Shown in pieces: positions 1 through 64,000 of a stretch of 64,000 nucleotides of DNA. The notes beneath the pieces were generated by a model that saw nothing but the letters and a program-made list of their open reading frames with translations, ran no database searches and was not told where the DNA came from. The first letter of the stretch is position 1; every line of letters begins with the position of its first letter. A program made the translations under genes and the position numbers. Source of the DNA: Bryobacteraceae bacterium (GTDB lineage: Bacteria; Acidobacteriota; Terriglobia; Bryobacterales; Bryobacteraceae); contig JABAQT010000002.1 of NCBI GenBank assembly GCA_019187195.1, positions 99,625 through 163,624 on the forward strand, written 5' to 3'.

Positions 1-588
1 CTCTTTGATGACAGCCTGGTCCGGGTCATCACGGTGACGGAGAAGCCCGCCCCGCCAGGAAAACTTCACAAACACGACGTGAACCGCGTGATGATCTACC
101 TCGATGCCGGCCGGATGCGCCTCGACTTCAAGGACACTGGCCCGAAGGACTTTACTGTCGCCCCGGGCATGGTTCGTTGGGATCCGGCCGGCGGACTCCA
201 CACCAGCCAGACATTGGGATCCCAGTCTTTCCGTATCGTTGAAATCGAAATTAAGAAGCCACACGGCGCGCCCGTCCGGTTCCCCGAACTCGACCCGGTC
301 AGGATTGATCCCCAACACTATAAAGTTGAACTCGAGAATGACCAGGTGCGAGTCATTCGGGCAAAGTTCGAAGCAGGCTATCAGACGCCGGAGCATGAGC
401 ATGTGTTGCCACGCGTCGCGGTGTATCTCACCGGCTATCAGCTTCGGGTTACCGGCGCGGACGGAAAAGTGACTACGCCCCGCGGCCCGGCGGGCCAGGT
501 GCTGCTCGGGGGCCCATCCAGGCACACCGAACTCAATACCAGCGGAGCCCCGTTCGAGGTTCTGGTCGTCGAATTGAAAACCCGCTGA
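1..588 (+). CDS. Two-cupin-domain protein, 5'-truncated by window edge
   Basis: The frame is open from the first base, so the gene begins outside the window; the GTG at 34 is internal. Two similar half-repeats are visible: one opens with LFDDSLVRVITVTEKP and the second with VELENDQVRVIRAKFEAGY. Each is followed by a His-containing stretch (KLHKHD and TPEHEHVLPR), the pattern of small cupin beta-barrels. The C-terminal half ends with a typical cupin strand (FEVLVVELK). Metal binding is plausible from the His residues, but no substrate can be assigned. The next gene starts about 90 nt downstream with its own promoter, so the two are probably not co-transcribed. Confidence 0.7.
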   Translation, partial: LFDDSLVRVITVTEKPAPPGKLHKHDVNRVMIYLDAGRMRLDFKDTGPKDFTVAPGMVRWDPAGGLHTSQTLGSQSFRIVEIEIKKPHGAPVRFPELDPVRIDPQHYKVELENDQVRVIRAKFEAGYQTPEHEHVLPRVAVYLTGYQLRVTGADGKVTTPRGPAGQVLLGGPSRHTELNTSGAPFEVLVVELKTR

Positions 589-634
589 CCGGCAGACCCC
601 GCAAAACACAACATTCGAAAAATGTTTCAGCCCT

Positions 635-643
635 TGCTATAAT
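635..643 (+). promoter_or_regulatory. Extended -10 promoter for the DUF2934 gene
   Basis: TGcTATAAT is a perfect -10 hexamer (638-643) with an extended-10 TG. The -35 region is poor (TTCGAA at 614-619). The transcript would start near 650 and contain GGAGG at 661-665 upstream of the ATG at 682. Confidence 0.6.
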
Positions 644-681
644 CGGGAAAACTGTTGTTCGGAGGTTGTTGTTTTTCGATT

Positions 682-1002
682 ATGGCTAAGAAACGAATCC
701 CCCACTTGACGGAAACCGCGGTCAAGGTCCCCTCATCCGGGGTCTTGTCCGAAAAAACAGCGCCCGCTAAGGAAAGAAAACCTCACTCCACGCGCGCGCG
801 TAAAGCGAAACCGGCCGCGGAACCGGCTGCCGCCGATTCCCTGCTGTCCAAGGCGGCCGCCAGGGAAACCTCCGCCTACCCCCACGAAGAGATTGCAAAG
901 CTTGCCTACTCTTACTGGGAGCAGCGGAGTCGCCAGCACGGACATGCCGTCGAGGATTGGCTGCGCGCTGAGCGCCACATCCTCAACGGCGCCGTCCGCT
1001 AA
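682..1002 (+). CDS. DUF2934 domain protein
   Basis: A 106-residue protein starting MAKKRIPHL. The N-terminal 70 residues are Lys/Ala/Pro-rich and probably disordered. The C-terminal segment PHEEIAKLAYSYWEQRSRQ is the signature of DUF2934, a short helical domain of unknown function that is frequent in Acidobacteria and some Proteobacteria and usually sits at the C-terminus of basic proteins. I chose the ATG at 682 over the upstream TTG at 655 because the extra residues add nothing family-like and GGAGG lies between the two. The gene converges on lexA with a 9-nt gap. Its role is unknown; the basic tail could bind nucleic acid, which is only a guess. Confidence 0.75.
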   Translation: MAKKRIPHLTETAVKVPSSGVLSEKTAPAKERKPHSTRARKAKPAAEPAAADSLLSKAAARETSAYPHEEIAKLAYSYWEQRSRQHGHAVEDWLRAERHILNGAVR

Positions 1003-1011
1003 CGGTCCGTC

Positions 1012-1644
1012 CTACTCATACTTCCGCAGAACAGCCAGCAGCCTGCCCTGTATCTGCAAATCGTTCATCGGCACCACAATGGGCTGCATGCCCGCATTGG
1101 CGGGCTGCAGCCGTGCCATCCCGTCATCCTCGCGGTAGAACCTTTTCAACGTGGTTTCCGCATCCTTGACCATCGCCACGATAATATCCCCGTTGCGTAC
1201 ATCGGGGGTGCGCTCAATCAAAACATAGTCCCCATCGCAGATGTGGGCTTCAATCATCGACTCCCCACGGACCTGAAGCGCGTACAGGTCCCGGTCGGTC
1301 AGCAACTCGGAAAAATTCAACGTTTCGTTGCCCGCATAGGCTTCCACCGGCGTACCCGCCGCGATCCTGCCCTGCACCTCGATCTCCAGCCGCGGTGAGG
1401 CTTCTGCCTGTTGACGCTTCAACTCCTTCAAATACGCCGGCGATAATTCGAGCGAACGGCTCTGATTGAATCCTCTCCGTAGATATTGCTTCGTCTCGAG
1501 TGTCTGAATGTGTTTATGCACCGTGGCCAGGGACGCCAATTGCAGCCCGCCGGCTATTTCTTCATAACTGGGACAGTATCCGTGTTCCTCCACGAATCCC
1601 GCGATAAAATCCAGGACTTCTTTCTGTCTTCGAGTTAAGGCCAT
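1012..1644 (-). CDS. lexA: LexA, SOS-response repressor
   Basis: Full-length LexA of 210 residues. Residues 1-65 form the winged helix DNA-binding domain (RRQKEVLDFI, then SLATVHKHIQTLE as recognition region). The self-cleavage site is A96-G97 in RIAAGTP. The S24-type catalytic dyad is Ser129 (RGESMIEAH) and Lys167 (TTLKRFY). It represses DNA-damage genes and is inactivated by RecA-stimulated autocleavage. It stands alone, divergent from the beta-lactamase-like gene, and its own promoter carries an inverted repeat suggesting autoregulation. All catalytic residues are present. Confidence 0.97.
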   Translation of the reverse strand: MALTRRQKEVLDFIAGFVEEHGYCPSYEEIAGGLQLASLATVHKHIQTLETKQYLRRGFNQSRSLELSPAYLKELKRQQAEASPRLEIEVQGRIAAGTPVEAYAGNETLNFSELLTDRDLYALQVRGESMIEAHICDGDYVLIERTPDVRNGDIIVAMVKDAETTLKRFYREDDGMARLQPANAGMQPIVVPMNDLQIQGRLLAVLRKYE

Positions 1645-1649
1645 GTCTT

Positions 1650-1678
1650 ATTGTTGGCGAACAAAAAGTGAAAGTCAA
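1650..1678 (-). promoter_or_regulatory. lexA promoter with candidate LexA operator
   Basis: On the minus strand there is TTGACT (1678-1673), a 17-bp spacer and AACAAT (1655-1650). Overlapping the -10 is the perfect inverted repeat TTGTT-GGCG-AACAA at 1651-1664. The ATG at 1644 lies 6 nt after the -10, so the mRNA may be leaderless. The repeat position fits autorepression; the motif does not match the Bacillus GAAC-N4-GTTC or E. coli CTGT-N8-ACAG boxes exactly. Confidence 0.55.
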
Positions 1679-1706
1679 GACCTTCTTTTTTCCTCACCCG
1701 AAACTG

Positions 1707-1774
1707 TATACTTCTCTCATATGCCCTCACCCGCCATCCCCTCGAATCCACCTGCCATCGGGAACCCCGAGTGA
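1707..1774 (+). promoter_or_regulatory. Promoter and possible leaderless 17-codon leader ORF
   Basis: A TATACT hexamer at 1707-1712 precedes an ATG at 1721, which opens a 17-codon ORF rich in Pro (MPSPAIPSNPPAIGNPE). Its TGA (1772-1774) overlaps the GTG start at 1771 of the downstream hydrolase. The transcript would begin almost at the small ORF's ATG, and the overlap would allow translational coupling. Whether the small ORF is translated cannot be told from sequence. Confidence 0.35.
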
Positions 1775-3402
1775 CCTCTCTGTTCGCCGCTTTTGCCCTC
1801 ATCGCCTCCCAATTGGCCGCTGCTGATCCATCGCAACTGACGGATCACCTCTTCTCCCGTTTCCGAAAACCGGACTCTCCCGGCTGCGCCGTCGGCGTTT
1901 CCCGCGACGGCAAGGTTGTCCATCAACAAGGCTACGGCATGGCCAACCTTGAACTCTCCGTTCCCATCTCCCGCGAAACGATGTTCTATCTGGGCTCCAC
2001 CTCGAAGGAATATACAGCCATGGCGGTGCTGCTCCTCGCGGGCCAGGGAGCGCTGAAACTCGAAGACCCCATCCGCAAATGGCTCCCTCAACTCCCCGCC
2101 TACATGCAGCCCATCACAATACGGCGCCTGCTCGAACACACCAGCGGCATCCGCGACTACATCGGTCTCTGGACATTGAGCGCTCCTCCCGAGGATGCCG
2201 CCCTCACCGATCGCGAGGTGTGGGATATCATCCTCCGCCAGAAAGCCCTCAACTTCCGCCCCGGAGACGAATTCCTCTACAGCAACTCGAACTACTTTCT
2301 TCTTGCGCACATCCTGCGTCCGGCCGCGTTTCGCATGCTCCCGGATTTCGCCCGGGAGCGGATCTTCGATCCTCTCGGCCTTCGTCATACGCTCTACTAC
2401 ACCGACCGGTTTGCGCTGCTTCCCCACCGCGCTACCGGTTACTCCGCCGGCGGGAATGGCGCCTACCGCATTAACACCGCCACGCTCGACGTGGCCGGCG
2501 ATGGCGGAGTCTTCACCAACATCGAAGATGCGTTGAAGTGGATCGGCATTACCGCGAAACCTCCGCCTCCCTATGCGGCGGCTGTCTCCGGGATGATGAC
2601 CAGAGCCATGCTCAACAGCGGCGATTCCGCCGAGTACGGCCGTGGACTCATGTTGAAAAAGTATCGCGGCCTCGACATTGTGAGCCATGCCGGCGGCCTT
2701 CGCGGCTACCGCAGCGAATTGCTCTGGGTCCCCTCACGCAATCTGGGTGTCGCCTGCTTGTGCAACACAAGCGATGCCGACCCAGCCCGCCTCGCTCGCG
2801 CCGTGGCCGATGCCTGGATGGGACCCGTCGCCGAACCCGGACGTCCCAAACTGCCGCCGTCCGAACTGCGCCGCAAAACCGGCGTATTTCGCGATAAGAA
2901 TTCCGGCGACTACCTGCGGATCGTCTATGGCGGCGGACGGTTCCTCGCTTTGTACCAGGGCTTTCAGATCGATCTTCAGCCGGAAACGCCGATGCGCTTC
3001 CGCGCCGAATCGCCGCTTTCCCTCGAAATCGACTTCGAGAACGCCGGTGACCGCGATGAGCCGCGGTTCATTCGAGTCGAATCGGAGTCCCACCGCCGTG
3101 TCCATCTCGAGCGCGTCACGCTCGACCGTTCGAGGCCGCCGGATCTTCCTTCCTTCGAGGGCGTCTACTACTGCGAGGAAGCGCAGTCGCGCATGGCCGT
3201 GCGCATCGTGGACGGAATGCTCAACCTCGAGCAGCATGAGCAGCGGATCGCCGCCCTCGAGCCGATGCAGCGCGATCGCTACCGGTCAGCCACTCTCAAC
3301 GTCGAATTCGAACGCGATGCGGCGGGAAAAATCCGCGCATTCCGCCTCAACACGGGCCGGGTGCGCGGGCTCGAGTATGTTCGCCTGAAACCAGGAGCCT
3401 GA
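1771..3402 (+). CDS. Secreted serine hydrolase, beta-lactamase/class C fold
   Basis: 543 residues. A signal-like hydrophobic start (SLFAAFALIASQLAAA) is followed by a serine beta-lactamase-related domain at about 25-350. It has the SxxK nucleophile motif S76-T-S-K79, the Y170-S-N172 motif (YxN), and SHAGGLRGYRS in place of KTG, as in many class C-like esterases and D-aminopeptidases. The last 170 residues are beta-rich, like the C-terminal domain found in such peptidases. It probably acts in the periplasm on esters or D-amino-acid peptides; the substrate is unknown. The GTG start overlaps the stop of a possible leader ORF. The gene converges on the transporter at 3409 with a 6-nt gap. Confidence 0.85.
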   Translation: MTSLFAAFALIASQLAAADPSQLTDHLFSRFRKPDSPGCAVGVSRDGKVVHQQGYGMANLELSVPISRETMFYLGSTSKEYTAMAVLLLAGQGALKLEDPIRKWLPQLPAYMQPITIRRLLEHTSGIRDYIGLWTLSAPPEDAALTDREVWDIILRQKALNFRPGDEFLYSNSNYFLLAHILRPAAFRMLPDFARERIFDPLGLRHTLYYTDRFALLPHRATGYSAGGNGAYRINTATLDVAGDGGVFTNIEDALKWIGITAKPPPPYAAAVSGMMTRAMLNSGDSAEYGRGLMLKKYRGLDIVSHAGGLRGYRSELLWVPSRNLGVACLCNTSDADPARLARAVADAWMGPVAEPGRPKLPPSELRRKTGVFRDKNSGDYLRIVYGGGRFLALYQGFQIDLQPETPMRFRAESPLSLEIDFENAGDRDEPRFIRVESESHRRVHLERVTLDRSRPPDLPSFEGVYYCEEAQSRMAVRIVDGMLNLEQHEQRIAALEPMQRDRYRSATLNVEFERDAAGKIRAFRLNTGRVRGLEYVRLKPGA

Positions 3403-3408
3403 TCCTCC

Positions 3409-4482
3409 TCATTCCCCACGCGCGAGCCGGATGCCGTCCGTCACCAGCTTCCGGCAAAACCCCCAGAATGTGGCCAGCCACGCCGCCAGCGCGATGTAGA
3501 AAAAAATATGCGGCATCTCAATCAGAAAATCGAGGTGCATCGCCTGGGCCATCTGGAACGTGCAGGCGGTGTACATTCCGAGCGGAAAGACCGCGCCCCA
3601 ATACAAGGGATCGTACTCCAGCGGAAAGCGCTTGTAGACATAGCGCCACGCCGCCAGAATCGCCAGCATGGGAATCCACCATGTCCCCGTCGCCCAATAG
3701 AACACCGTAAACCCCTTCAGAAATGGGAGCAGCGAATTCAGAAACGGCGCGTCCGGCGTGTTCACAATCAATCTGGCCCCCGCCAGCGTCGAGATGGCCA
3801 TCGCCCCCATATTGATCCAATACGGTGGAGAGAGGTCGCCGGGCGAAAAACGGAAGAACGTGTAGCGGTAGAAAATCAGCGAGATCATCCAGATGTACAG
3901 CATCCCGCCCCACAGCCACATCGAGAGCGCGAAATAGTTGATCATCAGCCGGTAGGGCTGGTGCCAATGCAGCGCGACGAGAGCGCTCAGGCTCGCCACC
4001 GACTGCGTGGCGACCACGGCCAGCAGCCAGGCGCCAGAAATGCCGTCGGCCAGGGCCGGCTTGTCCTCCTTGATCGTGAGCGCCGTAAGCACCGTGTAAA
4101 TCAGAGCCACCCAAAGGACCACGGCCAGCGCCCACAGCACGACCGCGACATGGTAATCGCCCGTGATCAGCACAAATTGCGCGCCGAGGATGCCTGACGC
4201 CGCCACCACCGTAAAAAACCCGGGCGCGCGCTGATGGTCCGTCAGGTCGCTGAGCACCAGCGCGCCGAACCAGCGAATGCGCAACAGGTATAGCGCCCAG
4301 ATACTCACATAGGCCGCGATGTTCAGGACGAACAGCGCCCACGCCAGCCAGGCAATGTTCATCATGTGCGCGGAAAGCGAAACGATACCCGTCGCCATCA
4401 CCATCGCGAAATAGCTCGGTGAGAGCCCGGCCGCCAATGCGGCCACGGTACCGCGGCGCGAATCCGTTTCGGTATGGGTCAC
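3409..4482 (-). CDS. SLAC1/TehA (TDT) family anion channel or transporter
   Basis: 357 residues with about ten hydrophobic segments. The N-terminal SPSYFAMVMATGIVSLSA is the hallmark of the TDT family (TehA, plant SLAC1, Mae1), which moves anions such as nitrate, chloride, sulfite or dicarboxylates. It follows the DUF7009-like gene by 5 nt and is the last gene of the nar-act unit. SLAC1 homologues can conduct nitrate, so moving nitrate or nitrite across the inner membrane is an attractive role, but this is inference from position. Dicarboxylate or sulfite transport remains possible. No terminator was recognised after it; the neighbouring gene converges from the other side. Confidence 0.85.
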   Translation of the reverse strand: MTHTETDSRRGTVAALAAGLSPSYFAMVMATGIVSLSAHMMNIAWLAWALFVLNIAAYVSIWALYLLRIRWFGALVLSDLTDHQRAPGFFTVVAASGILGAQFVLITGDYHVAVVLWALAVVLWVALIYTVLTALTIKEDKPALADGISGAWLLAVVATQSVASLSALVALHWHQPYRLMINYFALSMWLWGGMLYIWMISLIFYRYTFFRFSPGDLSPPYWINMGAMAISTLAGARLIVNTPDAPFLNSLLPFLKGFTVFYWATGTWWIPMLAILAAWRYVYKRFPLEYDPLYWGAVFPLGMYTACTFQMAQAMHLDFLIEMPHIFFYIALAAWLATFWGFCRKLVTDGIRLARGE

Positions 4483-4487
4483 GAAAA

Positions 4488-4868
4488 TTACCGGCCGGCG
4501 CCGGAGCCGCGCTCTTCGTCGCCCGGATGCGGATAGACATCGGCGTTGAAGCGTTCCTCCGGGCGGGTCAGACAGCGGAAATCTTTCTCGATTGCGATGT
4601 CCAGCGCGCCCGCAAGGACGTAGATGCCGGTTTCATCGGAGGCTGCCCACTGCCGGACGCGGTCCGGCGCCACCGTCACCTCCGCCACCCCGGAGCCGAA
4701 CGACGCCCGGATGTCATCCGTCCCTTCCGCGGGCCGGATCTTGTAGATCAGAACCTGGTCCGGGGCAAATTCGGTGGACTCTTCCACCGCTTCACCGGCG
4801 GAAAGGCGCGCCACTTCCGGCCTTGTCAGCCGGAGCCGCAACGAATTGCCTTTGATGCGTAGTTTCAT
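4488..4868 (-). CDS. DUF7009-like small conserved protein
   Basis: 126 residues starting MKLRIKGNSLRLRLTRPEV, a conserved opening I associate with DUF7009. It is soluble, with alternating beta strands and many acidic residues, no signal peptide and no Cys-based metal site except a single Cys in KDFRCLTRP. The C-terminal tail (YPHPGDEERGSG) looks flexible. It lies 73 nt after actF and 5 nt before the SLAC1/TehA gene. Function is unknown; placement suggests an accessory role for the respiratory complex or the channel, but it could be unrelated. The family assignment is from memory. Confidence 0.65.
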   Translation of the reverse strand: MKLRIKGNSLRLRLTRPEVARLSAGEAVEESTEFAPDQVLIYKIRPAEGTDDIRASFGSGVAEVTVAPDRVRQWAASDETGIYVLAGALDIAIEKDFRCLTRPEERFNADVYPHPGDEERGSGAGR

Positions 4869-4941
4869 TGTCGACTCCCTCGGTTGCCGTCATCCCTCCG
4901 TTGTACGCGCCGCTTGCCGGAAGAAGCCCTACAGCCGGTCC

Positions 4942-6105
4942 TTAGTTGTGGTAGCTCAGGCTCTGAGCAAGCAGCGGATCCTGCACCGGCACCTGCGGCA
5001 CGCGCCGGAACCACGCCAGGAACGTCAATACGAACAGCGCCATCGCTCCCAGCATCATTCCGAATTCCATCCATGGTAGAGTCACCTTGCCGTGAGTGGC
5101 GGGCGGCAACACCATCAGGTAGAGGTCAAGCCACCGGCCCAGCAGCACCAGGATCGCCATCGAAGCCAGCACCGCTGGAGTCCGCTTGGCGGCGCTCGAC
5201 AGGAGAATCAGGAACGGCACTCCCCAGTTCAGCCCGATGTTGATCAGGAACAGCACGCCGAGCACTCCCTGCTGTCTCAGGATGTAATACATGCTCTCTT
5301 CCGTCATGTTCGCGTACCAGATGAGCATGTACTGGCTGAAGAAGATATACATCCAGAACGTGCTGAAAGCAAACAGCAGCTTGCCCAGATCGTGCAGGTG
5401 CTCCTGGTTCACGAAATCGCCAAGAGGCGATCTCGGCTTCAACCACAGGATCAGCAGAATGATCGCCGCCACTCCCGCGACGAACATCCCCGAGTAGTGG
5501 TAAATTCCAAAAATGGTGCTCGTCCACTCCGGCTCGAGTGACATGATCCAGTCCACGCTGGCAAGCCAGTAGGATAACGCAAAAACGTACATATAAATGG
5601 CCGAGGCCAGAATGTTGCGCCGCCGGTAGACCAGTCCGCCCTCCTCGTCCTGGCGGCGGGAGTTGCGGACCAGGTACCACGAGAAACCGAACCACAGAAC
5701 AAAGTAGATAACCACCCGAAGCAGGAAGAAGGGACGGCTCAGCCAGAACGCATGAAACCCGCTCGCTTCGCCATGGTGGGCTATCCAGGGATACAACTCA
5801 GGGTGGAACAGGAAAACGGCCAGCAGTCCCGCCGCGCCCACCGGTGTAGCCGCGATCATCGCCTCGGGAACCCGCCGGAAGGAGACGGCCCACCCTGCCC
5901 CGCATACATACTGCAGCCCCACGAACAGCCCTCCGGCCAGCCCCATCGAGAGCAGCCAGAACGAAACCATCAGCAGGCTGCCCCATGCTCGCTCCGGAGC
6001 CAGGGCCAGGCCGGCGAACCATGAAAGCGCGCCGATTCCAGTCAATGCGAACAGTACCCGCAGCAGCTTCCTCGGGGGTTGATAGCTGAATTCGTAGCCG
6101 CTCAT
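4942..6105 (-). CDS. actF: ActF, Alternative Complex III membrane subunit
   Basis: 387 residues beginning MSGYEFSYQPPRKLL, with about ten transmembrane segments. ActF is the smaller relative of ActC (NrfD/PsrC fold) and helps form the quinol-side membrane domain of Alternative Complex III. The ATG overlaps the actE stop in an ATGA, which fixes the start; the longer open frame upstream is a shadow of actE. Conserved stretches include ASVDWIMSLEPEWTSTIFG and the aromatic QYMLIWYANM segment. It is the last core subunit; no cytochrome oxidase genes follow, unlike many act operons. No ActG was recognised. Confidence 0.92.
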   Translation of the reverse strand: MSGYEFSYQPPRKLLRVLFALTGIGALSWFAGLALAPERAWGSLLMVSFWLLSMGLAGGLFVGLQYVCGAGWAVSFRRVPEAMIAATPVGAAGLLAVFLFHPELYPWIAHHGEASGFHAFWLSRPFFLLRVVIYFVLWFGFSWYLVRNSRRQDEEGGLVYRRRNILASAIYMYVFALSYWLASVDWIMSLEPEWTSTIFGIYHYSGMFVAGVAAIILLILWLKPRSPLGDFVNQEHLHDLGKLLFAFSTFWMYIFFSQYMLIWYANMTEESMYYILRQQGVLGVLFLINIGLNWGVPFLILLSSAAKRTPAVLASMAILVLLGRWLDLYLMVLPPATHGKVTLPWMEFGMMLGAMALFVLTFLAWFRRVPQVPVQDPLLAQSLSYHN

Positions 6106-6764
6106 TTTTTCACCTCCTGCGCCGCCGGCGTCTGCCCCGCCACCGGGGCCGGAGCCGCCTCGGCCGGCGCTCCAGAAGGCGGCACGGGTGCCGGCGCTGC
6201 CGCCGTAGTCTCTTTCTGCGCCGCCTTCACGTATGCGATTACGCTCCAGCGGTCCTCCGGCGTCAACTGCGTGGCATAGCCCGGCATCTTCTTCTGGCCG
6301 AATGTCACAATGTGAAACATCTGGCCCTCGGTCAGCTTCACGCTGTTCTCGCCCTTCAGGTTCGGCGGAGCCGGGAAGCCGTGCATCGCTACCGCCCCAT
6401 CGCCACGCATCGATCCGCCATGACACGGCGTGCAGAAATTCTGATAGACCACCGTACCCCTGGCCTTCGCTTTCTCCGGATCGAGAGGATTCTTCAACTC
6501 GGCCCCCGCCCGCAACGCATCTTCCGGAGTCGCCTGATAATGAAGCGGCGTGAACCCGCGCGGAAGTGTACCCGGAACCGGGGGTTGCATGGTCTTCCCT
6601 TCCGGCAGAATCGGATTCGGTGAGAACGAGGCATAAGCCGCCGAGTGCGCCATATCCGGAAGATAGTCGATATTCGGCACGTCAGGATCGGGCCGCACCA
6701 CAAAGTTGGCGGCCATCGTCAGCGCGAACAGCGCCGCCAGCGTCCAGTTGATCTTCGCGCTCAA
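6102..6764 (-). CDS. actE: ActE, monohaem cytochrome c subunit of Alternative Complex III
   Basis: 220 residues. An N-terminal hydrophobic anchor (about 6-22) is followed by the segment RPDPDVPNIDYLPDMAHSAAY typical of ActE, and a class I cytochrome c domain with one haem site C111-TPC-H115 and a likely axial Met160 (QKKMPGYATQL). The tail is Ala/Pro-rich. In the complex it passes electrons from the ActA/ActB redox chain to an outside acceptor. There is no lipobox, so it is anchored by the uncleaved helix or released. It overlaps actD and actF by 4 nt each. Confidence 0.93.
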   Translation of the reverse strand: MSAKINWTLAALFALTMAANFVVRPDPDVPNIDYLPDMAHSAAYASFSPNPILPEGKTMQPPVPGTLPRGFTPLHYQATPEDALRAGAELKNPLDPEKAKARGTVVYQNFCTPCHGGSMRGDGAVAMHGFPAPPNLKGENSVKLTEGQMFHIVTFGQKKMPGYATQLTPEDRWSVIAYVKAAQKETTAAAPAPVPPSGAPAEAAPAPVAGQTPAAQEVKK

Positions 6765-7294
6765 GCGGGCACCTCCTCGGTCAGCATTTCCGTCACCTCC
6801 ACCGCCCCGTGAGACTCGAGCAACCGCCGTACACGCGCCACGTCGAACGCCGCGTCCGTCTCCTCGATGATGAGGGCAAAGCGGTCATCAGTGACCCGGG
6901 GATGAACCAGCTTGGCTCTCCTACCCGGCCACAAACGCGACACCATCAGGAGCGCGGCGACCGTAAACAGGCCGGCAAACAGCACCATCACTTCGAAAGT
7001 AATCGGGACAAAGGCCGGCAGCGAGTTCCACGGCTTGCCGCCCACGTCCACCGGCCAGTCGATGGCGGCCGTCCAGATTTCAAACCACATCTTGAGCACC
7101 GCTCCCGTGGCCCCAGCAAGCAGACACACCAGCGCCAGGCGCGACCGCTTCAGGCCCAGCACGCGCTCGAGGCCATGCACCGCATAGGGCGAGTATACTT
7201 CCACGATCCGCAACCGCTGTTCGCGGGCATCCTTGATGGCGCCGATCAGCGCCGTCTCATCATCGAAAATGCCCATCAACTGAAATTGAGTCAT
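6761..7294 (-). CDS. actD: ActD, DUF3341 subunit of Alternative Complex III
   Basis: 177 residues with two transmembrane helices (about 55-75 and 103-122) separated by a periplasmic loop. Family signatures are SPYAVHGLE near residue 35, WPVDVGGKPWNSLPAFVP near residue 80 and the C-terminal regulatory-like beta-alpha-beta segment. ActD contacts ActC and ActF in the membrane domain and carries no cofactor. Its ATG overlaps the actC stop by 1 nt and its stop overlaps actE by 4 nt, indicating tight translational coupling. Confidence 0.94.
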   Translation of the reverse strand: MTQFQLMGIFDDETALIGAIKDAREQRLRIVEVYSPYAVHGLERVLGLKRSRLALVCLLAGATGAVLKMWFEIWTAAIDWPVDVGGKPWNSLPAFVPITFEVMVLFAGLFTVAALLMVSRLWPGRRAKLVHPRVTDDRFALIIEETDAAFDVARVRRLLESHGAVEVTEMLTEEVPA

Positions 7295-8652
7295 CAGTGC
7301 GCCTCCCCGTGACCGTGCTTCAGCACCCCTTTGATCTCAGCCATCGCAATTACGGGCAACACCCGGCAGAAGATGAGAAACAGCGTGAAGAAGAGTCCGA
7401 AGCTGCCGATCAGAATCGCGATCTCGATCGACGTGGGCCGGTAACTGGCCCAACTGGCCGGCAGATAGTCGCGATGCAGCGACGTCACGATAATGACGAA
7501 GCGTTCGAACCACATGCCGATGTTGACAAAGATCGTGATGATGAAGACCATCGTCCAACTGTGCCGGATCTTCCGGAACCACAAGACCTGCGGCGTAATT
7601 ACATTGCAGGTGATCATCGTCCAGTAAGCCCAGGCGAACGGCCCCCCCGCGCGGTTGAGAAAAACAAACTGCTCGTAGCGGTTGTTGCTGTATTGGGCCG
7701 TGAAAAACTCCGTGATATAGGCCAGCCCGACTATGCTGCCCGTGGCGATGATCAGCTTCGACATCACGTCGAGATGGCGCAGGTTGATGTACGCTTCAAG
7801 ACCCATCGTCTTGCGCGCGATGATCATCAGCGTCAACACCATCGCCATTCCTGAAAAGATGGCCCCGGCGACGAAGTAGGGAGGAAAGATGGTCGCGTGC
7901 CACCCGGGAATCACCGCCGTGGCGAAGTCCCAACTGACAATGGTGTGCACGGAAACCACCAGCGGCGTGGCGAGACCCGCCAGCAGCAGGTATACCATCT
8001 CGTAACGGTTCCACGTCTTGTAAGCGCCATTCCAGCCAAGACTCAGGATGGAGAATATCTGCTTCCGCAGGCCCGGTTGCGCCCGGTCGCGAATCGTCGC
8101 CAGGTCCGGAATCAGACCCACATACCAGAAAGTGGCCGAAATGATGAAATAGGTCGAAATCGCGAACGCGTCCCAGGCGAGCGGCGAGCGGAAGTTGATC
8201 CACAACGACCCGCGGAAGTTGGGATACGGGAATATCCAATAAGCAAACCATGGACGCCCCATGTGGATCACCGGAAATAGCCCCGCGCACATCACGGCGA
8301 ACAGCGTCATCGCCTCCGCCGCCCGGTTGACGCCCGTCCGCCACCGTTGCCGGAACAGAAACAGAATCGCCGAGATCAGCGTCCCCGCGTGGCCGATACC
8401 GATCCAGAACACGAAATTCGTGATGTCGAACGCCCAGCCGACCGTGGTGTTCAGTCCCCAGGTGCCGACTCCCGTGGCGATTTCGTAGCCGATAGCCGCC
8501 ATGCCGAGCGACAGCATGGAGAACGCCACCAGGAACGCCGCCCACCATGCCGCTCCGGGCCGCCGCTCCATCGGCCGGCACACGTCGCCGGTGACATCCG
8601 ACAGACTCTTATGCCCCGTCACAAGGGGCGGACTCAACGCAATATCAGCCAT
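7294..8652 (-). CDS. actC: ActC, NrfD/PsrC-like quinol-oxidising membrane subunit
   Basis: 452 residues with about ten transmembrane helices of the NrfD/PsrC superfamily. Conserved features include [19 protein letters not shown] near residue 90 and [15 protein letters not shown] near 125, regions that line the quinol site in known complexes, and the [20 protein letters not shown] segment near 240. It oxidises menaquinol and hands electrons to the iron-sulfur subunit ActB. Its start overlaps actB by 8 nt. Length and motif set match ActC of complete complexes. Confidence 0.95.
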
Positions 8653-11599
8653 TCTCTTTCTCCCCGTCCACGGTTCCCTCGGGCCGGATGATCTTGAGAT
8701 ATCCCACCGCGGGACGCACGTTGATCTCTTCGAGCACCCGGAAGCGCCGCCCGTTTTCCATCAGGCGCGATACCTCGCTCTCCCGGTCTCTCAAGTCCCC
8801 GAAAGTGATTGCTTTCGCCGGGCACGTCTGCTGGCAGGCCGTCAGTATATCGCCGTCCCTCACCGGCCGGCCTTCCGTCTTGGCGATCATCTTCCCGTCC
8901 TGAATCCGCTGCACACAAAATGTGCACTTCTCCATCACCCCGCGGCTGCGGACCGTGACGTCGGGATTCAATGCCAGGTTCGCCATGCGGTCCTCGCGGG
9001 AGTATGCAAACCAGTTGAAACGCCGGACTTTGTATGGACAGTTGTTGGCGCAGTAGCGCGTGCCCACGCAGCGGTTGTAAGTTTGCTGGTTCAGTCCCTC
9101 GTCACTGTGCGAAGTGGCCAGCACCGGACAAACCGTTTCGCACGGCGCGTGATCGCACTGCTGGCAGAACATCGGCTGGTGCGCCACCCGGGGGTTCTCC
9201 GGAGAGCCCGAATAGTAGCGGTCGATGCGCATCCAGTGCATCTCCCGCTTCCGCCGCATCTCGTCCTTCCCCACAACCGGAATATTGTTCTCCGCCTGGC
9301 AGGCGACCACGCACGCCGAGCACCCGGTGCAGGCATTGAGATCGATCACCATCGCCCACCGGTGAACGGGGTACGTATGATCGGGCGGCCACAACTCCGG
9401 CCGCGGCGCCTCTTTCAATGGGCCCGGGTGCTCCCGCACCTGGACCAGCGTCGTTTCCTGCACGATAGGCCGTGGGCCGCTGCCCGCCGGCTTGAGCCGC
9501 TCGGGTACGGAGAGCGAATGATGCTCCTGCGTGCAAGCAAGGTCCGTGTGCTTCCCGGTCCTGGTGACCTTCGCTCCCCCGCGGGAATAGCGGAGCGCTC
9601 CCCTTTCGAGCGTCAGCAGTGGAGCCGCGTTGAGCCCCACCAACCCCTTCTCGTTCAAGGTCGGCCGCGCTTCAATCCACTCGGGTCCGGCCTTTGCAAA
9701 CCGCGCCGACAGCCGGCTGCCGAAGCCCAGCGCCACCGCCACGGTTTCTTCATGCTGGCCTGGCTGCACGAGAGCGGGAAGCTCAAACGTCTGCCCGCCG
9801 CACTCGACGCGCACCACGTCGCCCATTGCCACGCCCATCTTCGCCGCCGCTCCGGGAGCCAAACACGCATAGTTGTCCCATGCCACCTTGGTCACCGGAT
9901 CCGGCACTTCCTGAAGCCACGGGTTGTAAGCATGGCGGCCTTCAAACAGAGCCGGTTTGGCGTAGAGCACCAAGTCAAAGCCTTCCTGCCGCGTGGTCTC
10001 GCCTCCCTGGGAAGCCGCCGCCTCGCGTACACCGGCGGTCTTGGCGCGCGCCGCCGGTTCGTACTGCGCGAAACCATCCTGCAGGGTCTTCTCCCAGAAC
10101 CGGTCAAATGCGAGCCCGGATTTCGTTCTCGGGAAGATCTCCTTCTGCCAGTGGTCGCGCACCATGTCCAGCACGGGGCTCGGCTTTCCGGACCACGCGG
10201 CCAGCGTCTCCACCCAGGCTCTTGTCCGGAACAGCGGCCGCAGACAGGGCTGCACCAGGCTTGCCGTTCCATCCACCGGTTCGGCGTCGCCCCATGATTC
10301 GAGTGTGTGCGACGCCGCGGAAACCACATGCGCCTTGGCCGCCGTCTCGTCCAACCGCTCGGCGTGAACCACCAGCAGTTTCGCCTTCCCCACCGCGTCC
10401 CCGCCCGGCAGTTCGAATACCGGGTTCGCGCCCGCGACAATCAACACATCCACGCGGCCGTCGCGCAGTTCGGCCATCAGGTTCTCGAGCGCGCGGTCAT
10501 CGCCGCGCCGCTGCCGGCTGGAGCGGTCCGTCTCGAGTACGGTCCCGTAGTTGCCGAGTTCTTCATTGATCCGGTTCACCAACGCCTGCGTGGCCACGTC
10601 CTGGCTTCCCGAGATGACCAGCCCGCTCCCGCGGGCTTCCCGCAGCCGCTTGGCGCATTCCGCCACTTCCGCGCGGCTCGAACTGCCGGTTCGAACCGCC
10701 TCGGCCAGATCGCTCACAAACCGTCCCATCTCGCCGGGGCTGAGCAACACCCGCCGGTCCGCCTTCGTCCCCGTGAGCGACATCCGCGACTCCACCTGGG
10801 CGTGCCAGGCGTAGCGCGTCCCGCCCGGGTCGCGCGAATCCGAGTAGCCGCGCGCGAACTCGACCGGCGAGATCCACGTTCCGAGAAAATCGGCGTCGAT
10901 CGACACGATCACGTCCGCTTTGTCGAACCGGTAGCGCGGCAGGATTCGCGCGCCGTGCGTCCGCTCATGCGCGTCGAGAATCGCCGACGCGGACAGGGCG
11001 TCGTATTCCACGTGCCGGGCGTTGCGAAAGCCTTCGAGAAAACGGCGGATCCATGCCGATTCCGTCGGGCCATGCAGGGTTCCGGTGAGCAGACGCACTG
11101 CGCTTCCGTTCTTCCTGGCCTCGTCAAGACGGGCCAGTACGAATTTATCAGCCTGTTCCCACTCCGCGGGCTTGCCATCGAGCAGCGGCTGCGCCACACG
11201 CTGGCGGTCGTAAAGCCCGAGAATCGAAGCTTGACCCACGGCGCACAAACCGCCCCGCGAAACCGGATGGTCGGGATTCCCTTCCAGTTTGATCGGCCGC
11301 CCGTCCCGGACCTTCACCAGCGTGCCGCAGGCCGCGGCGCAGGCGAGGCATGTCGAGGCGTAGTAAACCGATCGCCCGGGTATGAACCCCTCCGGTTGAA
11401 TCAGGTTCGGCTCGATCTTCGGAACCGTGCGGCTGCATCCGGCCAGCGCCGCCGACCCGAAACTGAAGCCTACGGCCTTCAAAAAACCGCGGCGGTCCGG
11501 ACCGGCTTCGATTCCGATAGGAGTCTCGTGGAACTCAGCGCCGTCCGGTTCGGAGGCAGCCTGCCACTCATCCAAGCTGCGCCAAAGTCTATCAGGCAT
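8645..11599 (-). CDS. actB: ActB, iron-sulfur subunit of Alternative Complex III
   Basis: 984 residues. A Tat signal ([14 protein letters not shown] at 36-37) ends in a lipobox-like LAGC with Cys55, so it is probably a periplasmic lipoprotein. The N-terminal domain resembles molybdopterin oxidoreductases and has Cys84, Cys87 and Cys91 plus a later Cys in GGLCAVG for one cluster, but in this family it lacks the pterin cofactor. The C-terminal third (from about 755) is a ferredoxin-type module: [38 protein letters not shown] and [18 protein letters not shown], enough for four clusters. It links ActC to the haem subunits. It starts 12 nt after actA. Confidence 0.95.
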
Positions 11600-11611
11600 G
11601 ATCTAATCCTT

Positions 11612-12265
11612 TTAAAAGTGACAGGTCGAGCAGTCCGTCGAGGCGTGCACGCTTATGCCCGCCACGCCTTCCTTGGTCGCCTGGCGATGGCAGTTCACGC
11701 ACCAACCCATGCTCAGATCCGAATACTGGCGAACCCGCTTCATCGTCTCCACCGGCCCGTGGCATTGCTGGCAGGCGACGTTCACCCGCACATGCGCGCG
11801 ATGGTCGAAATAGACAAACGAAGGCAGCGAGTGCACCCGGTTCCAGGCGATCGGTTGTTCCTTCTTGCCCGGATCGGGTTGCAAATTCGCGTCGAGCGCC
11901 AGCGCGTCATACAACTTCTGCAACTCCGGAGAGACGATCCGCCTCGGCTTTCGATTTTCCTTGGTGGCGAGTTCGTCTTCGGCATGCATCGCGCCAAGCG
12001 ACGCTGTCACCTCCCGGTGGCAGTTCATGCACAGGCTCGCCGGAGGAACCCCGGCATGCCGGCTGGTCTGAGCCGGGTAGTGGCAATAAAGGCAGGGGAT
12101 CTGCATCTCCCCCGCGTGCAACAGGTGAGAATAGGCGATCGGCTGCGCCGGCGCATACCCCTGCTGGTTGCCAGGCAGGTGCAGTTTTCCAATCCGCGTG
12201 GCGAGCAGAATGCAGGAAACGCCGAGTCCGATGGCCAGAACGATAGTAGCAATGCGGGTGTTCAT
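11612..12265 (-). CDS. actA: ActA, pentahaem cytochrome c of Alternative Complex III
   Basis: 217 residues with one N-terminal membrane anchor (about 5-22) and five CXXCH haem sites: C58-H62, C79-H83, C165-H169, C189-H193 and C212-H216. Length, haem spacing and position as first act gene match ActA, which receives electrons from ActB. The ATG begins 1 nt after the narK stop, the tightest evidence that the nar and act blocks are one transcript. The last haem site sits two residues from the C-terminus. Confidence 0.96.
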   Translation of the reverse strand: MNTRIATIVLAIGLGVSCILLATRIGKLHLPGNQQGYAPAQPIAYSHLLHAGEMQIPCLYCHYPAQTSRHAGVPPASLCMNCHREVTASLGAMHAEDELATKENRKPRRIVSPELQKLYDALALDANLQPDPGKKEQPIAWNRVHSLPSFVYFDHRAHVRVNVACQQCHGPVETMKRVRQYSDLSMGWCVNCHRQATKEGVAGISVHASTDCSTCHF

Positions 12266-12266
12266 A

Positions 12267-13601
12267 TCAGTGGGTCACCAGCGTCTTGGGAGGTTCGGCG
12301 GGCGCGGCCGCGGCCGGCGCCGCCTCACCGGAATATTTAAGAATCCAAGTCATGGTCAGCGATAGTAATGTAAGAAATACGAATACGATAAATCCGATGG
12401 CGTACCCCGCCTTCCCCAGGTCCCGCACGGCGAAGGCCAGGATGGGAGGCAATACGAATCCGCCAAATGCCCCCAATCCGCCGACCCACCCCGACGCGCC
12501 CCCCACCGCTTTCGGAACCGCCTGCGGCACCATCTTGAACACCGCCGCGTTGGTCACCCCCATGCCGAACGCCATCAGAACCTCCCCCGGAAGCGCCATC
12601 TCATATCGAGTCGCGCTGATCATCACCAGCGTCCCGGAAAGCAGAATCAGAAGCGCCAGCACGGCGGTGTTCTCGCCGCCCTCGCGCAGTTTATCGGCCA
12701 GTATGCCGCCACCCACGCGGATCAGCGATGTGAGCAAGGAGAACAGGCCGGCCAAGCCGCCCGCCAGCAGCGGGGAAAGACCGAAATATTGCGTGTAGTA
12801 AGTGGGCAGCCATGCGGTGAGCGCAATGAATCCGCCGAATGTTGTGAAATAGATGCACACCAGCGCCCATGTCTTCGAGCATCGCGCCGACTCGCGTAGG
12901 CTCTCCGCAAGATTGCGCGCCGGAAACAACTCCTGGCCGAGCGCGGCCGACTCGCGGCGCGCCTCCGCCTCGGGAACGCCCCGCTGCCGCAACTGGAAAT
13001 ACCACGAGTTCCGGCCAAGCAAGGCATACAGCACGGTCCCCGCCACCAGCATCAGAAACCACGCCACATAGGAGACGCCCAGGCCCCATTTCATCAGCAC
13101 GAAGGGCAGCACGAACGTGAATATACCGGGCGCGATGTTCCCCAACCCACCGTAAATCGCCAGCGCGCGCCCCTGCTGCCTCTGCCTGTGCCAGTAGGAA
13201 ACCTGGCTGATGCCCACTGAAAACGTGGCGATGCCGCACCCGCAGAACAACCCCAGCAGCAGCAGCGCCGGATACCACGCCGCCGTCAGATGATCCGGAT
13301 AGACCCATAGCGCCACCGCCGTCAGGCCGGACATGCCGATCAACGACAGGCACATCAGCACCAGGAACGGCTTCCGCCCCCCCGTGGTCTCCACCCACGC
13401 CGCGAACGGGATGCGCAACAGCGACCCCGAAAGCGCGGGCATCGCGATCAGGAAGCCCACCGCCATGGGGCTCAGCTCCATCACCTGTTGGAATCGCGTC
13501 GCCGTCGGTCCGAACAGCGCCACCGCCGCGAAACCAAAGAAGAAGCCTAAAGTCGCCGCCCACAGGCCTTGTGACGGTGTGCCGCGTAAGGTCCGTGTCA
13601 T
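12267..13601 (-). CDS. narK: NarK-type nitrate/nitrite transporter (MFS)
   Basis: 444 residues, twelve transmembrane segments, major facilitator fold. NarK-family traits are the SQVSYWHRQRQQGRALAI loop followed by GGLGNIAPG (nitrate signature 1) and GGASGWVGGLGAFGGFVLPP (signature 2). It imports nitrate and/or exports nitrite across the inner membrane, as expected for a cytoplasmic-side NarG. It follows narI by 10 nt and precedes actA by 1 nt. The single-copy arrangement does not show whether it is a NarK1 (proton symport) or NarK2 (antiport) type. Confidence 0.92.
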   Translation of the reverse strand: MTRTLRGTPSQGLWAATLGFFFGFAAVALFGPTATRFQQVMELSPMAVGFLIAMPALSGSLLRIPFAAWVETTGGRKPFLVLMCLSLIGMSGLTAVALWVYPDHLTAAWYPALLLLGLFCGCGIATFSVGISQVSYWHRQRQQGRALAIYGGLGNIAPGIFTFVLPFVLMKWGLGVSYVAWFLMLVAGTVLYALLGRNSWYFQLRQRGVPEAEARRESAALGQELFPARNLAESLRESARCSKTWALVCIYFTTFGGFIALTAWLPTYYTQYFGLSPLLAGGLAGLFSLLTSLIRVGGGILADKLREGGENTAVLALLILLSGTLVMISATRYEMALPGEVLMAFGMGVTNAAVFKMVPQAVPKAVGGASGWVGGLGAFGGFVLPPILAFAVRDLGKAGYAIGFIVFVFLTLLSLTMTWILKYSGEAAPAAAAPAEPPKTLVTH

Positions 13602-13611
13602 CGCCGCGCTC

Positions 13612-14313
13612 CTAACTCTTCGCCGCCGCGGGCCGCCGGTACCAGCGAACCACCTGAGGCCGGCGCCACAGGTAGGGATTCGGCGCTACCAGAATGTGGA
13701 CGAGCCGCGTGAAGGGGAAGAACCCAATGAGCAGAAAAGCGTTGACGATATGAAACTGAATCAGCCCCGGCATCACCGAAACCACGGCCATGTTCGGGTT
13801 CAGCTTCGCAACCGACCACAGGTAGGGCGTCACCGCGATGGCGAACCATGAAGACCCCCACGGATACATCATCGCTATCCCTATCCCGGAGAGCACTTGC
13901 AGGAGCAGGAGCCCGAGGACGACCCAGTCGGCGGGCGATGTTACGATCGCGATCTTATGGTTCGTGCGGCGCCGCGCCATCGCGGCCACCAACCCGGCCA
14001 GCGTCAGCAGCCCCGCCGCCAGCATGCCGATTTCCATCACCCACAGCCGCAGCGGAATCCTCGCCCACCACTCCACCTCGCGAGGAATCAGAAAAGCGGC
14101 AATGTGCATCCCGAGAACCGTCAGAATTCCATAATGGAAAGGCATCAGCGCCCAGAAATGCTGCCGGTTTTCGAGAAATTGGCTCGAAAGACTCGAATAC
14201 GTGAATGCGCCCGTCCGGTACCGCACAATCGTCATCAGGAAGAACGTGACCAGCGACACATACGGCAGAGCAATAAAAAAGACTCCGTAGAAATAGGCTG
14301 TTAGATTATTCAT
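13612..14313 (-). CDS. narI: NarI, respiratory nitrate reductase gamma subunit (cytochrome b)
   Basis: 233 residues with five predicted transmembrane helices, the usual NarI size. The sequence starts NNLTAYFYGVFFIALPYVS, typical of the family, and has His residues in helix positions expected for two b haems (AFWALMPFHYGIL, MHIAAFL, FHIVNAFLL). It anchors NarGH and oxidises quinol on the outer face of the membrane. Its ATG overlaps the narJ stop by 4 nt. With a membrane-bound cytochrome c encoded upstream, it may also exchange electrons with that protein, as proposed for Thermus. Confidence 0.93.
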   Translation of the reverse strand: MNNLTAYFYGVFFIALPYVSLVTFFLMTIVRYRTGAFTYSSLSSQFLENRQHFWALMPFHYGILTVLGMHIAAFLIPREVEWWARIPLRLWVMEIGMLAAGLLTLAGLVAAMARRRTNHKIAIVTSPADWVVLGLLLLQVLSGIGIAMMYPWGSSWFAIAVTPYLWSVAKLNPNMAVVSVMPGLIQFHIVNAFLLIGFFPFTRLVHILVAPNPYLWRRPQVVRWYRRPAAAKS

Positions 14314-14819
14314 GACTTTTCTCCCGCCGGAACGGTTTCCGGCACGAGTTCCGCAATCTCCTTGTTGAGGGCAACCACCAGCGGTAGAAACGGACTCTCC
14401 GTCTTGGCCAGGCCCTCCCGCAATTTCCCGATCGCGGGCAGCGCGTGCTTGCGGACAAGGTCCGTCCGTTCCTCTTCCGGCATACGGTCAATCAGTTGCA
14501 ACACATGGGAAAAGTGGTCAGGCAGTTCTTGCGATTCCGGCACCTCGTGGGCTCTCAGCGCGCTCCGCAACTGCACCAGAAAGTCCCCGCGATCGTAGTT
14601 CTCGCCGAAAAGATGCCAGCCGATGTCGAGTGTCGTCTCGGGATTCCAATCAAAGGTCTGCGTGAAAAGCTCCTGCAGCGCTTCCACCGGCAGTCCGTCG
14701 ATGGTTCGCAGGAACTCCTCCATCTCCGCCGATGGAGCGGCGGCGAGGCACGCGCGGGCCGACGCGTGGTAGTCCTTCGATGGATACGCCAGCAGGGCAG
14801 CCCACCGCGACAGGTTCAT
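14310..14819 (-). CDS. narJ: NarJ, nitrate reductase assembly chaperone
   Basis: 169 residues, all-helical, of the NarJ/TorD family that helps insert the molybdenum cofactor into NarG and attach NarGH to NarI. The start is set by the ATGA overlap with narH at 14816-14819; a longer open frame upstream is a narH shadow. Visible family traits are LLAYPSKDY near the start, PDHFSHVLQLIDRMPEEER, and EESPFLP-type text near 145 (KTESPFLPLV). It is not part of the final enzyme. Confidence 0.93.
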   Translation of the reverse strand: MNLSRWAALLAYPSKDYHASARACLAAAPSAEMEEFLRTIDGLPVEALQELFTQTFDWNPETTLDIGWHLFGENYDRGDFLVQLRSALRAHEVPESQELPDHFSHVLQLIDRMPEEERTDLVRKHALPAIGKLREGLAKTESPFLPLVVALNKEIAELVPETVPAGEKS

Positions 14820-16306
14820 AGCCCCCTCCTTGGTCCTTCCATGAAGCCGAATCCGACACCCTGCTTGTGGGCCAGCGGATCCTCGAGCATCTCCACCGCC
14901 TGCTCGCGATGCATCGGTGGAATCACGAACCGGTCCTCGAAGGTGCACAGCGATGTCAGTCTGTAGATCGCATCCGCCTCGGCCGGCGAGCAGTCGGCTT
15001 CCCGCAGCATCCGCTCCGCCGTGGCCATGTCTACGTCGCCGACCGTGAGCGCCCGCCGGTACCAGCGAACCGCCTTCTGCTTGCGCAGCGCGTAGCGCAC
15101 CTTGCCCGAATTGCCCGCCCCGAACATCGAGGCCATGTACTCGATGGGCGCGCGCGCCTCGTCGATATCGTGGAACAGATCGTCCGAAATGTTGTCCACC
15201 GTCGACCCCGTCTTCTGCGCCATGACCGGAGCCATCGGCGGCACGTAGAACAGCATCGGCAGCGTCCGGTACTCGGCGTGCAACGGAAGCGCGATCTTCC
15301 AGTCTTTGACAAAGCGGTACGTCGGTGATTTCTGCGCGGATTCCACCACCGCGTCGTGAACCCCGTTGTGCCGCGCCGCGGCCATCACCGCCGGGTCGTG
15401 CGGATCGAGAATCAGCGAGCGTTGCGCTTCGATCAATTCGTCCTGCGGAAGCCCGGCCACCTCGCGAATCCGCTCCGCGTCGTAGAGCACCACCCCCAGG
15501 TAGCGGATCCGTCCGACGCACGAGTGGAAGCACGCCGGTGCCTGCCCCGTCTCGAGACGCGGGTAGCAGAGGATGCACTTTTCGGACTTGCCCGTCTGCC
15601 AGTTGTAGTACATCTTCTTGTACGGGCATGCCGCAATGCAGGCTCGCCATCCGCGGCAGCGTTTCTGGTCCACCAGCACGATGCCGTCCTCGCCCCGCTT
15701 GTGCAGCGCGCCCGACGGGCACGATGCGACGCAAGCCGGGTTCAGACAGTGGTTGCAGATGCGCGGCAGGTAGAAGAACATCAGCCGCTGCACCGCGAAC
15801 ATCTGCGCGCGCTGCTCCGGGTTCAACTTCGCCAGGTTCGGATCGTTCTCCGCGTAGACCGGAGACCCGCCCATGTCGTCGTCCCAGTTCGGTCCCGCCT
15901 TGATCTGGATCAGGTCCCCCGTCACCATCGAAAGCGGCACGGCGGTCGGCTGGTCCGGTCCTTCCGGCGCGTTGAACAGGTGTTGGTAATCATACGTCCA
16001 CGGCTCGTAATAGTCGTCCATCGACGGCTGGTGCGGATTGTGGAAGATGTTGAACACCGTCTGGGTCTTGCTGGTCGATCGCAAGTGCAGATTGCCGTCC
16101 TCGACAACCCAGCCGCCGTGGTATTTCTCCTGGTCTTCCCACGCCGTCGGGTAGCCCGTGCCGGGCTTCGTCTCGACGTTGTTCCACCACATGTACTCGG
16201 TACCTTTACGGTCCGTCCAGATGTTCTTGCAGGCGATGCTGCAGGTGTGGCACCCGATGCACTTGTCCAGGTGGAACACCATCGACATTTGAGCGCGAAC
16301 GTCCAT
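14816..16306 (-). CDS. narH: NarH, respiratory nitrate reductase beta subunit
   Basis: 496 residues with four ferredoxin-type Cys clusters: C16-IGC-HTC-SIAC26, CNHCLNPACVASCPSG, CRGWRACIAACPYKK and CILCYPRLETGQAPACFHSC. The Trp in place of a Cys in the third group is the usual mark of the [3Fe-4S] cluster in NarH, the other three being [4Fe-4S]. It relays electrons from NarI to NarG. It starts 15 nt after narG, overlaps narJ by 4 nt, and has the family's normal length. Confidence 0.96.
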   Translation of the reverse strand: MDVRAQMSMVFHLDKCIGCHTCSIACKNIWTDRKGTEYMWWNNVETKPGTGYPTAWEDQEKYHGGWVVEDGNLHLRSTSKTQTVFNIFHNPHQPSMDDYYEPWTYDYQHLFNAPEGPDQPTAVPLSMVTGDLIQIKAGPNWDDDMGGSPVYAENDPNLAKLNPEQRAQMFAVQRLMFFYLPRICNHCLNPACVASCPSGALHKRGEDGIVLVDQKRCRGWRACIAACPYKKMYYNWQTGKSEKCILCYPRLETGQAPACFHSCVGRIRYLGVVLYDAERIREVAGLPQDELIEAQRSLILDPHDPAVMAAARHNGVHDAVVESAQKSPTYRFVKDWKIALPLHAEYRTLPMLFYVPPMAPVMAQKTGSTVDNISDDLFHDIDEARAPIEYMASMFGAGNSGKVRYALRKQKAVRWYRRALTVGDVDMATAERMLREADCSPAEADAIYRLTSLCTFEDRFVIPPMHREQAVEMLEDPLAHKQGVGFGFMEGPRRGL

Positions 16307-16321
16307 AGCTCTTCCTTTCCT

Positions 16322-19300
16322 CTACCAGCGCAGATCCGACAGCTTGCGTACCATCACGTGGGTATCGCGGTTTACGCCCGTCGGACCCCAATAATTCAAA
16401 TGGAAGGTGAACTGCCCGTAGCCTCCCATCATCAGATTCGGCTTCAACCGCACGCGCGTCAGGCTGTTGTGCCCGCCGGCCCGGCGGTATCCGCGTAGCG
16501 GCGACTTCGGAACCGAATACGTCCGCTCGGGCGAGTGATACTGGATACAGATGCCTCGCGGGATGCGCGCGCTGACAGCCGCGCGCGTCACCACCACGCC
16601 GTTATCGTTGTGTACCTCCACCCAGTCGTTGTCCACGATTCCGATCGAAGCCGCGTCGTGGTCGTTCATCCAGAACGGCTCCACCCCTCGCGAGAGTGTG
16701 GTCATGCGCTGGTTGTCGCCATAGGTCGAGTGGATGTGCCACTTGCCGTGCGGCGTCAGGTAGTTCAACATCAGCGATTCGTTCTTCTCCGTGGTGAACC
16801 GCAGGTCGGCGTAATCCTGCGGCAGCGGCTTCGGCTTGTAGCACGGCAAGTGCTCCCCGAAGTCGATATAACCCGGATGGTCCAGGTAAAAGTGCTGGCG
16901 CCCCGTCAGCGTCCGCCACGGAACCATGCACTCCACGTTGTAGCTGAACGGCGAGTACGCCCGCCCGTTCTCGGTCAGTCCCGACCACATCGGGCTGTTC
17001 AACAGCCGGAACGGCCGCGTCTGGAGCGTCTTGTAGTCGGCGCGCAGCGCGCGCGCTTTCTCCACCAGGTGCGCCAGTGGAACCCCCGTCTTCTGTTCCA
17101 TGTTCTGGTAGGAGCGGTAGGATAGCTCGCCGTTGGTCACCGAGGCAAACCGCAACACGGTGTTCGCCGCCTGTTCGTCCTCGTAGATCGAGACATACCT
17201 GCCGTTGTCGAACTCCACCGTGGGCACTTCCTTCAGCGCCTGTTCGTAGAAGTCCTTGATCGCATAGTGTGTCCCGTGCGCGCCCAGCCCGTTATCGCGC
17301 GCCAGTGGCCCGAAGGAGATGTACTGGTTATAGATGTTCTTGTAGTCGCGCCGGACGATCTTCAAGCCCGGCATCGTCTTGCCCGGGATCGCCTCGACCT
17401 CTCCCTTGGTCCACTCGGCGATCTTCGTCTGCGCGATCTCCGCCGAGGAGTCATGCGCCAGCGGACTTGCCACCAAATCCTCCACCAGGCCCGGAAAATG
17501 CTTCGGAGCCAGTTCGGAGAACTTACGCGAGATCGCCCGGAAAATCTGCCAGTCGGTCTTCGATTCCCAGCACGGCGGCACCGCCGCCGACAGCGGATGG
17601 ATGAAGCTGTGCATGTCCGTCGAGTTCAGGTCGGCCTTCTCATACCAGGTCGCCGCCGGCAGCACGATATCCGAATACAGCGCCGAAGTGTCCATGCGGA
17701 AGTTGAGATCGACAACCAGATCCATCTTCCCTATCGGCGCGGTCTTATGCCATTCCACTTCCTTCACCGAATCCTCGGCCAGTTCCTTGGCAATCAGGTT
17801 GTTGTGTGTCCCCAGGTAGTGCTTCAGGAAATACTCGTGGCCTTTCGAGGAAGCCATCAGCGCGTTGCCGCGCCAGATGTACCACATGCGGGGCCAGTTT
17901 TCCTCGGCATCCGGGTTCTCGACCGAGAAACGCAACCGCCGCTGCTTCAACGCGTCCACTGTCCAGGAGACGATCTCTTCATCGGTCTTCGCGCCCTGCG
18001 CGCGCGCCTCGTCCGCCAGTTCCACCGGGTTGCGGTTGAACTGTGGATAAAACGGCAGCCAGCCGTTCCGCACCGCCTTCACCTGCAAATCCGCCGTATG
18101 GCCGGTGGCCACCGAATCCGGCCGTTGATGCTGCGGCACCGTGTGGTAGTCCGTGAACTGCCGCTCATAGCGCCACTGGTCGGTGTTCATGTAGTGCCAG
18201 CTCGGCGCATTCTGCAACCGCGCCGCCGGATACCAGTCCCGCCCGAACGCGATCGAAGCCCACGATTCGCCCGGAGCCAGTTTTTCCTGCCCCACGTAGT
18301 GCGCCAGGCCGCCGCCGTTCACACCCACGCAGCCGCAGAACATCAGCGCGTAAATCGGAGCGCGGTACATCAGGTTGTTGTGATACCAGTGGTTGATGCC
18401 CGCTCCGATGATCACCGTGCACTTGCCCTTCGTAAAGTGCGCCGTATTGCCCCACTCGCGCGCGAAGCGGATCAGCGTCTCTCGTCCCATGCCCGTGTAA
18501 CGCTCGCTCCAGGCGGGCGTGTAGGGCTTGTCTTCCTCGTCGTAGGACGCCGGGTAAGCGCCCTCGAGACCGCGAGGCACGCCGAATTGCCCCATCAGCA
18601 GGTCATAGACCGTGGTCACCGTAACCGTCTCGCCATTGACCGTCGTCAGCCGCTTCACCGGCACATGGCGCTCGATCGATTTCGCCGCCCCGAAATCGTC
18701 GAAAACCACCGGGGCCGATTCGCCGCCAAGCAGCGTCAGCGCCGGCTGTATGTCCGTCCCGTCAAGGCCGTCCCGCAACAACAGGTTCCACTGTCCCTTA
18801 TCGCGCTGCCACCGGAACCCGCTCGAACCCATCGGCATTTTCACCCGCTGTTCGGCTTCGTCCCACATCAGGAACTTCCAGTCGCCGTTCTCTACGTCCG
18901 TATAGCCGGCCATACGGTTGGCGCGCAGCATCTGGCCCGCGCGCCAGACGTTGCCGTCCTGCTTCAACTCGACCAGGTATGGCGCGTCCGTATACTTCTT
19001 CGTGTAGTCGATGAAGTACGGCTCTGGCTTATCGTGATGGAACTCCTTCAACAAAACATGATTCACCGCCATCCACCACGCCGCGTCCTGGCCGGCGTTC
19101 ACCGGAATCCATTCATCGGCGTACTTGGCCACCTGGCTGAAGTCCGGCGCAAACACCCACATCTTCGTCCCGTTGTGCCGGGATTCGGCCGCGAAGTGGC
19201 AATCGGGCGTCCGCGTCATGTTCAGGTTCGATCCCATGACCGCCAGCAGTTTCGCGTTGTACCAGTCGGCCGACTCGTGGGCGTCGGTCTGCTCGCCCCA

Positions 19301-19960
19301 CACCTCCGGCGATGCCGGCGGCAGGTCGCTGTACCAGTCGTAGAACGACAGCAGCACGCCGCCGATCAGTTGCAGATAACGCGAGCCGGAAGCGAAGCTG
19401 ATCATCGACATCGCCGGAATCGGCGAGAAACCCGCGATGCGGTCCGGACCGTACTTCTTCGCCGTGTACACGTTCGACGCCGCGATGATCTCGAGCGCGG
19501 TGTCCCAATCGAAGCGGCGGAATCCGCCCTTGCCGCGCGCCTTCTGCCAGCGCTGGCGCTTCTCGGGATCCTCCACCAGGCTCCGCCATGCCTCCACCGG
19601 ATCTTCATGCGCCGCCCGCGCGCTCTTCCACAGATCGAGCAGCGCTCCGCGCACGTAGGGATACTTCACCCGCAGCGGGCTGTACAGATACCATGAGTAT
19701 GAAATGCCGCGCTGGCACCCGCGAGGCTCGTAGGGCGGCAACCCTGACTCGAGCATCGGGTAGTCGGTCGCCTGCATCTCCCAGGTGACGATCCCGTCCT
19801 TGACATAGATGTTCCAGGAACATCCGCCCGTGCAGTTCACTCCGTGCGTGCTGCGGATGACCTTGTCATGCTGCCAGCGGTTGCGGTAAAACTCTTCCCA
19901 CCCGCGCTGCGCGGGGTTGCTCTCGTCTTTAATCCAGATCAACGAGCCGTTGTTTTTCAC
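16322..19960 (-). CDS. narG: NarG, molybdenum catalytic subunit of respiratory nitrate reductase
   Basis: 1212 residues, close to the standard NarG length. The FS0 cluster ligands are His39, Cys43, Cys47 ([12 protein letters not shown]) and Cys82 (PRGCQRG). The molybdenum ligand corresponds to Asp253 in MTRTPDCHF, diagnostic of NarG against other DMSO-reductase members. The start lacks a twin-arginine motif, so the active site should face the cytoplasm, consistent with narK in the unit. It reduces nitrate to nitrite. Its ATG overlaps the upstream cytochrome gene by 4 nt. No nitrite reductase is encoded in the window. Confidence 0.97.
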
Positions 19961-20829
19961 GATCGGCCTCCCAATACTTTACGCGCGCTCATTTGCACCA
20001 GCGGGTCGCGAACCGCTCGGAACCGGGCCTTCCATATCACCGCGAACAGCGCCAGCAACAATATCGCCACCAGGAAACCCATGGCGAAAAAGCCGGCCAG
20101 TCCGGTGCGGTTGTCCTCCGCGCCGGATCGCGCGGTGTCTTCAAACAGCGCCAGCAGCGGCAGAATCTCTTCCGCCTTCAGCGCCTTCTTCGAGAAGGTC
20201 AGACTCATCGTCGGCGTGGCCGGAGCGTACAGCCACGCGCCCATCGCTTTCCTTCCCTGCAGGCGTTCGTATGCCCTCGATAGATCGGGCCCAAGATGAC
20301 CGCCGCCGAAGCCTCCCGCCCCGTTGAACGTGTGGCAGGTGACGCAGGGCGGACCCCCGTTGGCCAGCCTCTTATCACCCATGAACAGCGCCTTGCCTAA
20401 CTCGATGTCGTGCTGGGTGAACGGACGGTCGCTGATTTGCAACCCCGCGAATTGCGACTTCGGCAGCTTCGATTCCGCCTCGATCATCGTCAGCAGCAGT
20501 TCCGCCAGCGCCGGCGTCATGCCGTTGATGTTCGGCATCACCACATCGCGCGCCTCTTCCTTCAGCTTCAAGGCGTACGGATCGCCCTTGTCTATCATTG
20601 CCTGCGGAGACTGAAGAAACTGCACCAGCCACGCGCGGTCTTTCTTCTGCGTAACGTCCTTGAGGTCCGGTCCCGTCAGCCGGCCGCCTCCAATGGTGTG
20701 ACAACTCGTACAGTTCCCGCGGAAGAAGTCCACAGCCTCCTGCGCGTGCGCGACGATCGGGCCGGCAATAAAAATAAGTGGAATATAAAATGCCGGCCCG
20801 ATCCGATGAAGTAGCAGTTTAAAGGTCAT
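19957..20829 (-). CDS. narC: Membrane-anchored dihaem cytochrome c, NarC-like
   Basis: 290 residues. A Sec signal ([15 protein letters not shown], ends near 30) leads into a periplasmic region with two haem c sites, C40-TSC-H44 and C162-VTC-H166, and one C-terminal transmembrane helix (about 245-266) with a short basic cytoplasmic tail. It precedes and overlaps narG by 4 nt, the same position as narC in the Thermus narCGHJIK operon, where the dihaem NarC supports NarGHI assembly and electron exchange. Assignment as NarC is by gene order and haem count rather than sequence identity. It could be the link between Alternative Complex III and NarGHI. Confidence 0.75.
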
Positions 20830-20840
20830 GAGAATCAGCC

Positions 20841-21257
20841 TCAGTTCTTCCGTTCCTGATGGGGCGCTATATCAGCCAGTGTCGTGTTCTCGAGAAAACT
20901 GATCATCGCGTCGCCCACCGCCTGCCAGGCGCGGTGCGCCGCGCAGGCATCCGAGTCAGAGCATTGTTTCTGCGAATCGAGCAGACACCCGCGCGAAATA
21001 CGGTGGCGCTCGAACAGCGCGACAATGTCGGCCAGATGGATCTCCTCCGGCCGCTTTTGCAGCCTGTATCCGCCACCGCTTCCACGGGTGGCATCGATGA
21101 ATCCGGCGCCGCCCAACGTCCACAGAATCTTCGAGAGATAGTTCGCCGGTATGCCCGCCTGCTTGGCCAAATCACGGCCCAGAATGAAGGTTCCGTCGGG
21201 AAGTCCGGCCAGCACGGAAAGCGCTCTAAGTGCATGCTGGACCGTGGCGGAAAGCAT
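20841..21257 (-). CDS. Rrf2-family iron-sulfur transcription regulator
   Basis: 138 residues. The N-terminal winged helix (SATVQHALRALSVLA) and the wing motif RGSGGGYRL are typical of Rrf2 proteins such as NsrR and IscR. Three Cys, C91, C99 and C105 (C-x7-C-x5-C), form the expected cluster-binding loop, so it probably senses NO, oxygen or iron-sulfur status. It is the first gene of the nar-act unit, 11 nt before the cytochrome gene, so it likely controls itself and all downstream genes. NsrR-like is the best guess because nitrate respiration yields NO, but the spacing does not separate NsrR from other subgroups. Confidence 0.9.
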   Translation of the reverse strand: MLSATVQHALRALSVLAGLPDGTFILGRDLAKQAGIPANYLSKILWTLGGAGFIDATRGSGGGYRLQKRPEEIHLADIVALFERHRISRGCLLDSQKQCSDSDACAAHRAWQAVGDAMISFLENTTLADIAPHQERKN

Positions 21258-21266
21258 TTGTTGATC

Positions 21267-21278
21267 TCTTCATGAAGA
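21267..21278 (-). promoter_or_regulatory. 12-bp palindrome at the nar-act transcription start
   Basis: TCTTCATGAAGA is a perfect palindrome immediately downstream of the -10 hexamer, covering the expected start site (about 21272). A second palindrome, AGTATACT (21279-21286), covers the -10. Position suits an Rrf2 operator; the identity of the binding protein is inferred. Confidence 0.45.
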
Positions 21279-21306
21279 AGTATACTATATCCAAGAAAAC
21301 TGTCAA
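21279..21306 (-). promoter_or_regulatory. Strong sigma70-type promoter of the Rrf2-nar-act unit
   Basis: On the minus strand there is a perfect TTGACA (21306-21301), a 16-bp spacer and TATACT (21284-21279). The -35 overlaps the stop codon of the upstream DUF438 gene. The leader to the ATG at 21257 would be about 15 nt. It is the best consensus promoter in the window. Confidence 0.75.
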
Positions 21307-22286
21307 GACGCAATCCCTCCATTCCTCCTTTCCGTCGCATTTTTTTCTTCAACCACCCCCGCCCCTCCCTCGTACTCGAGTAACCGGCGCTCACCGCTCA
21401 AGCGCTGGAGCGGCCCGATGTCCTGCGTCATCTCGAGCGTCCCAAGATATCCCCCTCCTTCGTCCCGCACCGCCAGAAACCGCGTGTGCACCTTCCTCCC
21501 CAGGAAACCCATCCAGAACTCCGCCACGCTCTGCCGGCCCCGCCGGAAATCATCCAGAATCCGATTCACCACCTCCCGGCTCTCCGCCGGATGGCATTGC
21601 TGCACCTTACGCCCGAGAATCGCCTCGCTCCGCGAAAAAATCCGCCCCCTCCCTCCCGAGAAAAAAACCACCCGGTCGCCGGCGTCAACGTAAGTGAGGT
21701 CCACCGGTAGTGTGTCGAACAAGCCGGTAAGCTGCGCCAGGCTCAACCACCCCGTCGGAAGGCGCACTATTTCCTCCGGCGCGCCCGCTGCAATACTTCC
21801 CTCTCGCGTCAAGCCTTCCCGGATCTCCGCCCAGTCATCCGGCGTGAAGGCGTCGAGACAAACGGGGAACAGGGTCTCCTCTTCCCGGGCGATCATCTCC
21901 TCAATGGCTTTCGCGGCCCGCTCCCCGGCTTCCACCAGCAGCCTCGCCTCATCAACGTCCGCCTGTGCCAGCGCTTCCGTCAGGTCCCTCAACTGCCGAA
22001 TTTCCCCGCCTTCGCGCGTCACGCCGGCCGGCCCGTCGATGCCGCGCCGCTCGATGCGCCCAAACAGCAACCGCTCTCTGCGCTCGTGATGCCTAACCGC
22101 ATCCATCACTTCGCCAAGCGCCTGCCGCCACGACAGAACCGCGGCCTCGCCGCTATCCTCCGCAACGTAAGCCATGCGCGCCCGCAATCGCACCAACAGT
22201 TCGCGCAGCGCGGCGTTTTCCTGCCGCAGAGTGTCGATGGGTTGCGCCGCCGCCCGATTCGCCCCGTTGCCGATGGTCTCGCTCAT
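21303..22286 (-). CDS. DUF438-type sensor protein: degenerate hemerythrin plus PAS domain
   Basis: 327 residues. Residues about 25-160 form a four-helix hemerythrin-like region with one intact HxxxE (RHHERRERLLFG), but the partner motif reads AREEETLFP without the expected His, so a di-iron site is probably incomplete. Residues 180-300 are the PAS domain seen in DUF438 proteins (LPVDLTYVDAGDRVVFFSG, IFSRSEAILGRKVQQCHP, FLAVRDEGGGYLGTLEMTQD). The tail is charged. DUF438 proteins are thought to be redox or gas sensors; none is firmly characterised that I know. It lies 45 nt upstream of the Rrf2 gene on the same strand and may feed information to nitrate respiration. Confidence 0.85.
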   Translation of the reverse strand: MSETIGNGANRAAAQPIDTLRQENAALRELLVRLRARMAYVAEDSGEAAVLSWRQALGEVMDAVRHHERRERLLFGRIERRGIDGPAGVTREGGEIRQLRDLTEALAQADVDEARLLVEAGERAAKAIEEMIAREEETLFPVCLDAFTPDDWAEIREGLTREGSIAAGAPEEIVRLPTGWLSLAQLTGLFDTLPVDLTYVDAGDRVVFFSGGRGRIFSRSEAILGRKVQQCHPAESREVVNRILDDFRRGRQSVAEFWMGFLGRKVHTRFLAVRDEGGGYLGTLEMTQDIGPLQRLSGERRLLEYEGGAGVVEEKNATERRNGGIAS

Positions 22287-22289
22287 TTT

Positions 22290-22318
22290 TCTCTCCCCTC
22301 AACCATAGATGGGAGAGA
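22290..22318 (-). promoter_or_regulatory. Leader hairpin that covers the ribosome site of the DUF438 gene
   Basis: TCTCTCCC at 22290-22297 and GGGAGAGA at 22311-22318 form a perfect 8-bp stem with a 13-nt loop. In the minus-strand mRNA the start-proximal arm GGGAGAGA is the Shine-Dalgarno-like purine tract, ending 3 nt before the ATG. The hairpin would therefore mask the ribosome site. Function as a thermosensor or switch is a guess. Confidence 0.45.
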
Positions 22319-22367
22319 GCCCTGTGAATAGGACTTATGTCACAAGCCGTCTGAGCGGAGCCGCCCG

Positions 22368-24539
22368 CTATCGCAACACCGGAAAAGCATCGGCAATTTC
22401 TTCATCCTCGCGGCGCAAGCCTACTCGGAACTGCTCCGGCTTCCCCATCGCGCCGTATGCCGCCCCGGCATATTCATACTCCGCGCGAGCCTCCCGCAGA
22501 AAAACCGGCATGCCCATGGCCGAACGCGCGTTCGTGATCGAAAGCGCGCGCGGAGCGATGGCGGCGGCGAGATCGGGGAGATCGTATCTCCCCAGAACGC
22601 CCGGAATCACCGCCTCGAAGACGCGCCGGTGGAGCGGCGCGCGCGCAACCGCGGCATAGGAGAGCAAACCGCCCTCGATGCCTACGGCCGAGATGCGCTC
22701 GTCGAGCACCGCGGCATGCAACAGGTCGGCGCCCAGGTTGCCCCTGGCGTAGGCGGCGCACTTGCCGCCCTCGAGCAGATGCTTCTCCTCCAACAGATCC
22801 ACTCCCCGCAGGATGTCATCGATTCGCAGGCCGGTCATGGTCTTCCCCACCATCAGGGCGAGCCATGTGACTTTGCCCTGCCCGAACCACGTCTGCGAAT
22901 AGCCATCCCAGCGGCTGGCCGCCTCGCCGGTCCCCGACGGATCGATGGCCAGCACCGTGTATCCAAGGCGCGTGAGTTGCTCCACGTCGCCGCCTTTGGC
23001 CATCGCCGCGGACTTGCCGCGTTCGTCCAGATAGAGGACCGTCCGCCTCCGTGACCGCTCCGGAACCGGTTCGGCAAGCACGGCGGGAATGATGCGTCCG
23101 GGACCGGTTTCATAGGTGAGGCTCGTGAGGCGGTAGCCGTCGCGCTCTGTCGATGGAAGCGATCTGCTGTTCAGCGGGTTCTTCGATCGTTCATAGCGGG
23201 TGAGCCGGACAATCTGTTCCCTCATGCGAGTCCGCAGCTCATCCACGTCCCTGGCCGAATGGAACCGGGGCCGGGGCGGCGTTATCCGCGAAAGCCTGCG
23301 CACGTTGAGCGTGCTCGGCGTGTCGCCGCCGATCGAAGTGGCCAGTTGCCCCGACACCGTACAGAGCAGATCCTCCTCCTGCTCGGTTCGAAACGCCGGT
23401 TCCGGAGAACGCGCCGGCGCGTCCTTCAACCAGTGGCTCATCCACTTCTCGATCGCTTCCCGCTGTGAAGGTGGCACGCCGTGGCCGCCCGGAGCCACGA
23501 ATGTCGAAATCCGATCGGCCGCCCCCAGCATCTCATAAAAACGTTTGCTTTCCGCGAATGCCTTGCGCGACCCGCCAATGGGGAAGAAATCCTCGGTGGT
23601 CGAAGCGATCAGGTACGGCTTGGGTGCGAAAGCCTCCACCAGATCCGCGTGATTCAGTCCCGCTTTGAGCTGATCGGGAAACTGCTGCTCGGCATCCTGC
23701 GGACCGGTGCCCAATAACTGATCCTCCCAGTCGGTGATGTAGCAGGCCGGAGCGGCGGCCGCCACCCGTGCATCGAGCGCCGCGATGTAAGCGGTCAGCG
23801 TACCCCCTCCCGAACATCCGGCAACCCCGATCCGCTTTCCATTCACATAAGGAAGCGACTCGAGCAGATCGATTCCGCGCATGCCGTCCCATACCATGTA
23901 CCGCGCGATGCTCTCACCCCCCAGCAGGCTCTGAATGCCCACCATCTCGTGCTCGACCGTAGTGCCTCCAACCTTTGAATCGCCCAGGTCGCGGTCATAA
24001 AATATGCGGCGCTCTCCCTGTCCCGTGGGATCATACGTGAGCACGACGAAGCCGTTTTTCACGAGGCCGAGACTGATGCTCTGGTAAAACGCCCGGGTCT
24101 TCGCCGTGAGACTGTGGCCGGTGGGGTGGAGAATCGCCGGATACGGCGGCTTCCCGGTCTCCGGAACATAGAGATTCGCCGTGACAAAGAAATTCGGAAG
24201 GCTCTCGTAGATGACCTTCTCGACGCGATAGCCATCGCGCTGGAGAGTCCCGGTCCTGCGAAGGTTGAGCGGGCCGCGCGTGGTGGGCAGCCCGCCCATC
24301 ATGCTCAACAACTGCCTCCGCACTTCGGCTTTCCGCTGCTCAAACTGCGCCCCCGTGCGGATGGAGGCGATCCGCTGCCTGCGCGCGGCAAGTTGTTCCA
24401 TGGCGATCCGCTGCAGATAGTCGCGCAGCATATCGCCCGCGGGCTCACTCCTTGTTTGTGCCCGCGAGCACACGGGCATCATCAGGACGAGGGAGCCGAG
24501 CCCGGCAACCACCCGCGCCCGGTAGCTTGATCTCTGCAT
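22368..24539 (-). CDS. Secreted tandem alpha/beta-hydrolase, acetyl-xylan-esterase-like
   Basis: 723 residues starting MQRSSYRARVV; the Sec signal ends near SRAQ. Two hydrolase-like halves are visible. The first has the nucleophile elbow GVAGCSGGGTLTAYIAAL, an oxyanion region (ILHPTGHSLTAKTR) and a likely catalytic His in APGGHGVP. The second half (from about 470) repeats the fold (TVLYLDERGKSA, YTVLAIDPSGTGEA) but its elbow YARGNLGADLL lacks a Ser, so it appears inactive. Relatives deacetylate or de-esterify plant polysaccharides. The start was chosen because the preceding 21 codons are outside the signal peptide. It follows the UroD-family gene by 13 nt, so the two are probably co-transcribed. 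Confidence 0.8.
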   Translation of the reverse strand: MQRSSYRARVVAGLGSLVLMMPVCSRAQTRSEPAGDMLRDYLQRIAMEQLAARRQRIASIRTGAQFEQRKAEVRRQLLSMMGGLPTTRGPLNLRRTGTLQRDGYRVEKVIYESLPNFFVTANLYVPETGKPPYPAILHPTGHSLTAKTRAFYQSISLGLVKNGFVVLTYDPTGQGERRIFYDRDLGDSKVGGTTVEHEMVGIQSLLGGESIARYMVWDGMRGIDLLESLPYVNGKRIGVAGCSGGGTLTAYIAALDARVAAAAPACYITDWEDQLLGTGPQDAEQQFPDQLKAGLNHADLVEAFAPKPYLIASTTEDFFPIGGSRKAFAESKRFYEMLGAADRISTFVAPGGHGVPPSQREAIEKWMSHWLKDAPARSPEPAFRTEQEEDLLCTVSGQLATSIGGDTPSTLNVRRLSRITPPRPRFHSARDVDELRTRMREQIVRLTRYERSKNPLNSRSLPSTERDGYRLTSLTYETGPGRIIPAVLAEPVPERSRRRTVLYLDERGKSAAMAKGGDVEQLTRLGYTVLAIDPSGTGEAASRWDGYSQTWFGQGKVTWLALMVGKTMTGLRIDDILRGVDLLEEKHLLEGGKCAAYARGNLGADLLHAAVLDERISAVGIEGGLLSYAAVARAPLHRRVFEAVIPGVLGRYDLPDLAAAIAPRALSITNARSAMGMPVFLREARAEYEYAGAAYGAMGKPEQFRVGLRREDEEIADAFPVLR

Positions 24540-24552
24540 GCGGCTTACGATA

Positions 24553-25599
24553 TCACCCTGCCCCGGCCACCGGAGCCGGCACGGCGATGGGATACTTCCC
24601 ATACTGTTGCAGCACGCCTGTCATGGCGCGGATGTTCTCCAGGCGGCAATACGCCGCAAGGCTGTTCCCGCTGCTCAGAATGTATCCGCCCCCGGGAGCC
24701 ACGTCGCGCAGAAGTCCCATGACTTCGGCTTCCACCTGCGAAGGCGTGCCGGCCGCGAGCAGATGCACGTCGACGTTGCCGCAGAGACAGAAGCGCTTTC
24801 CATAGCGGCGCTTCAAGGCGCGAATATCCATCGCCGTTGGCTCGATCGGATGCAGCCCGGTGATGCCCAGGTCCGCCAGGTCATCGAGCACCGACGACAG
24901 GTTCCCGTCACTGTGAAATATCCACGGAATCGTGATGCTTTCGGCCACCTTGCGCAGATGGGGCAGTATCCGCTCGCGAAACATCTTCGGAGAGAGCATC
25001 AGTCCGTTCTTGAACGCAATATCGTCCGCCGTCCAAACAAAGTCGAAACCCATGGCGCATACGCGCCTCATCACCGCCGCGCTCCAGGTTGCATACCGCC
25101 CCAGAATCTCATCCACCAACTCCGGATCGTCATAGAGAGACAGTGAGAAGGTCTCCTGTCCCATCGAAAGATAGGCTGGCGAGACGCCCAGACGGCAACT
25201 GGCGCAACGGGCGAAATCTTCTCCGCCATCGAGAAAGTCGCGCGCCGTGGCATAAAAAGCTTCGCCCTCCGGATCGGGCAGTTCAAGGCGGCCGAGGTCC
25301 GCTCTGCTCTTGATGTACCCATCCCCGTAAAAGAGCAGGTTCCCCTCCCCTATGTGCCTCGCGGCCGCGATGGGCGGCCGCAGGCTATGGTTGATGTTGT
25401 CCCGCCCGAGCGCCCGGGATAGCGCCTTCTCCAACTCCACCGGGTTGTCCGCGCACTCTCCCGATTCGTACGGCCGCTCGGAAAGGGATTCGCCGAGCAG
25501 TTGGCGGACCACCGGCTCATCGACGCCGAGTTCGCAATAAGGAACCCGGTCCGGCGTGCCTCCGCTTAGCGCGCAAAGCACTCGCTCACGGCTGGTCAT
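24553..25599 (-). CDS. UroD-superfamily protein (MtaA/CmuA-like methyltransferase or decarboxylase)
   Basis: 348 residues from MTSRERVLCALSGGTPDRVPYCE, the standard start of UroD-superfamily proteins that act on corrinoids or methyl groups rather than on haem precursors. A TIM-barrel pattern follows, with IPWIFHSDGNLSSVLDD, LGITGLHPIEPTAMDI and YGKRFCLCGNVDVHLLA, the last typical of this group. It is not HemE: the substrate-binding Arg/Asp signatures near the N-terminus are absent. GGAGGAGG about 10 nt upstream supports this ATG over an upstream one at 25635. It heads a two-gene unit with a secreted esterase; methyl transfer or demethylation of plant-derived compounds is possible but unproved. 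Confidence 0.8.
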   Translation of the reverse strand: MTSRERVLCALSGGTPDRVPYCELGVDEPVVRQLLGESLSERPYESGECADNPVELEKALSRALGRDNINHSLRPPIAAARHIGEGNLLFYGDGYIKSRADLGRLELPDPEGEAFYATARDFLDGGEDFARCASCRLGVSPAYLSMGQETFSLSLYDDPELVDEILGRYATWSAAVMRRVCAMGFDFVWTADDIAFKNGLMLSPKMFRERILPHLRKVAESITIPWIFHSDGNLSSVLDDLADLGITGLHPIEPTAMDIRALKRRYGKRFCLCGNVDVHLLAAGTPSQVEAEVMGLLRDVAPGGGYILSSGNSLAAYCRLENIRAMTGVLQQYGKYPIAVPAPVAGAG

Positions 25600-25676
25600 G
25601 GTCGCTGTATCCTCCTCCAGACTATACCGCTCCAAACTATACCGCGCCTCATATCCGTTGCTGATAGCATGGCAGC

Positions 25677-27932
25677 ATGCTGGCGTTGAAGATGACTATC
25701 CCGGCTGTCTGTCTGCTGTTACTGGCCGCGCGCCCGCTGCCCGCTCAGCAGGTCATCCCCGGCACCGCCACGCTGGTCCGCAAGGACGACCTGGCCCTCG
25801 AGATGGTCGAGGGGATCCACCGCTATCTCGACCGCGAAACCGCGCAGGCCGCGGAAAAACGCTCGCCCTACTGGCATCGGGACTATTCCACCATCGAGGC
25901 TTACGCCCGCTCCGTGGAACCAAACCGCTCTCACCTCCGCCAGATGATCGGCGCCGTGGATCCGCGTCCGGTGGTTTCTTCGCTCGATCTCGACGCCACC
26001 ACCACTACGCCGGCTCTGATCGCCGAAGCCTCGGGATATCGCGTCTACGCCGTGCGCTGGCCGGCGCTCGACGGCGTCCGCGCCGAGGGACTGCTGCTCG
26101 AACCCTCCGCTCCGCCCGTCGCCCGCGTGGTGGCGCTGCCCGATGCGGATTGGACCCCGGAAATGCTGGCCGGGCTTGCGCCGGGCCTCCCGCCGGCGGC
26201 GCAGTTCGCCCGCCGCCTCGCGGAAAACGGTTGCCTCGTAGTGATTCCGGCGCTGATCAATCGAAAGGATACCTGGTCGGGCATCCCGGGAATCCGCATG
26301 ACGAACCAGCCGCACCGCGAATTCCTCTACCGCATGTCGTTCCAGGTGGGCCGTCATATCATCGGCTACGAAGTTCAAAAGACTCTGGCCCTCGTCGATT
26401 GGTTCGCGCGCGGGAACGCGAAACACCGGGCGCCGGTCGTGGTGGCCGGATATGGCGAAGGCGGGCTGGTGGCCTTCTACAGCGCCGCGCTCGACACCAG
26501 AGTTGATGCCGCGCTCGTCAGCGGCTACTTCCAGCCGAGGGAGCATCTGTGGAACGAGCCCGTCTATCGCGATGTCTGGGGATTGACGCGCGAGTTCGGC
26601 GATGCGGATGTCGCTTCGCTGATTGCTCCGCGGCGGCTGGTGATCGAGGCTTCGCCCCACCCGCGCGTGGACGGTCCCCCGCCCCCATCGCCGGATCGAA
26701 GAGGAGCCACGCCGAACGGCCGCCTCGCCACTCCTCCGTTTGCCGCCGTGGAAGCCGAAGCCGGCCGCGCCCGGCGTCATTTCGCGGCCCTTGGACGTGC
26801 GGATTCGCTGCGTCTGGAGACCGCATCACAGCCTGGCTCGGATGCCGCGCTGCGGGCATTGCTCGGCAAGGGAGCGCTGCGTGCCCCCGGTTCTCCCCCC
26901 ACCGGCCGGCGAGCGGCCTACGACCCGCAACCCAGACAGAAGAGACAGTTCGACGCGCTGGTGGCATTCACGCAGCGGGCAGTGGAGCGCTCCCCGTCCC
27001 TGCGCGCGGCCTTCCAACCATCCCAGGCCGCGCGCGATCGCGTCTGGAGCGAAATGATCGGCCGCCTGCCCAACCCCTCCCTGCCCGTCAATGCGCGAAC
27101 CCGCCTCGTTTACGACGAACCGAAGTTTCGCGGCTACGAGGTGATGCTCGACGTATGGCCGGATGTCTTCGCCTATGGAATCCTGCTGGTTCCCAAAAAC
27201 CTGCAACCCGGTGAGCGGCGGCCGGTGGTCGTGTGCCAGCACGGACTCGAAGGCCGCGCCCAGGATGCCGCCGATCCGAAAATCGACAGCCCTTATTACC
27301 ACCGCTTCGCCGTGCAACTGGCGGAGCAGGGCTTTGTGACCTACTCACCCCAGAACCCCTATATCGGCCAGGACCGCTTCCGCCTCATCCAGCGCAAGGC
27401 GCATCCGCTGAAGCTGTCTCTGTTTTCCTTCATCCTCGGCCAGCATCAGCGCACCCTCGAATGGCTCTCCTCGCTTCCGTTCATCGACCCGAAGCGCATC
27501 GGATTCTACGGCCTTTCCTACGGCGGAAAGACGGCCATGCGCGTGCCTCCACTCCTGACCGGCTACGCCCTTTCCATCTGCTCGGCGGATTTCAACGAAT
27601 GGGTGTGGAAGACAACCAGCGTGACGTCTCCTTACAGCTACATGCTGACGCAGGAATACGACATGCTCGAATGGAACCTGGCCAATACGGTCAACTATTC
27701 GGAACTGGCAAGCCTCATGGCGCCGCGGCCTTTCATGGTCGAGCGGGGTCACGATGACGGTGTCGCGCCGGATGAATGGGTCGCCTACGAATTCGCCAAA
27801 GTCCGGCGCTTCTATGACAAAGCCGGACTCGGCGGCAAAGCCCGGATCGAATTCTTTAACGGGCCGCACACCATCCACGGCGTGGGCACTTTCGAGTTCC
27901 TGAAAAAGCACCTCGATTGGACCGGCCGGTAA
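25677..27932 (+). CDS. Secreted double alpha/beta-hydrolase (DLH/prolyl-oligopeptidase-like)
   Basis: 751 residues with a Sec signal (TIPAVCLLLLAARPLPAQQ). The N-terminal half has a Gly-rich elbow GYGEGGLVAFYSAAL where Glu replaces the nucleophilic Ser, so it is probably inactive. The C-terminal half has an intact elbow GFYGLSYGGKTAM, PVVVCQHGLEG near the oxyanion hole, an acidic site around ERGHDDGVAPDE and a His in FNGPHTIHGVG. It most resembles secreted carbohydrate or peptide esterases of Acidobacteria and Planctomycetes. ATGs at 25677 and 25692 are both possible. It diverges from the UroD-family gene. Confidence 0.78.
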   Translation: MLALKMTIPAVCLLLLAARPLPAQQVIPGTATLVRKDDLALEMVEGIHRYLDRETAQAAEKRSPYWHRDYSTIEAYARSVEPNRSHLRQMIGAVDPRPVVSSLDLDATTTTPALIAEASGYRVYAVRWPALDGVRAEGLLLEPSAPPVARVVALPDADWTPEMLAGLAPGLPPAAQFARRLAENGCLVVIPALINRKDTWSGIPGIRMTNQPHREFLYRMSFQVGRHIIGYEVQKTLALVDWFARGNAKHRAPVVVAGYGEGGLVAFYSAALDTRVDAALVSGYFQPREHLWNEPVYRDVWGLTREFGDADVASLIAPRRLVIEASPHPRVDGPPPPSPDRRGATPNGRLATPPFAAVEAEAGRARRHFAALGRADSLRLETASQPGSDAALRALLGKGALRAPGSPPTGRRAAYDPQPRQKRQFDALVAFTQRAVERSPSLRAAFQPSQAARDRVWSEMIGRLPNPSLPVNARTRLVYDEPKFRGYEVMLDVWPDVFAYGILLVPKNLQPGERRPVVVCQHGLEGRAQDAADPKIDSPYYHRFAVQLAEQGFVTYSPQNPYIGQDRFRLIQRKAHPLKLSLFSFILGQHQRTLEWLSSLPFIDPKRIGFYGLSYGGKTAMRVPPLLTGYALSICSADFNEWVWKTTSVTSPYSYMLTQEYDMLEWNLANTVNYSELASLMAPRPFMVERGHDDGVAPDEWVAYEFAKVRRFYDKAGLGGKARIEFFNGPHTIHGVGTFEFLKKHLDWTGR

Positions 27933-27955
27933 TCACACGCCGGGCCTCGGCCCCT

Positions 27956-29941
27956 CTACCGGCTGCCCCCGGACGGCGAAGGCAGGCTCATCACGAAATC
28001 CCATTCCCTGCCCGAAAGCTTCTCGATCGCCGGCAGATCGGCCTCGAGCAGATAGCCGCCTTCCACCAGCTTGCGCGCGGCCGCCCGAATCCGCCCCAGG
28101 TATGCCGCCCGGTCGTGGTAGCGCTCGATGACCACGCGCCGCGAAAACGGGAAATAGGACCCCGTCATGCTGCAAAGCTCGTCCGCCGCTCCAATGGCGG
28201 GGCTGCGAAGATTCCATCCGGTATGCGCCGCCAGCGGTACCGCCACCTGCGGCGTCTTCAACCCGCCGATATCGTTCCCATCCGCGTCCACCTGCGGCAA
28301 CAGAATCGTGAACGGCGGCCCCATCTTCGGAGGCTCGTTCGTCACGATGCCGCGAGAACGGAACTCCGGTCCAAAATCCAGGCGGTACACTTCGTGAATC
28401 CGCTTGGGGGTGATGACGCCCGGCAAGGCCGGATAGCGTACGTGATCGAGGGTGGCCAGTTCGTGCCGGTCGACGCGCGGATACACCGATGGCGGAGGCG
28501 CGGCGTCATCCGCGATCCAGCGCTGCATCGCTAGCAGCAGGCCGCGCATGATCCATTGATAGTCATTCCCGTTGTTGAGGTAACGGGTATTGTGGCTCCT
28601 CACCGGAGGGATCGAGCCCGGTCCGTGATTCCCCCCCGCCATCACATACAGGCGTGTGCCGGCAGCAAGCGGCACGTCGGCCGATCCATCAAGTGCCGTG
28701 TGGATCAGCGACGCCGCGCGCCCGTAATACTCGTAAGCCGAGTTGGTGTAGAAAATCTTCGGAACCACATGGTCTTGCTCCGCGCGCGCAAGGATGCCGC
28801 CTTCCAACCCCGTCACCGTGTCCTTCTCCTTCAGGTCGGTGAAGGGAAAAATATCGGTCGCGTAGTAGAAGTTGAAGAACGGCCGCGCGTCGCGCGAAGG
28901 CTGCGCGAACTGGTGGTTGAAATTGCCGCGCCCGCCGCCGGCTACATTCGCCCACACCCCGTCGAAGACGCGCCGTCCCTGCTCGTCGCGATTGAAACCC
29001 TGGTAGAGAAAGGTGCGCAGGAAGCGGCCGCTCTGAGAACTCCCGAACGCGAGAGTGCGCCGCGCTCCTCGAGCGAACGCCGCGAGCGGAGCCGGAGCCT
29101 GGCCCGCCTTCAACGCGGAAATGAAGTCGCGGATGCCCGCCATCCCCAGGCCCACAACGGGCGGATCCTGCGAATGATAGACCACTTCGTAGATCTTGCC
29201 CGCTTCAAACCCCGAAGGCTTCTGTACAGCGCCACGATCTTCCGTAAAGCTCCACTGCCCCCGCGGTATCACGCGCCGCGGCCCGTTCGCCAGGCTGCGC
29301 TCGGTAAGCGTCGCCGAAGAGTCGTTGTCAATGGCGCGGTAGGGAAAGAACTGCCGGTCACCAAGCGAAAACGAGGTGATCGCCGTATCGGGAACAAAAT
29401 CCGAACGGACCACGCCCACTATCGGCGAGCCGTCGGGGTTCTTCGCAATGGGCACGGTGACGCTCATCAACGGAGGTTCGCGCGGGATATCGAACTGCCA
29501 TCCGAGCCACGCCAGCGTGAACCCCTGTTTCAACAGCAGTGCGTCGCCGAACTCGGCCGCCGTCCGCGGATCGTTCGAGGACTTCCCCAGGCTGAACGTA
29601 TGCAGAAGCCCCTTGCGGCCGCGATTGGATACTTCGAATAACAGCGTCCCGTTGCCCTTTTCCGGACGCGTGGGGACGAAGAGCACGAAATCGGCGTGGA
29701 ACTCGACCTGCCCTCTGCCGTTGCGCGGCGCGAGCTTGAGATTGACGACATCACGGTTGGCGGCGGCCATCGGATCCACGGCGAAGTATGCCTTTCCGAT
29801 CACCCGCTCATAGGATCCGGCGTTGCCGAAGGACTGTCCATTCAGAATCGGGGATCGCTCGGAAACCTCGATCCGCACAAGAGCCGCCTGCAGAAGCGCC
29901 GGGACGAGAATGGCGAACAAACGAAGGGTCACGCCTGACAT
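27956..29941 (-). CDS. Abhydrolase_10 family protein, exported
   Basis: 661 residues, N-terminal hydrophobic leader (LRLFAILVPALLQAALV). The sequence follows the alpha/beta-hydrolase domain family PF20091 (Abhydrolase_10): an early beta-rich segment (SPILNGQSFGNAGSYERVIGK is family-typical), the nucleophile elbow LAFGSSQSGRFLRTFLYQG, the NHGPGSIPP loop and a terminal helical lid. Substrates in this family are not well known; some members are annotated as esterases. It converges on the preceding hydrolase (23-nt gap) and diverges from GH172 with a 150-nt gap. No frame damage is visible. Confidence 0.82.
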   Translation of the reverse strand: MSGVTLRLFAILVPALLQAALVRIEVSERSPILNGQSFGNAGSYERVIGKAYFAVDPMAAANRDVVNLKLAPRNGRGQVEFHADFVLFVPTRPEKGNGTLLFEVSNRGRKGLLHTFSLGKSSNDPRTAAEFGDALLLKQGFTLAWLGWQFDIPREPPLMSVTVPIAKNPDGSPIVGVVRSDFVPDTAITSFSLGDRQFFPYRAIDNDSSATLTERSLANGPRRVIPRGQWSFTEDRGAVQKPSGFEAGKIYEVVYHSQDPPVVGLGMAGIRDFISALKAGQAPAPLAAFARGARRTLAFGSSQSGRFLRTFLYQGFNRDEQGRRVFDGVWANVAGGGRGNFNHQFAQPSRDARPFFNFYYATDIFPFTDLKEKDTVTGLEGGILARAEQDHVVPKIFYTNSAYEYYGRAASLIHTALDGSADVPLAAGTRLYVMAGGNHGPGSIPPVRSHNTRYLNNGNDYQWIMRGLLLAMQRWIADDAAPPPSVYPRVDRHELATLDHVRYPALPGVITPKRIHEVYRLDFGPEFRSRGIVTNEPPKMGPPFTILLPQVDADGNDIGGLKTPQVAVPLAAHTGWNLRSPAIGAADELCSMTGSYFPFSRRVVIERYHDRAAYLGRIRAAARKLVEGGYLLEADLPAIEKLSGREWDFVMSLPSPSGGSR

Positions 29942-30076
29942 TGTAGTGAACCGGCGGGCCGGCTGTGAGGATGGCGGCTTCGTCGCGGCTCACCGGCTCA
30001 TGCCCCCCGTCGCTCTGCTGATGCGGGGCCTCGCCCACGGCGCGCCCGTCACGGCTCTGTATGACCCTGAGGGATG

Positions 30077-30085
30077 TGGTATCCA
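30077..30085 (+). promoter_or_regulatory. Extended -10 of the GH172 gene
   Basis: TGgTATCCA, with the ATG at 30092 exactly 7 nt after the hexamer. The hexamer's final base is not the usual T, so it is weaker than the others. It fits the leaderless pattern seen elsewhere in the window. Confidence 0.35.
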
Positions 30086-30091
30086 TAACCC

Positions 30092-31318
30092 ATGTCAGGT
30101 ACCAATCCTTCCAATCCTCGCCGCCGTTTCCTCGCTGGAGCCCTCGGAATCGGAGCCGCTCCGGCCGCTCTGGCCCAACAGGGAGTCGCGCCCGGCCGCG
30201 CGCCCGCCCCAGGAGGACTCAGCCAGCTCTATTGGGCGCGAACGGGCAGACGCCGCCGCTCGTCCAGTTGGAACCGTACGGGCAGGAACGCCGACCGCGT
30301 CAGCGTCGAACCCGGCCGCGGCGCCGTGATCGCCGATATCCGGGGCGCGGGGTGCATCCACCACATCTGGATTACGATCTCGGATAACGAGCCTGACTAC
30401 CTGAGGCGGATCGTATTGCGCGCCTGGTGGGATGGCGAATCCGCGCCCAGCATCGAAACCCCCGTCGGAGATTTCTTCGGCGTGGGGCATGCCCGCGTCT
30501 CCAATTACAGCTCCCTACCGCTGAACATGGTGACGGGAGGCGGCGTGGAAGCGCAGGCCCGCGCGGCCATGAACTGTTTCTTCCCCATGCCCTTCGCCCG
30601 CGGCGCGCGCCTCGAGATCGAGAACCAGGGCCGGCAGCCCCTCGGGTCCCTCTATTACTACGTCGATTACGAAGAGCATCCTTCGCTGCCGGACGAAGCC
30701 CTGCGTTTCCACGCCATGTGGCGCCGTGAGAATCCGGCCCGCAACGTCTCATTGAACCTCGCCGATCGCGCCAACGCCGCTCGCGCCAATGACGTTGTCA
30801 ACCTTGACGGAGCGAACAACTACGTCCTGCTCGAAGCCAGGGGCCGCGGCCACTACGTGGGCTGCAACCTCTCCATCGACCACACCAACCCCATCCCCAA
30901 CTTCGGCTGGTTCGGGGAAGGCGACGACATGATCTTCATCGATGGCGAAACCACGCCCTCGCTGGTCGGCACGGGCACCGAGGACTACTTCTGCGCGGCC
31001 TGGGGCTATCCGGGCGGGTTCAATCCGATGCCCTATCACGGCGTCTCCTACGCCGGCGGACCCACCAGTGGCCCGGCGCCCTATTCAGGCAAGTGGACGA
31101 TGTACCGGTTCCACATCGAGGATCCCGTAATGTTCGAGAAGTCGATCAAGGTGACCATCGAGCATGGCCATGGCAACGTCCACGCTTCCGACTACGCCTC
31201 CACCGCTTACTGGTATCAGACCGAGCCGCACGCTCCCTTTCCCGCCCTCCTCCCCGTCGAGAGCCGCCTCCCCATCCCCGATCGTGAAAGCTTGCGGGAC
31301 TATTGGAAAACCTATTGA
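30092..31318 (+). CDS. GH172 (DUF2961) family glycosidase, Tat-exported
   Basis: 408 residues. A Tat signal (NPRRRFLAGALGIGAA) ends near ALAQ. The DUF2961 core follows, with GRGAVIADIRGAGCIHHIWIT, the conserved GTGTEDYFCAAWGYP containing candidate catalytic acidic residues, and FHIEDPVMFEKSIKVTIEHG. GH172 includes a difructose-anhydride-forming alpha-D-fructofuranosidase and arabinofuranosidases, so this enzyme likely releases fructose or arabinose units from polymers in the periplasm. It stands between a secreted hydrolase on the other strand and an unknown membrane protein 38 nt downstream. Confidence 0.88.
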   Translation: MSGTNPSNPRRRFLAGALGIGAAPAALAQQGVAPGRAPAPGGLSQLYWARTGRRRRSSSWNRTGRNADRVSVEPGRGAVIADIRGAGCIHHIWITISDNEPDYLRRIVLRAWWDGESAPSIETPVGDFFGVGHARVSNYSSLPLNMVTGGGVEAQARAAMNCFFPMPFARGARLEIENQGRQPLGSLYYYVDYEEHPSLPDEALRFHAMWRRENPARNVSLNLADRANAARANDVVNLDGANNYVLLEARGRGHYVGCNLSIDHTNPIPNFGWFGEGDDMIFIDGETTPSLVGTGTEDYFCAAWGYPGGFNPMPYHGVSYAGGPTSGPAPYSGKWTMYRFHIEDPVMFEKSIKVTIEHGHGNVHASDYASTAYWYQTEPHAPFPALLPVESRLPIPDRESLRDYWKTY

Positions 31319-31340
31319 CGCGGCGAGCGCCGGCCGTGCG

Positions 31341-31348
31341 TGTAAAAT
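31341..31348 (+). promoter_or_regulatory. -10 promoter element of the membrane protein gene
   Basis: TGTAAAAT with the hexamer TAAAAT at 31343-31348; the ATG at 31357 is 9 nt after it. The short distance leaves almost no leader. Confidence 0.4.
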
Positions 31349-31356
31349 AGCAGTCC

Positions 31357-32838
31357 ATGCTTTCCGGAAGGCTTACCGCTGGCGCTGTCCTCCTGTGCGG
31401 GTTGGCGCATTCCATCGGCTGGGGCATCCGTGGAAATTGGGGCCACGAATACGGAGCCCTGATCCCCGGAGCCCTGTCAGCCATCGCCGCCTGCCTGGTG
31501 TCCGGCCGCGCCGGCTGGCGGAGCCGCGTGGTGCACTTCGCCTTCTTCGGCGCAATCGGCTGGTCGTTCGGCGGATCGATGTCATACGGCCTCGTGCAAG
31601 GCTACACCCACACGGGAAGCGCGCCCGATGTCTTCTATGGCTACGCCATGCTCTACCTGATCGGATTCCTTTGGGGCGCGATGGGAGGAGCGGGAGCCGG
31701 ACTCGCCGCCATGCTCGACCGCAAGCGGCTCACGGATTTCTATCCGCCTTTGATCACAACCTTCATCGCCTGGTTTGTCTGGGAATATCCACTCGCCGCC
31801 CATCCACCGGGCTGGTATGACACCGACTGGGCGGGAGTGCTCGTCCTTCTGGCGGCCGTATTGCTCTCCATTGCCATCCGCCGCAAAATCACGGAAGCGG
31901 ACCGCCTCATCCTGTCGATGGCCGCGGGTTGGTGGGCCGGCGTGCTCATCCTCGTGGCCGGACTCGGGCTCCGCATGACCCCGCCCCGTGGCGACAATTG
32001 GGCCGGTTGCCTGGGCATGGTGGCCGCCATGTCCGTCTTCCTCGCGCGTCACAATCTCCGTCCACTCGTCTGGGTGTCGATGCTCTCCGGCATCGTTTCC
32101 GGCATCGGGTTCACCACCGGCCAGTTGATTCGCGTGGCGGGATTCGCTTCGCCCATCCGCGAGAACTGGCACAGTGTTCTCGAACAGACCTTCGGCTTCA
32201 TCAGCGGCGTGGGCATTGCCGCCGCCCTGTCATGGCTGGCGGGCCGCGCCCCGCGCCAAACCGAAGAACCAGCCGTACGCCCGTGGGCGGAGCCCTTCGC
32301 CTTCTGCTTTCTCCTTCTCGTGGTGACCTACATCAACATCGTCAAAAACATCCACACCATCTGGCTGCCGAATCACGTGATCCCGGAAATCATGTACGGC
32401 ATTCCACTGCTGTGGTGGTTCCGCTTTGCCTACCTTGCGCTCGCCGCGGCGGTGATTTTTCTCACGTTCCGCCACTGCAGGGAACCTCTGGCCGTTGTCC
32501 CGCCAACCTGGCTCGGCCGCGGCCAGGCTCTGTTCCTGCTGTTCTTGTGGTGGATCGTCACCGGCAATCTGTCACGCTACCTGCCCTTCGATCCCCACCG
32601 CCTCATCACCGAAGGCGTCATTCACCTGAACGCCTGTCTCGCCTCCGTGCTCGTCCTGATCGTGCCGCGCCCCGTGGACAGGCCGCCCGTGGAAGGGCCA
32701 TTTCCACGGCTTCGCGCGCTGTGCGCCGTCTCCCTCGTCCTGGTCCTTCTCTATGCCTCGGTGTCGGTGTGGGGAATCGGGGGCCCATCGAGGGGAGCCC
32801 GCTACCGGTTCGGCCCGAATGCGCAGGACGCGCGCTGA
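31357..32838 (+). CDS. Polytopic membrane protein of unknown function
   Basis: 493 residues with roughly twelve hydrophobic segments. It opens with a conserved-looking run (GLAHSIGWGIRGNWGHEYGA) rich in Gly, Trp and His, and has charged loops such as RRKITEADR and DRPPVEGPFPR. No transporter family motif was recognised. Proteins of similar layout occur near glycosidases and sulfatase-like genes in Acidobacteria and Planctomycetes, but I cannot assign a role. A degenerate copy of its last 270 nt follows immediately. It may be co-transcribed with GH172 or use its own -10. Confidence 0.75.
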   Translation: MLSGRLTAGAVLLCGLAHSIGWGIRGNWGHEYGALIPGALSAIAACLVSGRAGWRSRVVHFAFFGAIGWSFGGSMSYGLVQGYTHTGSAPDVFYGYAMLYLIGFLWGAMGGAGAGLAAMLDRKRLTDFYPPLITTFIAWFVWEYPLAAHPPGWYDTDWAGVLVLLAAVLLSIAIRRKITEADRLILSMAAGWWAGVLILVAGLGLRMTPPRGDNWAGCLGMVAAMSVFLARHNLRPLVWVSMLSGIVSGIGFTTGQLIRVAGFASPIRENWHSVLEQTFGFISGVGIAAALSWLAGRAPRQTEEPAVRPWAEPFAFCFLLLVVTYINIVKNIHTIWLPNHVIPEIMYGIPLLWWFRFAYLALAAAVIFLTFRHCREPLAVVPPTWLGRGQALFLLFLWWIVTGNLSRYLPFDPHRLITEGVIHLNACLASVLVLIVPRPVDRPPVEGPFPRLRALCAVSLVLVLLYASVSVWGIGGPSRGARYRFGPNAQDAR

Positions 32839-32862
32839 GACTCGCTTCCCTTCTCCCCAACA

Positions 32863-33024
32863 CCGTTCGATCCCAACGGCCTCATCACAGGAGCCGCCAT
32901 CCACTCGTTTCGATCTCCGGCTTCGCCGTGCGCCGCCCCCCCCGCCCTGGTTCTTCTTCATGCCTCGGCGCCGTTACCGGTTCGGCTCGCGCGGCACGCA
33001 CTCCGAAACTCACTTCCCTTCCCG
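32863..33024 (+). pseudogene. Decayed partial duplication of the 3' end of the membrane protein gene
   Basis: This stretch matches 32584-32853 in order but with internal deletions: 32863-32888 against 32584-32609 (23 of 26 bases), 32946-32968 against 32739-32761 (20 of 23), 32973-32989 against 32801-32817 (15 of 17), and the end CACTTCCCTTC against CGCTTCCCTTC after the stop. No frame is preserved. The copy runs into the 3' end of the convergent hydrolase, whose stop (33010-33012) lies inside it. Confidence 0.75.
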
Positions 33025-34896
33025 CAACTCGACGTTGTTCCCCAACGCCGCGATACGCGGAATATCGAACCTCTCGAGTAATCCGAAGCAGAAAAACTCC
33101 GGCCACTTTTCAGCAGTCAGGTCTTCCTCGAGAATCTGCTTCAGGCTGCGCAGGGAATCATATAGAGCGGCCCCTTCAATGGAAGGCTCCAACGCGGCCG
33201 CCACAATTCCCATCAGGCCGGCGCGCCGGCCATGGGATTCCAGCGTCACGCGCATGCCGCGGCCCTTCAGCCATCTCGCGATGGCCGCAATCTGGCTCGC
33301 CTGCAAGCCGAGCGGCCGTTCCCCCAACGCCGCAATCTGCATCGCAAACAGCGCGTCGCGCTGCGCAATGCGGGATTCCCCTACGTAGAAAGGATCGATC
33401 GCCAGCACGCGCTTTCCCCCGCTCAGCAACGCCGCCGCCCGCGCCGCCAGCGCCTGCCGCCCCTCATCGCCAACCAGAATGACGGTTTCCCGCGCGCCGG
33501 AACCGCCCGCTTCCACTCCCGGTACGGTCCAGGAACCCCCAAGCCGGAAGCGCCACCACGTTACCCCCGTTCCTTCCGCTGTCTCCCGGGCCACTTCCCT
33601 TGCGTCCATCGCCAGCCGTTGCGCCCGCACCACCCCCGCCAACTCATCGCGCGTCCCTTCCCCGCGCGGCAGGTCCCGCGCGAGTTGCATGGCCAGCGCG
33701 TGAAAAGTCGCATTGTTCTCCGGCAGCGGCGAAGCCAGTTGCGCGGCGGTTCGGATTTCGGAATCGACCGGGATCTCCTTCAATGGATAATCTGGATTGC
33801 CGGCGAAGAACTGGTCCCGCAGAAAACGGTAAAGCTCCTCGCGGCTCGATTGATCGTAGTTGTGTCCCTCGCTGTAGTTGATGAAGTAGCGCAGACTGTC
33901 CGGCGCGCCGTAGAGCGCGTAGACATTGCGTGCCGATTGCAGCAGCGGTCCCACGGCATAATCCGCCCGAAAACAGCAGTTGTCCTTCGCGTTGTTGATG
34001 AACATCAGCGGATGCGGAGCCACCATGTCCGAAAGGTGCATATAGTCCGCCACCGTGGCCATGTCGGTGGGAGTCTGCTCGCTATCCCCCATATCGAGCA
34101 TCGGCCACTGCGCCCGCGTGACAAAGCTCGAATGCCCGGCCACCGGAACCGAAAGCTTGACGCGCGTATCGAGCGCGCTGATGAACGTGGTTTGCCATCC
34201 GCCGCCGGAAAGCCCCGTCACCGCGACGCGGCTCAAGTCCGCATGCTCATGCCCCAGCACTATATCGAGCGTGCGCTCCATCTCGAGATAAAAGACAGCC
34301 AGACCGCTCGTGCCCGTAAGATCGATCTGATTCATGCGGTAGTGGTTGAAATCCTCCCACGAAAGCTGTCCCCTCCCGAGCCATTCGACGTTGACCGCCA
34401 GCATCCCTCTCCGCGCCAGGTTGATGCAGCGCGTCTGGATGTATGGCGTCGAAACCCCTTCCTTCTCATGCCCGTTGACATTCATCACCACCGGGATCTT
34501 CCCCGTCATCCGCTCCGGCTCGTAAAGGAGCCCCGGAACCCATAGCCCGGGAACCACTTCGAACCGGAACTTTCTCACGCGATAGCCTTGGCCGGGAAGC
34601 GTCTCGAGCCACTCGGCCTTCCCCTCCGCCTTTCGCCATCGCCGCGCCTCGCCGCGAAACACCACCTTATCGAGCATCTGCCGCCGGATGTCCCCTGCAT
34701 ACCGGTCCCATTCAAGCGCCGAGGAGAATGCCGGCACGACGGGCACGCGCGAAGCCGTGTACACCTGAACCTCATCGAGCGGTTGTTTCGCGTCGAGCAG
34801 CGGACGGTCCAGCCACTTGCGAACATCATCCCCGGTTTGGGAGAACAGGCGGAAAGGAAGAAGGCAAAAAGGAAGAAGAAGGAACAGCCGGCGCAT
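33010..34896 (-). CDS. Secreted alpha/beta-hydrolase, acetyl-xylan-esterase-like
   Basis: 628 residues from MRRLFLLLPF; the Sec signal ends near LFSQ. The main hydrolase domain (about 90-370) has VVMNVNGHEKEGVSTPY, the elbow VAVTGLSGGGWQTTFISAL with the nucleophilic Ser, an acidic site around FINNAKDNCCFRAD, and a His in YSEGHNYDQ. A second, weaker fold fills the C-terminal 200 residues (VLAIDPFYVGESR, VTLESHGRRAGLMG) with no clear nucleophile. It resembles the hydrolase at 22368. I chose the inner ATG because the upstream TTG lengthens the basic region without adding signal. The stop lies inside the decayed repeat described above. Confidence 0.8.
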   Translation of the reverse strand: MRRLFLLLPFCLLPFRLFSQTGDDVRKWLDRPLLDAKQPLDEVQVYTASRVPVVPAFSSALEWDRYAGDIRRQMLDKVVFRGEARRWRKAEGKAEWLETLPGQGYRVRKFRFEVVPGLWVPGLLYEPERMTGKIPVVMNVNGHEKEGVSTPYIQTRCINLARRGMLAVNVEWLGRGQLSWEDFNHYRMNQIDLTGTSGLAVFYLEMERTLDIVLGHEHADLSRVAVTGLSGGGWQTTFISALDTRVKLSVPVAGHSSFVTRAQWPMLDMGDSEQTPTDMATVADYMHLSDMVAPHPLMFINNAKDNCCFRADYAVGPLLQSARNVYALYGAPDSLRYFINYSEGHNYDQSSREELYRFLRDQFFAGNPDYPLKEIPVDSEIRTAAQLASPLPENNATFHALAMQLARDLPRGEGTRDELAGVVRAQRLAMDAREVARETAEGTGVTWWRFRLGGSWTVPGVEAGGSGARETVILVGDEGRQALAARAAALLSGGKRVLAIDPFYVGESRIAQRDALFAMQIAALGERPLGLQASQIAAIARWLKGRGMRVTLESHGRRAGLMGIVAAALEPSIEGAALYDSLRSLKQILEEDLTAEKWPEFFCFGLLERFDIPRIAALGNNVELREGK

Positions 34897-34920
34897 AGGG
34901 TGAACGTACCATATCCGCAA

Positions 34921-35508
34921 CTAACGCTTGCGGAAGACACGGCGGCGAATGTCGGGCCAGAACTCGCGAAACACGCTGTTGCCCGCGTCCGCCGCAAACG
35001 AATAGCCCGCCGCCTCGATGCCCTGCCCGTACCCTCTCGTCGAATCCGGCTGCCAGGTGCGGGACAGTAATCCGCCCGCCAGCACCCCACAGATCCGGCC
35101 CACCGCGATGGTGTCGCCCCCGTTGTCCCTCCGCGTTAGCAGCGTGTATTTCAGGGCGTATCCGATCCTCGCCCAAAACCGTGTTTGACCGGATTCGATA
35201 TAGCGCGGATCTTCGTGCAGCGCGAGGCCGATCCCCATCCGCGTTGTCTCCTCGATGGCGTTCTGCGCAAAACGGGAAGCCACCCGCCGGCCATACCCTC
35301 GCATCCCTTGTCCCCATTCATGGGGAGTATCCACCCATTGATGAAACCCCGCCGAAGCCGCCGAAAACGCGATCGGCTGAGGACCATAAGCGGTAACCAG
35401 GTAGAGTTTCAGCTTCTGCCCCGTAGTCAGGACCCGCGGAGCCTGTTGCGCGATCAGCGGCACAACCGTCAGCAACACCAGGCCGGCGAGCGTGGCTGGT
35501 CTTGTCAT
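34921..35508 (-). CDS. Conserved acidobacterial secreted protein
   Basis: 195 residues with a Sec signal (ATLAGLVLLTVVPLIAQQ). The mature part starts TTGQKLKLYLVTAYGPQPI and contains DTPHEWGQGMRGYGRRVASR and LHEDPRYIES, a pattern I know from uncharacterised outer-envelope proteins of Acidobacteria. No catalytic motif is visible. It overlaps the HAD gene by 4 nt upstream (ATGA at 35505-35508) and lies 24 nt before the hydrolase start, so it may be in a three-gene unit. Confidence 0.75.
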   Translation of the reverse strand: MTRPATLAGLVLLTVVPLIAQQAPRVLTTGQKLKLYLVTAYGPQPIAFSAASAGFHQWVDTPHEWGQGMRGYGRRVASRFAQNAIEETTRMGIGLALHEDPRYIESGQTRFWARIGYALKYTLLTRRDNGGDTIAVGRICGVLAGGLLSRTWQPDSTRGYGQGIEAAGYSFAADAGNSVFREFWPDIRRRVFRKR

Positions 35509-36122
35509 CCGTCCATTCCAAGCCGCCGCCGTACCAGTTCCACCGTCCGCGCGGGGTCCGGAATGCGCAGCACGTCAAAACCCGCCGCCCTGCCGCTCGC
35601 CACCCCCGCCTCGCTGTCCTCCACCACCAGCGCGCGGCGGACCCCGAGTATCGCCGCCGCCTTCCGGTATGGCTCCGGATCCGGCTTATGGCGCGTTACA
35701 TCCTCCCCGAATACCGTGACCGAAAGACTCTCCCACAATCCTCCGGCCTCGAGCACGGGCCGCACCTCCGAGCTCCGGCTGGATGAAACAACGCCCACCC
35801 GGTAGCCGTTCAATGAACGCACGAACTCCACCACGCCCGGGGCGAACGGCAACTGCCGCCGGATCTCCTCGCGGAACAACTCCGTCTTGGCGTCGTAGCG
35901 CGCCGAGATCTCTTCCACCGTCACCGGACGGTTCGCCCGCTTCACCAGGTCCTCCGCCATCTTCCTGTCGGAAATCCCGATATAGTGCTGGTGATAGCGC
36001 TCCCACTCGAGCGAAATGCCGAGGGGCAGAAGAACCTCCCGCCAGCAGGCAAAGTGGACCGGCTCGCTGTCGGCCAGAACTCCGTCGAAATCGAACAGTA
36101 CGGCTTCGTAGGATTCCGCCAT
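35505..36122 (-). CDS. HAD-superfamily phosphatase, beta-phosphoglucomutase-like
   Basis: 205 residues. Motif I is FDFDGVLADSE (Asp11 nucleophile, Asp13 acid/base), motif II is VSSSRSSEVR, motif III is the Lys in RHKPDPEPY, and motif IV is VVEDSEAGV. The cap is the small helical type of subfamily I. Relatives dephosphorylate sugar phosphates or isomerise beta-glucose 1-phosphate; the exact substrate is not readable. It lies 3 nt after the M48 protease stop on the same strand and overlaps the secreted protein gene by 4 nt. Confidence 0.88.
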   Translation of the reverse strand: MAESYEAVLFDFDGVLADSEPVHFACWREVLLPLGISLEWERYHQHYIGISDRKMAEDLVKRANRPVTVEEISARYDAKTELFREEIRRQLPFAPGVVEFVRSLNGYRVGVVSSSRSSEVRPVLEAGGLWESLSVTVFGEDVTRHKPDPEPYRKAAAILGVRRALVVEDSEAGVASGRAAGFDVLRIPDPARTVELVRRRLGMDG

Positions 36123-36125
36123 CCG

Positions 36126-37481
36126 CTACCGCGCAAACTGAACGGACTGGATCATCTGGTCGAAAGCCGCCTGGGCATGGGAATACTCCGCTTCCGGGGA
36201 GATCAGAATCATGTAGAACAGTCCTTGCGGGTGCCGCGCCGTGATAATGGCGTCCACCTCTCGCTGCCCCTCATAAGAGGATTGGGAATAGAACACGTTC
36301 AGCAGCGCGGGAGCGCCCGAAAGTTGAAAGCTCCTCTGCCTCTGCCCGCTCTGCTGCATGGTTCTGTTGCTTTGCAGGATCTGGTTGATATAACCCCTCG
36401 TGCTTTGTTCGAGATTTCCCGCATCGGACGCCTCCCGCACGCCGATGATCGCTCCATAACCGATCTCCGCGTTCCCATTCGACTGCACAATGCCTTCGCG
36501 GGAGGCCACGGTGATTTCGTTTGCCTGGTCCTGCTGAAAAATCTCCCAATTGGCCGGGTAGGAAAACGCGAGTCCGCCGCTGCGGTACTGCTTTGTTTGC
36601 GCCGAAGGTCTGGCCGTTGCCGGGTTTCCCGCATTGCGGAAGTCCGTATTCGCTTTCTTCGGTACGGGAAGGGATTTCACAACCGCCTGCTCACGATGCA
36701 GGCGGGCGCTGTCGCCCTTCGAATACTGCCGCGCCGGCATCAGCCTGATCTCCGCCTCCACCGCCTTCACACGATTCCCCGGGCTCGGATGATCGGATAA
36801 AAACTGCGGGATCGAGCGCCCCGAACTCTTCTCTTCCGCCTCGAGTTTTTCGAAAAAGCGGGCCATTTCCACCGGATCGTATCCGGATTTCGCCATGATC
36901 CGCGTACCCAGCAGATCGGCTTCGGTCTCCGCGCTTCGCGAAAACTTCAGCAGCAGCGAGTTGGCCCCTAAACCGGCACCCAACTGCGCCAGTTGCCCCA
37001 GCAACCCGCCACCGAGCAAAGACCCTCCCAGGCCGAACATCAATTGGACGGCCTGCGCCTTGGTCACCTGGGAAGTCCCGTGGCGCAGGGCCACGTGAGA
37101 GATCTCGTGCGCCAGCACGCCCGCCATTTGCGCCTCGTTATCCGCCGCCGAAATCAGGCCCGTATGGACAAACGCCGGCCCCCCGGGAAGAGCGAACGCG
37201 TTGATCGACTTGTCATAAACAACCTTGAAGGAATATGGAAACTGACCCGCTTCAGGCTGCGAAGCCAGCTTCTTTCCGATGCCCGCGATATAATCCGTCA
37301 ACTCGCGATTATCCACTATGGCGACCTGCTTCTCCACCTGCGCGGCCGCTTCCTTCCCAAGTTGGATATCCTGCTGCGGAGAAAACAGATTCCACCCGGG
37401 CTTCAGCTTCCGCTGCTTTTGGGCATAGGTTACTCCTGTTGACAGCAACAGGATACAGGCAATCAGACTAAGTCTGCGCAT
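36126..37481 (-). CDS. M48-family periplasmic zinc metalloprotease (BepA-like)
   Basis: 451 residues with a Sec signal (LSLIACILLLSTGVTYAQ). The M48 domain has the zinc motif H125-E-I-S-H129 and the third ligand region SAETEADLLG (Glu187). The stretch NAFALPGGPAFVHTGLI is typical of this family. The last 150 residues form a separate beta-rich domain (GGLAFSYPANWEIFQ) resembling a PsbP/MOG1-like fold. It lacks TPR repeats seen in E. coli BepA. It probably degrades or repairs envelope proteins. An AGGAGG about 10 nt upstream supports the start. It heads a unit with HAD and two other genes. Confidence 0.87.
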   Translation of the reverse strand: MRRLSLIACILLLSTGVTYAQKQRKLKPGWNLFSPQQDIQLGKEAAAQVEKQVAIVDNRELTDYIAGIGKKLASQPEAGQFPYSFKVVYDKSINAFALPGGPAFVHTGLISAADNEAQMAGVLAHEISHVALRHGTSQVTKAQAVQLMFGLGGSLLGGGLLGQLAQLGAGLGANSLLLKFSRSAETEADLLGTRIMAKSGYDPVEMARFFEKLEAEEKSSGRSIPQFLSDHPSPGNRVKAVEAEIRLMPARQYSKGDSARLHREQAVVKSLPVPKKANTDFRNAGNPATARPSAQTKQYRSGGLAFSYPANWEIFQQDQANEITVASREGIVQSNGNAEIGYGAIIGVREASDAGNLEQSTRGYINQILQSNRTMQQSGQRQRSFQLSGAPALLNVFYSQSSYEGQREVDAIITARHPQGLFYMILISPEAEYSHAQAAFDQMIQSVQFAR

Positions 37482-37568
37482 TCCACCTGACCTCCTTCGG
37501 AAACCTCACGGTTCTTGGCATAAGTCGCTGTAACAGGCTTCAAACCCTACAGCCCCGTATCTCTTCAG

Positions 37569-37574
37569 TATAAT
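37569..37574 (+). promoter_or_regulatory. -10 element of ilvE, leaderless start
   Basis: A perfect TATAAT; the ATG at 37581 is exactly 7 nt after it, so transcription is expected to start at the A of ATG. No good -35 is visible at the normal distance. Confidence 0.55.
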
Positions 37575-37580
37575 AGCTTC

Positions 37581-38522
37581 ATGTTGAAGCCCACCGAAAA
37601 AATCTGGCACAACGGCTCCTTCATTCCATGGGACGAGGCGAAAATCCACGTCCTCTCGCACACCGTCAGCTATGCGAGCGCGGTATTTGAAGGCATCCGT
37701 TGCTATCACACGCCGTCCGGCCCCGCCGTCTTCAGGCTTCGGGATCACGTACGGCGGATGGTGGATTCCGCCAAGGTTTACCGGATGGACATTCCCTTCA
37801 CCATGGACACGCTCGCCGGCGCCATGGTGGAACTGGTCCGCGTCAACAAACTCGATTCCTGTTACCTGCGCCCCATCGCCTTGCGCGGCTATGGGGAGAT
37901 GGGTGTTCTCGGCATCAAGAACCCCACGGAAGTTTACATCGCCTGCTGGGAATGGGGCCAATACCTCGGCAGTGAGGCGCTGGCGCAAGGCGTGGATGTT
38001 TGCATCTCCTCCTGGAAACGCATTGCCCCGAATACGCTCCCCGCGCTCGCCAAAGCCGCCTGCAACTACATGAACTCGCAGTTGATCCGCATGGAAGCGC
38101 ACACCAACGGCTACGCCGAGGGAATCGCCCTCGATGAAGCCGGCTACGTCAGCGAAGGCTCCGGTGAAAACATCTTCGTGATTCGCGACGGCAGGATCCA
38201 CACGCCTCCCCTGGGAGCCTCTGTTCTGCCGGGCATCACCCGCGACTCCGTCATCCAACTCGCCCGCGAAGTAGGCATCCCCCTCGTCGAGACCATCATC
38301 CCCCGCGAGATGCTCTACATCGCCGACGAGGTTTTCTTCACCGGCACCGCGGCCGAAATCACCCCCATCCGCTCCGTGGATCGCATTCAGGTTGGCGGCG
38401 GACGCCGCGGACCGGTCACGGAAAAACTCCAGAAGGAGTTCTTCTCGATCATCAACGGAACCGCGCCCGACCGCCATGGATGGCTCACCCGCATCCCGGT
38501 CGATCAACCCGTCACCGCCTGA
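37581..38522 (+). CDS. ilvE: Branched-chain amino acid aminotransferase
   Basis: 313 residues, fold type IV PLP enzyme. The Lys forming the Schiff base lies in [16 protein letters not shown] region (family KAACNYMNS), and the signature [19 protein letters not shown] followed by [12 protein letters not shown] is complete. The N-terminus ([21 protein letters not shown]) matches the IlvE type that transaminates Leu, Ile and Val with 2-oxoglutarate. It is a stand-alone gene, divergent from the M48 protease. Its promoter suggests a leaderless mRNA. D-amino acid aminotransferase is less likely given the motif set. Confidence 0.93.
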
Positions 38523-38635
38523 GAATCCTCGGTGCCCGGCCCCGCGGTTTCCACCAGTGCCACCGCCCGGCAGCGCCGAAACAGCCATACGATCGCTGTG
38601 GCGCTTCATCATCGGCAACCCGCCCCACCCTGCCG

Positions 38636-38923
38636 CTGACTTTACTGGAAGCAATGGTGGCTGGCCGTAGCGTAATGCTGATACCGGAAAGCGCGGAACT
38701 GGCCAGCGTGCAGGCCGCGGACGTGTAAAACGTCTCGCTTCCGTTCCTCATCAAACTCCTCGAGGACAACGTCCTGCCGTACCGCAAGGCCGGCAGGCGC
38801 CGCCGTATCCGCATGGAAGACGTCGTGAACTACAAGGCGAAGATCGACCGCGAGCGGGATGCCGTCCTCGGCGAACTCACCCGGGAAGCGCAAGAGTTTG
38901 GAGATGGGCTACTGACCCCGTGA
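38636..38923 (+). pseudogene. Broken antitoxin with excisionase-type HTH domain
   Basis: In one frame the stretch reads LTLLEAMVAGRSVML, PESAELASVQAADV, stop, then NVSLPFLIKLLEDNVLPYR and RRIRMEDVVNYKAKIDRE, ending at a TGA at 38921-38923. This is the standard layout of the HTH antitoxins that pair with PIN-domain toxins (usual text QAADLLNVSRPFLVKLLE). The only inactivating change seen is TAA at 38726-38728 where the family has Leu, so a TTA/TTG to TAA mutation is likely. A toxin remnant follows in the expected overlapping position. Confidence 0.75.
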
Positions 38924-38964
38924 GCCGCCACACGGCGCTGCTCGACGCGATAGGTTCTATCTGA
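38920..38964 (+). pseudogene. Remnant of a PIN-domain toxin start
   Basis: A GTG overlapping the antitoxin TGA (GTGA) opens the peptide MSRHTALLDAIGSI and then stops at 38962. The MSRxTALLDA opening matches PIN toxins that follow such antitoxins, with the first active-site Asp, but the remaining 130 or so residues are missing. Short length makes the call tentative; gene order supports it. Confidence 0.5.
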
Positions 38965-39312
38965 ACGGCACGGTAACCAAACTGCCGCACAGCTTCTGAA
39001 CCCACCGTTTGGCGTTAACTTACTAAGAGGCTGAGCAGGAATGGCCGCGCCCAACCGGCCGCTTGAAGGGAATCTCTTCAATCCCGCGGGCGCTCGGAAG
39101 ACGGCCACCTCCCCCGAGATCACCCATCTCCCGAACACCCGCAGAGGATCTTTATCTTTTCTACCAGCGCCGCACCCGGTGCGTCCATGCGAAATACATC
39201 CTCCCCCATCCCTTTCCACAACTTCTTTTTGCAGTACCATCAATTATTTAGCCCACCCTTGCTGTGGGTATCCTGTGAATAAAACATCCGCGGAAGGATT
39301 TGTATCCCCATT
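38965..39312. other. Intergenic region between the TA remnant and nagA
   Basis: About 350 nt with no supported gene on either strand. GC content falls toward the nagA start, where GGAAGGA (39292-39298) can serve as ribosome site and an AT-rich element (GTGAATAAAAC) is a weak -10 candidate. Nothing else recognisable; it may hold further eroded remains of the toxin locus. Confidence 0.4.
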
Positions 39313-40461
39313 ATGAACATCCATGGCATTGACGCCTTCACCGGCGAGGCGATCGAGATACGTTTCGAAAAAGCGATCACCGGAGTCGATCCCCTGCTCT
39401 CCCGGCCCGAAGGCAAACTCCCCCTCCTCGCCCCCGGTTGGGTCGAGTTGCAGGTGAACGGATTTGCCGGAGCCGACTACTGCGATCCACACTGCTCCCT
39501 CGAAGATATTGACCGTTCGCTGCGCGCTCAGTTCGCCACCGGCGTCACGCGCCTGCTCGCCACCATCATCACCGGCGGCGAACCCGAAATCACCGGCTCC
39601 CTCCGCAACCTCGCCGCCGCCAGGGAAAGTCTCCCCCACGGCCATGCCATCGAAGGCTTCCATGTGGAAGGTCCCCATATCTCGCCCGAGGACGGGCCGC
39701 GCGGCGCGCACCCGGCGCGCTGGGTCCGCCCGCCCGACACGGACGAATTTCATCGCTGGCAGGAAGCCGCGCGCGGCCTCATCCGCCTCGTCACCGTCTC
39801 GCCCGAATGGCCGGAAGCCCCCCGCTATATCGAGGCCCTGGTGAAGGAGGGGATCGTGCTCAGCATCGGCCATACCAAAGCCACCGGCGCGCAGATCGAG
39901 GATGCCGTCCGCGCCGGAGCCACCAAGTCCACTCACCTCGGCAACGGCGCCCACCCCACCCTCCCCCGCCATCCCAACTATATTTGGGAACAACTCGCCG
40001 ATGACCGCCTCGCGGCCGGCTTCATCGCGGACGGCTTCCACCTCCCCGCTAGCTTCCTCAAGTGCGCCATCCGCGCCAAGGGCATCGAGCGCTCCATCCT
40101 CGTCACCGACGCTGTCTCGCCGGCGGAATGCTCCCCGGGCGACTACCGCCTCGGAGAGGTCGACGTCGAACTGCTCCCCGAGGGACGTGTCGTGGTGAAG
40201 GGAGGCATGCGTCTCGCCGGCTCCGCCCTGCGCATGGACACCGCAATCGGAAACACTGTTCGCATGGCGGGAGTCTCCCTCGCCGACGCCCTCACCATGG
40301 CCTCGCGCAATCCCGCGCGGGTGGCGCGCATCGCCGGCCGGCGCCGCGGCCTCGTTGCCGGAGACCGCGCCGATATCGTCGAGTTCGAATTCGATGCCGC
40401 ATCGCACCGGATTCACGTGCGCCGCACCTGGCTCTCCGGGGAAATCGTCCACCAGTCCTGA
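39313..40461 (+). CDS. nagA: N-acetylglucosamine-6-phosphate deacetylase
   Basis: 382 residues, amidohydrolase TIM barrel. Family motifs are PGWVELQVNGFAGADY near the start, the metal ligand Glu in GFHVEGPHISPEDG, His in SIGHTKAT and HLGNGAHP, the substrate loop ADGFHLP and the catalytic Asp in VTDAVSP. It removes the acetyl group from GlcNAc-6-P, feeding amino-sugar and murein recycling into glycolysis. The usual partner nagB is not beside it. The N-terminal beta-sandwich is short compared with E. coli NagA. Confidence 0.94.
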   Translation: MNIHGIDAFTGEAIEIRFEKAITGVDPLLSRPEGKLPLLAPGWVELQVNGFAGADYCDPHCSLEDIDRSLRAQFATGVTRLLATIITGGEPEITGSLRNLAAARESLPHGHAIEGFHVEGPHISPEDGPRGAHPARWVRPPDTDEFHRWQEAARGLIRLVTVSPEWPEAPRYIEALVKEGIVLSIGHTKATGAQIEDAVRAGATKSTHLGNGAHPTLPRHPNYIWEQLADDRLAAGFIADGFHLPASFLKCAIRAKGIERSILVTDAVSPAECSPGDYRLGEVDVELLPEGRVVVKGGMRLAGSALRMDTAIGNTVRMAGVSLADALTMASRNPARVARIAGRRRGLVAGDRADIVEFEFDAASHRIHVRRTWLSGEIVHQS

Positions 40462-40744
40462 TCCGCCTCACCCACGAAGGCTGTTTCCCGGGGCGGGCGG
40501 TAATTCTTTCCCTCCCCGTTCGCCCGCAAACGGAAATGTTTTCTCAAACAGCCCTTAAAGCGGCTCTCACCGTACTGAATTTACGCCAGTTACATGTTTG
40601 GCTTTCGGCGTGCTCATATAAGGGCACGGGGAGAAAGGCAGGCAGGCGGCAAAGGGCCAAATGCCTCGAGCAGCTTGCCTGTCTCCATTACTTCAAGTCC
40701 GTCGACTCTGCAAGCCCACAAAAAATTAAAGGAGGGCCATCGAA
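40462..40744. other. Long leader region of the coiled-coil membrane protein gene
   Basis: No gene is supported here. A TATAAG at 40617-40622 is a possible -10, giving a leader of over 100 nt containing repeats such as GGCAGGCAGGCGGC and an inverted GCTTGC/GCAAGC pair. A strong Shine-Dalgarno AAAGGAGGG lies at 40728-40736. The leader may be structured; no known riboswitch was recognised. Confidence 0.35.
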
Positions 40745-41629
40745 ATGAACGCTGTTAGTGTGTCCGAAGACAAACCTAAAGAATCCCGGTTCACCCTTGC
40801 CGGAGCCGCCGCTGTGATTCTCGGTGCAACTCTCATCTTCGGGAATATCTACCTGCTGAACAGGACCAGCCGGTTGGAAACTCAGATCAGAGAACTGCGC
40901 GGCGCGGTGCGCACCGAGTTGGCCAACCTTCAGCACGATACCATCGCCACCACGTCGGAAAACAGCAAAGCCCTTGCCGGGTTGCGCCAGCTTCTCGATG
41001 AAACCGGATCGCGCAACCAGCAGGCCGCCTCCCAGGCCACCCTGCTCGCCAGGCGCTACTCCGAGCAACTGGCCAAGAAGCTCGAACGCCAGGAAAAACA
41101 GGTCTCCGAGCAGCACCAGCAGCTTGTCGCTCAGCTCGGTGAGATCACCCAGACCACCAGCCAGACCGACCAGAAAGTCTCCGGAATCGCCACCGAAGTC
41201 ACCGGCGTGAAATCGGATGTCGCCGAAACCAAATCGGCGCTGGACAAGACGTTCGGCGACCTGCGCAGCGTGCGCGGCGACCTCGGCATCCAGAGCGGGC
41301 TCATTGCCACCAACGCCAGGGAATTGGCTGCCTTGAAGGCCCTCGGCGAACGGACCTACTTCGAATTCCAACTCCCCAAGACCAAATCCCCGCAGCGCAT
41401 CGGCGACGTGGCGGTCCAGCTCAAGAAGTCCGATACCAAGCGCAACCGCTACACCATCGAGTTGATCACCAACGACAAGCGCGTCGAAAAGAAGGATCGC
41501 ACCATTAACGAACCGGTTCAATTCTACATGGCCAAGGCGCGCCTGCCTTACGAGATCGTTGTCAATGAGGTTCAGCGCGACCGCATCATCGGCTACCTCG
41601 CCGCCCCCAAGGTCCGCGATGTCCGTTAG
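40745..41629 (+). CDS. Membrane-anchored coiled-coil protein, function unknown
   Basis: 294 residues. A short cytoplasmic N-terminus is followed by one transmembrane helix (about 18-40, LAGAAAVILGATLIFGNIYLL), then about 150 residues of Lys/Glu/Gln/Ser-rich coiled coil (Glu- and Gln-rich repeats such as KKLERQEKQVSEQHQQL), and a C-terminal globular region from about 205 (GERTYFEFQLPKTKSPQ) ending in a YEIVVNEVQRDRIIGYL strand. Similar proteins occur in many Acidobacteria; no function is known to me. Unlike its neighbours it has a textbook ribosome site and terminator, suggesting high expression. Confidence 0.8.
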   Translation: MNAVSVSEDKPKESRFTLAGAAAVILGATLIFGNIYLLNRTSRLETQIRELRGAVRTELANLQHDTIATTSENSKALAGLRQLLDETGSRNQQAASQATLLARRYSEQLAKKLERQEKQVSEQHQQLVAQLGEITQTTSQTDQKVSGIATEVTGVKSDVAETKSALDKTFGDLRSVRGDLGIQSGLIATNARELAALKALGERTYFEFQLPKTKSPQRIGDVAVQLKKSDTKRNRYTIELITNDKRVEKKDRTINEPVQFYMAKARLPYEIVVNEVQRDRIIGYLAAPKVRDVR

Positions 41630-41674
41630 CTCTCTGTCTCTCTAGTCTACTGTCCGCGGGTTAACTTCCCTTCC

Positions 41675-41708
41675 GCCGCTTCGTCTCAAGCGAAGCGGCG
41701 CTTTTTTT
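41675..41708 (+). terminator. Intrinsic terminator after the coiled-coil protein gene
   Basis: A perfect 9-bp stem GCCGCTTCG/CGAAGCGGC (41675-41683 and 41691-41699) with a 7-nt loop is followed by GC and seven T residues. It lies between convergent genes; the minus-strand gene's stop codon falls within the T tract. Confidence 0.9.
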
Positions 41709-42429
41709 ATGCCTCGCCCGTCGCCGCCCTCTCGATCTCCTGCTCCGCCACGTCCTCGTTGAAGCTGTAGCCGAATCCCCGCACCGACCGGATGAACCTC
41801 GAACTCGCCGCGTCCGGCTCGATCTTCTGCCGCAACCGGAGTATGTAGACGTCCACCGTGCGGTCCGTGACGGCGCGGTCATGCCCCCAAACCGCATCGA
41901 GCAACTGCTCCCTGCTGAACACCACTCCCGGACGGCTCATGAGAAACTCGAGGAGCCGGAATTCGGTCGCCGTCAGGGCCAGCGATTCGCCCTCCAGGCG
42001 CACACGGCAACTCTCGCGGTCCAGCTCGAGCCCCGCCGCCTTCAAGGGACGCGCGGCCATCTGCCGGCCCCGAAACTGGATCTTGATCCGCGCGATCAGT
42101 TCCCGGATGAAGAATGGCTTGACTATGTAATCGTTGGCTCCCAGTTCCAGACCCACAATCCGGTCGGTCTCCGAAGCCCGCGCGGTGAGAAAAATCACCG
42201 GCAGGTGCGCCAACTCCGGATGGGACCGGATTCCCTTGCAGATATCGAGCCCATCCGAATCCGGCAGCATGATGTCGAGAAGAATCAGATCCGGCCGCTC
42301 CCGGCGGCAGAGTTCGATCGCCCCCTTCCCGGTCTGCCCGCCCACTACTCCAAACCCCTCCTTCTCGAGGTTGTACTTCAACAGCGCGTACAGATCGGCG
42401 TCATCCTCGATCAGTGCGATTTTCTTCAT
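41707..42429 (-). CDS. OmpR/PhoB-family response regulator
   Basis: 240 residues. The receiver domain has Asp9/Asp10, the phosphorylated Asp52 (LLDIMLPDSDG) and the Lys in DYIVKPFF. The DNA-binding winged helix has the OmpR signature LTATEFRLLEFLMSRPG and TVDVYILRLRQKI. It likely controls phosphate starvation genes with the adjacent kinase (PhoB-like), supported by a Pho-box-like repeat just upstream. It follows the kinase by 38 nt; the kinase-then-regulator order is the reverse of the common phoB-phoR order. A short acidic C-terminal tail is extra. Confidence 0.93.
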   Translation of the reverse strand: MKKIALIEDDADLYALLKYNLEKEGFGVVGGQTGKGAIELCRRERPDLILLDIMLPDSDGLDICKGIRSHPELAHLPVIFLTARASETDRIVGLELGANDYIVKPFFIRELIARIKIQFRGRQMAARPLKAAGLELDRESCRVRLEGESLALTATEFRLLEFLMSRPGVVFSREQLLDAVWGHDRAVTDRTVDVYILRLRQKIEPDAASSRFIRSVRGFGYSFNEDVAEQEIERAATGEA

Positions 42430-42451
42430 TTTTCTAACACCTTATCCCGGC

Positions 42452-42473
42452 GGTCATTTCAGTTTCATTACAG
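42452..42473 (-). promoter_or_regulatory. Pho-box-like direct repeat upstream of the response regulator
   Basis: On the minus strand two 11-nt units, CTGTAATGAAA and CTGAAATGACC, follow each other directly (8 of 11 identical) and resemble the PhoB consensus CTGTCATAAAT. The box ends 22 nt before the regulator ATG and overlaps the kinase's 3' end, suggesting an internal, self-activated promoter. Confidence 0.5.
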
Positions 42474-43946
42474 GACGGTTAACTGTCCTTGAAGCGAGAT
42501 CTCTTCCGGCAGCCCCAGGTCGTGAACCGGAAGGCTGAAGGCGAACGTCGATCCCTCCCGCGGCCGGCTCGAAACGCGCACCTCGCCCCCCATGGCCTTC
42601 GCCAGGTGCTTCACAATCGCCAGCCCCAGGCCCGTACCCCCCAGTTCCCGCGAACGTGCTTTGTCCACGCGGTAAAAACGCTCGAAGAGCCGCGGAAGAT
42701 CCTCTTCCGGAATGCCTATTCCCGTATCCTTGACAAAGATCTCCACGTAGTCCCGCGCCCCCTCTGCCGGCCCCCCGCCAATCACGATGGAGCCCCCCGC
42801 CGGTGTGTACTTGATCGCGTTGTCGAGAAGGTTGCTCAGAATCTGGTGCACCGCCTCGGCATCGCAAAATACCTCGGCCGCCGCCTCCGGAGCCTCGGCG
42901 CGCAGCACAACCCCCTTCTTGTCCGCGATCGGGCGCATGGCGTCCACGCTCTCATGAATTAACTGGTGCACATAATATGAAGCGAATCGGAACTGCTGCG
43001 TCTTCAACTCGATTCGCGACAGCGTCAGAAGATCGGAGGTGAGACGGCCCAGCCGCTCCGCGTTTTGCCGGATGATCGAGAGAAACTTCAGGTTATTCGC
43101 GTCATCGTGCACCGCGCCCTCGAGCAGTGTCTCCGTATAGCCCTGGATCGAGGCCAGCGGCGTCCGCAATTCGTGCGAAACGTTAATCACGAAATCTTTC
43201 CGCACGCGCTCCAGTTTCTCGAGTTCAGCCTGCTCTTTCCGTAGTTGCTCCACCGTATGTTGCAGCTTCTCGCCGGTGTCGTTCAACTTGCGCTCCAGAA
43301 TGCCCAGTTCATCCGTCCCGGTTTTCTTCAACCTTGCCTCGAACTGCCCGTCCGCGAGCTTTCCCGCATAGTCGATAATGGCGCCGAGCCGCGCCGATAC
43401 ATACCTCGCGATCAGCGCCGCCAGAATCATCGCCGGAATCAGCGCGATCCCCACCGCCGCGAGCAACTGCCCGCGGATGGCGTCGGACCCCGTGCGCACC
43501 TCGGCCACCGGCACGGCCAACCGCAGCGCTCCCGCCTTCACCGGCACCGCGACATACAGAAAAGGAACACCCAGCGTCGGGCTGGGGCGCAGCGCCGCTC
43601 CCCCTCGCCCCGAGAGCGCCTCCAGAATCTCCGGCCTGTGCGCGTGATTCTCCATCCTCGCGGCGTCGGCCTCCGAATCCCGGACCACGGTCCCATCCCT
43701 GGCGATCAAAGTCAGACGGCCGCCCAGCGCCCGCGCCATCCTGCGCCAGGATTCCTCGCTCTCGCCCCGGAACCCGCCATCGAGAACAGCCTCCAGCATC
43801 TTCCCGCGCGCCGTCAGATCACGAGTCAAACCATCAATATAGGTGCGCTCGGCGACTCTCGACGCCAGTAACTCCACGGCCAGCACAGCCACCACCAGGA
43901 TGCTGAGCGCCGCCAGAATCAGACGGAGAAAGAGACGTCCGGTCAA
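42468..43946 (-). CDS. Membrane sensor histidine kinase, PhoR-like
   Basis: 492 residues. Two transmembrane helices (about 8-28 and 160-180) flank a periplasmic sensor of about 130 residues; a HAMP linker follows. The dimerisation box NVSHELRTPL holds His258. The catalytic domain has the N box NLLDNAIKYTP, G1 DTGIGIPEEDLPRLFERFYR and G2 GGTGLGLAIVKH. Size and motifs match PhoR. The TTG start sits exactly 7 nt after TAAAAT (43958-43953), so the mRNA may be leaderless. It starts 9 nt after nadD on the same strand. Confidence 0.92.
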   Translation of the reverse strand: MTGRLFLRLILAALSILVVAVLAVELLASRVAERTYIDGLTRDLTARGKMLEAVLDGGFRGESEESWRRMARALGGRLTLIARDGTVVRDSEADAARMENHAHRPEILEALSGRGGAALRPSPTLGVPFLYVAVPVKAGALRLAVPVAEVRTGSDAIRGQLLAAVGIALIPAMILAALIARYVSARLGAIIDYAGKLADGQFEARLKKTGTDELGILERKLNDTGEKLQHTVEQLRKEQAELEKLERVRKDFVINVSHELRTPLASIQGYTETLLEGAVHDDANNLKFLSIIRQNAERLGRLTSDLLTLSRIELKTQQFRFASYYVHQLIHESVDAMRPIADKKGVVLRAEAPEAAAEVFCDAEAVHQILSNLLDNAIKYTPAGGSIVIGGGPAEGARDYVEIFVKDTGIGIPEEDLPRLFERFYRVDKARSRELGGTGLGLAIVKHLAKAMGGEVRVSSRPREGSTFAFSLPVHDLGLPEEISLQGQLTVL

Positions 43947-43952
43947 GTTACT

Positions 43953-43958
43953 ATTTTA
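43953..43958 (-). promoter_or_regulatory. -10 element of the histidine kinase gene
   Basis: TAAAAT on the minus strand, overlapping the nadD stop codon, with the TTG start 7 nt after it. No strong -35 is visible. Confidence 0.45.
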
Positions 43959-44519
43959 ACGGTAGAGCCGTTGCGATTTGATGTATTCGAGCACCGCCGG
44001 CGGCAACTCCCCGGGCGACTCGCCGGCTGCCAGTTTCTGCCGGATCTCGGAACTCGAAACCGGCAGCGCCAGTGTTTCCAGCCGGTGCACCCGCGCGCGC
44101 GGCGGAGTCTCGTATTCATGCCCGGGACGGGTCACCACGACGAATTCCACCAGTTCCATCACGTCCTCGGCGCGGTACCAGGTCTCGATCTCCGCGAACG
44201 CGTCCGCCCCGATAAGAAAGTACAGCCTGTCGTCCGCGCCGAGCGTCGCCCTCACCTTCTGAATGGTGTGCAAGGAAAAGCTCTTATCCGAGCCTTCCTC
44301 CAGCCGCGATGCCACAAATCGCGGATCGGCCGCGCATGCCATCTCCACCATCGCATACCGGTGGCCATAGGGCGTCGTCGTCTCCGTCTTGTGCGGGGGA
44401 TTCGCGGCCGGCACGAACAATACCCTGTCCAGATGAAACTCATCGGCCGCCTCCCGCGCTACCGTCAGGTGCGCCGAATGAATGGGATCGAAGGTGCCGC
44501 CGAATATTGCGACTTTCAA
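43956..44519 (-). CDS. nadD: Nicotinate-nucleotide adenylyltransferase
   Basis: 187 residues from the TTG at 44519, giving the canonical start MKVAIFGGTFDPIHSAHL. The nucleotidyltransferase motifs are GGTFDPIHxxHL and the C-terminal VSSSEIRQKL (ISSTxIR). It converts nicotinate mononucleotide to deamido-NAD. The longer frame to 44558 also begins with TTG but adds 13 non-family residues. It is divergent from nadC with a 59-nt gap, so NAD synthesis genes share a control region. Confidence 0.92.
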   Translation of the reverse strand: MKVAIFGGTFDPIHSAHLTVAREAADEFHLDRVLFVPAANPPHKTETTTPYGHRYAMVEMACAADPRFVASRLEEGSDKSFSLHTIQKVRATLGADDRLYFLIGADAFAEIETWYRAEDVMELVEFVVVTRPGHEYETPPRARVHRLETLALPVSSSEIRQKLAAGESPGELPPAVLEYIKSQRLYR

Positions 44520-44578
44520 GCTTTCCGGTCTGCTCCAGCGAATTGGGAAAAACCTCAAGGTAACATAAGAAGGTCAAT

Positions 44579-45421
44579 ATGTTCGAACTTTCTCATCCTG
44601 ATGTCGAGCGCGTTCTGCGCTTCGCCCTCGACGAGGATATCGGAGCCGGCGACATCACCACCCGGGCCACGGTCCCCGAATCACGGCAGGCCGAGGGCCG
44701 CTTCTTCGCGCGCGAGCCGCTCGTCCTCGCCGGCGTCGAACTGCTCCCCCGCCTCTACGGCTTGCGGGGCGGAGTCTCGAGCCTCGAGCTCCACCGCCGC
44801 GGCGGGGACTCCCTTTCCCCCGGCGATTGCCTGGCCACGGTGCGCGGCAAAGCCTGGACCCTCCTCGAAGTGGAACGCACCGCCCTCAACTTCCTCCAAA
44901 GACTGAGCGGCGTCGCCACGCTCGCGCGCCAGTACGCCGACGCCGTGAAACACACCCGCTGCCGTATTCTCGATACGCGCAAAACCACTCCCGGCCTCCG
45001 CCGCCTCGAGAAACTGGCCGTAGCCGCCGGCGGAGCCGTGAACCACCGCATGGGATTGTTCGATGCCATCCTCATCAAGAACAACCACATCACCGCCGCC
45101 GGAGGCGTCCGCGCCGCCCTCGAACGCGCCCTGCCGGCGGGCGTCCCCGTCGAAATCGAAGTCCGCACTCGCGAAGAACTCGAGGAAGCCCTCCACTGCG
45201 GTGCCTCGCGCCTCCTGCTCGACAACCTCACCCCACTCCAGGCCGCCGAATGGATCCGCTTCATCAACGGCCGCGCCACCGTCGAGCTCTCCGGCGGCAT
45301 CACGCTCGAAACCGTTCGCGCCTACGCCGAAACAGGAGCCGACTTCATCTCCTGCGGAGCCATCACCCACTCCGCCCGCGCCATGGATCTCAACTTCCGG
45401 ATTGAACTCGATGCCGTTTGA
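44579..45421 (+). CDS. nadC: Quinolinate phosphoribosyltransferase
   Basis: 280 residues. Family motifs are EDIGAGDITT near the start, ERTALNFLQRLSGVAT, the PRPP/quinolinate site ILDTRKTTPGLRRLEK, IKNNHI and IEVRTREELEEAL, and VELSGGITLETV near the C-terminus. It forms nicotinate mononucleotide from quinolinate. Its 3' end overlaps birA by 11 nt, so the two are co-translated. AAGAAGG upstream of the ATG is a reasonable ribosome site. Confidence 0.95.
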   Translation: MFELSHPDVERVLRFALDEDIGAGDITTRATVPESRQAEGRFFAREPLVLAGVELLPRLYGLRGGVSSLELHRRGGDSLSPGDCLATVRGKAWTLLEVERTALNFLQRLSGVATLARQYADAVKHTRCRILDTRKTTPGLRRLEKLAVAAGGAVNHRMGLFDAILIKNNHITAAGGVRAALERALPAGVPVEIEVRTREELEEALHCGASRLLLDNLTPLQAAEWIRFINGRATVELSGGITLETVRAYAETGADFISCGAITHSARAMDLNFRIELDAV

Positions 45422-46166
45422 CGCCGATTTCGCCGCCGCGCAACTGCCCGGACAAATGATTCTGTGGCTCGAACAGACCAACTCCACCATGCTCGATGCC
45501 GAGCGCCTCGCCGATGCCGGCTGCCCCTCGGGAACCGTCATTGGAGCGGATCTCCAAACCGCCGGCCAGGGCCGCCAGGGCCACTCCTGGCATTCGGAAA
45601 AAGAGAGCGGCTTGTATTTTTCCCTCGTGCTCCGCCTTCCCCTCCCTCCCGGCGACCTTCCCGTCCTCACCATGGCCCTCGGTCTCGCCGCCGCCGAAAC
45701 CATCGCCCAGCATTGCGGGATCCCCGTCGACCTTCGCTGGCCCAACGACGTGCTCGTGGACGGCAGAAAAGTGTGCGGCATCCTCGTCCAGCAGGCCCGC
45801 AATGCCCTCATCTGCGGCATCGGGCTGAACGTGAACCAGCAACTGTTCCCCGCCGGCCTCGCCCCGATCGCTACCTCGCTGCGCGCCGCCTCGGGGAAAG
45901 TCTTCTCCCGTGAGGCGCTCTTCGTCGCCCTGCTCTCCTCCATCGCCCGCCATACCTCCATCCTCACCGGACAGGGCAAACAGGCGGTCCTCGACCTGTT
46001 CACCCAGGCCTCCAGCTATGTGCGCGGACGGCGCGTGGTGGTCGACCAGGGCGGCGAGACTCTGTATGGAACCACGGAAGGAATGGACCCCGGCGGCTTC
46101 CTCATCCTGCGCCGCGACGATGGCTCCAGAACGCTCATCTTGGCCGGCGGCGTCCGTCCGGCTTGA
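45411..46166 (+). CDS. birA: Biotin protein ligase, without DNA-binding domain
   Basis: 251 residues. The ligase core has GQGRQGHSWHSE (the biotinyl-AMP loop), RWPNDVLVDGRKVCGILVQ with the catalytic Lys, and a small C-terminal SH3-like domain (ASSYVRGRRVVVD). It attaches biotin to carboxylase carrier proteins. The N-terminal HTH of E. coli BirA is missing, so it does not repress biotin genes. The ATG lies within nadC; longer upstream frame is a shadow. It precedes coaX by 18 nt, a common pairing. Confidence 0.92.
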   Translation: MPFDADFAAAQLPGQMILWLEQTNSTMLDAERLADAGCPSGTVIGADLQTAGQGRQGHSWHSEKESGLYFSLVLRLPLPPGDLPVLTMALGLAAAETIAQHCGIPVDLRWPNDVLVDGRKVCGILVQQARNALICGIGLNVNQQLFPAGLAPIATSLRAASGKVFSREALFVALLSSIARHTSILTGQGKQAVLDLFTQASSYVRGRRVVVDQGGETLYGTTEGMDPGGFLILRRDDGSRTLILAGGVRPA

Positions 46167-46184
46167 GGGAAGAAAGGACCCTGT

Positions 46185-46946
46185 ATGCTTCTCGCGCTCG
46201 ATGTCGGCAACACCAACGTCACCATCGGCATCTTCCAGGGCGAAACGCTCTCTTATCACTGGCGCCTGCGCACCGTGCGGGAACAGACGGCCGACGAATG
46301 GGGAATCCTGTTGCGCAATCTGTTTGCCCTCAGCCACCTCGCGCTCGATGGAATCAAAGGCATCGTCGTTGCCAGCGTCGTCCCCATCGTCGATTCGAAC
46401 CTCGCCCTCATGGCGCGCCGCTATTTCCATACCGAAGCCGTATTCGTCACCCCCCAAACCGATGCCGGCATCGCCGTTCTCTACGACAATCCGAATGAAG
46501 TCGGAGCGGACCGCGTGGTCAATGCCGTCGCCGCCTTCCACAAGTACGGCGGCCCCTGCATTGTCGTCGACCTCGGCACCGCCATCACCTTCGACGCCGT
46601 GACAGCGGCGGGAGAGTACCTGGGCGGCATCATCTGTCCCGGCATTGGAATCTCCATCGGAGGCCTCTTCGCCAAAACCGCCCGCCTGCCCATGGTCGAT
46701 TTCCGCGAACCCGAAAAGCTGATCGGCTCCAACACCGTGGGCAGCATCCAGTCCGGCCTGTTCTACGGAACCATTGAAATGATTGACGGCATCCTCGACC
46801 GTATGAAAAATACGATGGGCGCGCACGCCAGAACGGTCGCCACCGGCGGACAGGCCGCCCTCATCACCGGAGCCTCACGGCATTCGCTCACCCTCGACGA
46901 GGATCTCACGCTCGAAGGATTGCGGTTGATATGGCAGAGGAGATAA
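46185..46946 (+). CDS. coaX: Type III pantothenate kinase
   Basis: 253 residues of the ASKHA fold. Motifs are MLLALDVGNTNVTIGI at the start, VGADRVVNAVAAFHKY and VVDLGTAITFDAV in the middle, and GIGISIGGLFAKTARLP with TVGSIQSGLFYG. It phosphorylates pantothenate as the first step of CoA synthesis. A GGAAGAAAGGA tract before the ATG serves as ribosome site. Its end overlaps the next gene by 16 nt, placing four genes (nadC, birA, coaX, unknown) in one unit. Confidence 0.94.
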   Translation: MLLALDVGNTNVTIGIFQGETLSYHWRLRTVREQTADEWGILLRNLFALSHLALDGIKGIVVASVVPIVDSNLALMARRYFHTEAVFVTPQTDAGIAVLYDNPNEVGADRVVNAVAAFHKYGGPCIVVDLGTAITFDAVTAAGEYLGGIICPGIGISIGGLFAKTARLPMVDFREPEKLIGSNTVGSIQSGLFYGTIEMIDGILDRMKNTMGAHARTVATGGQAALITGASRHSLTLDEDLTLEGLRLIWQRR

Positions 46947-47635
46947 CCCAATCCGCCGAACACTGGCCTTCGAACTACTTCAACTACTTCACGGAGATTG
47001 AGGAACACTTCCAGCGCGCCCGCGGCACGGGCCTCTTCCTGCTCTCCCCCCTCGATTGGGCGCTCATTGAAACCTGGAAGAACAGCGGCGTCCCCCTGGA
47101 AGCGGTCGTGCGCGGCATCGATGCCGCATTCGCCAAGTGGCGAGCCCGCAAGAGCGGGATCCGCCAGGTGAACTCCCTCGCCTACTGCGCGCAAGCGGTG
47201 ATCGAGGAAGCCAGGATCCTCGCCAACGCCGGCCCCGCCGCCCCGCGCGAGGCCGAGGCTCCCTTCTCCGCTTCCGAACTCGAAGCCTTCCTCGGTGGAA
47301 ACGCCCGCCGGTTGCGCGAATGCGGCCGTCCGGCGTTTAGCGAAATCGCCGCTTCCCTCGACCGTCTCGCCGCCGAATCCGGTGAATACCTCCGCCGCCT
47401 CGAGGAACTCGAACAGCGCCTCACCGCCCTCGAAGACAAACTCCTCGCCTCCGCCCGTTCAGAACAAACAGAAGAGGATTTGTTTCAGGCGCGCCGTGAA
47501 CTCGACTCCTACCTCCGCCCGTACCGGGGAAAGATGTCCGCCAGCCAGTTGACCATGCTCGAAAAACAGTTCCTCGACCGGGCGCTGTTTGAAAAGACAG
47601 GCGCGCCCCGGCTCAGCCTCTTCTACTTGCGTTGA
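46931..47635 (+). CDS. Conserved hypothetical protein following coaX
   Basis: 234 residues, soluble and mostly helical, with no signal peptide. The N-terminal part (WPSNYFNYFTEIEEHFQRARG) is followed by PLDWALIETWKNSGVPLEAVVRGIDAAF and a Lys/Arg-rich loop; the middle has a coiled-coil-prone stretch (LRRLEELEQRLTALEDKL). The pattern recurs in Acidobacteria near coaX. It resembles part of a replication or DNA-binding helper (ORF-like winged region) but I would not name a function. It overlaps coaX by 16 nt. Confidence 0.78.
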   Translation: MAEEITQSAEHWPSNYFNYFTEIEEHFQRARGTGLFLLSPLDWALIETWKNSGVPLEAVVRGIDAAFAKWRARKSGIRQVNSLAYCAQAVIEEARILANAGPAAPREAEAPFSASELEAFLGGNARRLRECGRPAFSEIAASLDRLAAESGEYLRRLEELEQRLTALEDKLLASARSEQTEEDLFQARRELDSYLRPYRGKMSASQLTMLEKQFLDRALFEKTGAPRLSLFYLR

Positions 47636-47665
47636 GTGCGCGCCGCTTATCCATCCGGCCGTCTT

Positions 47666-47674
47666 TGCTATGAT
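47666..47674 (+). promoter_or_regulatory. Extended -10 element before the broken gene
   Basis: TGcTATGAT, with a GTG start 8 nt after the hexamer at 47682. It matches the leaderless pattern in this window. Confidence 0.4.
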
Positions 47675-47681
47675 TCCAACG

Positions 47682-48041
47682 GTGCTCCGGGGGCTTCTTC
47701 TTATCCTCTTGCTCGTGCCGCCCGCGGACGGTGAAACCTTGGAAGACGCCGTTCGCACATTCGCCAGGCTCATCTCCCCATGCTGGCTCCCGGAGCGCCC
47801 TCCTGGCTTTCCCTATCGGCATACCCTTGCCACCCCCCGTGGTCGCCAAGCCGGACTTTGCGATAGAATTCACGAGCGCCACCGAAATACTCCGGAAGCG
47901 GAAGGATACCCATTTCCCAACGCCGTTGCACAAGTGGAGGAGCAGGCGCGGCCGCCGCATCCGTTCCCGGTTGCCGATGGCCGCGCCCACCTTTTGCCTG
48001 CCCTGGAACTTGTCCCACACCCGCCGCGTCCTTATCATTAA
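47682..48041 (+). pseudogene. Probable frameshifted secreted-protein gene
   Basis: The frame from GTG at 47682 opens with a convincing Sec signal (MLRGLLLILLLVPPADG) and a helix ETLEDAVRTFARLIS like the start of a family of acidobacterial secreted proteins. After about residue 32 the text turns into Pro/Arg/His-rich sequence resembling an out-of-frame reading, up to the stop at 48041. I infer a frameshift near 47775 in a decaying gene; a genuine small secreted protein is the alternative. Confidence 0.35.
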
Positions 48042-48119
48042 CCGCGCTATGTGGTTAACGTTTCCCTCTCATGCAGTCGATGGGAAGAGTGGAAGGCTTG
48101 AAAGAGACCAGGTGATCGA

Positions 48120-48731
48120 ATGGATATCATCGGCGCCCGCAAGTTCGTGGAAATCCCAGGCGGGAAGCAGCATGAGCTTCCTCCCCTCCTCATCCACCGT
48201 TCTCTCCATTTCCCCAGACTCGACAAACTGATGAACATGGCCGCCGGCATCGTCGAAAGCGAGGACATGCTGGCGCCTTCCCCCTTCCCCGAAGAGTTGT
48301 CCGTCCTCGACCAGCGCAAAATGGAACTCGCCATCCACCTCGTCGAAAACTACCAGGGCCTCGTTCTGCACTGGCGTTGGGGCGAAGACATCCTCGAATG
48401 GATCCGCCAGTGCGAGATCACCTTCGAGTCCCGCCAGGATCTGCGCCATCTGCTTCATGGCGACGTGTGGCCTCACGCCGGCCGCAGCAGCTTTGTTCAA
48501 CTGCTCGAGGACAAAGACGTCCCCACCGATGGCATCGACATGGAAAAAGCGGTCGGGCTCCGCCTCACTTTTCGCCACCCCCCGCCCCTGTCCTGCTTCT
48601 CCAACCAGTTCCTGTTCTATTTGAAGGACTCGGTCGGCAATTCCGCCTACCAGGCCTGGGCCAGCAAGAACCCCGCGCCCGTCAGTTCTCTCCCTCCCGA
48701 ACGCTTTACCCTGCAAGTGCTCGAAATGTGA
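48120..48731 (+). CDS. Hypothetical protein, unknown
   Basis: 203 residues, soluble, no signal peptide. Text such as LDKLMNMAAGIVESEDMLAP, VLDQRKMELAIHLVENYQG and RWGEDILEWIRQCEITFES has normal composition for a folded helical/beta protein. I recognise no domain. The reverse strand is also open over this stretch, but with Gly/Ala/Val/Glu-rich text typical of a shadow. It converges on the RDD protein (14-nt gap). Function cannot be guessed. Confidence 0.65.
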   Translation: MDIIGARKFVEIPGGKQHELPPLLIHRSLHFPRLDKLMNMAAGIVESEDMLAPSPFPEELSVLDQRKMELAIHLVENYQGLVLHWRWGEDILEWIRQCEITFESRQDLRHLLHGDVWPHAGRSSFVQLLEDKDVPTDGIDMEKAVGLRLTFRHPPPLSCFSNQFLFYLKDSVGNSAYQAWASKNPAPVSSLPPERFTLQVLEM

Positions 48732-48745
48732 TCGCGGAAATCGCG

Positions 48746-49609
48746 TTATCTCTTCGGATAACGCAGCAGACGTGCCCGGGGCGTCGGGAACGTCTTCGAC
48801 ATGTGGTCGTGCCACGTGAGATGCTCTTCATCCACCAGTCCCCACACCAGCCCCAATCCCCCGGCCGCCAGGCTGATGAAGGATCCCAGAAGCCGCTGCA
48901 TGCGCTGTCCGCGGTGCGGAACGACCCCATCAAAAGAGATCAGGCGCAACCCCGACCACCGCATCCCCACGCTGTCCGTCCCCGCCAGACACCACAGCAA
49001 CCGGTACAGCACCAGCGTCGCAAAAGCCATGAATCCATAGAGCGGTAGCGTCGTCTTGTTCAGTATCACCTTCGCCCCCGCCAGATGGAAAATGATGAGG
49101 AAAATCCCCAGGCTGATCAGCATCATGCTTCCATCGAGCATCGCCGCCATTATCCGGTGAGCCGGCAACGCCACCGGAGCGTCGCAATAAATCGATGAGT
49201 CGGCTGGTGCATGGTCCGGCTGGGCAACCGGAAACGCCAGACGCTGCTGCCCTTGATCGCGCGCCGTAACCGTCCGTGTTCCCCCCGGCAAAGTTACCCG
49301 CCCGCCTGCCTCCTTCCGGGTTGCTTCCCGGCGCCCCGGGCCACCCGGCAGTTCCACCACCCGCAGCCGTTCCCGCGAAGGCCCCGAAGAGGGAGGAAAC
49401 AGAGACTCCTGCCGCGGTGCGGCCGCTGGTTCCACCTCGCTGCGAACAGCCTGGCTGCGCTCAGGCTGCAGGACCGGCGCAACCGATAATCTGCTCACCG
49501 GAGCCGCTGCCCCCGCAAGCCGCGGCGAAGCCACTGACAGTCTCCGCCCGCATCTCACGCAACGGTGATCATGCGCCGTGTTTCCTGCCCCGCAATAGCG
49601 GCAATTCAT
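48746..49609 (-). CDS. RDD-family membrane protein with N-terminal zinc ribbon
   Basis: 287 residues from MNCRYCGAGNTAHD. The N-terminus has a four-Cys zinc ribbon (CRYCG and CVRCGRR); a long Pro/Arg-rich linker (30-150) follows, then the RDD domain with three transmembrane helices: RIMAAMLDGSMMLISLGIF containing Arg and Asp, KTTLPLYGFMAF and a third near WCLAGTDSVGMRWSGLRL. RDD proteins are thought to act as cation antiporters or membrane scaffolds. I chose the inner ATG because the zinc ribbon starts there. Confidence 0.85.
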   Translation of the reverse strand: MNCRYCGAGNTAHDHRCVRCGRRLSVASPRLAGAAAPVSRLSVAPVLQPERSQAVRSEVEPAAAPRQESLFPPSSGPSRERLRVVELPGGPGRREATRKEAGGRVTLPGGTRTVTARDQGQQRLAFPVAQPDHAPADSSIYCDAPVALPAHRIMAAMLDGSMMLISLGIFLIIFHLAGAKVILNKTTLPLYGFMAFATLVLYRLLWCLAGTDSVGMRWSGLRLISFDGVVPHRGQRMQRLLGSFISLAAGGLGLVWGLVDEEHLTWHDHMSKTFPTPRARLLRYPKR

Positions 49610-49636
49610 AGTGCGTCCCGTCGCGAAAAGGCGGGC

Positions 49637-49666
49637 TTGCTTTGCGCGCAATCACCATGCTAGGGT
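49637..49666 (+). promoter_or_regulatory. lptD promoter
   Basis: TTGCTT at 49637-49642, an 18-bp spacer and an extended -10 TGcTAGGGT ending at 49666. The TTG start at 49673 is exactly 7 nt later, supporting both a leaderless mRNA and the choice of TTG. Confidence 0.5.
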
Positions 49667-49672
49667 TGCGGG

Positions 49673-52066
49673 TTGAAGCGCGCTCGCCGACCTCTCCAGT
49701 ACCCCTCATACCTAAGTAACATAGTTCGCTCAATTTGTCACTTCATTTTTTTCTGTAACTTGTTGTTTTATTTCTGTACTAACTTCGCCCGGGCCCAAGC
49801 ACCCGGTCCGCCAGCCCCTCCCTTCCATCGGCCCATCCCCCGCCCGCCGGCCTCCACCTCTCAAAATCCCGCCCCCGGAGCCGTGCGCGCCGGAGCCCCC
49901 GAACCCGATGAGATCCTCGTCTCCGCCGTCACGCAGGAGCGTGAAGGTTCGGTCTACAAACTCCGCGGCAAAGTCCGCCTCGAAACCCGCGAAGCGCTCC
50001 TCGAAGCCGACGAGGTCGACTACGATGAAGACACCGGTGATTCGGAAGCCCGCGGCAACGTCCACTTCAAACACTTCGCCGGAAGCGAAGAACTATGGTG
50101 CGCCCGCGCCGTCTACAACTTGAACGAGGAGACCGGAAAATTCTATAACGTACGCGGTACGTCACCGGCTAAGATCGACCCTCGCCCAGGCATTCTCCAA
50201 ACCACAAACCCCTTTACGTTTCAAGGAAATTGGGCGGAACGTCTCAAGGATCGCTACATCCTGCACGACGGCTTTATCACCAACTGCAAACTCCCCAACC
50301 CCATCTGGACCCTGCGCGCCCCGAAGTTCGACATCATCCCCAACGACCGCGCCCTCGCCTACAAAGCCTGGTTCAAGGTCCGCTGGCTGCCCCTCTTCTA
50401 CACCCCGATGTTCTACAAGAGCCTCCGGAAACGCCCGCGCCGCAGCGGCCTGCTCACCCCCAACATCGGAAACTCCTCGCGCCGTGGAAAAATGATCGGA
50501 GCCGGCTACTACTGGGCCATCAACCGCAGCTACGACCTCTCCTACCGCTCTCAGTTGTTCACCCAACGCGGATTCGCCCACACCATCGATTTCCGCGGCA
50601 AGCCCACCCAGCGCTCCGACTTCAACTTCTACTTGTATGGCGTGAACGACCGCGGCTATGATCCCGGAAACGGGGAGTTGATCAAGCAGGGCGGCTTCCT
50701 CATCACCATGGACGGCCGCGCCGACCTGGGACGCGGCTTCTATGCGCGAGGCGTGGTAAATTACCTGTCCTCATTCACTTTCCGGCAAGCCTTCACCGAA
50801 AGCTTCAATGAGGCTATCTTCTCCGAAGTCCAGTCCGTGGGCTTCATCACCAAACACTGGTCCACCTTTGGACTCAATTTCGTCTCCTCCCGCAAGGAGA
50901 ACTTCCAGAGTCCTGCCGAAGGCGACAAGATCACCATCCGCAGGCTCCCTCAGGTCGAGTTCAACTCGCGCGACCGCCTCATCAACACCAAACTCCTCCC
51001 CGTCTGGGTGTCCTTCGATTCCACCGCCGGTCTCCTGCGCCGCACCCAGCCTCAGTTCCAGTCCCGCGCTTTTGTGCAGCGCATGGACGTCGAACCGCGC
51101 ATCATGACCGCCATCCGTTGGAAGGACTTCAGCATCCTTCCCTCCTATTCCATCCGCGAAACCTACACCGGATCGTCCTTCGATCCCTCCACGCAAACCG
51201 TCTCCGGCCGGAACATTACACGCAGCGCGCGCGAACTCGGCATCGACATCGTGCCCCCATCCTTCGCCAGAACCTTCGACGCGCCCAAGTGGCTGGGAAA
51301 GAAGATGAAGCACGTCATCGAACCCCGGGCCAGCTTCCACTACGTCAGCGGCATCGACAACTTCAAGGACCTCATCCATTTCGATGAAACCGAACTGATG
51401 ACCAACACCACCGAAGCCGAGGTGTCCGTCGCCAACCGCTTCTTCGTCAAAAAGGAAAGCGGCGAAGTCATCGAGGCCTTCAGTTGGCAGGTCTGGCACA
51501 AGCGCTACTTCGATCCCACCTTTGGAGGAGCCCTCAACTCCGATCAGCGCAACGTCATTCTTTCCTCCGCCGAACTCTCCGGCTACGCCTATTTCAACGG
51601 CCCGCGCAACTATTCCCCCATCGTTTCCGCCATGCGCGTCTCCCCCATGGGGAACGCCGGCATCGAGTGGCGTACCGACTACGACCCTCTTTTCAAGCGC
51701 TTCACCAACTCCTCCATCACCGCCGATGCCCGCTTCTCCCGCTATTTCCTCTCCATCGGCCACGCACTGGTCAAGAACGACGACAAGCTTTCCCCTCCTT
51801 TCAACCAGTTCCGCGGACTGTTCGGAATCGGAAACGAAAGCCGCCGCGGCTGGAACGCCGCCTTCAGCGCCTACTACGACTTCAGCCGCGGCGTGATGAA
51901 CTTCGCCACCACCCAGGTCACTTACAACTCCGATTGCTGCGGCCTGTCCTTCCAGTTCCGCCGTTTCAACTTCGGAGCCCGCAACGAGAACCAGTTCCGC
52001 GTCGCCTTCGCCATCGCCAACATCGGCACCTTCGGCACCCTCAAACGGCAGGAACGTATCTTCTAA
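49673..52066 (+). CDS. lptD: LptD, outer-membrane LPS assembly barrel
   Basis: 797 residues. After an unusually AT-rich signal segment (CHFIFFCNLLFYFCTNFARAQA) comes the periplasmic OstA beta-jellyroll (about 85-190, EREGSVYKLRGKVRLETRE and ARGNVHFKHFAGSEEL), then a beta-barrel of about 550 residues with alternating aromatic strands (GAGYYWAINRSYDLSYRSQLF, FNFYLYGVNDRGYDPG). It inserts lipopolysaccharide into the outer leaflet, so the organism has LPS. No paired LptE is nearby. Two Cys (NSDCCGLSF) lie near the C-terminus, a position used for disulfides in LptD. Confidence 0.9.
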   Translation: MKRARRPLQYPSYLSNIVRSICHFIFFCNLLFYFCTNFARAQAPGPPAPPFHRPIPRPPASTSQNPAPGAVRAGAPEPDEILVSAVTQEREGSVYKLRGKVRLETREALLEADEVDYDEDTGDSEARGNVHFKHFAGSEELWCARAVYNLNEETGKFYNVRGTSPAKIDPRPGILQTTNPFTFQGNWAERLKDRYILHDGFITNCKLPNPIWTLRAPKFDIIPNDRALAYKAWFKVRWLPLFYTPMFYKSLRKRPRRSGLLTPNIGNSSRRGKMIGAGYYWAINRSYDLSYRSQLFTQRGFAHTIDFRGKPTQRSDFNFYLYGVNDRGYDPGNGELIKQGGFLITMDGRADLGRGFYARGVVNYLSSFTFRQAFTESFNEAIFSEVQSVGFITKHWSTFGLNFVSSRKENFQSPAEGDKITIRRLPQVEFNSRDRLINTKLLPVWVSFDSTAGLLRRTQPQFQSRAFVQRMDVEPRIMTAIRWKDFSILPSYSIRETYTGSSFDPSTQTVSGRNITRSARELGIDIVPPSFARTFDAPKWLGKKMKHVIEPRASFHYVSGIDNFKDLIHFDETELMTNTTEAEVSVANRFFVKKESGEVIEAFSWQVWHKRYFDPTFGGALNSDQRNVILSSAELSGYAYFNGPRNYSPIVSAMRVSPMGNAGIEWRTDYDPLFKRFTNSSITADARFSRYFLSIGHALVKNDDKLSPPFNQFRGLFGIGNESRRGWNAAFSAYYDFSRGVMNFATTQVTYNSDCCGLSFQFRRFNFGARNENQFRVAFAIANIGTFGTLKRQERIF

Positions 52067-52099
52067 AGCCCACAAGCGCTGTGCCCCTCGCAAAAAAGC

Positions 52100-53173
52100 C
52101 TACGCCCGCCGCAAACCCAACCCCGGCCCCTCCGGCAAAATCAGCTTCCCCTCCTTCACCGTAACCCCCCGGTAGGGATCATTGGCGATCAGCAGGTTCC
52201 CATCAAGGTCCGCCATATCCACCAGCGGCGAAAGATGGGCCGCCGCCGTCACCGTCACCGAACTCGAAATCATGCACCCCAGCATCACCTTCATCCCCAC
52301 TGCCCGCGCCACCTGAATCATCCGGTAGGCCTCGAGCATCCCGCCGCACTTGTCCAGCTTGATATTCACTCCGTCGTATGCCTGCGCCAGTTTCGGAATA
52401 TCCGATGGATGCTTGCACGCCTCATCCGCGAACACCGGAATGTTCACCTTGCCCCGCAGCCACCTCATCTCTTCAAACATCTCCGCCGGCATCGGCTGCT
52501 CGATCATCTCCACCCCGTGAGCCTCCAGCCACTTGATCTTCCCTAACGCCTCCTCCTTCGATTTCCATCCCTCGTTGGCATCGACGCGCAGCGGTTTCTT
52601 CGTCACACTGCGCACCGCCTCGATGGTGGCTTCATCCGTATCGAGACCCACCTTCACCTTCAGCACCGGATAGGGAGCCGCCTCGCGCGTCTTCTGCCGG
52701 GTGATCTCCGGCGTATCGATTCCGATCGAAAACGTCGTCACCGGCGTGTCCCGCGCGTCGAGTCCGAAATAGCGGTACAGCGGAATCCCTATCTTCTGCC
52801 CCACCCAATCCATCACCGCGATGTCGATCGCCGCCTTGCCCGCCCACTCCCCATCGATCCGCCGGAAAACCTCCCCGAGCGTCTTCGAAAAAGCCCGCGG
52901 ATCGGCCGCCTTCAGAAATCCCCGAACCGATTCCACCGCCTTGCGCGCCGATTCCGCCGATTCGTGATAACGGACAATCGGAGCGCCCTCCCCCCGCCCC
53001 GTCATGCCGTCGCGCGTCAATCGCACGTGCAGCGTATCCCGGTAATCGCTCGACGACATGACCGTGGTCCACGTATGCCGTAACTTCAGCCGCACTATCT
53101 CCGTCTCGAAACCGTCCTTCCCCGCCGCCAGCATCGCGGCCGGAACCGTGCCCAGGAACTCTCTGCGCTTCAT
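52100..53173 (-). CDS. Dipeptide (L-Ala-D/L-Glu) epimerase, enolase superfamily
   Basis: 357 residues from MKRREFLGTVPAAML. Enolase-superfamily catalytic groups are present: LKVKVG (Lys172/Lys174), RVDANEGW (Asp198), EQPMP (Glu225), FADEACK (Asp250) and NIKLDKCGG (Lys272). This set and its neighbour match Bacillus YkfB and E. coli YcjG, which epimerise murein dipeptides for recycling. The start has a twin-arginine-like KRREFLG and a short hydrophobic run, which is odd for a normally cytoplasmic enzyme. It overlaps the NlpC/P60 gene by 4 nt (ATGA at 53170-53173). Confidence 0.88.
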   Translation of the reverse strand: MKRREFLGTVPAAMLAAGKDGFETEIVRLKLRHTWTTVMSSSDYRDTLHVRLTRDGMTGRGEGAPIVRYHESAESARKAVESVRGFLKAADPRAFSKTLGEVFRRIDGEWAGKAAIDIAVMDWVGQKIGIPLYRYFGLDARDTPVTTFSIGIDTPEITRQKTREAAPYPVLKVKVGLDTDEATIEAVRSVTKKPLRVDANEGWKSKEEALGKIKWLEAHGVEMIEQPMPAEMFEEMRWLRGKVNIPVFADEACKHPSDIPKLAQAYDGVNIKLDKCGGMLEAYRMIQVARAVGMKVMLGCMISSSVTVTAAAHLSPLVDMADLDGNLLIANDPYRGVTVKEGKLILPEGPGLGLRRA

Positions 53174-54003
53174 TTCAATCTCCCGCACGCCACCAGCAGA
53201 TCCCTCCAATGCGGCTCATCGAGCCTGCTGATCTGAATCACGGGTTCGCCGTGGGCCGTGGCGTGAATGAATTCTCCGTTTCCAATATAGACTCCGGTGT
53301 GGCTGATCTTCGCCCTTTCCGCGCCGAAATACAGCAGGTCTCCGGGGCGCAGTTCGTCCTTCTTCACCGCTGTCAGGCCGCTCCATTCCGCCTGTGGCCG
53401 CGCGTCCCGGGGCAGGAGCCTCCCCATCCTCCTGCACAGCATCTGCGTGTACCCGGAACAGTCATAACCGAAGCTGGACGTTCCGCCCCACGTATACGGC
53501 AAACCCAGAAAACGCTTCGCCAGCGCGATCATCTCGGGCACATCGAGCGCCCGCGCATCGAAACTCAGGTCGCCCCGTTGCACCCAGGCCGCCCTGTCGT
53601 CGGGAAGGCGCACCTCCAGCCAGCGCCGGTCTTCCGCTTCCGGTTCCGCCACCACCTCGAGCCGTGTCTCATAGGGAACGGTCAGCACGGGAGCATGCCG
53701 CGTCACATTCGGCTCGCGGTAAAGATGAGCCGCCAGGCTCCGCACCATCGCCACGCGGCCGCTTTGCGCATACTTGCCCCGGCGAACCCCAACCGCCGGA
53801 ACCCACCCGCTATACTCATCCCCCGTCTGGATGCGCACCCATCCCTCCCTCTCCTCGAGAATCGAGACGTTCGAGGCATAGATCGCCTGCGAAACGACAC
53901 TGCCATCCTCGCCCGGAACCGAATACATATTCAGCACGGGACGGATAACCACGGCTTCCGTCATCGCCATCGCCAGCAACCCTACTATCCCGGGAAGCAT
54001 CAT
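53170..54003 (-). CDS. NlpC/P60 murein endopeptidase with SH3 domain (YkfC-like)
   Basis: 277 residues. A hydrophobic N-terminus (GIVGLLAMAMTEAVVI) precedes an SH3b-like region (about 25-145) and the NlpC/P60 domain with catalytic Cys182 (FGYDCSGYTQ), His235 (KISHTGVYIG) and His247 (FIHATA). Relatives (YkfC) cut gamma-D-glutamyl-diaminopimelate bonds of murein peptides. Co-translation with the epimerase suggests joint recycling of L-Ala-D-Glu. It diverges from the ceramidase-like gene. Confidence 0.9.
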   Translation of the reverse strand: MMLPGIVGLLAMAMTEAVVIRPVLNMYSVPGEDGSVVSQAIYASNVSILEEREGWVRIQTGDEYSGWVPAVGVRRGKYAQSGRVAMVRSLAAHLYREPNVTRHAPVLTVPYETRLEVVAEPEAEDRRWLEVRLPDDRAAWVQRGDLSFDARALDVPEMIALAKRFLGLPYTWGGTSSFGYDCSGYTQMLCRRMGRLLPRDARPQAEWSGLTAVKKDELRPGDLLYFGAERAKISHTGVYIGNGEFIHATAHGEPVIQISRLDEPHWRDLLVACGRLK

Positions 54004-54022
54004 GCCTCCATTGTGGCGCGAT

Positions 54023-54028
54023 TATACT
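54023..54028 (+). promoter_or_regulatory. -10 candidate of the ceramidase-like gene
   Basis: TATACT, followed by the ATG at 54038 after 10 nt. It lies next to the divergent NlpC/P60 start at 54003. The -35 is not clear. Confidence 0.35.
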
Positions 54029-54037
54029 GATGGCGTT

Positions 54038-55288
54038 ATGCGCGTTTCTTCCCTGCTTCTGCTGCTCGCGCTCGCCCGCCTCGACGCGAATGATCTCCCC
54101 CTCCGCGCCGGAGTGGCCCGCGCCGAATTGACTCCCACCTCATCCATGCCCATGTACGGCTACGCCAACCGCCGCTGTGGCCCTTCAAACGGAGTCCATG
54201 ACCCGCTCTTCGCCAAAGCTCTCGTCCTGGCGTCGGGCGATACCAGGATGGCCATTGTCACGCTCGACCTGGGCAACATCACCTCTTCCTCCCTTGCCCG
54301 CCAGGTCAGGGACAAACTCGGAATCCCTCTGCTGCTGCTGTCCGCCTCCCACAGCCACTCCACCCCGGCGCCCGGTCCGGACGGTTACCCGCCGGACATG
54401 GAAGCAAAGATCTTCGATGCCGTCAAACGCGCCTCGGAATCCTTATTCCCCGCGCGCCTATCCATCGGCCGCGGCGATATCCAACTCGGCTACAACCGCC
54501 TGCTGATGCGCGATGACGGCCGCGCGCGCGCCCTGTTCGACAACCTCGAACGCATCCCCTACGGCCCCGTGGACCCCGAGTTCGTCCTCTTGCGCGTCGA
54601 GGATCAAAACGGCGCTCCCAAAGCTCTGCTTGTCCACTACGCCGTTCACGCCGTCGTCCTCGGACCCACCAACTGCAAGTTCTCGGCCGATTACCCCGGT
54701 GTCCTCCAGCAAACAGTCGAAGCGGAAATCCCCGGCGCGCAGTGTATGTTCGTCCAGGGCGGAGCCGGCGACATCAATCCCCTTTTCATGGCCCGCTCGG
54801 GAAACGAGGAGCAGGATTTCACCGTCGTCCGCAAGATGGGAGAAACCCTCGCCGGCCGCGTGTTGCAGGCCGCGCGCCAAATGAAGCCCGTCTCCCCGAA
54901 CCGCTACCCCATCGAGTGGCGTAGCGAACTGCTTCGCTTCGCTGGCCGCTGGGAAAAGGAGAAAACCCTCGATGTCGGCATCACCACCGTGCTGATCAAC
55001 CGGGAAATCGCCATCGCCGCCACCCCCGGAGAACTGATGCACAAACTCCAGCGCGCCTGGAAGCAGCGCGCCGATGTCCCCTATCCGTTGTTCTACGGCT
55101 ACACCTATTCAGCCGGAGGCGTTTGGCCCGGCTATGTGCCCGACCTCAAAACCGCCGCCTATGGCGGCTATGGAGCCGATACCACCACCCGCATCGAAAT
55201 CGGAGCCGGCGAAACCATCATCGAACGCCACCTCATCCATCTCTATGACATGCTCGGCATGTGGCGCCCCGAGCCGGGCAAACCCTGA
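54038..55288 (+). CDS. Neutral ceramidase-like secreted hydrolase
   Basis: 416 residues from MRVSSLLLLLALARLDAND, a Sec signal. The sequence follows the N-terminal catalytic domain of neutral/alkaline non-lysosomal ceramidase: LRAGVARAELTP, the strand AIVTLDLGNITSSSL, zinc-site His residues in SASHSHSTPAPG and HYAVHAVVLG, and FVQGGAGDINPLF. True ceramidases have an extra C-terminal domain, absent here. It probably hydrolyses an amide or ester in the periplasm; lipid substrate is not proved. I chose the ATG inside the longer frame because the signal peptide starts there. Confidence 0.82.
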   Translation: MRVSSLLLLLALARLDANDLPLRAGVARAELTPTSSMPMYGYANRRCGPSNGVHDPLFAKALVLASGDTRMAIVTLDLGNITSSSLARQVRDKLGIPLLLLSASHSHSTPAPGPDGYPPDMEAKIFDAVKRASESLFPARLSIGRGDIQLGYNRLLMRDDGRARALFDNLERIPYGPVDPEFVLLRVEDQNGAPKALLVHYAVHAVVLGPTNCKFSADYPGVLQQTVEAEIPGAQCMFVQGGAGDINPLFMARSGNEEQDFTVVRKMGETLAGRVLQAARQMKPVSPNRYPIEWRSELLRFAGRWEKEKTLDVGITTVLINREIAIAATPGELMHKLQRAWKQRADVPYPLFYGYTYSAGGVWPGYVPDLKTAAYGGYGADTTTRIEIGAGETIIERHLIHLYDMLGMWRPEPGKP

Positions 55289-55334
55289 TCCACCGCCAGT
55301 TCACGAAAGGAAACTCCGCGAACCGGGCTGGAAG

Positions 55335-55847
55335 CTAATAGTGCACCAGTGAATGGATCGGGTAGTTCACCAGCTTCTCCCGCCCCTTCAGAAAATCGAG
55401 TTCCAGCACGAATCCCAGTCCCGCTACCGTGCCTCCAAGTTTCTCCACCAGCTTCGTCACCGCCTCCGCGGTCCCGCCCGTCGCCAGAACGTCGTCGATA
55501 ATCAGCACGTGCTGCCCCGGCTTGATGGCGTCCTTATGGATTTCCAGCCGGTCCGTGCCGTATTCCAGTTGGTACTCCATCGTTTCCACCTGCCATGGCA
55601 ACTTCTTCGGCTTTCGCACCGGCACGAACCCCGTGCCGAGCGCGTACGCCACCGTCGGGGCGAAAAGAAAGCCGCGCGCCTCGATGCCCAGAACAACGTC
55701 CACGCGCTTCTCCGAGTAATGCTCTTCGAAGATATCAATGACACTCCCAAAACCGTCCTTGTCCTTGAGCAGCGTCGTCACGTCGTAAAACAGGATTCCC
55801 GGCTTGGGAAAGTCCGGAACTTCTCGGATAAGCTTTTTCAGATTCAT
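55335..55847 (-). CDS. apt: Adenine phosphoribosyltransferase
   Basis: 170 residues starting [17 protein letters not shown]. The type I PRTase PRPP loop is [16 protein letters not shown]; other motifs are [15 protein letters not shown] and [12 protein letters not shown], typical of Apt. It salvages adenine to AMP. The ATG at 55847 fits the family start; an earlier ATG at 55868 adds seven residues overlapping the acylphosphatase end. The two genes overlap or abut, suggesting one transcript. Confidence 0.95.
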
Positions 55848-55857
55848 GAGCTGTGAA

Positions 55858-56151
55858 CTATCTTTCAATACGGAAGGACTTGTATTCTACCAAAGCGGCC
55901 TCCACGGCTTCGACACCGCGCACGCTCGACCGCATCGGACCTTTCGCCAGCAGCCCTTCCAACTCCGCCATCGCCCGCGGCGAGCCCGTCGCATAGACTT
56001 CCACCCGCCCGTCCTCGAGGTTCCTCGTGTAACCCCGGATCCCCAATTCGGAGGCGTGCCGCTGCACGTAGTACCGGAATCCCACCCCCTGCACCACCCC
56101 CCGAACAAAATAACGCCTGGCAATCGGTTTCAACGCCGCATGGTAGCACAC
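55858..56151 (-). CDS. acyP: Acylphosphatase
   Basis: 97 residues. The active site is [18 protein letters not shown] with the catalytic Arg, and the conserved Asn lies in [13 protein letters not shown]. It hydrolyses acyl phosphates such as acetyl phosphate. The GTG start at 56151 is preceded by AGAGGTGA at a good distance; a TTG at 56133 would also fit. It lies 10 nt before the apt start. Confidence 0.92.
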
Positions 56152-56202
56152 GGCGGATCACCTCTTTCACGGTTGCGATATGATCAAGACCTTGGGAACA
56201 GG

Positions 56203-56826
56203 ATGAAAACCACCGGCAAACCGCGCCTCGAGCGCTTCACCTCGCCCGAACGCCTCATCCATTGGCTGACGGCCATCAGCTTTGTCTACGCGGGCCTTTC
56301 CGGCACGGCCCTCTGGTCGCGCCGCATGTGGTGGACCGCCGCTCTCCTCGGCGGCGGCGAAACCGTGCGCGCCTGGCATCCCATCGGCGGCGTCATCTTC
56401 GCCCTCCTGCTCGCCCTGATGTTCCGCAATTGGGCCAGGCAGATGAAACTCGACTCCGATGACCGCCAGTGGCTCCTCCTCTCTCACAAGTACGCCGTCC
56501 ATCAGGAAGAAGCGCTCCCCGAAAGCGGCCGCTTCAACGCCGGCCAGAAAATGCTCTTCTGGCTGCAATCCTCGAGCGCCGTATTGCTGTTCCTCAGCGG
56601 AGCCGTCCTTTGGTTCCCCGCCCTGATGCCCCGCGGTTTGCGCCTGGCCGCGGTCCTGGTCCACCCATTGGCTGCCGTCGCCTCCCTCGGCGGCATCATC
56701 ATCCACATCTACATGAGCGTCTTCGTCGTTCCCTCCTCCTTGCGCGCCATGCTCCGCGGTTGGGTCCGCCCCGCCTGGGCCGCCTCCCATCACGCCAAAT
56801 GGTACCGGGAGATCACACGCTCTTGA
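56203..56826 (+). CDS. fdoI: Formate dehydrogenase gamma subunit (cytochrome b), orphan
   Basis: 207 residues with four transmembrane helices. The start PRLERFTSPERLIHWLTAISF and the haem His residues in RAWHPIGGVIFALLLAL, RLAAVLVHPLAAVASLG and IIIHIYM match the FdnI/FdoI cytochrome b556 family that oxidises quinone partners of membrane formate dehydrogenase. No catalytic (fdoG) or iron-sulfur (fdoH) gene is in the window upstream, so these must lie elsewhere or be missing. Its TGA overlaps the TTG of fdhE (TTGA), so the two are coupled. Confidence 0.85.
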   Translation: MKTTGKPRLERFTSPERLIHWLTAISFVYAGLSGTALWSRRMWWTAALLGGGETVRAWHPIGGVIFALLLALMFRNWARQMKLDSDDRQWLLLSHKYAVHQEEALPESGRFNAGQKMLFWLQSSSAVLLFLSGAVLWFPALMPRGLRLAAVLVHPLAAVASLGGIIIHIYMSVFVVPSSLRAMLRGWVRPAWAASHHAKWYREITRS

Positions 56827-57434
56827 GCCGCTACCTCGAGCGCGCCGCCCGCGCGCGCCTGTTGGCGGAGCGCTATCCGGAATCACGCGAAGGCCTGCTG
56901 TTTGCCGCGGCAATCTTCGAATGGCAGTCAAAGGGTGAGGGCCTCGAGGAACTCCGCGCTCTCGTCCGCCGCATCGGACCACCCGTATTGCGGCGCGCCC
57001 CGCCCTCGCATGAGTGGTTCTCCCGCGTTATCGCCGAATTCGAGCCCCCCGCCATCCGCGGCCGCGCGCCGCGTGACAACGAGTGCCCGCTCTGCGGCCA
57101 TCCGCCGCAACTCGGCGTGCTGCGCCCGGAAGGACACGGATCGGCCCTCACGCTCGCCTGCTCCCTCTGCCGGCACGAATGGCCGTATCCGCGCGCCACC
57201 TGCCCCGGTTGCGGCGAAACCGATCCCCATAAGATCGCCTTCGGAACAACGAAGGCTTTCCCCGCCATCCAGACCATGACTTGCGATTCCTGTTGGTCTT
57301 ACCTCCATCTCATCGATCTTGGCAAGGACCCCCTCGCCGTGCCCGAAGCCGATGAACTCTCCGCCCAACCCCTCGACGTCTGGGCCATCGAGCAGGGTTA
57401 CCGGAAATTGACCCCCAATTGGATTGGGATCTGA
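56823..57434 (+). CDS. fdhE: FdhE, formate dehydrogenase maturation protein
   Basis: 203 residues from the TTG overlapping the fdoI stop. The N-terminal helical part (RARLLAERYPESREGLL, FAAAIFEWQ) is followed by a rubredoxin-like zinc-ribbon pair with four CxxC motifs: CPLCGH, CSLCRHEW, CPGCGE and CDSCWSY. E. coli FdhE is required for active membrane formate dehydrogenases. It is shorter than E. coli FdhE (about 309 residues) but keeps the key motifs. The next gene starts 21 nt after its stop. Confidence 0.88.
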   Translation: MSRYLERAARARLLAERYPESREGLLFAAAIFEWQSKGEGLEELRALVRRIGPPVLRRAPPSHEWFSRVIAEFEPPAIRGRAPRDNECPLCGHPPQLGVLRPEGHGSALTLACSLCRHEWPYPRATCPGCGETDPHKIAFGTTKAFPAIQTMTCDSCWSYLHLIDLGKDPLAVPEADELSAQPLDVWAIEQGYRKLTPNWIGI

Positions 57435-57448
57435 CAAGGGTGTATCAT
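57419..57448 (+). promoter_or_regulatory. Promoter of the SelA-like gene
   Basis: TTGGAT at 57419-57424, 18 bp, then TATCAT at 57443-57448 preceded by TG. The ATG at 57456 is 8 nt after it. This suggests separate transcription from fdhE. Confidence 0.55.
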
Positions 57449-57455
57449 CACCCCC

Positions 57456-58652
57456 ATGGAACCTAAACTGACACGCCGCCGGATGATGCATGCAGCCGGA
57501 CTGCCCCTTGCAGCCCAAGCCTCGAAAGCCGCCACTCCTTCGCCCTCCATCTACGCGCGCCTCGGCCTGCGCAGCTTCATTAACGCCTACGGCACCCTGA
57601 CAACGCTCGGGGGAACCCTCATGCTCCCCGAAGTGAAGCATGCCATGGAGGAGGCTTCCCGCGATTTCGTCGCCATTCACGACCTCCAGAAAAAAGTCGG
57701 AGAGCGCCTCGTCGAGCTCACCGGAGCCGAAGCCGGCTTCGTTACCTCCGGAGCCTCGGCCGCCTTGTGTCTCGCCACCTGCGCCGTCACCGCCGGAGCC
57801 GATAAAGACAAGATCAACCGCCTGCCCCACCTCACCGGCATGAAGAGCGAAATGATCATTCAGAAAGCTCACCGCAGTCCCTACGATCACGCTTTCCGCA
57901 TGGTGGGCGTCCGGTTGGTCGAGGTCGAAACCGCCGATGAAGTCCGCAAGGCGATCAACTCGAATACTGCCGCTCTCATCATGGTCCTCAGCCACAACTC
58001 CCTCGGCCACAAGGTGCAGTTGCCCGATATGCTCGAGATCGCTCACTCCTCGAATCTGCCCCTCGTTCTCGACGCCGCCGCCGAGGTCCCGCCCGCCGAA
58101 AACCTCCGCCGGTTCGTCAAAATGGGCGTCGACCTCGTCGCCTTCAGCGGTGGAAAGGAACTGCGCGGCCCGCAATGCAGCGGACTCCTGCTAGGCCGTA
58201 AGGCGCTCGTCGAGGCCGCCTATGCCAACAGCTCCCCGAACAATCACTTCGCCCGCATTGCCAAGGTAGGCAAGGAGGAAATCGTCGGGCTGCTGACCGC
58301 CGTCGAGATGGCCCTCAAACGCGACGAGGCCTCTGAAAGGCAGCAGCGCGAGGCCACCTTGCGCCGTGTAGCCGCCAAACTCAAGGGAATTCCCACCGTC
58401 CACACCGAGTTCATCCCGAATCTCGATCCCAGCCACTCCCCACGACTCTCCGTTCAGTGGGATGAGGCCAAACTCGGACTCACCGTCAACGCCGTATTGA
58501 CACGGCTGCGCGATGGCGACCCCTCCATCGTCACCGCCGACATGACCCGCTTCCGCCCCTCCTGGAAAGGCCTCGGCATCTTCGCCAACGAACTGCGCCC
58601 CGGTGAAGAACTGATCGTCGCCGAGCGCGTGCGCCAAATTCTCAAAGGCTGA
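57456..58652 (+). CDS. SelA/DgaE-like PLP-dependent enzyme with Tat-like leader
   Basis: 398 residues. A twin-arginine-like start (KLTRRRMMHAAGLPLAA) precedes a fold-type I PLP domain. The Schiff-base Lys is K234 (AFSGGKELRGPQCSG), with Asp206 (LVLDAAAE) for the pyridine ring and GFVTSGASAALCLAT at the phosphate site. It belongs to the SelA-like group that includes D-glucosaminate-6-phosphate ammonia-lyase (DgaE) and related lyases. Its place beside fdhE is suggestive of SelA, but the leader and motif set point to an amino-sugar or amino-acid lyase instead. An exported PLP enzyme is unusual. Confidence 0.8.
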   Translation: MEPKLTRRRMMHAAGLPLAAQASKAATPSPSIYARLGLRSFINAYGTLTTLGGTLMLPEVKHAMEEASRDFVAIHDLQKKVGERLVELTGAEAGFVTSGASAALCLATCAVTAGADKDKINRLPHLTGMKSEMIIQKAHRSPYDHAFRMVGVRLVEVETADEVRKAINSNTAALIMVLSHNSLGHKVQLPDMLEIAHSSNLPLVLDAAAEVPPAENLRRFVKMGVDLVAFSGGKELRGPQCSGLLLGRKALVEAAYANSSPNNHFARIAKVGKEEIVGLLTAVEMALKRDEASERQQREATLRRVAAKLKGIPTVHTEFIPNLDPSHSPRLSVQWDEAKLGLTVNAVLTRLRDGDPSIVTADMTRFRPSWKGLGIFANELRPGEELIVAERVRQILKG

Positions 58653-58659
58653 CGAACCG

Positions 58660-60021
58660 TCAGCATTCGCCTTCAGCCGCCAGCATCTCGAGCGTGGCGT
58701 CAAACGCGTCCACGGTACGGCGCACATCCTCCTCCGTGTGAACCGCGCTGACCACGCCGCCCGGCCAGCCGATGATATCCACGCCGTGCAGCAGAAAACC
58801 CGTACGCATCTTATGCAGCAGGCGCGGTGAAATTCCACCCTTCAGCTTGTTCCAGGGCACTCGCCCGGCGTAGATGTCTTCGGCCGTCGCATCCCCACAG
58901 TAAATGTGGAAATCCGAGAACTCTCCATACACGCACCACCCCAAACCGCGCCGCCTCAGAACCGCGTTCATCCCATCGCGAATCGCCGCCCCGGTTCGCT
59001 TCGCCCGCTCCACCGCGTCCGTGTCCCTCACCTGCCGCAACGTCGCGATCCCCGCCGCCGCGGAGATCGGACCGGCGTTGAAGGTGCCCTGATGAAGCAC
59101 CGGCGGCGGTTGGATATCGTCCCCCGCCTGCCGGTAATCGAGCATCCTCATTACATCCGCGCGGCCCACCAGCGCCGCGCCCGGATATCCTCCCGCCACG
59201 ATCTTGGCAAGCGAGGTCAGGTCGGGCTTCACCCCGTAAAATCCCTGGGCCCCGCCGGTGGAACAGCGAAATCCGCAGATGACTTCGTCGAACATGAGCA
59301 ACACCCCATGCCGCGCCGTGGCATCCCGCAACCTGCGCAGTGCCTCCCCTCCCATCGGAATCTGCCCGAAAGTCGCGCCCGTCGGCTCCAGAATCACCGC
59401 CGCGATGTCGTCGCGCGAGGCAAGCAACCCCTCGACTCCCTCCGCATCGTCCGGCGGCAGGATCAGCGTGTCTTCAACTATCCCCGGTATGATTCCCGGC
59501 GCGCCGCCAACCGGGAAACATACATGATCGTGCCACCCGTGAAAATGCCCCGAAAAGCGGACGATCTTCCGCTTCCCGCTGAAGGCCCGCGCCACCCTCA
59601 GACCCAGATGTGTAGCCTCCGTCCCCGAGATCGTGAACCGTATCCTCTCGGCCGAAGGAACCAGTTCGTGAATCAGTTCCGCCCACTCCACCTCGAGTTC
59701 GTGGGAGGCGCCGAAATGAACCCCCTTGGGCATCTGCGCCGAAACAGCCTCCACAACGGCGGGATGATTGTGACCCAATAGCAAAGCCCCGTGCCCGCCG
59801 AAGTAATCGACGTATTCATTCCCATCCGTGTCCCATTTCCGCGATCCCGCCGCGCGCTCCACGTACACCGGATGCGGCAACAGAAACCGCCCGATGTGTG
59901 TCACCCCGTTGCTCAACAAAGCGGCGGCGCGCTCATGCAGCACGCGCGACCCGGGCGTCTTGCTTGCATAGGCGCGGAGAATCTCGGACTTCATCAACGG
60001 AACGGCGTGCGTGGAGGCCAT
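58660..60021 (-). CDS. Class III aminotransferase, glutamate-1-semialdehyde aminomutase-like
   Basis: 453 residues. Class III PLP motifs: DVDYFGGHGALLLGHNHP-like segment (VDYFGGHGALLLGH), ISGTEATHLGLRVAR, LLMFDEVICGFR with Asp245, and the Schiff-base Lys273 in LTSLAKIVAGGYPGAA. It resembles HemL but carries substitutions common in HemL-like paralogues of unknown substrate. Nothing nearby belongs to haem synthesis. It converges on the SelA-like gene (7-nt gap) and diverges from the CBM9 protein. Role may be amino-sugar or amine metabolism. Confidence 0.85.
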   Translation of the reverse strand: MASTHAVPLMKSEILRAYASKTPGSRVLHERAAALLSNGVTHIGRFLLPHPVYVERAAGSRKWDTDGNEYVDYFGGHGALLLGHNHPAVVEAVSAQMPKGVHFGASHELEVEWAELIHELVPSAERIRFTISGTEATHLGLRVARAFSGKRKIVRFSGHFHGWHDHVCFPVGGAPGIIPGIVEDTLILPPDDAEGVEGLLASRDDIAAVILEPTGATFGQIPMGGEALRRLRDATARHGVLLMFDEVICGFRCSTGGAQGFYGVKPDLTSLAKIVAGGYPGAALVGRADVMRMLDYRQAGDDIQPPPVLHQGTFNAGPISAAAGIATLRQVRDTDAVERAKRTGAAIRDGMNAVLRRRGLGWCVYGEFSDFHIYCGDATAEDIYAGRVPWNKLKGGISPRLLHKMRTGFLLHGVDIIGWPGGVVSAVHTEEDVRRTVDAFDATLEMLAAEGEC

Positions 60022-60058
60022 GCGTGTTATGGTAGCGCGGTCCGCGCCATTCGCCGGA

Positions 60059-60067
60059 TGATATCAT
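60059..60067 (+). promoter_or_regulatory. Extended -10 of the CBM9-like gene
   Basis: TGaTATCAT, with the ATG at 60074 exactly 7 nt after the hexamer. A leaderless transcript is expected. Confidence 0.55.
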
Positions 60068-60073
60068 CGTCCC

Positions 60074-60871
60074 ATGCAAAATCGTCCCGCCCCCCGCCGG
60101 ATGCTTTCACCAGTCTCCGGACGGGAAAGCAGCGAGCCTGCCTTCACGCGCTGTCTTCTGCTCATCCTGCTGCCGGCTTTTGGACTGGGCGCCCAATCGC
60201 TGCCGCGCTACGATATTCACCGCGCCCCCTCGCCCATCACCATCGACGGAAAACTCGACGACGCCGCCTGGCGCGACGCCCCCACCGCCACGGACTTTCA
60301 TTTCAACTGGTGGAAGGAAGGAGCCAGGGAACAGACCGCCGTCAAACTGCTCTGGGATGACGGGAATCTCTACGCCGGCTTCTACTGCCACGACAAACAT
60401 ATCTCCGCCAGGGTCACCGAGCGCCACGGACCCGTATCGCTCGACGACAGCGCCGAAATCTTCCTTAGTCCCAATCCATCCAAGGTTCGCAACTACTACG
60501 GCTTCGAGATTAACGCCATCGGAACAATGCTCAACTTCATTCGGGCCGACTGGTACACCGGCCCCAAAAACTGGGAACCGGACGGCGTGCGCTACCGGAC
60601 CTCCTACCATGGCCTCCCCGTGAAAAACGAATCACCCGATGACGATCACTGGATTCTCGAAATCGCCATCCCCTTCCGGAATTTCGCCAGGGACGCCGCC
60701 CACACGCCTCCGCGCGATGGCGACACATGGCGGCTGAACCTGAACCGCGCTGGCGGAAAGACGGACGCGCAATACAGCACCTGGTCGCCTGTAACGACGC
60801 CGAAGCCGAGCTTTCACGTGCCCGAAGCCTTCGGATGGGTGCGTTTTGTGAATCGCCCTCCCTCCCGGTGA
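60074..60871 (+). CDS. Secreted carbohydrate-binding protein, CBM9 family
   Basis: 265 residues. After a basic start a hydrophobic signal (TRCLLLILLPAFGLGAQ) leads into one CBM9-like beta-sandwich. Traits are ITIDGKLDDAAWRDA at the start, LLWDDGNLYAGFYCHDKHI in the middle, DSAEIFLSPNP and YYGFEINAIGTM. CBM9 modules bind sugar chain ends or form part of larger sensors and enzymes; here it stands alone. Start at the ATG is supported by the -10 spacing. The downstream beta-helix gene starts 12 nt after its stop and has its own -10. Confidence 0.85.
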   Translation: MQNRPAPRRMLSPVSGRESSEPAFTRCLLLILLPAFGLGAQSLPRYDIHRAPSPITIDGKLDDAAWRDAPTATDFHFNWWKEGAREQTAVKLLWDDGNLYAGFYCHDKHISARVTERHGPVSLDDSAEIFLSPNPSKVRNYYGFEINAIGTMLNFIRADWYTGPKNWEPDGVRYRTSYHGLPVKNESPDDDHWILEIAIPFRNFARDAAHTPPRDGDTWRLNLNRAGGKTDAQYSTWSPVTTPKPSFHVPEAFGWVRFVNRPPSR

Positions 60872-60877
60872 TAGGAT
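60869..60877 (+). promoter_or_regulatory. Extended -10 of the beta-helix gene
   Basis: TGaTAGGAT overlapping the CBM9 stop codon, with the ATG at 60884 exactly 7 nt after the hexamer. Confidence 0.5.
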
Positions 60878-60883
60878 TCCCGC

Positions 60884-62803
60884 ATGTCCGTGCCGCGCCC
60901 CGCCGCAATCCTCTTCTTCCTCGCCGCCCCCCTCCTCCCGGCGGCGGATAGCGTCACCCCGGGCAGGTTCGTCGTCGAGCGTCCCACGCTGATCTGCCTC
61001 GGCTTCGAGTGGCACATCGCGGGCGATGACAACCGCAACGCCGTTGTCGAGGTGAGTTACCGCAAGACGGGTGAGCGGAACTGGAAACAAGCGATGCCCC
61101 TCTTCCGCCTGGGCGGCGAAAAAGTGACTCGCCCGGACCTCGGCCTCGACTACACTACCCCGGACATGTTCGCGGGCAGCATCCTCGACCTCGAACCCGG
61201 CGCCGCCTACGAGGCGCGCTTCCGCATGCTCGATCCGGACGGCGTCCGCGGCGAGACCGTGCATACCGTCACCGTTCGTACCCGCGCCGAACCGAAAGAA
61301 GCGCCGGACGGGCGCATCCTTCACGTCTATCCCCCGGGTTGGAAAGGTCCGAAGCAGACGCCCGCTTTCCTCGGCCTCAAGGAGGCCTACTTCGGATCCG
61401 GCCACGGCGATTGGGCCGTGCTCAGTGAACGGAGAGTCCGCCCCGGCGACATCATCCTTGTCCACGCCGGCCTCTACAAAGGAGACCGCTTCCAATATTC
61501 CGGCGCGCTCGGCCTCGATTTCGATGGTACCTACGTCCTCACCGCCAAAGGCACGCCGGAACGGCCCATTGTCATCCGCGCGGCCGGAGATGGCGAGGTC
61601 ATCTTCGATGGCGACGGAGCCCACGAACTGTTCAACGTGATGGCCGCCGATTACCACATCTTTGAAGGCCTCACCATCCGCAACGCCGATATCGCCTTTC
61701 AGGCCGGCCTCAAGGACGTGATCGGCGCGAATGGGCTCACCATCCGCAATTGCCGCATGGAAGACGTCGGCATCGCCCTCAACGCGCAGTACGCGGGCTC
61801 CCGGGATTTCTACATCGCCGGCAACGTCCTCCTCGGCCGCGACGATCCTTACCGCCTCCTTGGCTGGTACAACCCCGGCATCTACGGCGGCAACCGCCTG
61901 AAAAGCTACTACGCCATCAAGGTCTATGGAGCCGGCCACGCCGTCGCCCACAACTACATCGCCTATTTCCACGATGGAATCGACGTCTGCACTCACGGCT
62001 CACCCGATGCCCGTGAAGACCACCACGCCTCGTCCATTGATTTCTACAACAACGATATCCACCTCATGGCGGATGACTTCATCGAAGCCGACGGCGGCGT
62101 CCACAATATCCGCGTCATGCGCAACCGCGGAGTGAACGCGGCGCAGTGCGGCCTCAGCGCCCAGCCTGTTTACGGCGGCCCCGCCTACTACATCCGCAAC
62201 GTTCTCTACCATGTGCCGTCAGGCTGCGGACTCAAGTTCAACGTCAGGCCCGCCGGCATGGTCCTCTACCACAACACCATCATTTCGGAAATCCTGCCCG
62301 GCGACATCTTTTCGAACGTCCTGTTCCGCAACAACCTGTTCCTCGGCATCGACGCTCCCGGCCGCGCCGTCTTCCGCTTCTCGAACGCCACTGCCTACTC
62401 GAGTTACGACTACAACGGCTACCGCCTGAATCCGAAAGCCAGGGACCAGTTCCTGTGGAAGTCGCCGGCCCCCGGAACGCTTCGTGACTATACCCTCGGC
62501 CAGGCGCGGCCCCGTTCTTTCGGATCTCTGGCCGGATTGCGCGAGGCAACCGGACAGGAAACGCACGGCCTCGAGGTGGATTATGACGTATTTGAAAATC
62601 TTCACCCGCCTGAGGCCGCCAAACCTCACGCCATCTATCAGGCCCGGGACCTGAACTTCACCCTCAAACCCGGCGGCAAAGCCATCGACGCCGGCGTTCG
62701 CCTGCCGAACGTGAACGACGATTTCACCGGCGGCGCGCCTGATCTCGGAGCCTACGAATTCGGCCGCCCCATTCCCGTCTACGGCCCGCTCTCCCGCAAG
62801 TAA
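60884..62803 (+). CDS. Secreted parallel beta-helix protein, polysaccharide-lyase-like
   Basis: 639 residues with a Sec signal (AAILFFLAAPLLPAAD). An N-terminal beta-sandwich (about 25-130, ending in HTVTVRTRAEP) is followed by a right-handed beta-helix with repeated Asn/Ile-rich turns (HIFEGLTIRNADIAFQAG, GLTIRNCRMEDVGIALNA, HNYIAYFHDGIDVCTHGS). The end GAPDLGAYEFG is common in secreted beta-helix proteins. Fold suggests a pectate-lyase or alginate-lyase type enzyme or a sugar-binding surface protein; catalytic residues cannot be fixed. It is adjacent to a CBM9 protein, supporting a polysaccharide role. Confidence 0.82.
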   Translation: MSVPRPAAILFFLAAPLLPAADSVTPGRFVVERPTLICLGFEWHIAGDDNRNAVVEVSYRKTGERNWKQAMPLFRLGGEKVTRPDLGLDYTTPDMFAGSILDLEPGAAYEARFRMLDPDGVRGETVHTVTVRTRAEPKEAPDGRILHVYPPGWKGPKQTPAFLGLKEAYFGSGHGDWAVLSERRVRPGDIILVHAGLYKGDRFQYSGALGLDFDGTYVLTAKGTPERPIVIRAAGDGEVIFDGDGAHELFNVMAADYHIFEGLTIRNADIAFQAGLKDVIGANGLTIRNCRMEDVGIALNAQYAGSRDFYIAGNVLLGRDDPYRLLGWYNPGIYGGNRLKSYYAIKVYGAGHAVAHNYIAYFHDGIDVCTHGSPDAREDHHASSIDFYNNDIHLMADDFIEADGGVHNIRVMRNRGVNAAQCGLSAQPVYGGPAYYIRNVLYHVPSGCGLKFNVRPAGMVLYHNTIISEILPGDIFSNVLFRNNLFLGIDAPGRAVFRFSNATAYSSYDYNGYRLNPKARDQFLWKSPAPGTLRDYTLGQARPRSFGSLAGLREATGQETHGLEVDYDVFENLHPPEAAKPHAIYQARDLNFTLKPGGKAIDAGVRLPNVNDDFTGGAPDLGAYEFGRPIPVYGPLSRK

Positions 62804-62818
62804 GAAGACCCTGTCCCC

Positions 62819-63394
62819 TCACTTCGAAGCCGTTACATGAAAGCTGGCGGTCATATCGTCCTGCGTGCCGATAATCCCCAACAACGCGCTGGGCGGCTTC
62901 ATGTCATAGCTGGTCATCTTGAACACGCTCTTGCCGTCAATCACCATGCCCGCCGGCTGCAGCGTGGCGGCAATCGTGATTGGCCTGGCGATCCCCCGAA
63001 TCGTCAGTACGCCGTCCACCTGAAACTGATTTCCTCCCCGCGGCGTCACCTTCGTCGAAGTGAACCGCATCTCCGGATATTGCCGCACCAGCAGCATATC
63101 GCTCAGCGCCGCGTCCATGATCTTCTGAAGATCCTTCGGACTCACCCAGGTGTCGTGACACGCCATGCTCGTGGCTTCGATCTTCAACTCGACCTTGGAA
63201 TTCGCCGGCGTCTGCGGATCATAGGTCAATTTCCCCTGAAAATTCGGAAATTCAAAATGGTGTGCCTTCCCCTTCATCATTCCTGTCTTTTTCACTTCAA
63301 GAGTGATCAGGTTTCCCCCGCCTGAAAGGATCTTGTATCCGATAGGCTCGGCAAAGAGGGCGGTGGAGCCGAGGAATAGGAGCACGGGAATCAT
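62819..63394 (-). CDS. YceI-family lipid-binding-like protein
   Basis: 191 residues with a Sec signal (IPVLLFLGSTALFAEP). The YceI beta-barrel has NLITLEVKKTGMMKGKAHHFEF and GKLTYDPQTPANSKVELKI at the start and the closing FKMTSYDMKPPSALLGI. YceI proteins are periplasmic lipocalin-like carriers of isoprenoids or quinones; none of the function is certain. It converges on the beta-helix gene and diverges from nfo. No Cys in the mature part except one (SMACHDT). Confidence 0.9.
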   Translation of the reverse strand: MIPVLLFLGSTALFAEPIGYKILSGGGNLITLEVKKTGMMKGKAHHFEFPNFQGKLTYDPQTPANSKVELKIEATSMACHDTWVSPKDLQKIMDAALSDMLLVRQYPEMRFTSTKVTPRGGNQFQVDGVLTIRGIARPITIAATLQPAGMVIDGKSVFKMTSYDMKPPSALLGIIGTQDDMTASFHVTASK

Positions 63395-63450
63395 ACCATT
63401 CTCATATTACCTTCTATGACTCCTTTAATCTGCTCCCTCCTCATGGGAAT

Positions 63451-64000
63451 ATGTTTGAGTTGCCTGTCCGCATCGGTCTTCACGTCTCCATCGCCGGGTC
63501 GCTTGCCGCCGCCGCCGGACGGGCTCGCGAGTTGGGAGCCGCCACCCTTCAGATCTTCTCCTCGAGCCCGCGCATGTGGCGCGGATCTTCCCCCGCCCCC
63601 TCCGATATCGCCCGCTTCCAGACGCTAAGACGGCAATACGGCCTCTACCCTCTCGCCATTCACGCCAACTACCTCATCAACCTTGCATCAGACGGTCCCG
63701 AAGTGCGCCGCAAATCCATCGCTTCATTCCGCGCGGAATGTCAACGCGCCGCCGCCATCGGAGCCGACTACCTCGTCCTCCATCCCGGTAGCTGGCGCGG
63801 CCAGACCATCGGCTCGGCCATGGATACCTTCGCCGCCTCTCTCGCGAAAGCCACCGAAAACCTCTCTCTGGAAAACCTCACTCTCCTGCTCGAATGCACG
63901 GCCGGGCAAGGCAGCGCCTTGGGCTGCCGCTTCGAGGAACTCGCCGAACTCGCTCACCGCTCGGCCGGATCCACCAGCCTCGGGCTCGGATACTGCCTCG
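63451..64000 (+). CDS. nfo: Endonuclease IV (AP endonuclease), truncated by window edge
   Basis: The frame from ATG at 63451 (MFELPVRIGLHVSIAGSL) is open to the last base, giving 183 residues of a protein normally near 280. Metal-ligand regions seen are GLHVSIAGS, IHANYLINLAS, VLHPGSWRG and LLECTAGQGSALG (usually ENTAGQG, here Cys replaces Asn). It cleaves DNA at abasic sites during base-excision repair. TIM-barrel start and order of motifs are normal; the final motifs lie outside the window. Confidence 0.9.
   Translation, partial: MFELPVRIGLHVSIAGSLAAAAGRARELGAATLQIFSSSPRMWRGSSPAPSDIARFQTLRRQYGLYPLAIHANYLINLASDGPEVRRKSIASFRAECQRAAAIGADYLVLHPGSWRGQTIGSAMDTFAASLAKATENLSLENLTLLLECTAGQGSALGCRFEELAELAHRSAGSTSLGLGYCL

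Follow-up and report, generated by a model that had tools for sequence, protein, structure and literature searches.

A nitrate reductase and an Alternative Complex III encoded in one run of genes in Acidobacteriota

Gene content and predicted regulation of the run

The window (i.e. the whole analysed stretch of 64,000 nucleotides) contains a run of 15 genes on the minus strand, in the order Rrf2-narC-narGHJI-narK-actABCDEF-DUF7009-SLAC1. The original prediction had counted 14 genes, which is wrong, as those it listed number 15; a run in one direction was borne out, every gene lying at the predicted coordinates. Gene identities were confirmed by Pfam, NCBIfam, and PDB assignments, ActF by blastp only. 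The features, from the head of the run, are as follows.

21279..21306, minus: predicted sigma-70-type promoter, head of the run (TTGACA-16-TATACT; 11/12 consensus matches)
21264..21281, minus: predicted Rrf2 operator, 18-bp near-palindrome ACTTCTTCATGAAGAGAT overlapping the -10 box (2 mismatches to consensus)
20841..21257, minus: Rrf2-family regulator, 138 aa (PF02082, 4.5e-30; TIGR00738 above cut-off)
19957..20829, minus: narC, dihaem cytochrome c, 290 aa (PF00034; CxxCH at 40 and 162)
16322..19960, minus: narG, nitrate reductase catalytic subunit, 1212 aa (match to E. coli NarG, 1q16_A)
14816..16306, minus: narH, Fe-S subunit, 496 aa (PF13247, PF14711)
14310..14819, minus: narJ, assembly chaperone, 169 aa (PF02613; TIGR00684 just under cut-off)
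13612..14313, minus: narI, dihaem cytochrome b, 233 aa (PF02665; TIGR00351 above cut-off)
12267..13601, minus: narK, MFS nitrate/nitrite transporter, 444 aa (PF07690; TIGR00886 below cut-off)
11612..12265, minus: actA, pentahaem cytochrome c, 217 aa (6btm_A residues 241-404, 3e-47)
8645..11599, minus: actB, 984 aa (6f0k_B, 3.1e-186; PF04879, 8.8e-10)
7294..8652, minus: actC, NrfD-type membrane subunit, 452 aa (6btm_C, 6.9e-191; PF03916)
6761..7294, minus: actD, 177 aa (PF11821 ActD, 9.4e-58)
6102..6764, minus: actE, monohaem cytochrome c, 220 aa (PF13442; one CxxCH)
4942..6105, minus: actF, second NrfD-like membrane subunit, 387 aa (32% to own ActF paralogues)
4488..4868, minus: DUF7009 gene, accessory (PF22668)
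3409..4482, minus: SLAC1/TehA-type channel, accessory (PF03595)

Recomputed junctions agreed with those given originally (11, -4, 15, -4, -4, 10, 1, 12, -8, -1, -4, -4, 73, and 5 nt). The actE-actF junction is -4, with the actF ATG at 6105, three bases inside the stretch 4942-6108. Oxidase genes are absent from the run, as had been predicted. Across relatives, the conserved core is (Rrf2-)narC-narGHJI-(narK-)actABCDEF; the DUF7009 and SLAC1 genes lie 3′ of the 73-nt gap and are retained in few relatives only. A DUF7009 gene also adjoins the nar locus in L078, L080, and L090, and a SLAC1 gene follows actF in L076, L077, and L078.

The full set of NarGHI and the chaperone NarJ is encoded according to profile and structure matches, the match of NarG to E. 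coli NarG covering residues 18-1212 with 1238 bits. A twin-arginine signal was not seen on inspection of the NarG N-terminus. NarC, with hydrophobic stretches near its N- and C-terminal ends, is a dihaem and by prediction membrane-anchored protein whose gene lies upstream of narG, as in Thermus-type NarCGHI. All six ACIII subunits, ActA-ActF, are encoded in order, including a pentahaem ActA (five CxxCH) and a monohaem ActE. ActF gave no Pfam match; its blastp similarity is to the ActF candidates of two further ACIII loci (C2 and C8) of the same genome. In ActC, IHMGRPW, WDAFAIS, and a third quinol-site motif align with 6btm_C, and on our reading they would correspond to His139, Asp169, and Asp253 of the R. 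marinus quinol site. ActB carries an RRGFLK signal region and a C-terminal Fe-S domain.

The predicted promoter (21306-21279) lies on the operon strand directly upstream of rrf2 and is the better of two sigma-70-like sites found in 19.9 kb (3000-22900). Such sites were rarer than in shuffled sequence (4.2 +/- 2.3), and one site alone is therefore little proof. A TTGAC-type -35 element was also recognised, as judged by eye, in 10 of 13 leaders of relatives. The family consensus for the operator had one match in 64 kb compared with 0.01 expected, this consensus having been drawn by eye from the same leaders that were later scored; a near-palindrome with 2-5 mismatches lies upstream of rrf2 in 11 of 12 family loci, the window among them. 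The region gave 18 terminator-like matches, in line with chance (15.0 +/- 4.1 in shuffles). Possibly, Rrf2, which has three Cys (at 91, 99, and 105), governs the entire run via the single promoter ahead of its own gene.

Recurrence of the linkage and a distinct type of ActB

A search for act and nar neighbourhoods, suggested along with the original prediction, revealed recurrent linkage, so that the arrangement is not a chance one. NarG was found in 27 of 297 sampled genomes of the phylum (E <= 1e-150). In 22 of these 27, narG and actB share a contig, and a 23rd (G342) has narH-narI with act; nar and act are split over contigs in G359, and three genomes (G149, on a 6.3-kb contig, G255, and G346) displayed no linkage. 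Within the family, 15 of 81 genomes contain NarG (at least 75% identity), and the identical 15 contain a matching ActB (at least 51% over the N-terminal half); none has only one of the two. The block recurs across phyla, being present in Bacteroidota (L097, L102), Planctomycetota (L104, L126), and an Actinomycetota MAG (L107). ActF and NarK form one fused ORF in L221.

The nar-linked ActB is a distinct type. Its N-terminal part contains a [4Fe-4S] motif (C84-x2-C87-x3-C91-x27-C119 in the window) that is invariant in 14 family members and was detected at 42 of 43 nar-linked loci but at none of 48 cox1-linked loci; none of the three solved ACIIIs in the alignment has it. PF04879 was matched by six out of six other motif-bearing ActBs scanned and by neither of two oxidase-linked ones. 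The four-Cys PF04879 motif, a predicted [4Fe-4S] site, lies in domain B1, which in the solved R. marinus ActB is described as having no prosthetic group (PMC5928083). Since an empty B1 is a trait of the solved complexes and not a condition of membership, the ActB of the window is a variant of ACIII. The motif offers a ready marker for separating two ACIII types in metagenomes.

Two observations within the same genome bear on the role of this complex. First, the C2 and C8 ACIII loci are each followed by cytochrome oxidase genes, and the nar-linked ACIII is apparently a dedicated paralogue. Second, another nar cluster (C28) has the order narC-narGHJ-NarI[Rieske fused]-cytochrome b/c. Including C28, five Rieske-linked nar clusters were annotated in Acidobacteriota (the others in G298, G346, G012, and G080). 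As in the nar-act run, nar genes are followed by a quinol oxidoreductase; it differs in being of the bc type and in its Rieske domain, which four of the five clusters encode as a fusion with NarI and the fifth as a separate adjacent gene. A cytochrome b gene comes next in all five, and a narC-like gene or fragment lies upstream of narG in four (not annotated in G012). Both domains of the fusion were present in all 120 listed homologues, query included. The NarG tree separated an ACIII clade from a Rieske clade. The position of quinol:cytochrome c oxidoreductase beside nar is thus filled in two unrelated ways, and for NarG of the sister clade the role of ACIII would fall to a Rieske/cytochrome b complex whose Rieske domain is mostly fused to NarI. 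In the third nar cluster of the window's genome (C4), narC is present with no recognised ACIII or Rieske gene adjoining, and the same holds for G255; NarC therefore needs no such linkage, which counts against the electron route proposed below.

Proposed electron route and alternative readings

We consider it probable that the run encodes NarGHI together with its own ACIII, and that electrons from menaquinol reach nitrate via NarC and NarI. The original proposal that ACIII oxidises menaquinol and feeds nitrate reduction through cytochrome c is supported as the best fit to the comparative evidence, namely the conserved linkage, the nar-specific ActB type, the replacement by Rieske/cytochrome b, and fusions of a NarC-like haem domain to ActA, of which 42 ORFs were found. 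The oxidase-linked paralogues, the predicted promoter and operator at the head of the run, and the known Thermus and Streptomyces systems (below) also speak for it. For a NarC-linked ACIII-Nar supercomplex, which the original prediction offered as one option and which remains hypothetical, the NarI-Rieske fusions, the NarC-like domains fused to ActA, and the ActF-NarK ORF of L221 give indirect support. Menaquinol would be oxidised at ActC on the periplasmic side, with electrons passing through the cofactors of ActB and ActA (and ActE) to NarC and from there to the NarI haems; they would then cross the membrane to NarH and the molybdenum site of NarG, where nitrate is reduced in the cytoplasm. 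The haem-1 domain of NarC, to judge from its sequence, is similar to the mobile shuttle domain found in ActA of Flavobacterium (E 3.4e-10 to the N-terminal domain of 6btm_A), for which a role as shuttle has been described (PMC8552683). This domain is of a common type, and its best solved match is the SCO1-fused cytochrome c 2l4d, ahead of ActA. Such a route would comprise two energy-conserving steps, ACIII and inward electron transfer through NarI, the latter being the sole such step of plain NarGHI. The energy yield of nitrate respiration in Acidobacteriota would then exceed the textbook figure; for a Nar fed by a bc complex, a value of 4 H+ rather than 2 has been argued (PMC7931247).

Less likely, though the most credible of the competing readings, is a shared regulon only, in which NarGHI itself oxidises menaquinol and the co-expressed ACIII feeds periplasmic users of cytochrome c. 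Such users could be reductases of nitrite, NO, or N2O, or an oxidase working at low oxygen; ACIII might supply them in any case. NarI retains all four haem His, at positions that we take to be the ligands after alignment on E. coli NarI, and has an Arg where E. coli NarI has Lys86. The four His and a basic residue at this position occur in all 40 act-linked NarI rows including the window (L109 and L225 being one contig), and equally in three unlinked or Rieske-linked NarI. NarI may therefore oxidise quinol directly. NosZ, found in 6 of 36 nar-act genomes (the window's genome among them) compared with none of 26 family members lacking the block (Fisher p 0.035; within the family 3/15 vs 0/26, p 0.043), also speaks for a shared regulon, and in some denitrifiers ACIII reportedly takes the place of bc1 in N2O reduction (PMC9270275). 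However, 30 of the 36 genomes gave no NosZ match, and nosZ of the window's genome is accompanied by its own Rieske/cytochrome b/c genes. NirK exceeded the cut-off in only 1 of 36, and NirS was found in 0 of 37 genomes, with control genomes giving no match either. Finally, the fusion of NarI to Rieske in the sister clade indicates Nar as the electron acceptor.

It is improbable that ACIII has another, unrecognised partner and is linked to nar only through common transfer and a trigger that both share (low oxygen, nitrate). This would accommodate 18 loci with motif-bearing ActB at which no nar gene was recognised at the cut-offs in the contig sequence examined, and three loci (L106, L243, and L219) at which a NarI-like protein, with or without a NarC-like one, lies upstream of actA while narGH is absent from the contig sequence examined. 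Yet even at these three, cytochromes of the NarC/NarI type accompany ACIII; among the 18, several are contig fragments, and L082 and L085 apparently hold the act half of a block that continues with nar on a different contig.

Slightly more doubtful still is a nitrite oxidoreductase, with NarG oxidising nitrite, electrons leaving via NarI/NarC, and ACIII running in reverse to reduce quinone. Sequence alone does not reveal in which direction a Nar/Nxr works, and a similar narC-type cluster serves nitrite oxidation in Nitrobacter (PMC7694296). Against it, NrfA was detected in 20 of the 36 genomes with nar-act (one of these hits being a fragment) vs 5 of 26 without the block, two sets that differ in kinship (Fisher p 0.005), and within the family in 9/15 vs 5/26 (p 0.015). 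NrfA is a nitrite-consuming, ammonifying reductase. Furthermore, RuBisCO was found in 5 of 37 genomes (one a fragment) and not in the window's genome, and NarG is far closer to E. coli NarG than to anammox NxrA (7b04), a comparison that bears on the anammox type and not on Nitrobacter-type Nxr.

If, as we favour, ACIII drives Nar, the purpose of NarC would be explained. The prevailing view regards ACIII as part of aerobic respiration, ActB even being assigned to it 'exclusively' (PMC10100899), and NarGHI as a self-sufficient menaquinol oxidase. A tree of the C-terminal domain of ActB, with separate Fe-S subunits as root, placed the motif-bearing forms at the base; neither the motif-less (AU p 0.0009) nor the motif-bearing ActBs (p 3e-6) formed one clade. 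We tentatively suggest that ACIII arose in anaerobic nitrate respiration with the nar-linked, five-cluster Fe-S wire as the ancestral state, and that the N-terminal cluster was repeatedly lost upon recruitment to oxygen reductases, leaving the 'dead-end' wire of the solved structures. The added cluster motif would lengthen the orphan [4Fe-4S] branch of ACIII, and the nar-linked complex would be a natural system for asking what this branch does.

Comparison with known systems

The original prediction knew of no characterised act-nar operon. None was found in a literature search, but the arrangement itself had been sighted: a 2023 paper on Planctomycetota/KSB1 MAGs describes 13 instances of Nar upstream of a six-gene cluster encoding pentahaem c, Fe-S/molybdopterin-like, NrfD, ActD, CcoP-like, and quinone-binding subunits, followed in five instances by oxygen reductase genes (PMC10732223). 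In that paper's section on the cluster, which presents neither the ActB type nor the phylum-wide linkage nor the Rieske counterpart, it was not recognised as ACIII. As it matched no complex known to the authors, they proposed either a nitrite reductase of the NrfAH type or some component of the respiratory chain. That the six act genes form an NrfAH-like reductase appears very unlikely: the set of six ACIII subunits is complete, A, B, and C match solved ACIII chains over long stretches, D belongs to the ActD family, and 20 of the 36 genomes encode a separate NrfA.

With solved ACIII, the run has in common the six subunits ActA-F, the pentahaem ActA, the fused ActB, and an NrfD-type ActC with quinol-site motifs; it differs in lacking an oxidase and in the extra N-terminal [4Fe-4S] motif of ActB. 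The Thermus thermophilus NarCGHJIK cluster resembles it in the order narC-narGHJI-narK and in a dihaem membrane cytochrome c as additional Nar subunit. Thermus NarC is a fourth subunit of Nar and binds NarI in two-hybrid tests; its role is described as poorly defined even there. T. thermophilus NAR1 has the Nrc NADH dehydrogenase as the partner of Nar, and its complex III promoter is repressed by a regulator of nitrate respiration (PMC7694296), whereas the run in the window includes a quinol:cytochrome c oxidoreductase. Similar in proposed function is Nar1 of Streptomyces coelicolor, a cytoplasmic-facing Nar thought to be fed via a menaquinol:cytochrome c complex, which requires and co-purifies with the bcc-aa3 supercomplex (PMC7931247). 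Its partner is aerobic and has gene numbers far from nar1; the partner in the window is an ACIII that is encoded with nar and apparently dedicated to it.

Gene content and putative control of the nar-act run

The window, taken from a draft genome of 5.83 Mb (G000), carried the following features:

21257-3409, minus strand: rrf2, narC, narG, narH, narJ, narI, narK, actA to actF (encoding Alternative Complex III, ACIII), a DUF7009 gene and a SLAC1 gene; 15 genes
21303-22286, minus strand: gene encoding PAS and hemerythrin domains, directly upstream of rrf2 with a gap of 45 nt

The run had originally been predicted as one unit of 14 genes; the gene junctions were borne out, while the number of genes is 15. 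DUF7009 and SLAC1 were rejected as core members, as few relatives keep them after actF. The PAS-hemerythrin gene was also rejected, as no homologue was reported in the annotated loci of the family (Bryobacteraceae) and the predicted promoter separates it from rrf2; its product is a possible oxygen or NO sensor. NarC contains two CxxCH motifs and one hydrophobic stretch near either end, and the same haem-binding motif occurs five times in ActA and once in ActE. Nitrate reduction by the NarG family is cytoplasmic and the ActB family is periplasmic. Inspection of the NarG N-terminus showed no twin-arginine motif, and that of ActB has an RRGFLK signal region; thus, nitrate would be reduced on the cytoplasmic side and ActB would lie in the periplasm.

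Scanning 19.9 kb for sigma-70-like sites yielded two, versus 4.2 in shuffled sequence, so that location counts for more than mere presence. The better predicted site (11 of 12 matches) is on the operon strand immediately before rrf2, and a TTGAC-type -35 element was recognized by eye in the leaders of 10 of 13 relatives. Downstream of this predicted promoter, 5-14 nt before rrf2, 11 of 12 family loci carry an 18-bp palindrome-like site (putative operator) that differs from the consensus at 2-5 positions; this consensus was drawn from these same loci, and the conservation is hence a description rather than an independent test. The site matched once within the 64-kb window (0.01 expected). It was weak in loci L205 and L209, absent in L088, and not found in any of six loci from further outside the family (L100, L105, L107, L217, L221, and L223). 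At the 1-nt narK-actA junction itself, the scan detected neither a promoter-like nor a terminator-like site. On the operon strand, the terminator-like match closest to this junction falls within actA (12115-12092), and such matches occurred at chance level across the region.

Conservation of the nar-act linkage

The nar-act arrangement is real and conserved: a search for act and nar neighborhoods, as the original prediction had suggested, recovered the block in the family, the phylum, and other phyla. All counts of NarG, ActB, nar-linked, and cox1-linked (beside a cytochrome oxidase gene) sequences were set by identity or score cut-offs and not by curated orthology. Among 81 family genomes, 15 had a NarG with at least 75% identity; among the matches listed, the same 15 had an ActB with at least 51% identity over the N-terminal half, and all remaining ActBs covering this half had at most 49%. 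Twelve relatives in the family carried nar and act on a single contig, ordered as in the window (including G002, whose contig has only the end of narG, and G043, whose contig stops inside actB). In G038 and G074 the blocks are broken by contig ends, with narK and actA still joined in G038.

Across 297 genomes of the phylum (Acidobacteriota), NarG was detected at E ≤ 1e-150 in 27, and narG and actB shared a contig in 22 of these, source genome counted. G342 has narH-narI with act on one contig, and the block is split in G359; no linkage was found in G149 (a 6.3-kb contig), G255, and G346, the last being of the Rieske type. With 14 nar-linked ActBs as queries, we also scanned 84,980 species genomes and took the best 80 loci. 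Among the loci most similar to the query, nar was found beside act in (i) Bacteroidota (L097 and L102); (ii) Planctomycetota (L104 and L126); (iii) Acidobacteriota (L100, L105, and L109); (iv) an Acidimicrobiia MAG (L107); and (v) L099. The other top loci were contig fragments or showed no nar in the surrounding stretch. The actinobacterial L107 may be misbinned, because many genomes are drafts or MAGs and its NarG groups among those of Blastocatellia. In one case (L221:1097-3535, minus strand, genome G089), a single open frame of 812 aa combined ActF with a NarK-like MFS transporter.

A distinct ActB type

The source genome encodes two more ACIIIs (contigs C2 and C8), both with cytochrome oxidase genes downstream and with ActBs 36-38% identical to that of the window. 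Domain B1, the N-terminal part of the window ActB, contains a [4Fe-4S]-type motif (C84-x2-C87-x3-C91-x27-C119) that matched PF04879 and was invariant in 14 family members; alignments to the window ActB did not show it in 6f0k_B, 6btm_B, or 8k9e_B. PF04879 was matched by each of six further motif-bearing ActBs, i.e. those with all four Cys, and by neither of two oxidase-linked ones. Over 136 non-duplicate loci (window included; L109 and L225, one contig, counted once), the motif was present in 42 of 43 nar-linked versus 0 of 48 cox1-linked ActBs, or 41 of 42 without L219, which was entered as nar-linked from a NarI-like gene alone. The single exception, L210, has Ser in place of the first Cys. 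The 45 ActBs for which the surrounding stretch showed no nar or cox1 gene comprised 18 with the motif, 25 without it, and two lacking the N-terminus; L118, L138, L123, L132, L153, and L154, four-Cys ActBs of this group, are Nitrospira, Myxococcota, Bacteroidota, and Spirochaetota records.

In the solved ACIII of R. marinus, B1 is described as free of prosthetic groups, and the function of the Fe-S wire, which stops close to the surface, as unclear (PMC5928083). The four Cys, if binding a cluster, would lengthen this wire. An AlphaFold2 model of ActB built from 14 sequences was set aside (mean pLDDT 57.9; residues 1-134 below 50).

In the full-length ActB tree, 28 rows formed one group (SH-aLRT 91), consisting of 23 nar-linked ActBs, four motif-bearing ones without nar in the surrounding stretch, and one whose N-terminus is cut. 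C-terminal-domain trees of hand-chosen rows (81 and 54 ActBs), rooted with separate Fe-S subunits, placed motif-bearing rows at the base and motif-less rows arising within them, although with about 240 columns and a long outgroup branch the root placement is weak. A single clade was rejected for the motif-less (p = 0.00085) and the motif-bearing rows (p = 3.5e-6); it was not rejected for nar-linked rows in the rooted C-terminal-domain tree (p = 0.296). Repeated loss of the motif seems the simpler account under this weakly placed root, since losing four Cys is more probable than regaining them at an identical site.

A Rieske counterpart and the proposed electron route

Further clusters for nitrogen-oxide reductases were located elsewhere in the source genome:

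Contig C28: second nar cluster, narC-narG-narH-narJ-narI-cytochrome b, with a narI-Rieske fusion and a cytochrome b bearing a C-terminal cytochrome c domain; NarG 59% identical to window NarG
Contig C28, L093:682-3340, minus strand: the NarI-Rieske fusion, then cytochrome b/c
Contig C4, L092:3860-11074, minus strand: third nar cluster, narC-narGHJI; NarG 70% identical
Contig C57, L279:4693-9752, plus strand: nosZ, preceded by genes for Rieske, cytochrome b, and multihaem cytochrome c proteins
Contig C3, L013:8484-10868, plus strand: NorB with a cytochrome c-like N-terminal domain, apparently a quinol-type NO reductase

Four of five annotated Rieske-type clusters (C28, G012, G298, and G346) have the NarI-Rieske fusion, the Rieske gene of G080 being separate and adjacent; a cytochrome b gene comes next in all five. 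The fusion is common among metagenomic homologues, with both domains in 120 of the 120 listed (out of 2501, the query's own included). A rapidly built NarG tree with 50 rows, leaving out the too short L102, separated the ACIII clade (38 linked, three unlinked or split) from the Rieske clade (five Rieske-linked, four labelled unlinked) with an SH-aLRT of 100. L284, labelled unlinked, is of the Rieske type, with only the start of the Rieske part present at the stretch edge. NosZ, also a nitrogen-oxide reductase, has a bc-type complex of its own in the source genome. Taken together, the contexts of the C28 nar genes, nosZ, and the window nar genes indicate that nitrogen-oxide reductases are repeatedly encoded here with their own quinol:cytochrome c oxidoreductase; judging from gene content, ACIII takes this place for the main NarG type. 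Beside the C4 cluster, neither ACIII nor Rieske genes were recognized, so NarC is not confined to such clusters.

Conserved linkage, the distinct ActB, the Rieske counterpart, and NarC make the route originally proposed, in which ACIII would pass electrons from menaquinol via cytochrome c to nitrate reductase, the best supported interpretation. NarC residues 32-104 matched residues 56-127 of F. johnsoniae ActA (6btm_A; E = 3.4e-10), and the SCO1-fused cytochrome c 2l4d scored better (1.6e-12), which marks the haem-domain fold as a common one. The matched ActA domain is described as a membrane-anchored, mobile sixth-haem domain and proposed carrier from ACIII to cytochrome aa3 (PMC8552683). Fusions of a NarC-like domain to the front of ActA were found in 42 open frames, most of them from Bacteroidota. 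Thermus NarC is reported as a fourth Nar subunit interacting with NarI, its electron-transfer role being ill-defined and flow from NarI to NarC also proposed (PMC7694296). From the domain match, the fusions, and the Thermus interaction, we infer that NarC could shuttle electrons from ACIII to NarI. In L106 and L243 (G077), a NarC-NarI-like pair (fused in L106) precedes actA, as does a NarI-like gene in L219, with narGH not seen in the surrounding stretches; L243 and L106 are possibly ACIII-cytochrome b modules serving another acceptor.

Loss of the NarI quinol site upon linkage to ACIII was rejected, as no haem or quinol-site feature is lost. ACIII serving NirK, NirS, or NosZ in nar-act genomes (those with both blocks) was set aside, as most genomes gave no match: NirK exceeded the cut-off in one of 36, NirS was found in 0 of 37 in a search where no control genome matched either, and NosZ, searched without a matching control, in 6 of 36 versus 0 of 26 without the block. 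NrfA was present in 20 of 36 (one a fragment) versus 5 of 26. Because the two sets differ in kinship (21 of the 36 nar-act genomes come from other families, several from one genus; the 26 are family-only), we also give within-family figures: 3/15 versus 0/26 for NosZ (p = 0.043) and 9/15 versus 5/26 for NrfA (p = 0.015). Nitrite oxidation by the block was set aside on the counts of NrfA and of RuBisCO (5 of 37 genomes, one a fragment). Cytochrome b C-terminal domains occurred in 28 of 37 genomes, so that quinol:cytochrome c complexes other than ACIII are possible in these cells. Feeding of nitrate reductase by ACIII is still the reading best supported by these gene data.

In line with the original statement that no act-nar operon had been characterized, the portions of the open-licence PMC literature covered here contained no description of an ACIII dedicated to NarGHI or of the B1 Cys motif. 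A 2023 survey termed ActB exclusively aerobic (PMC10100899). Earlier work reports ACIII-like clusters that do not adjoin oxidase genes, e.g. in MBNT15 (PMC9386147), and an experimental precedent for Nar supplied by a menaquinol:cytochrome c complex is reported by Falke et al. 2021 (PMC7931247).
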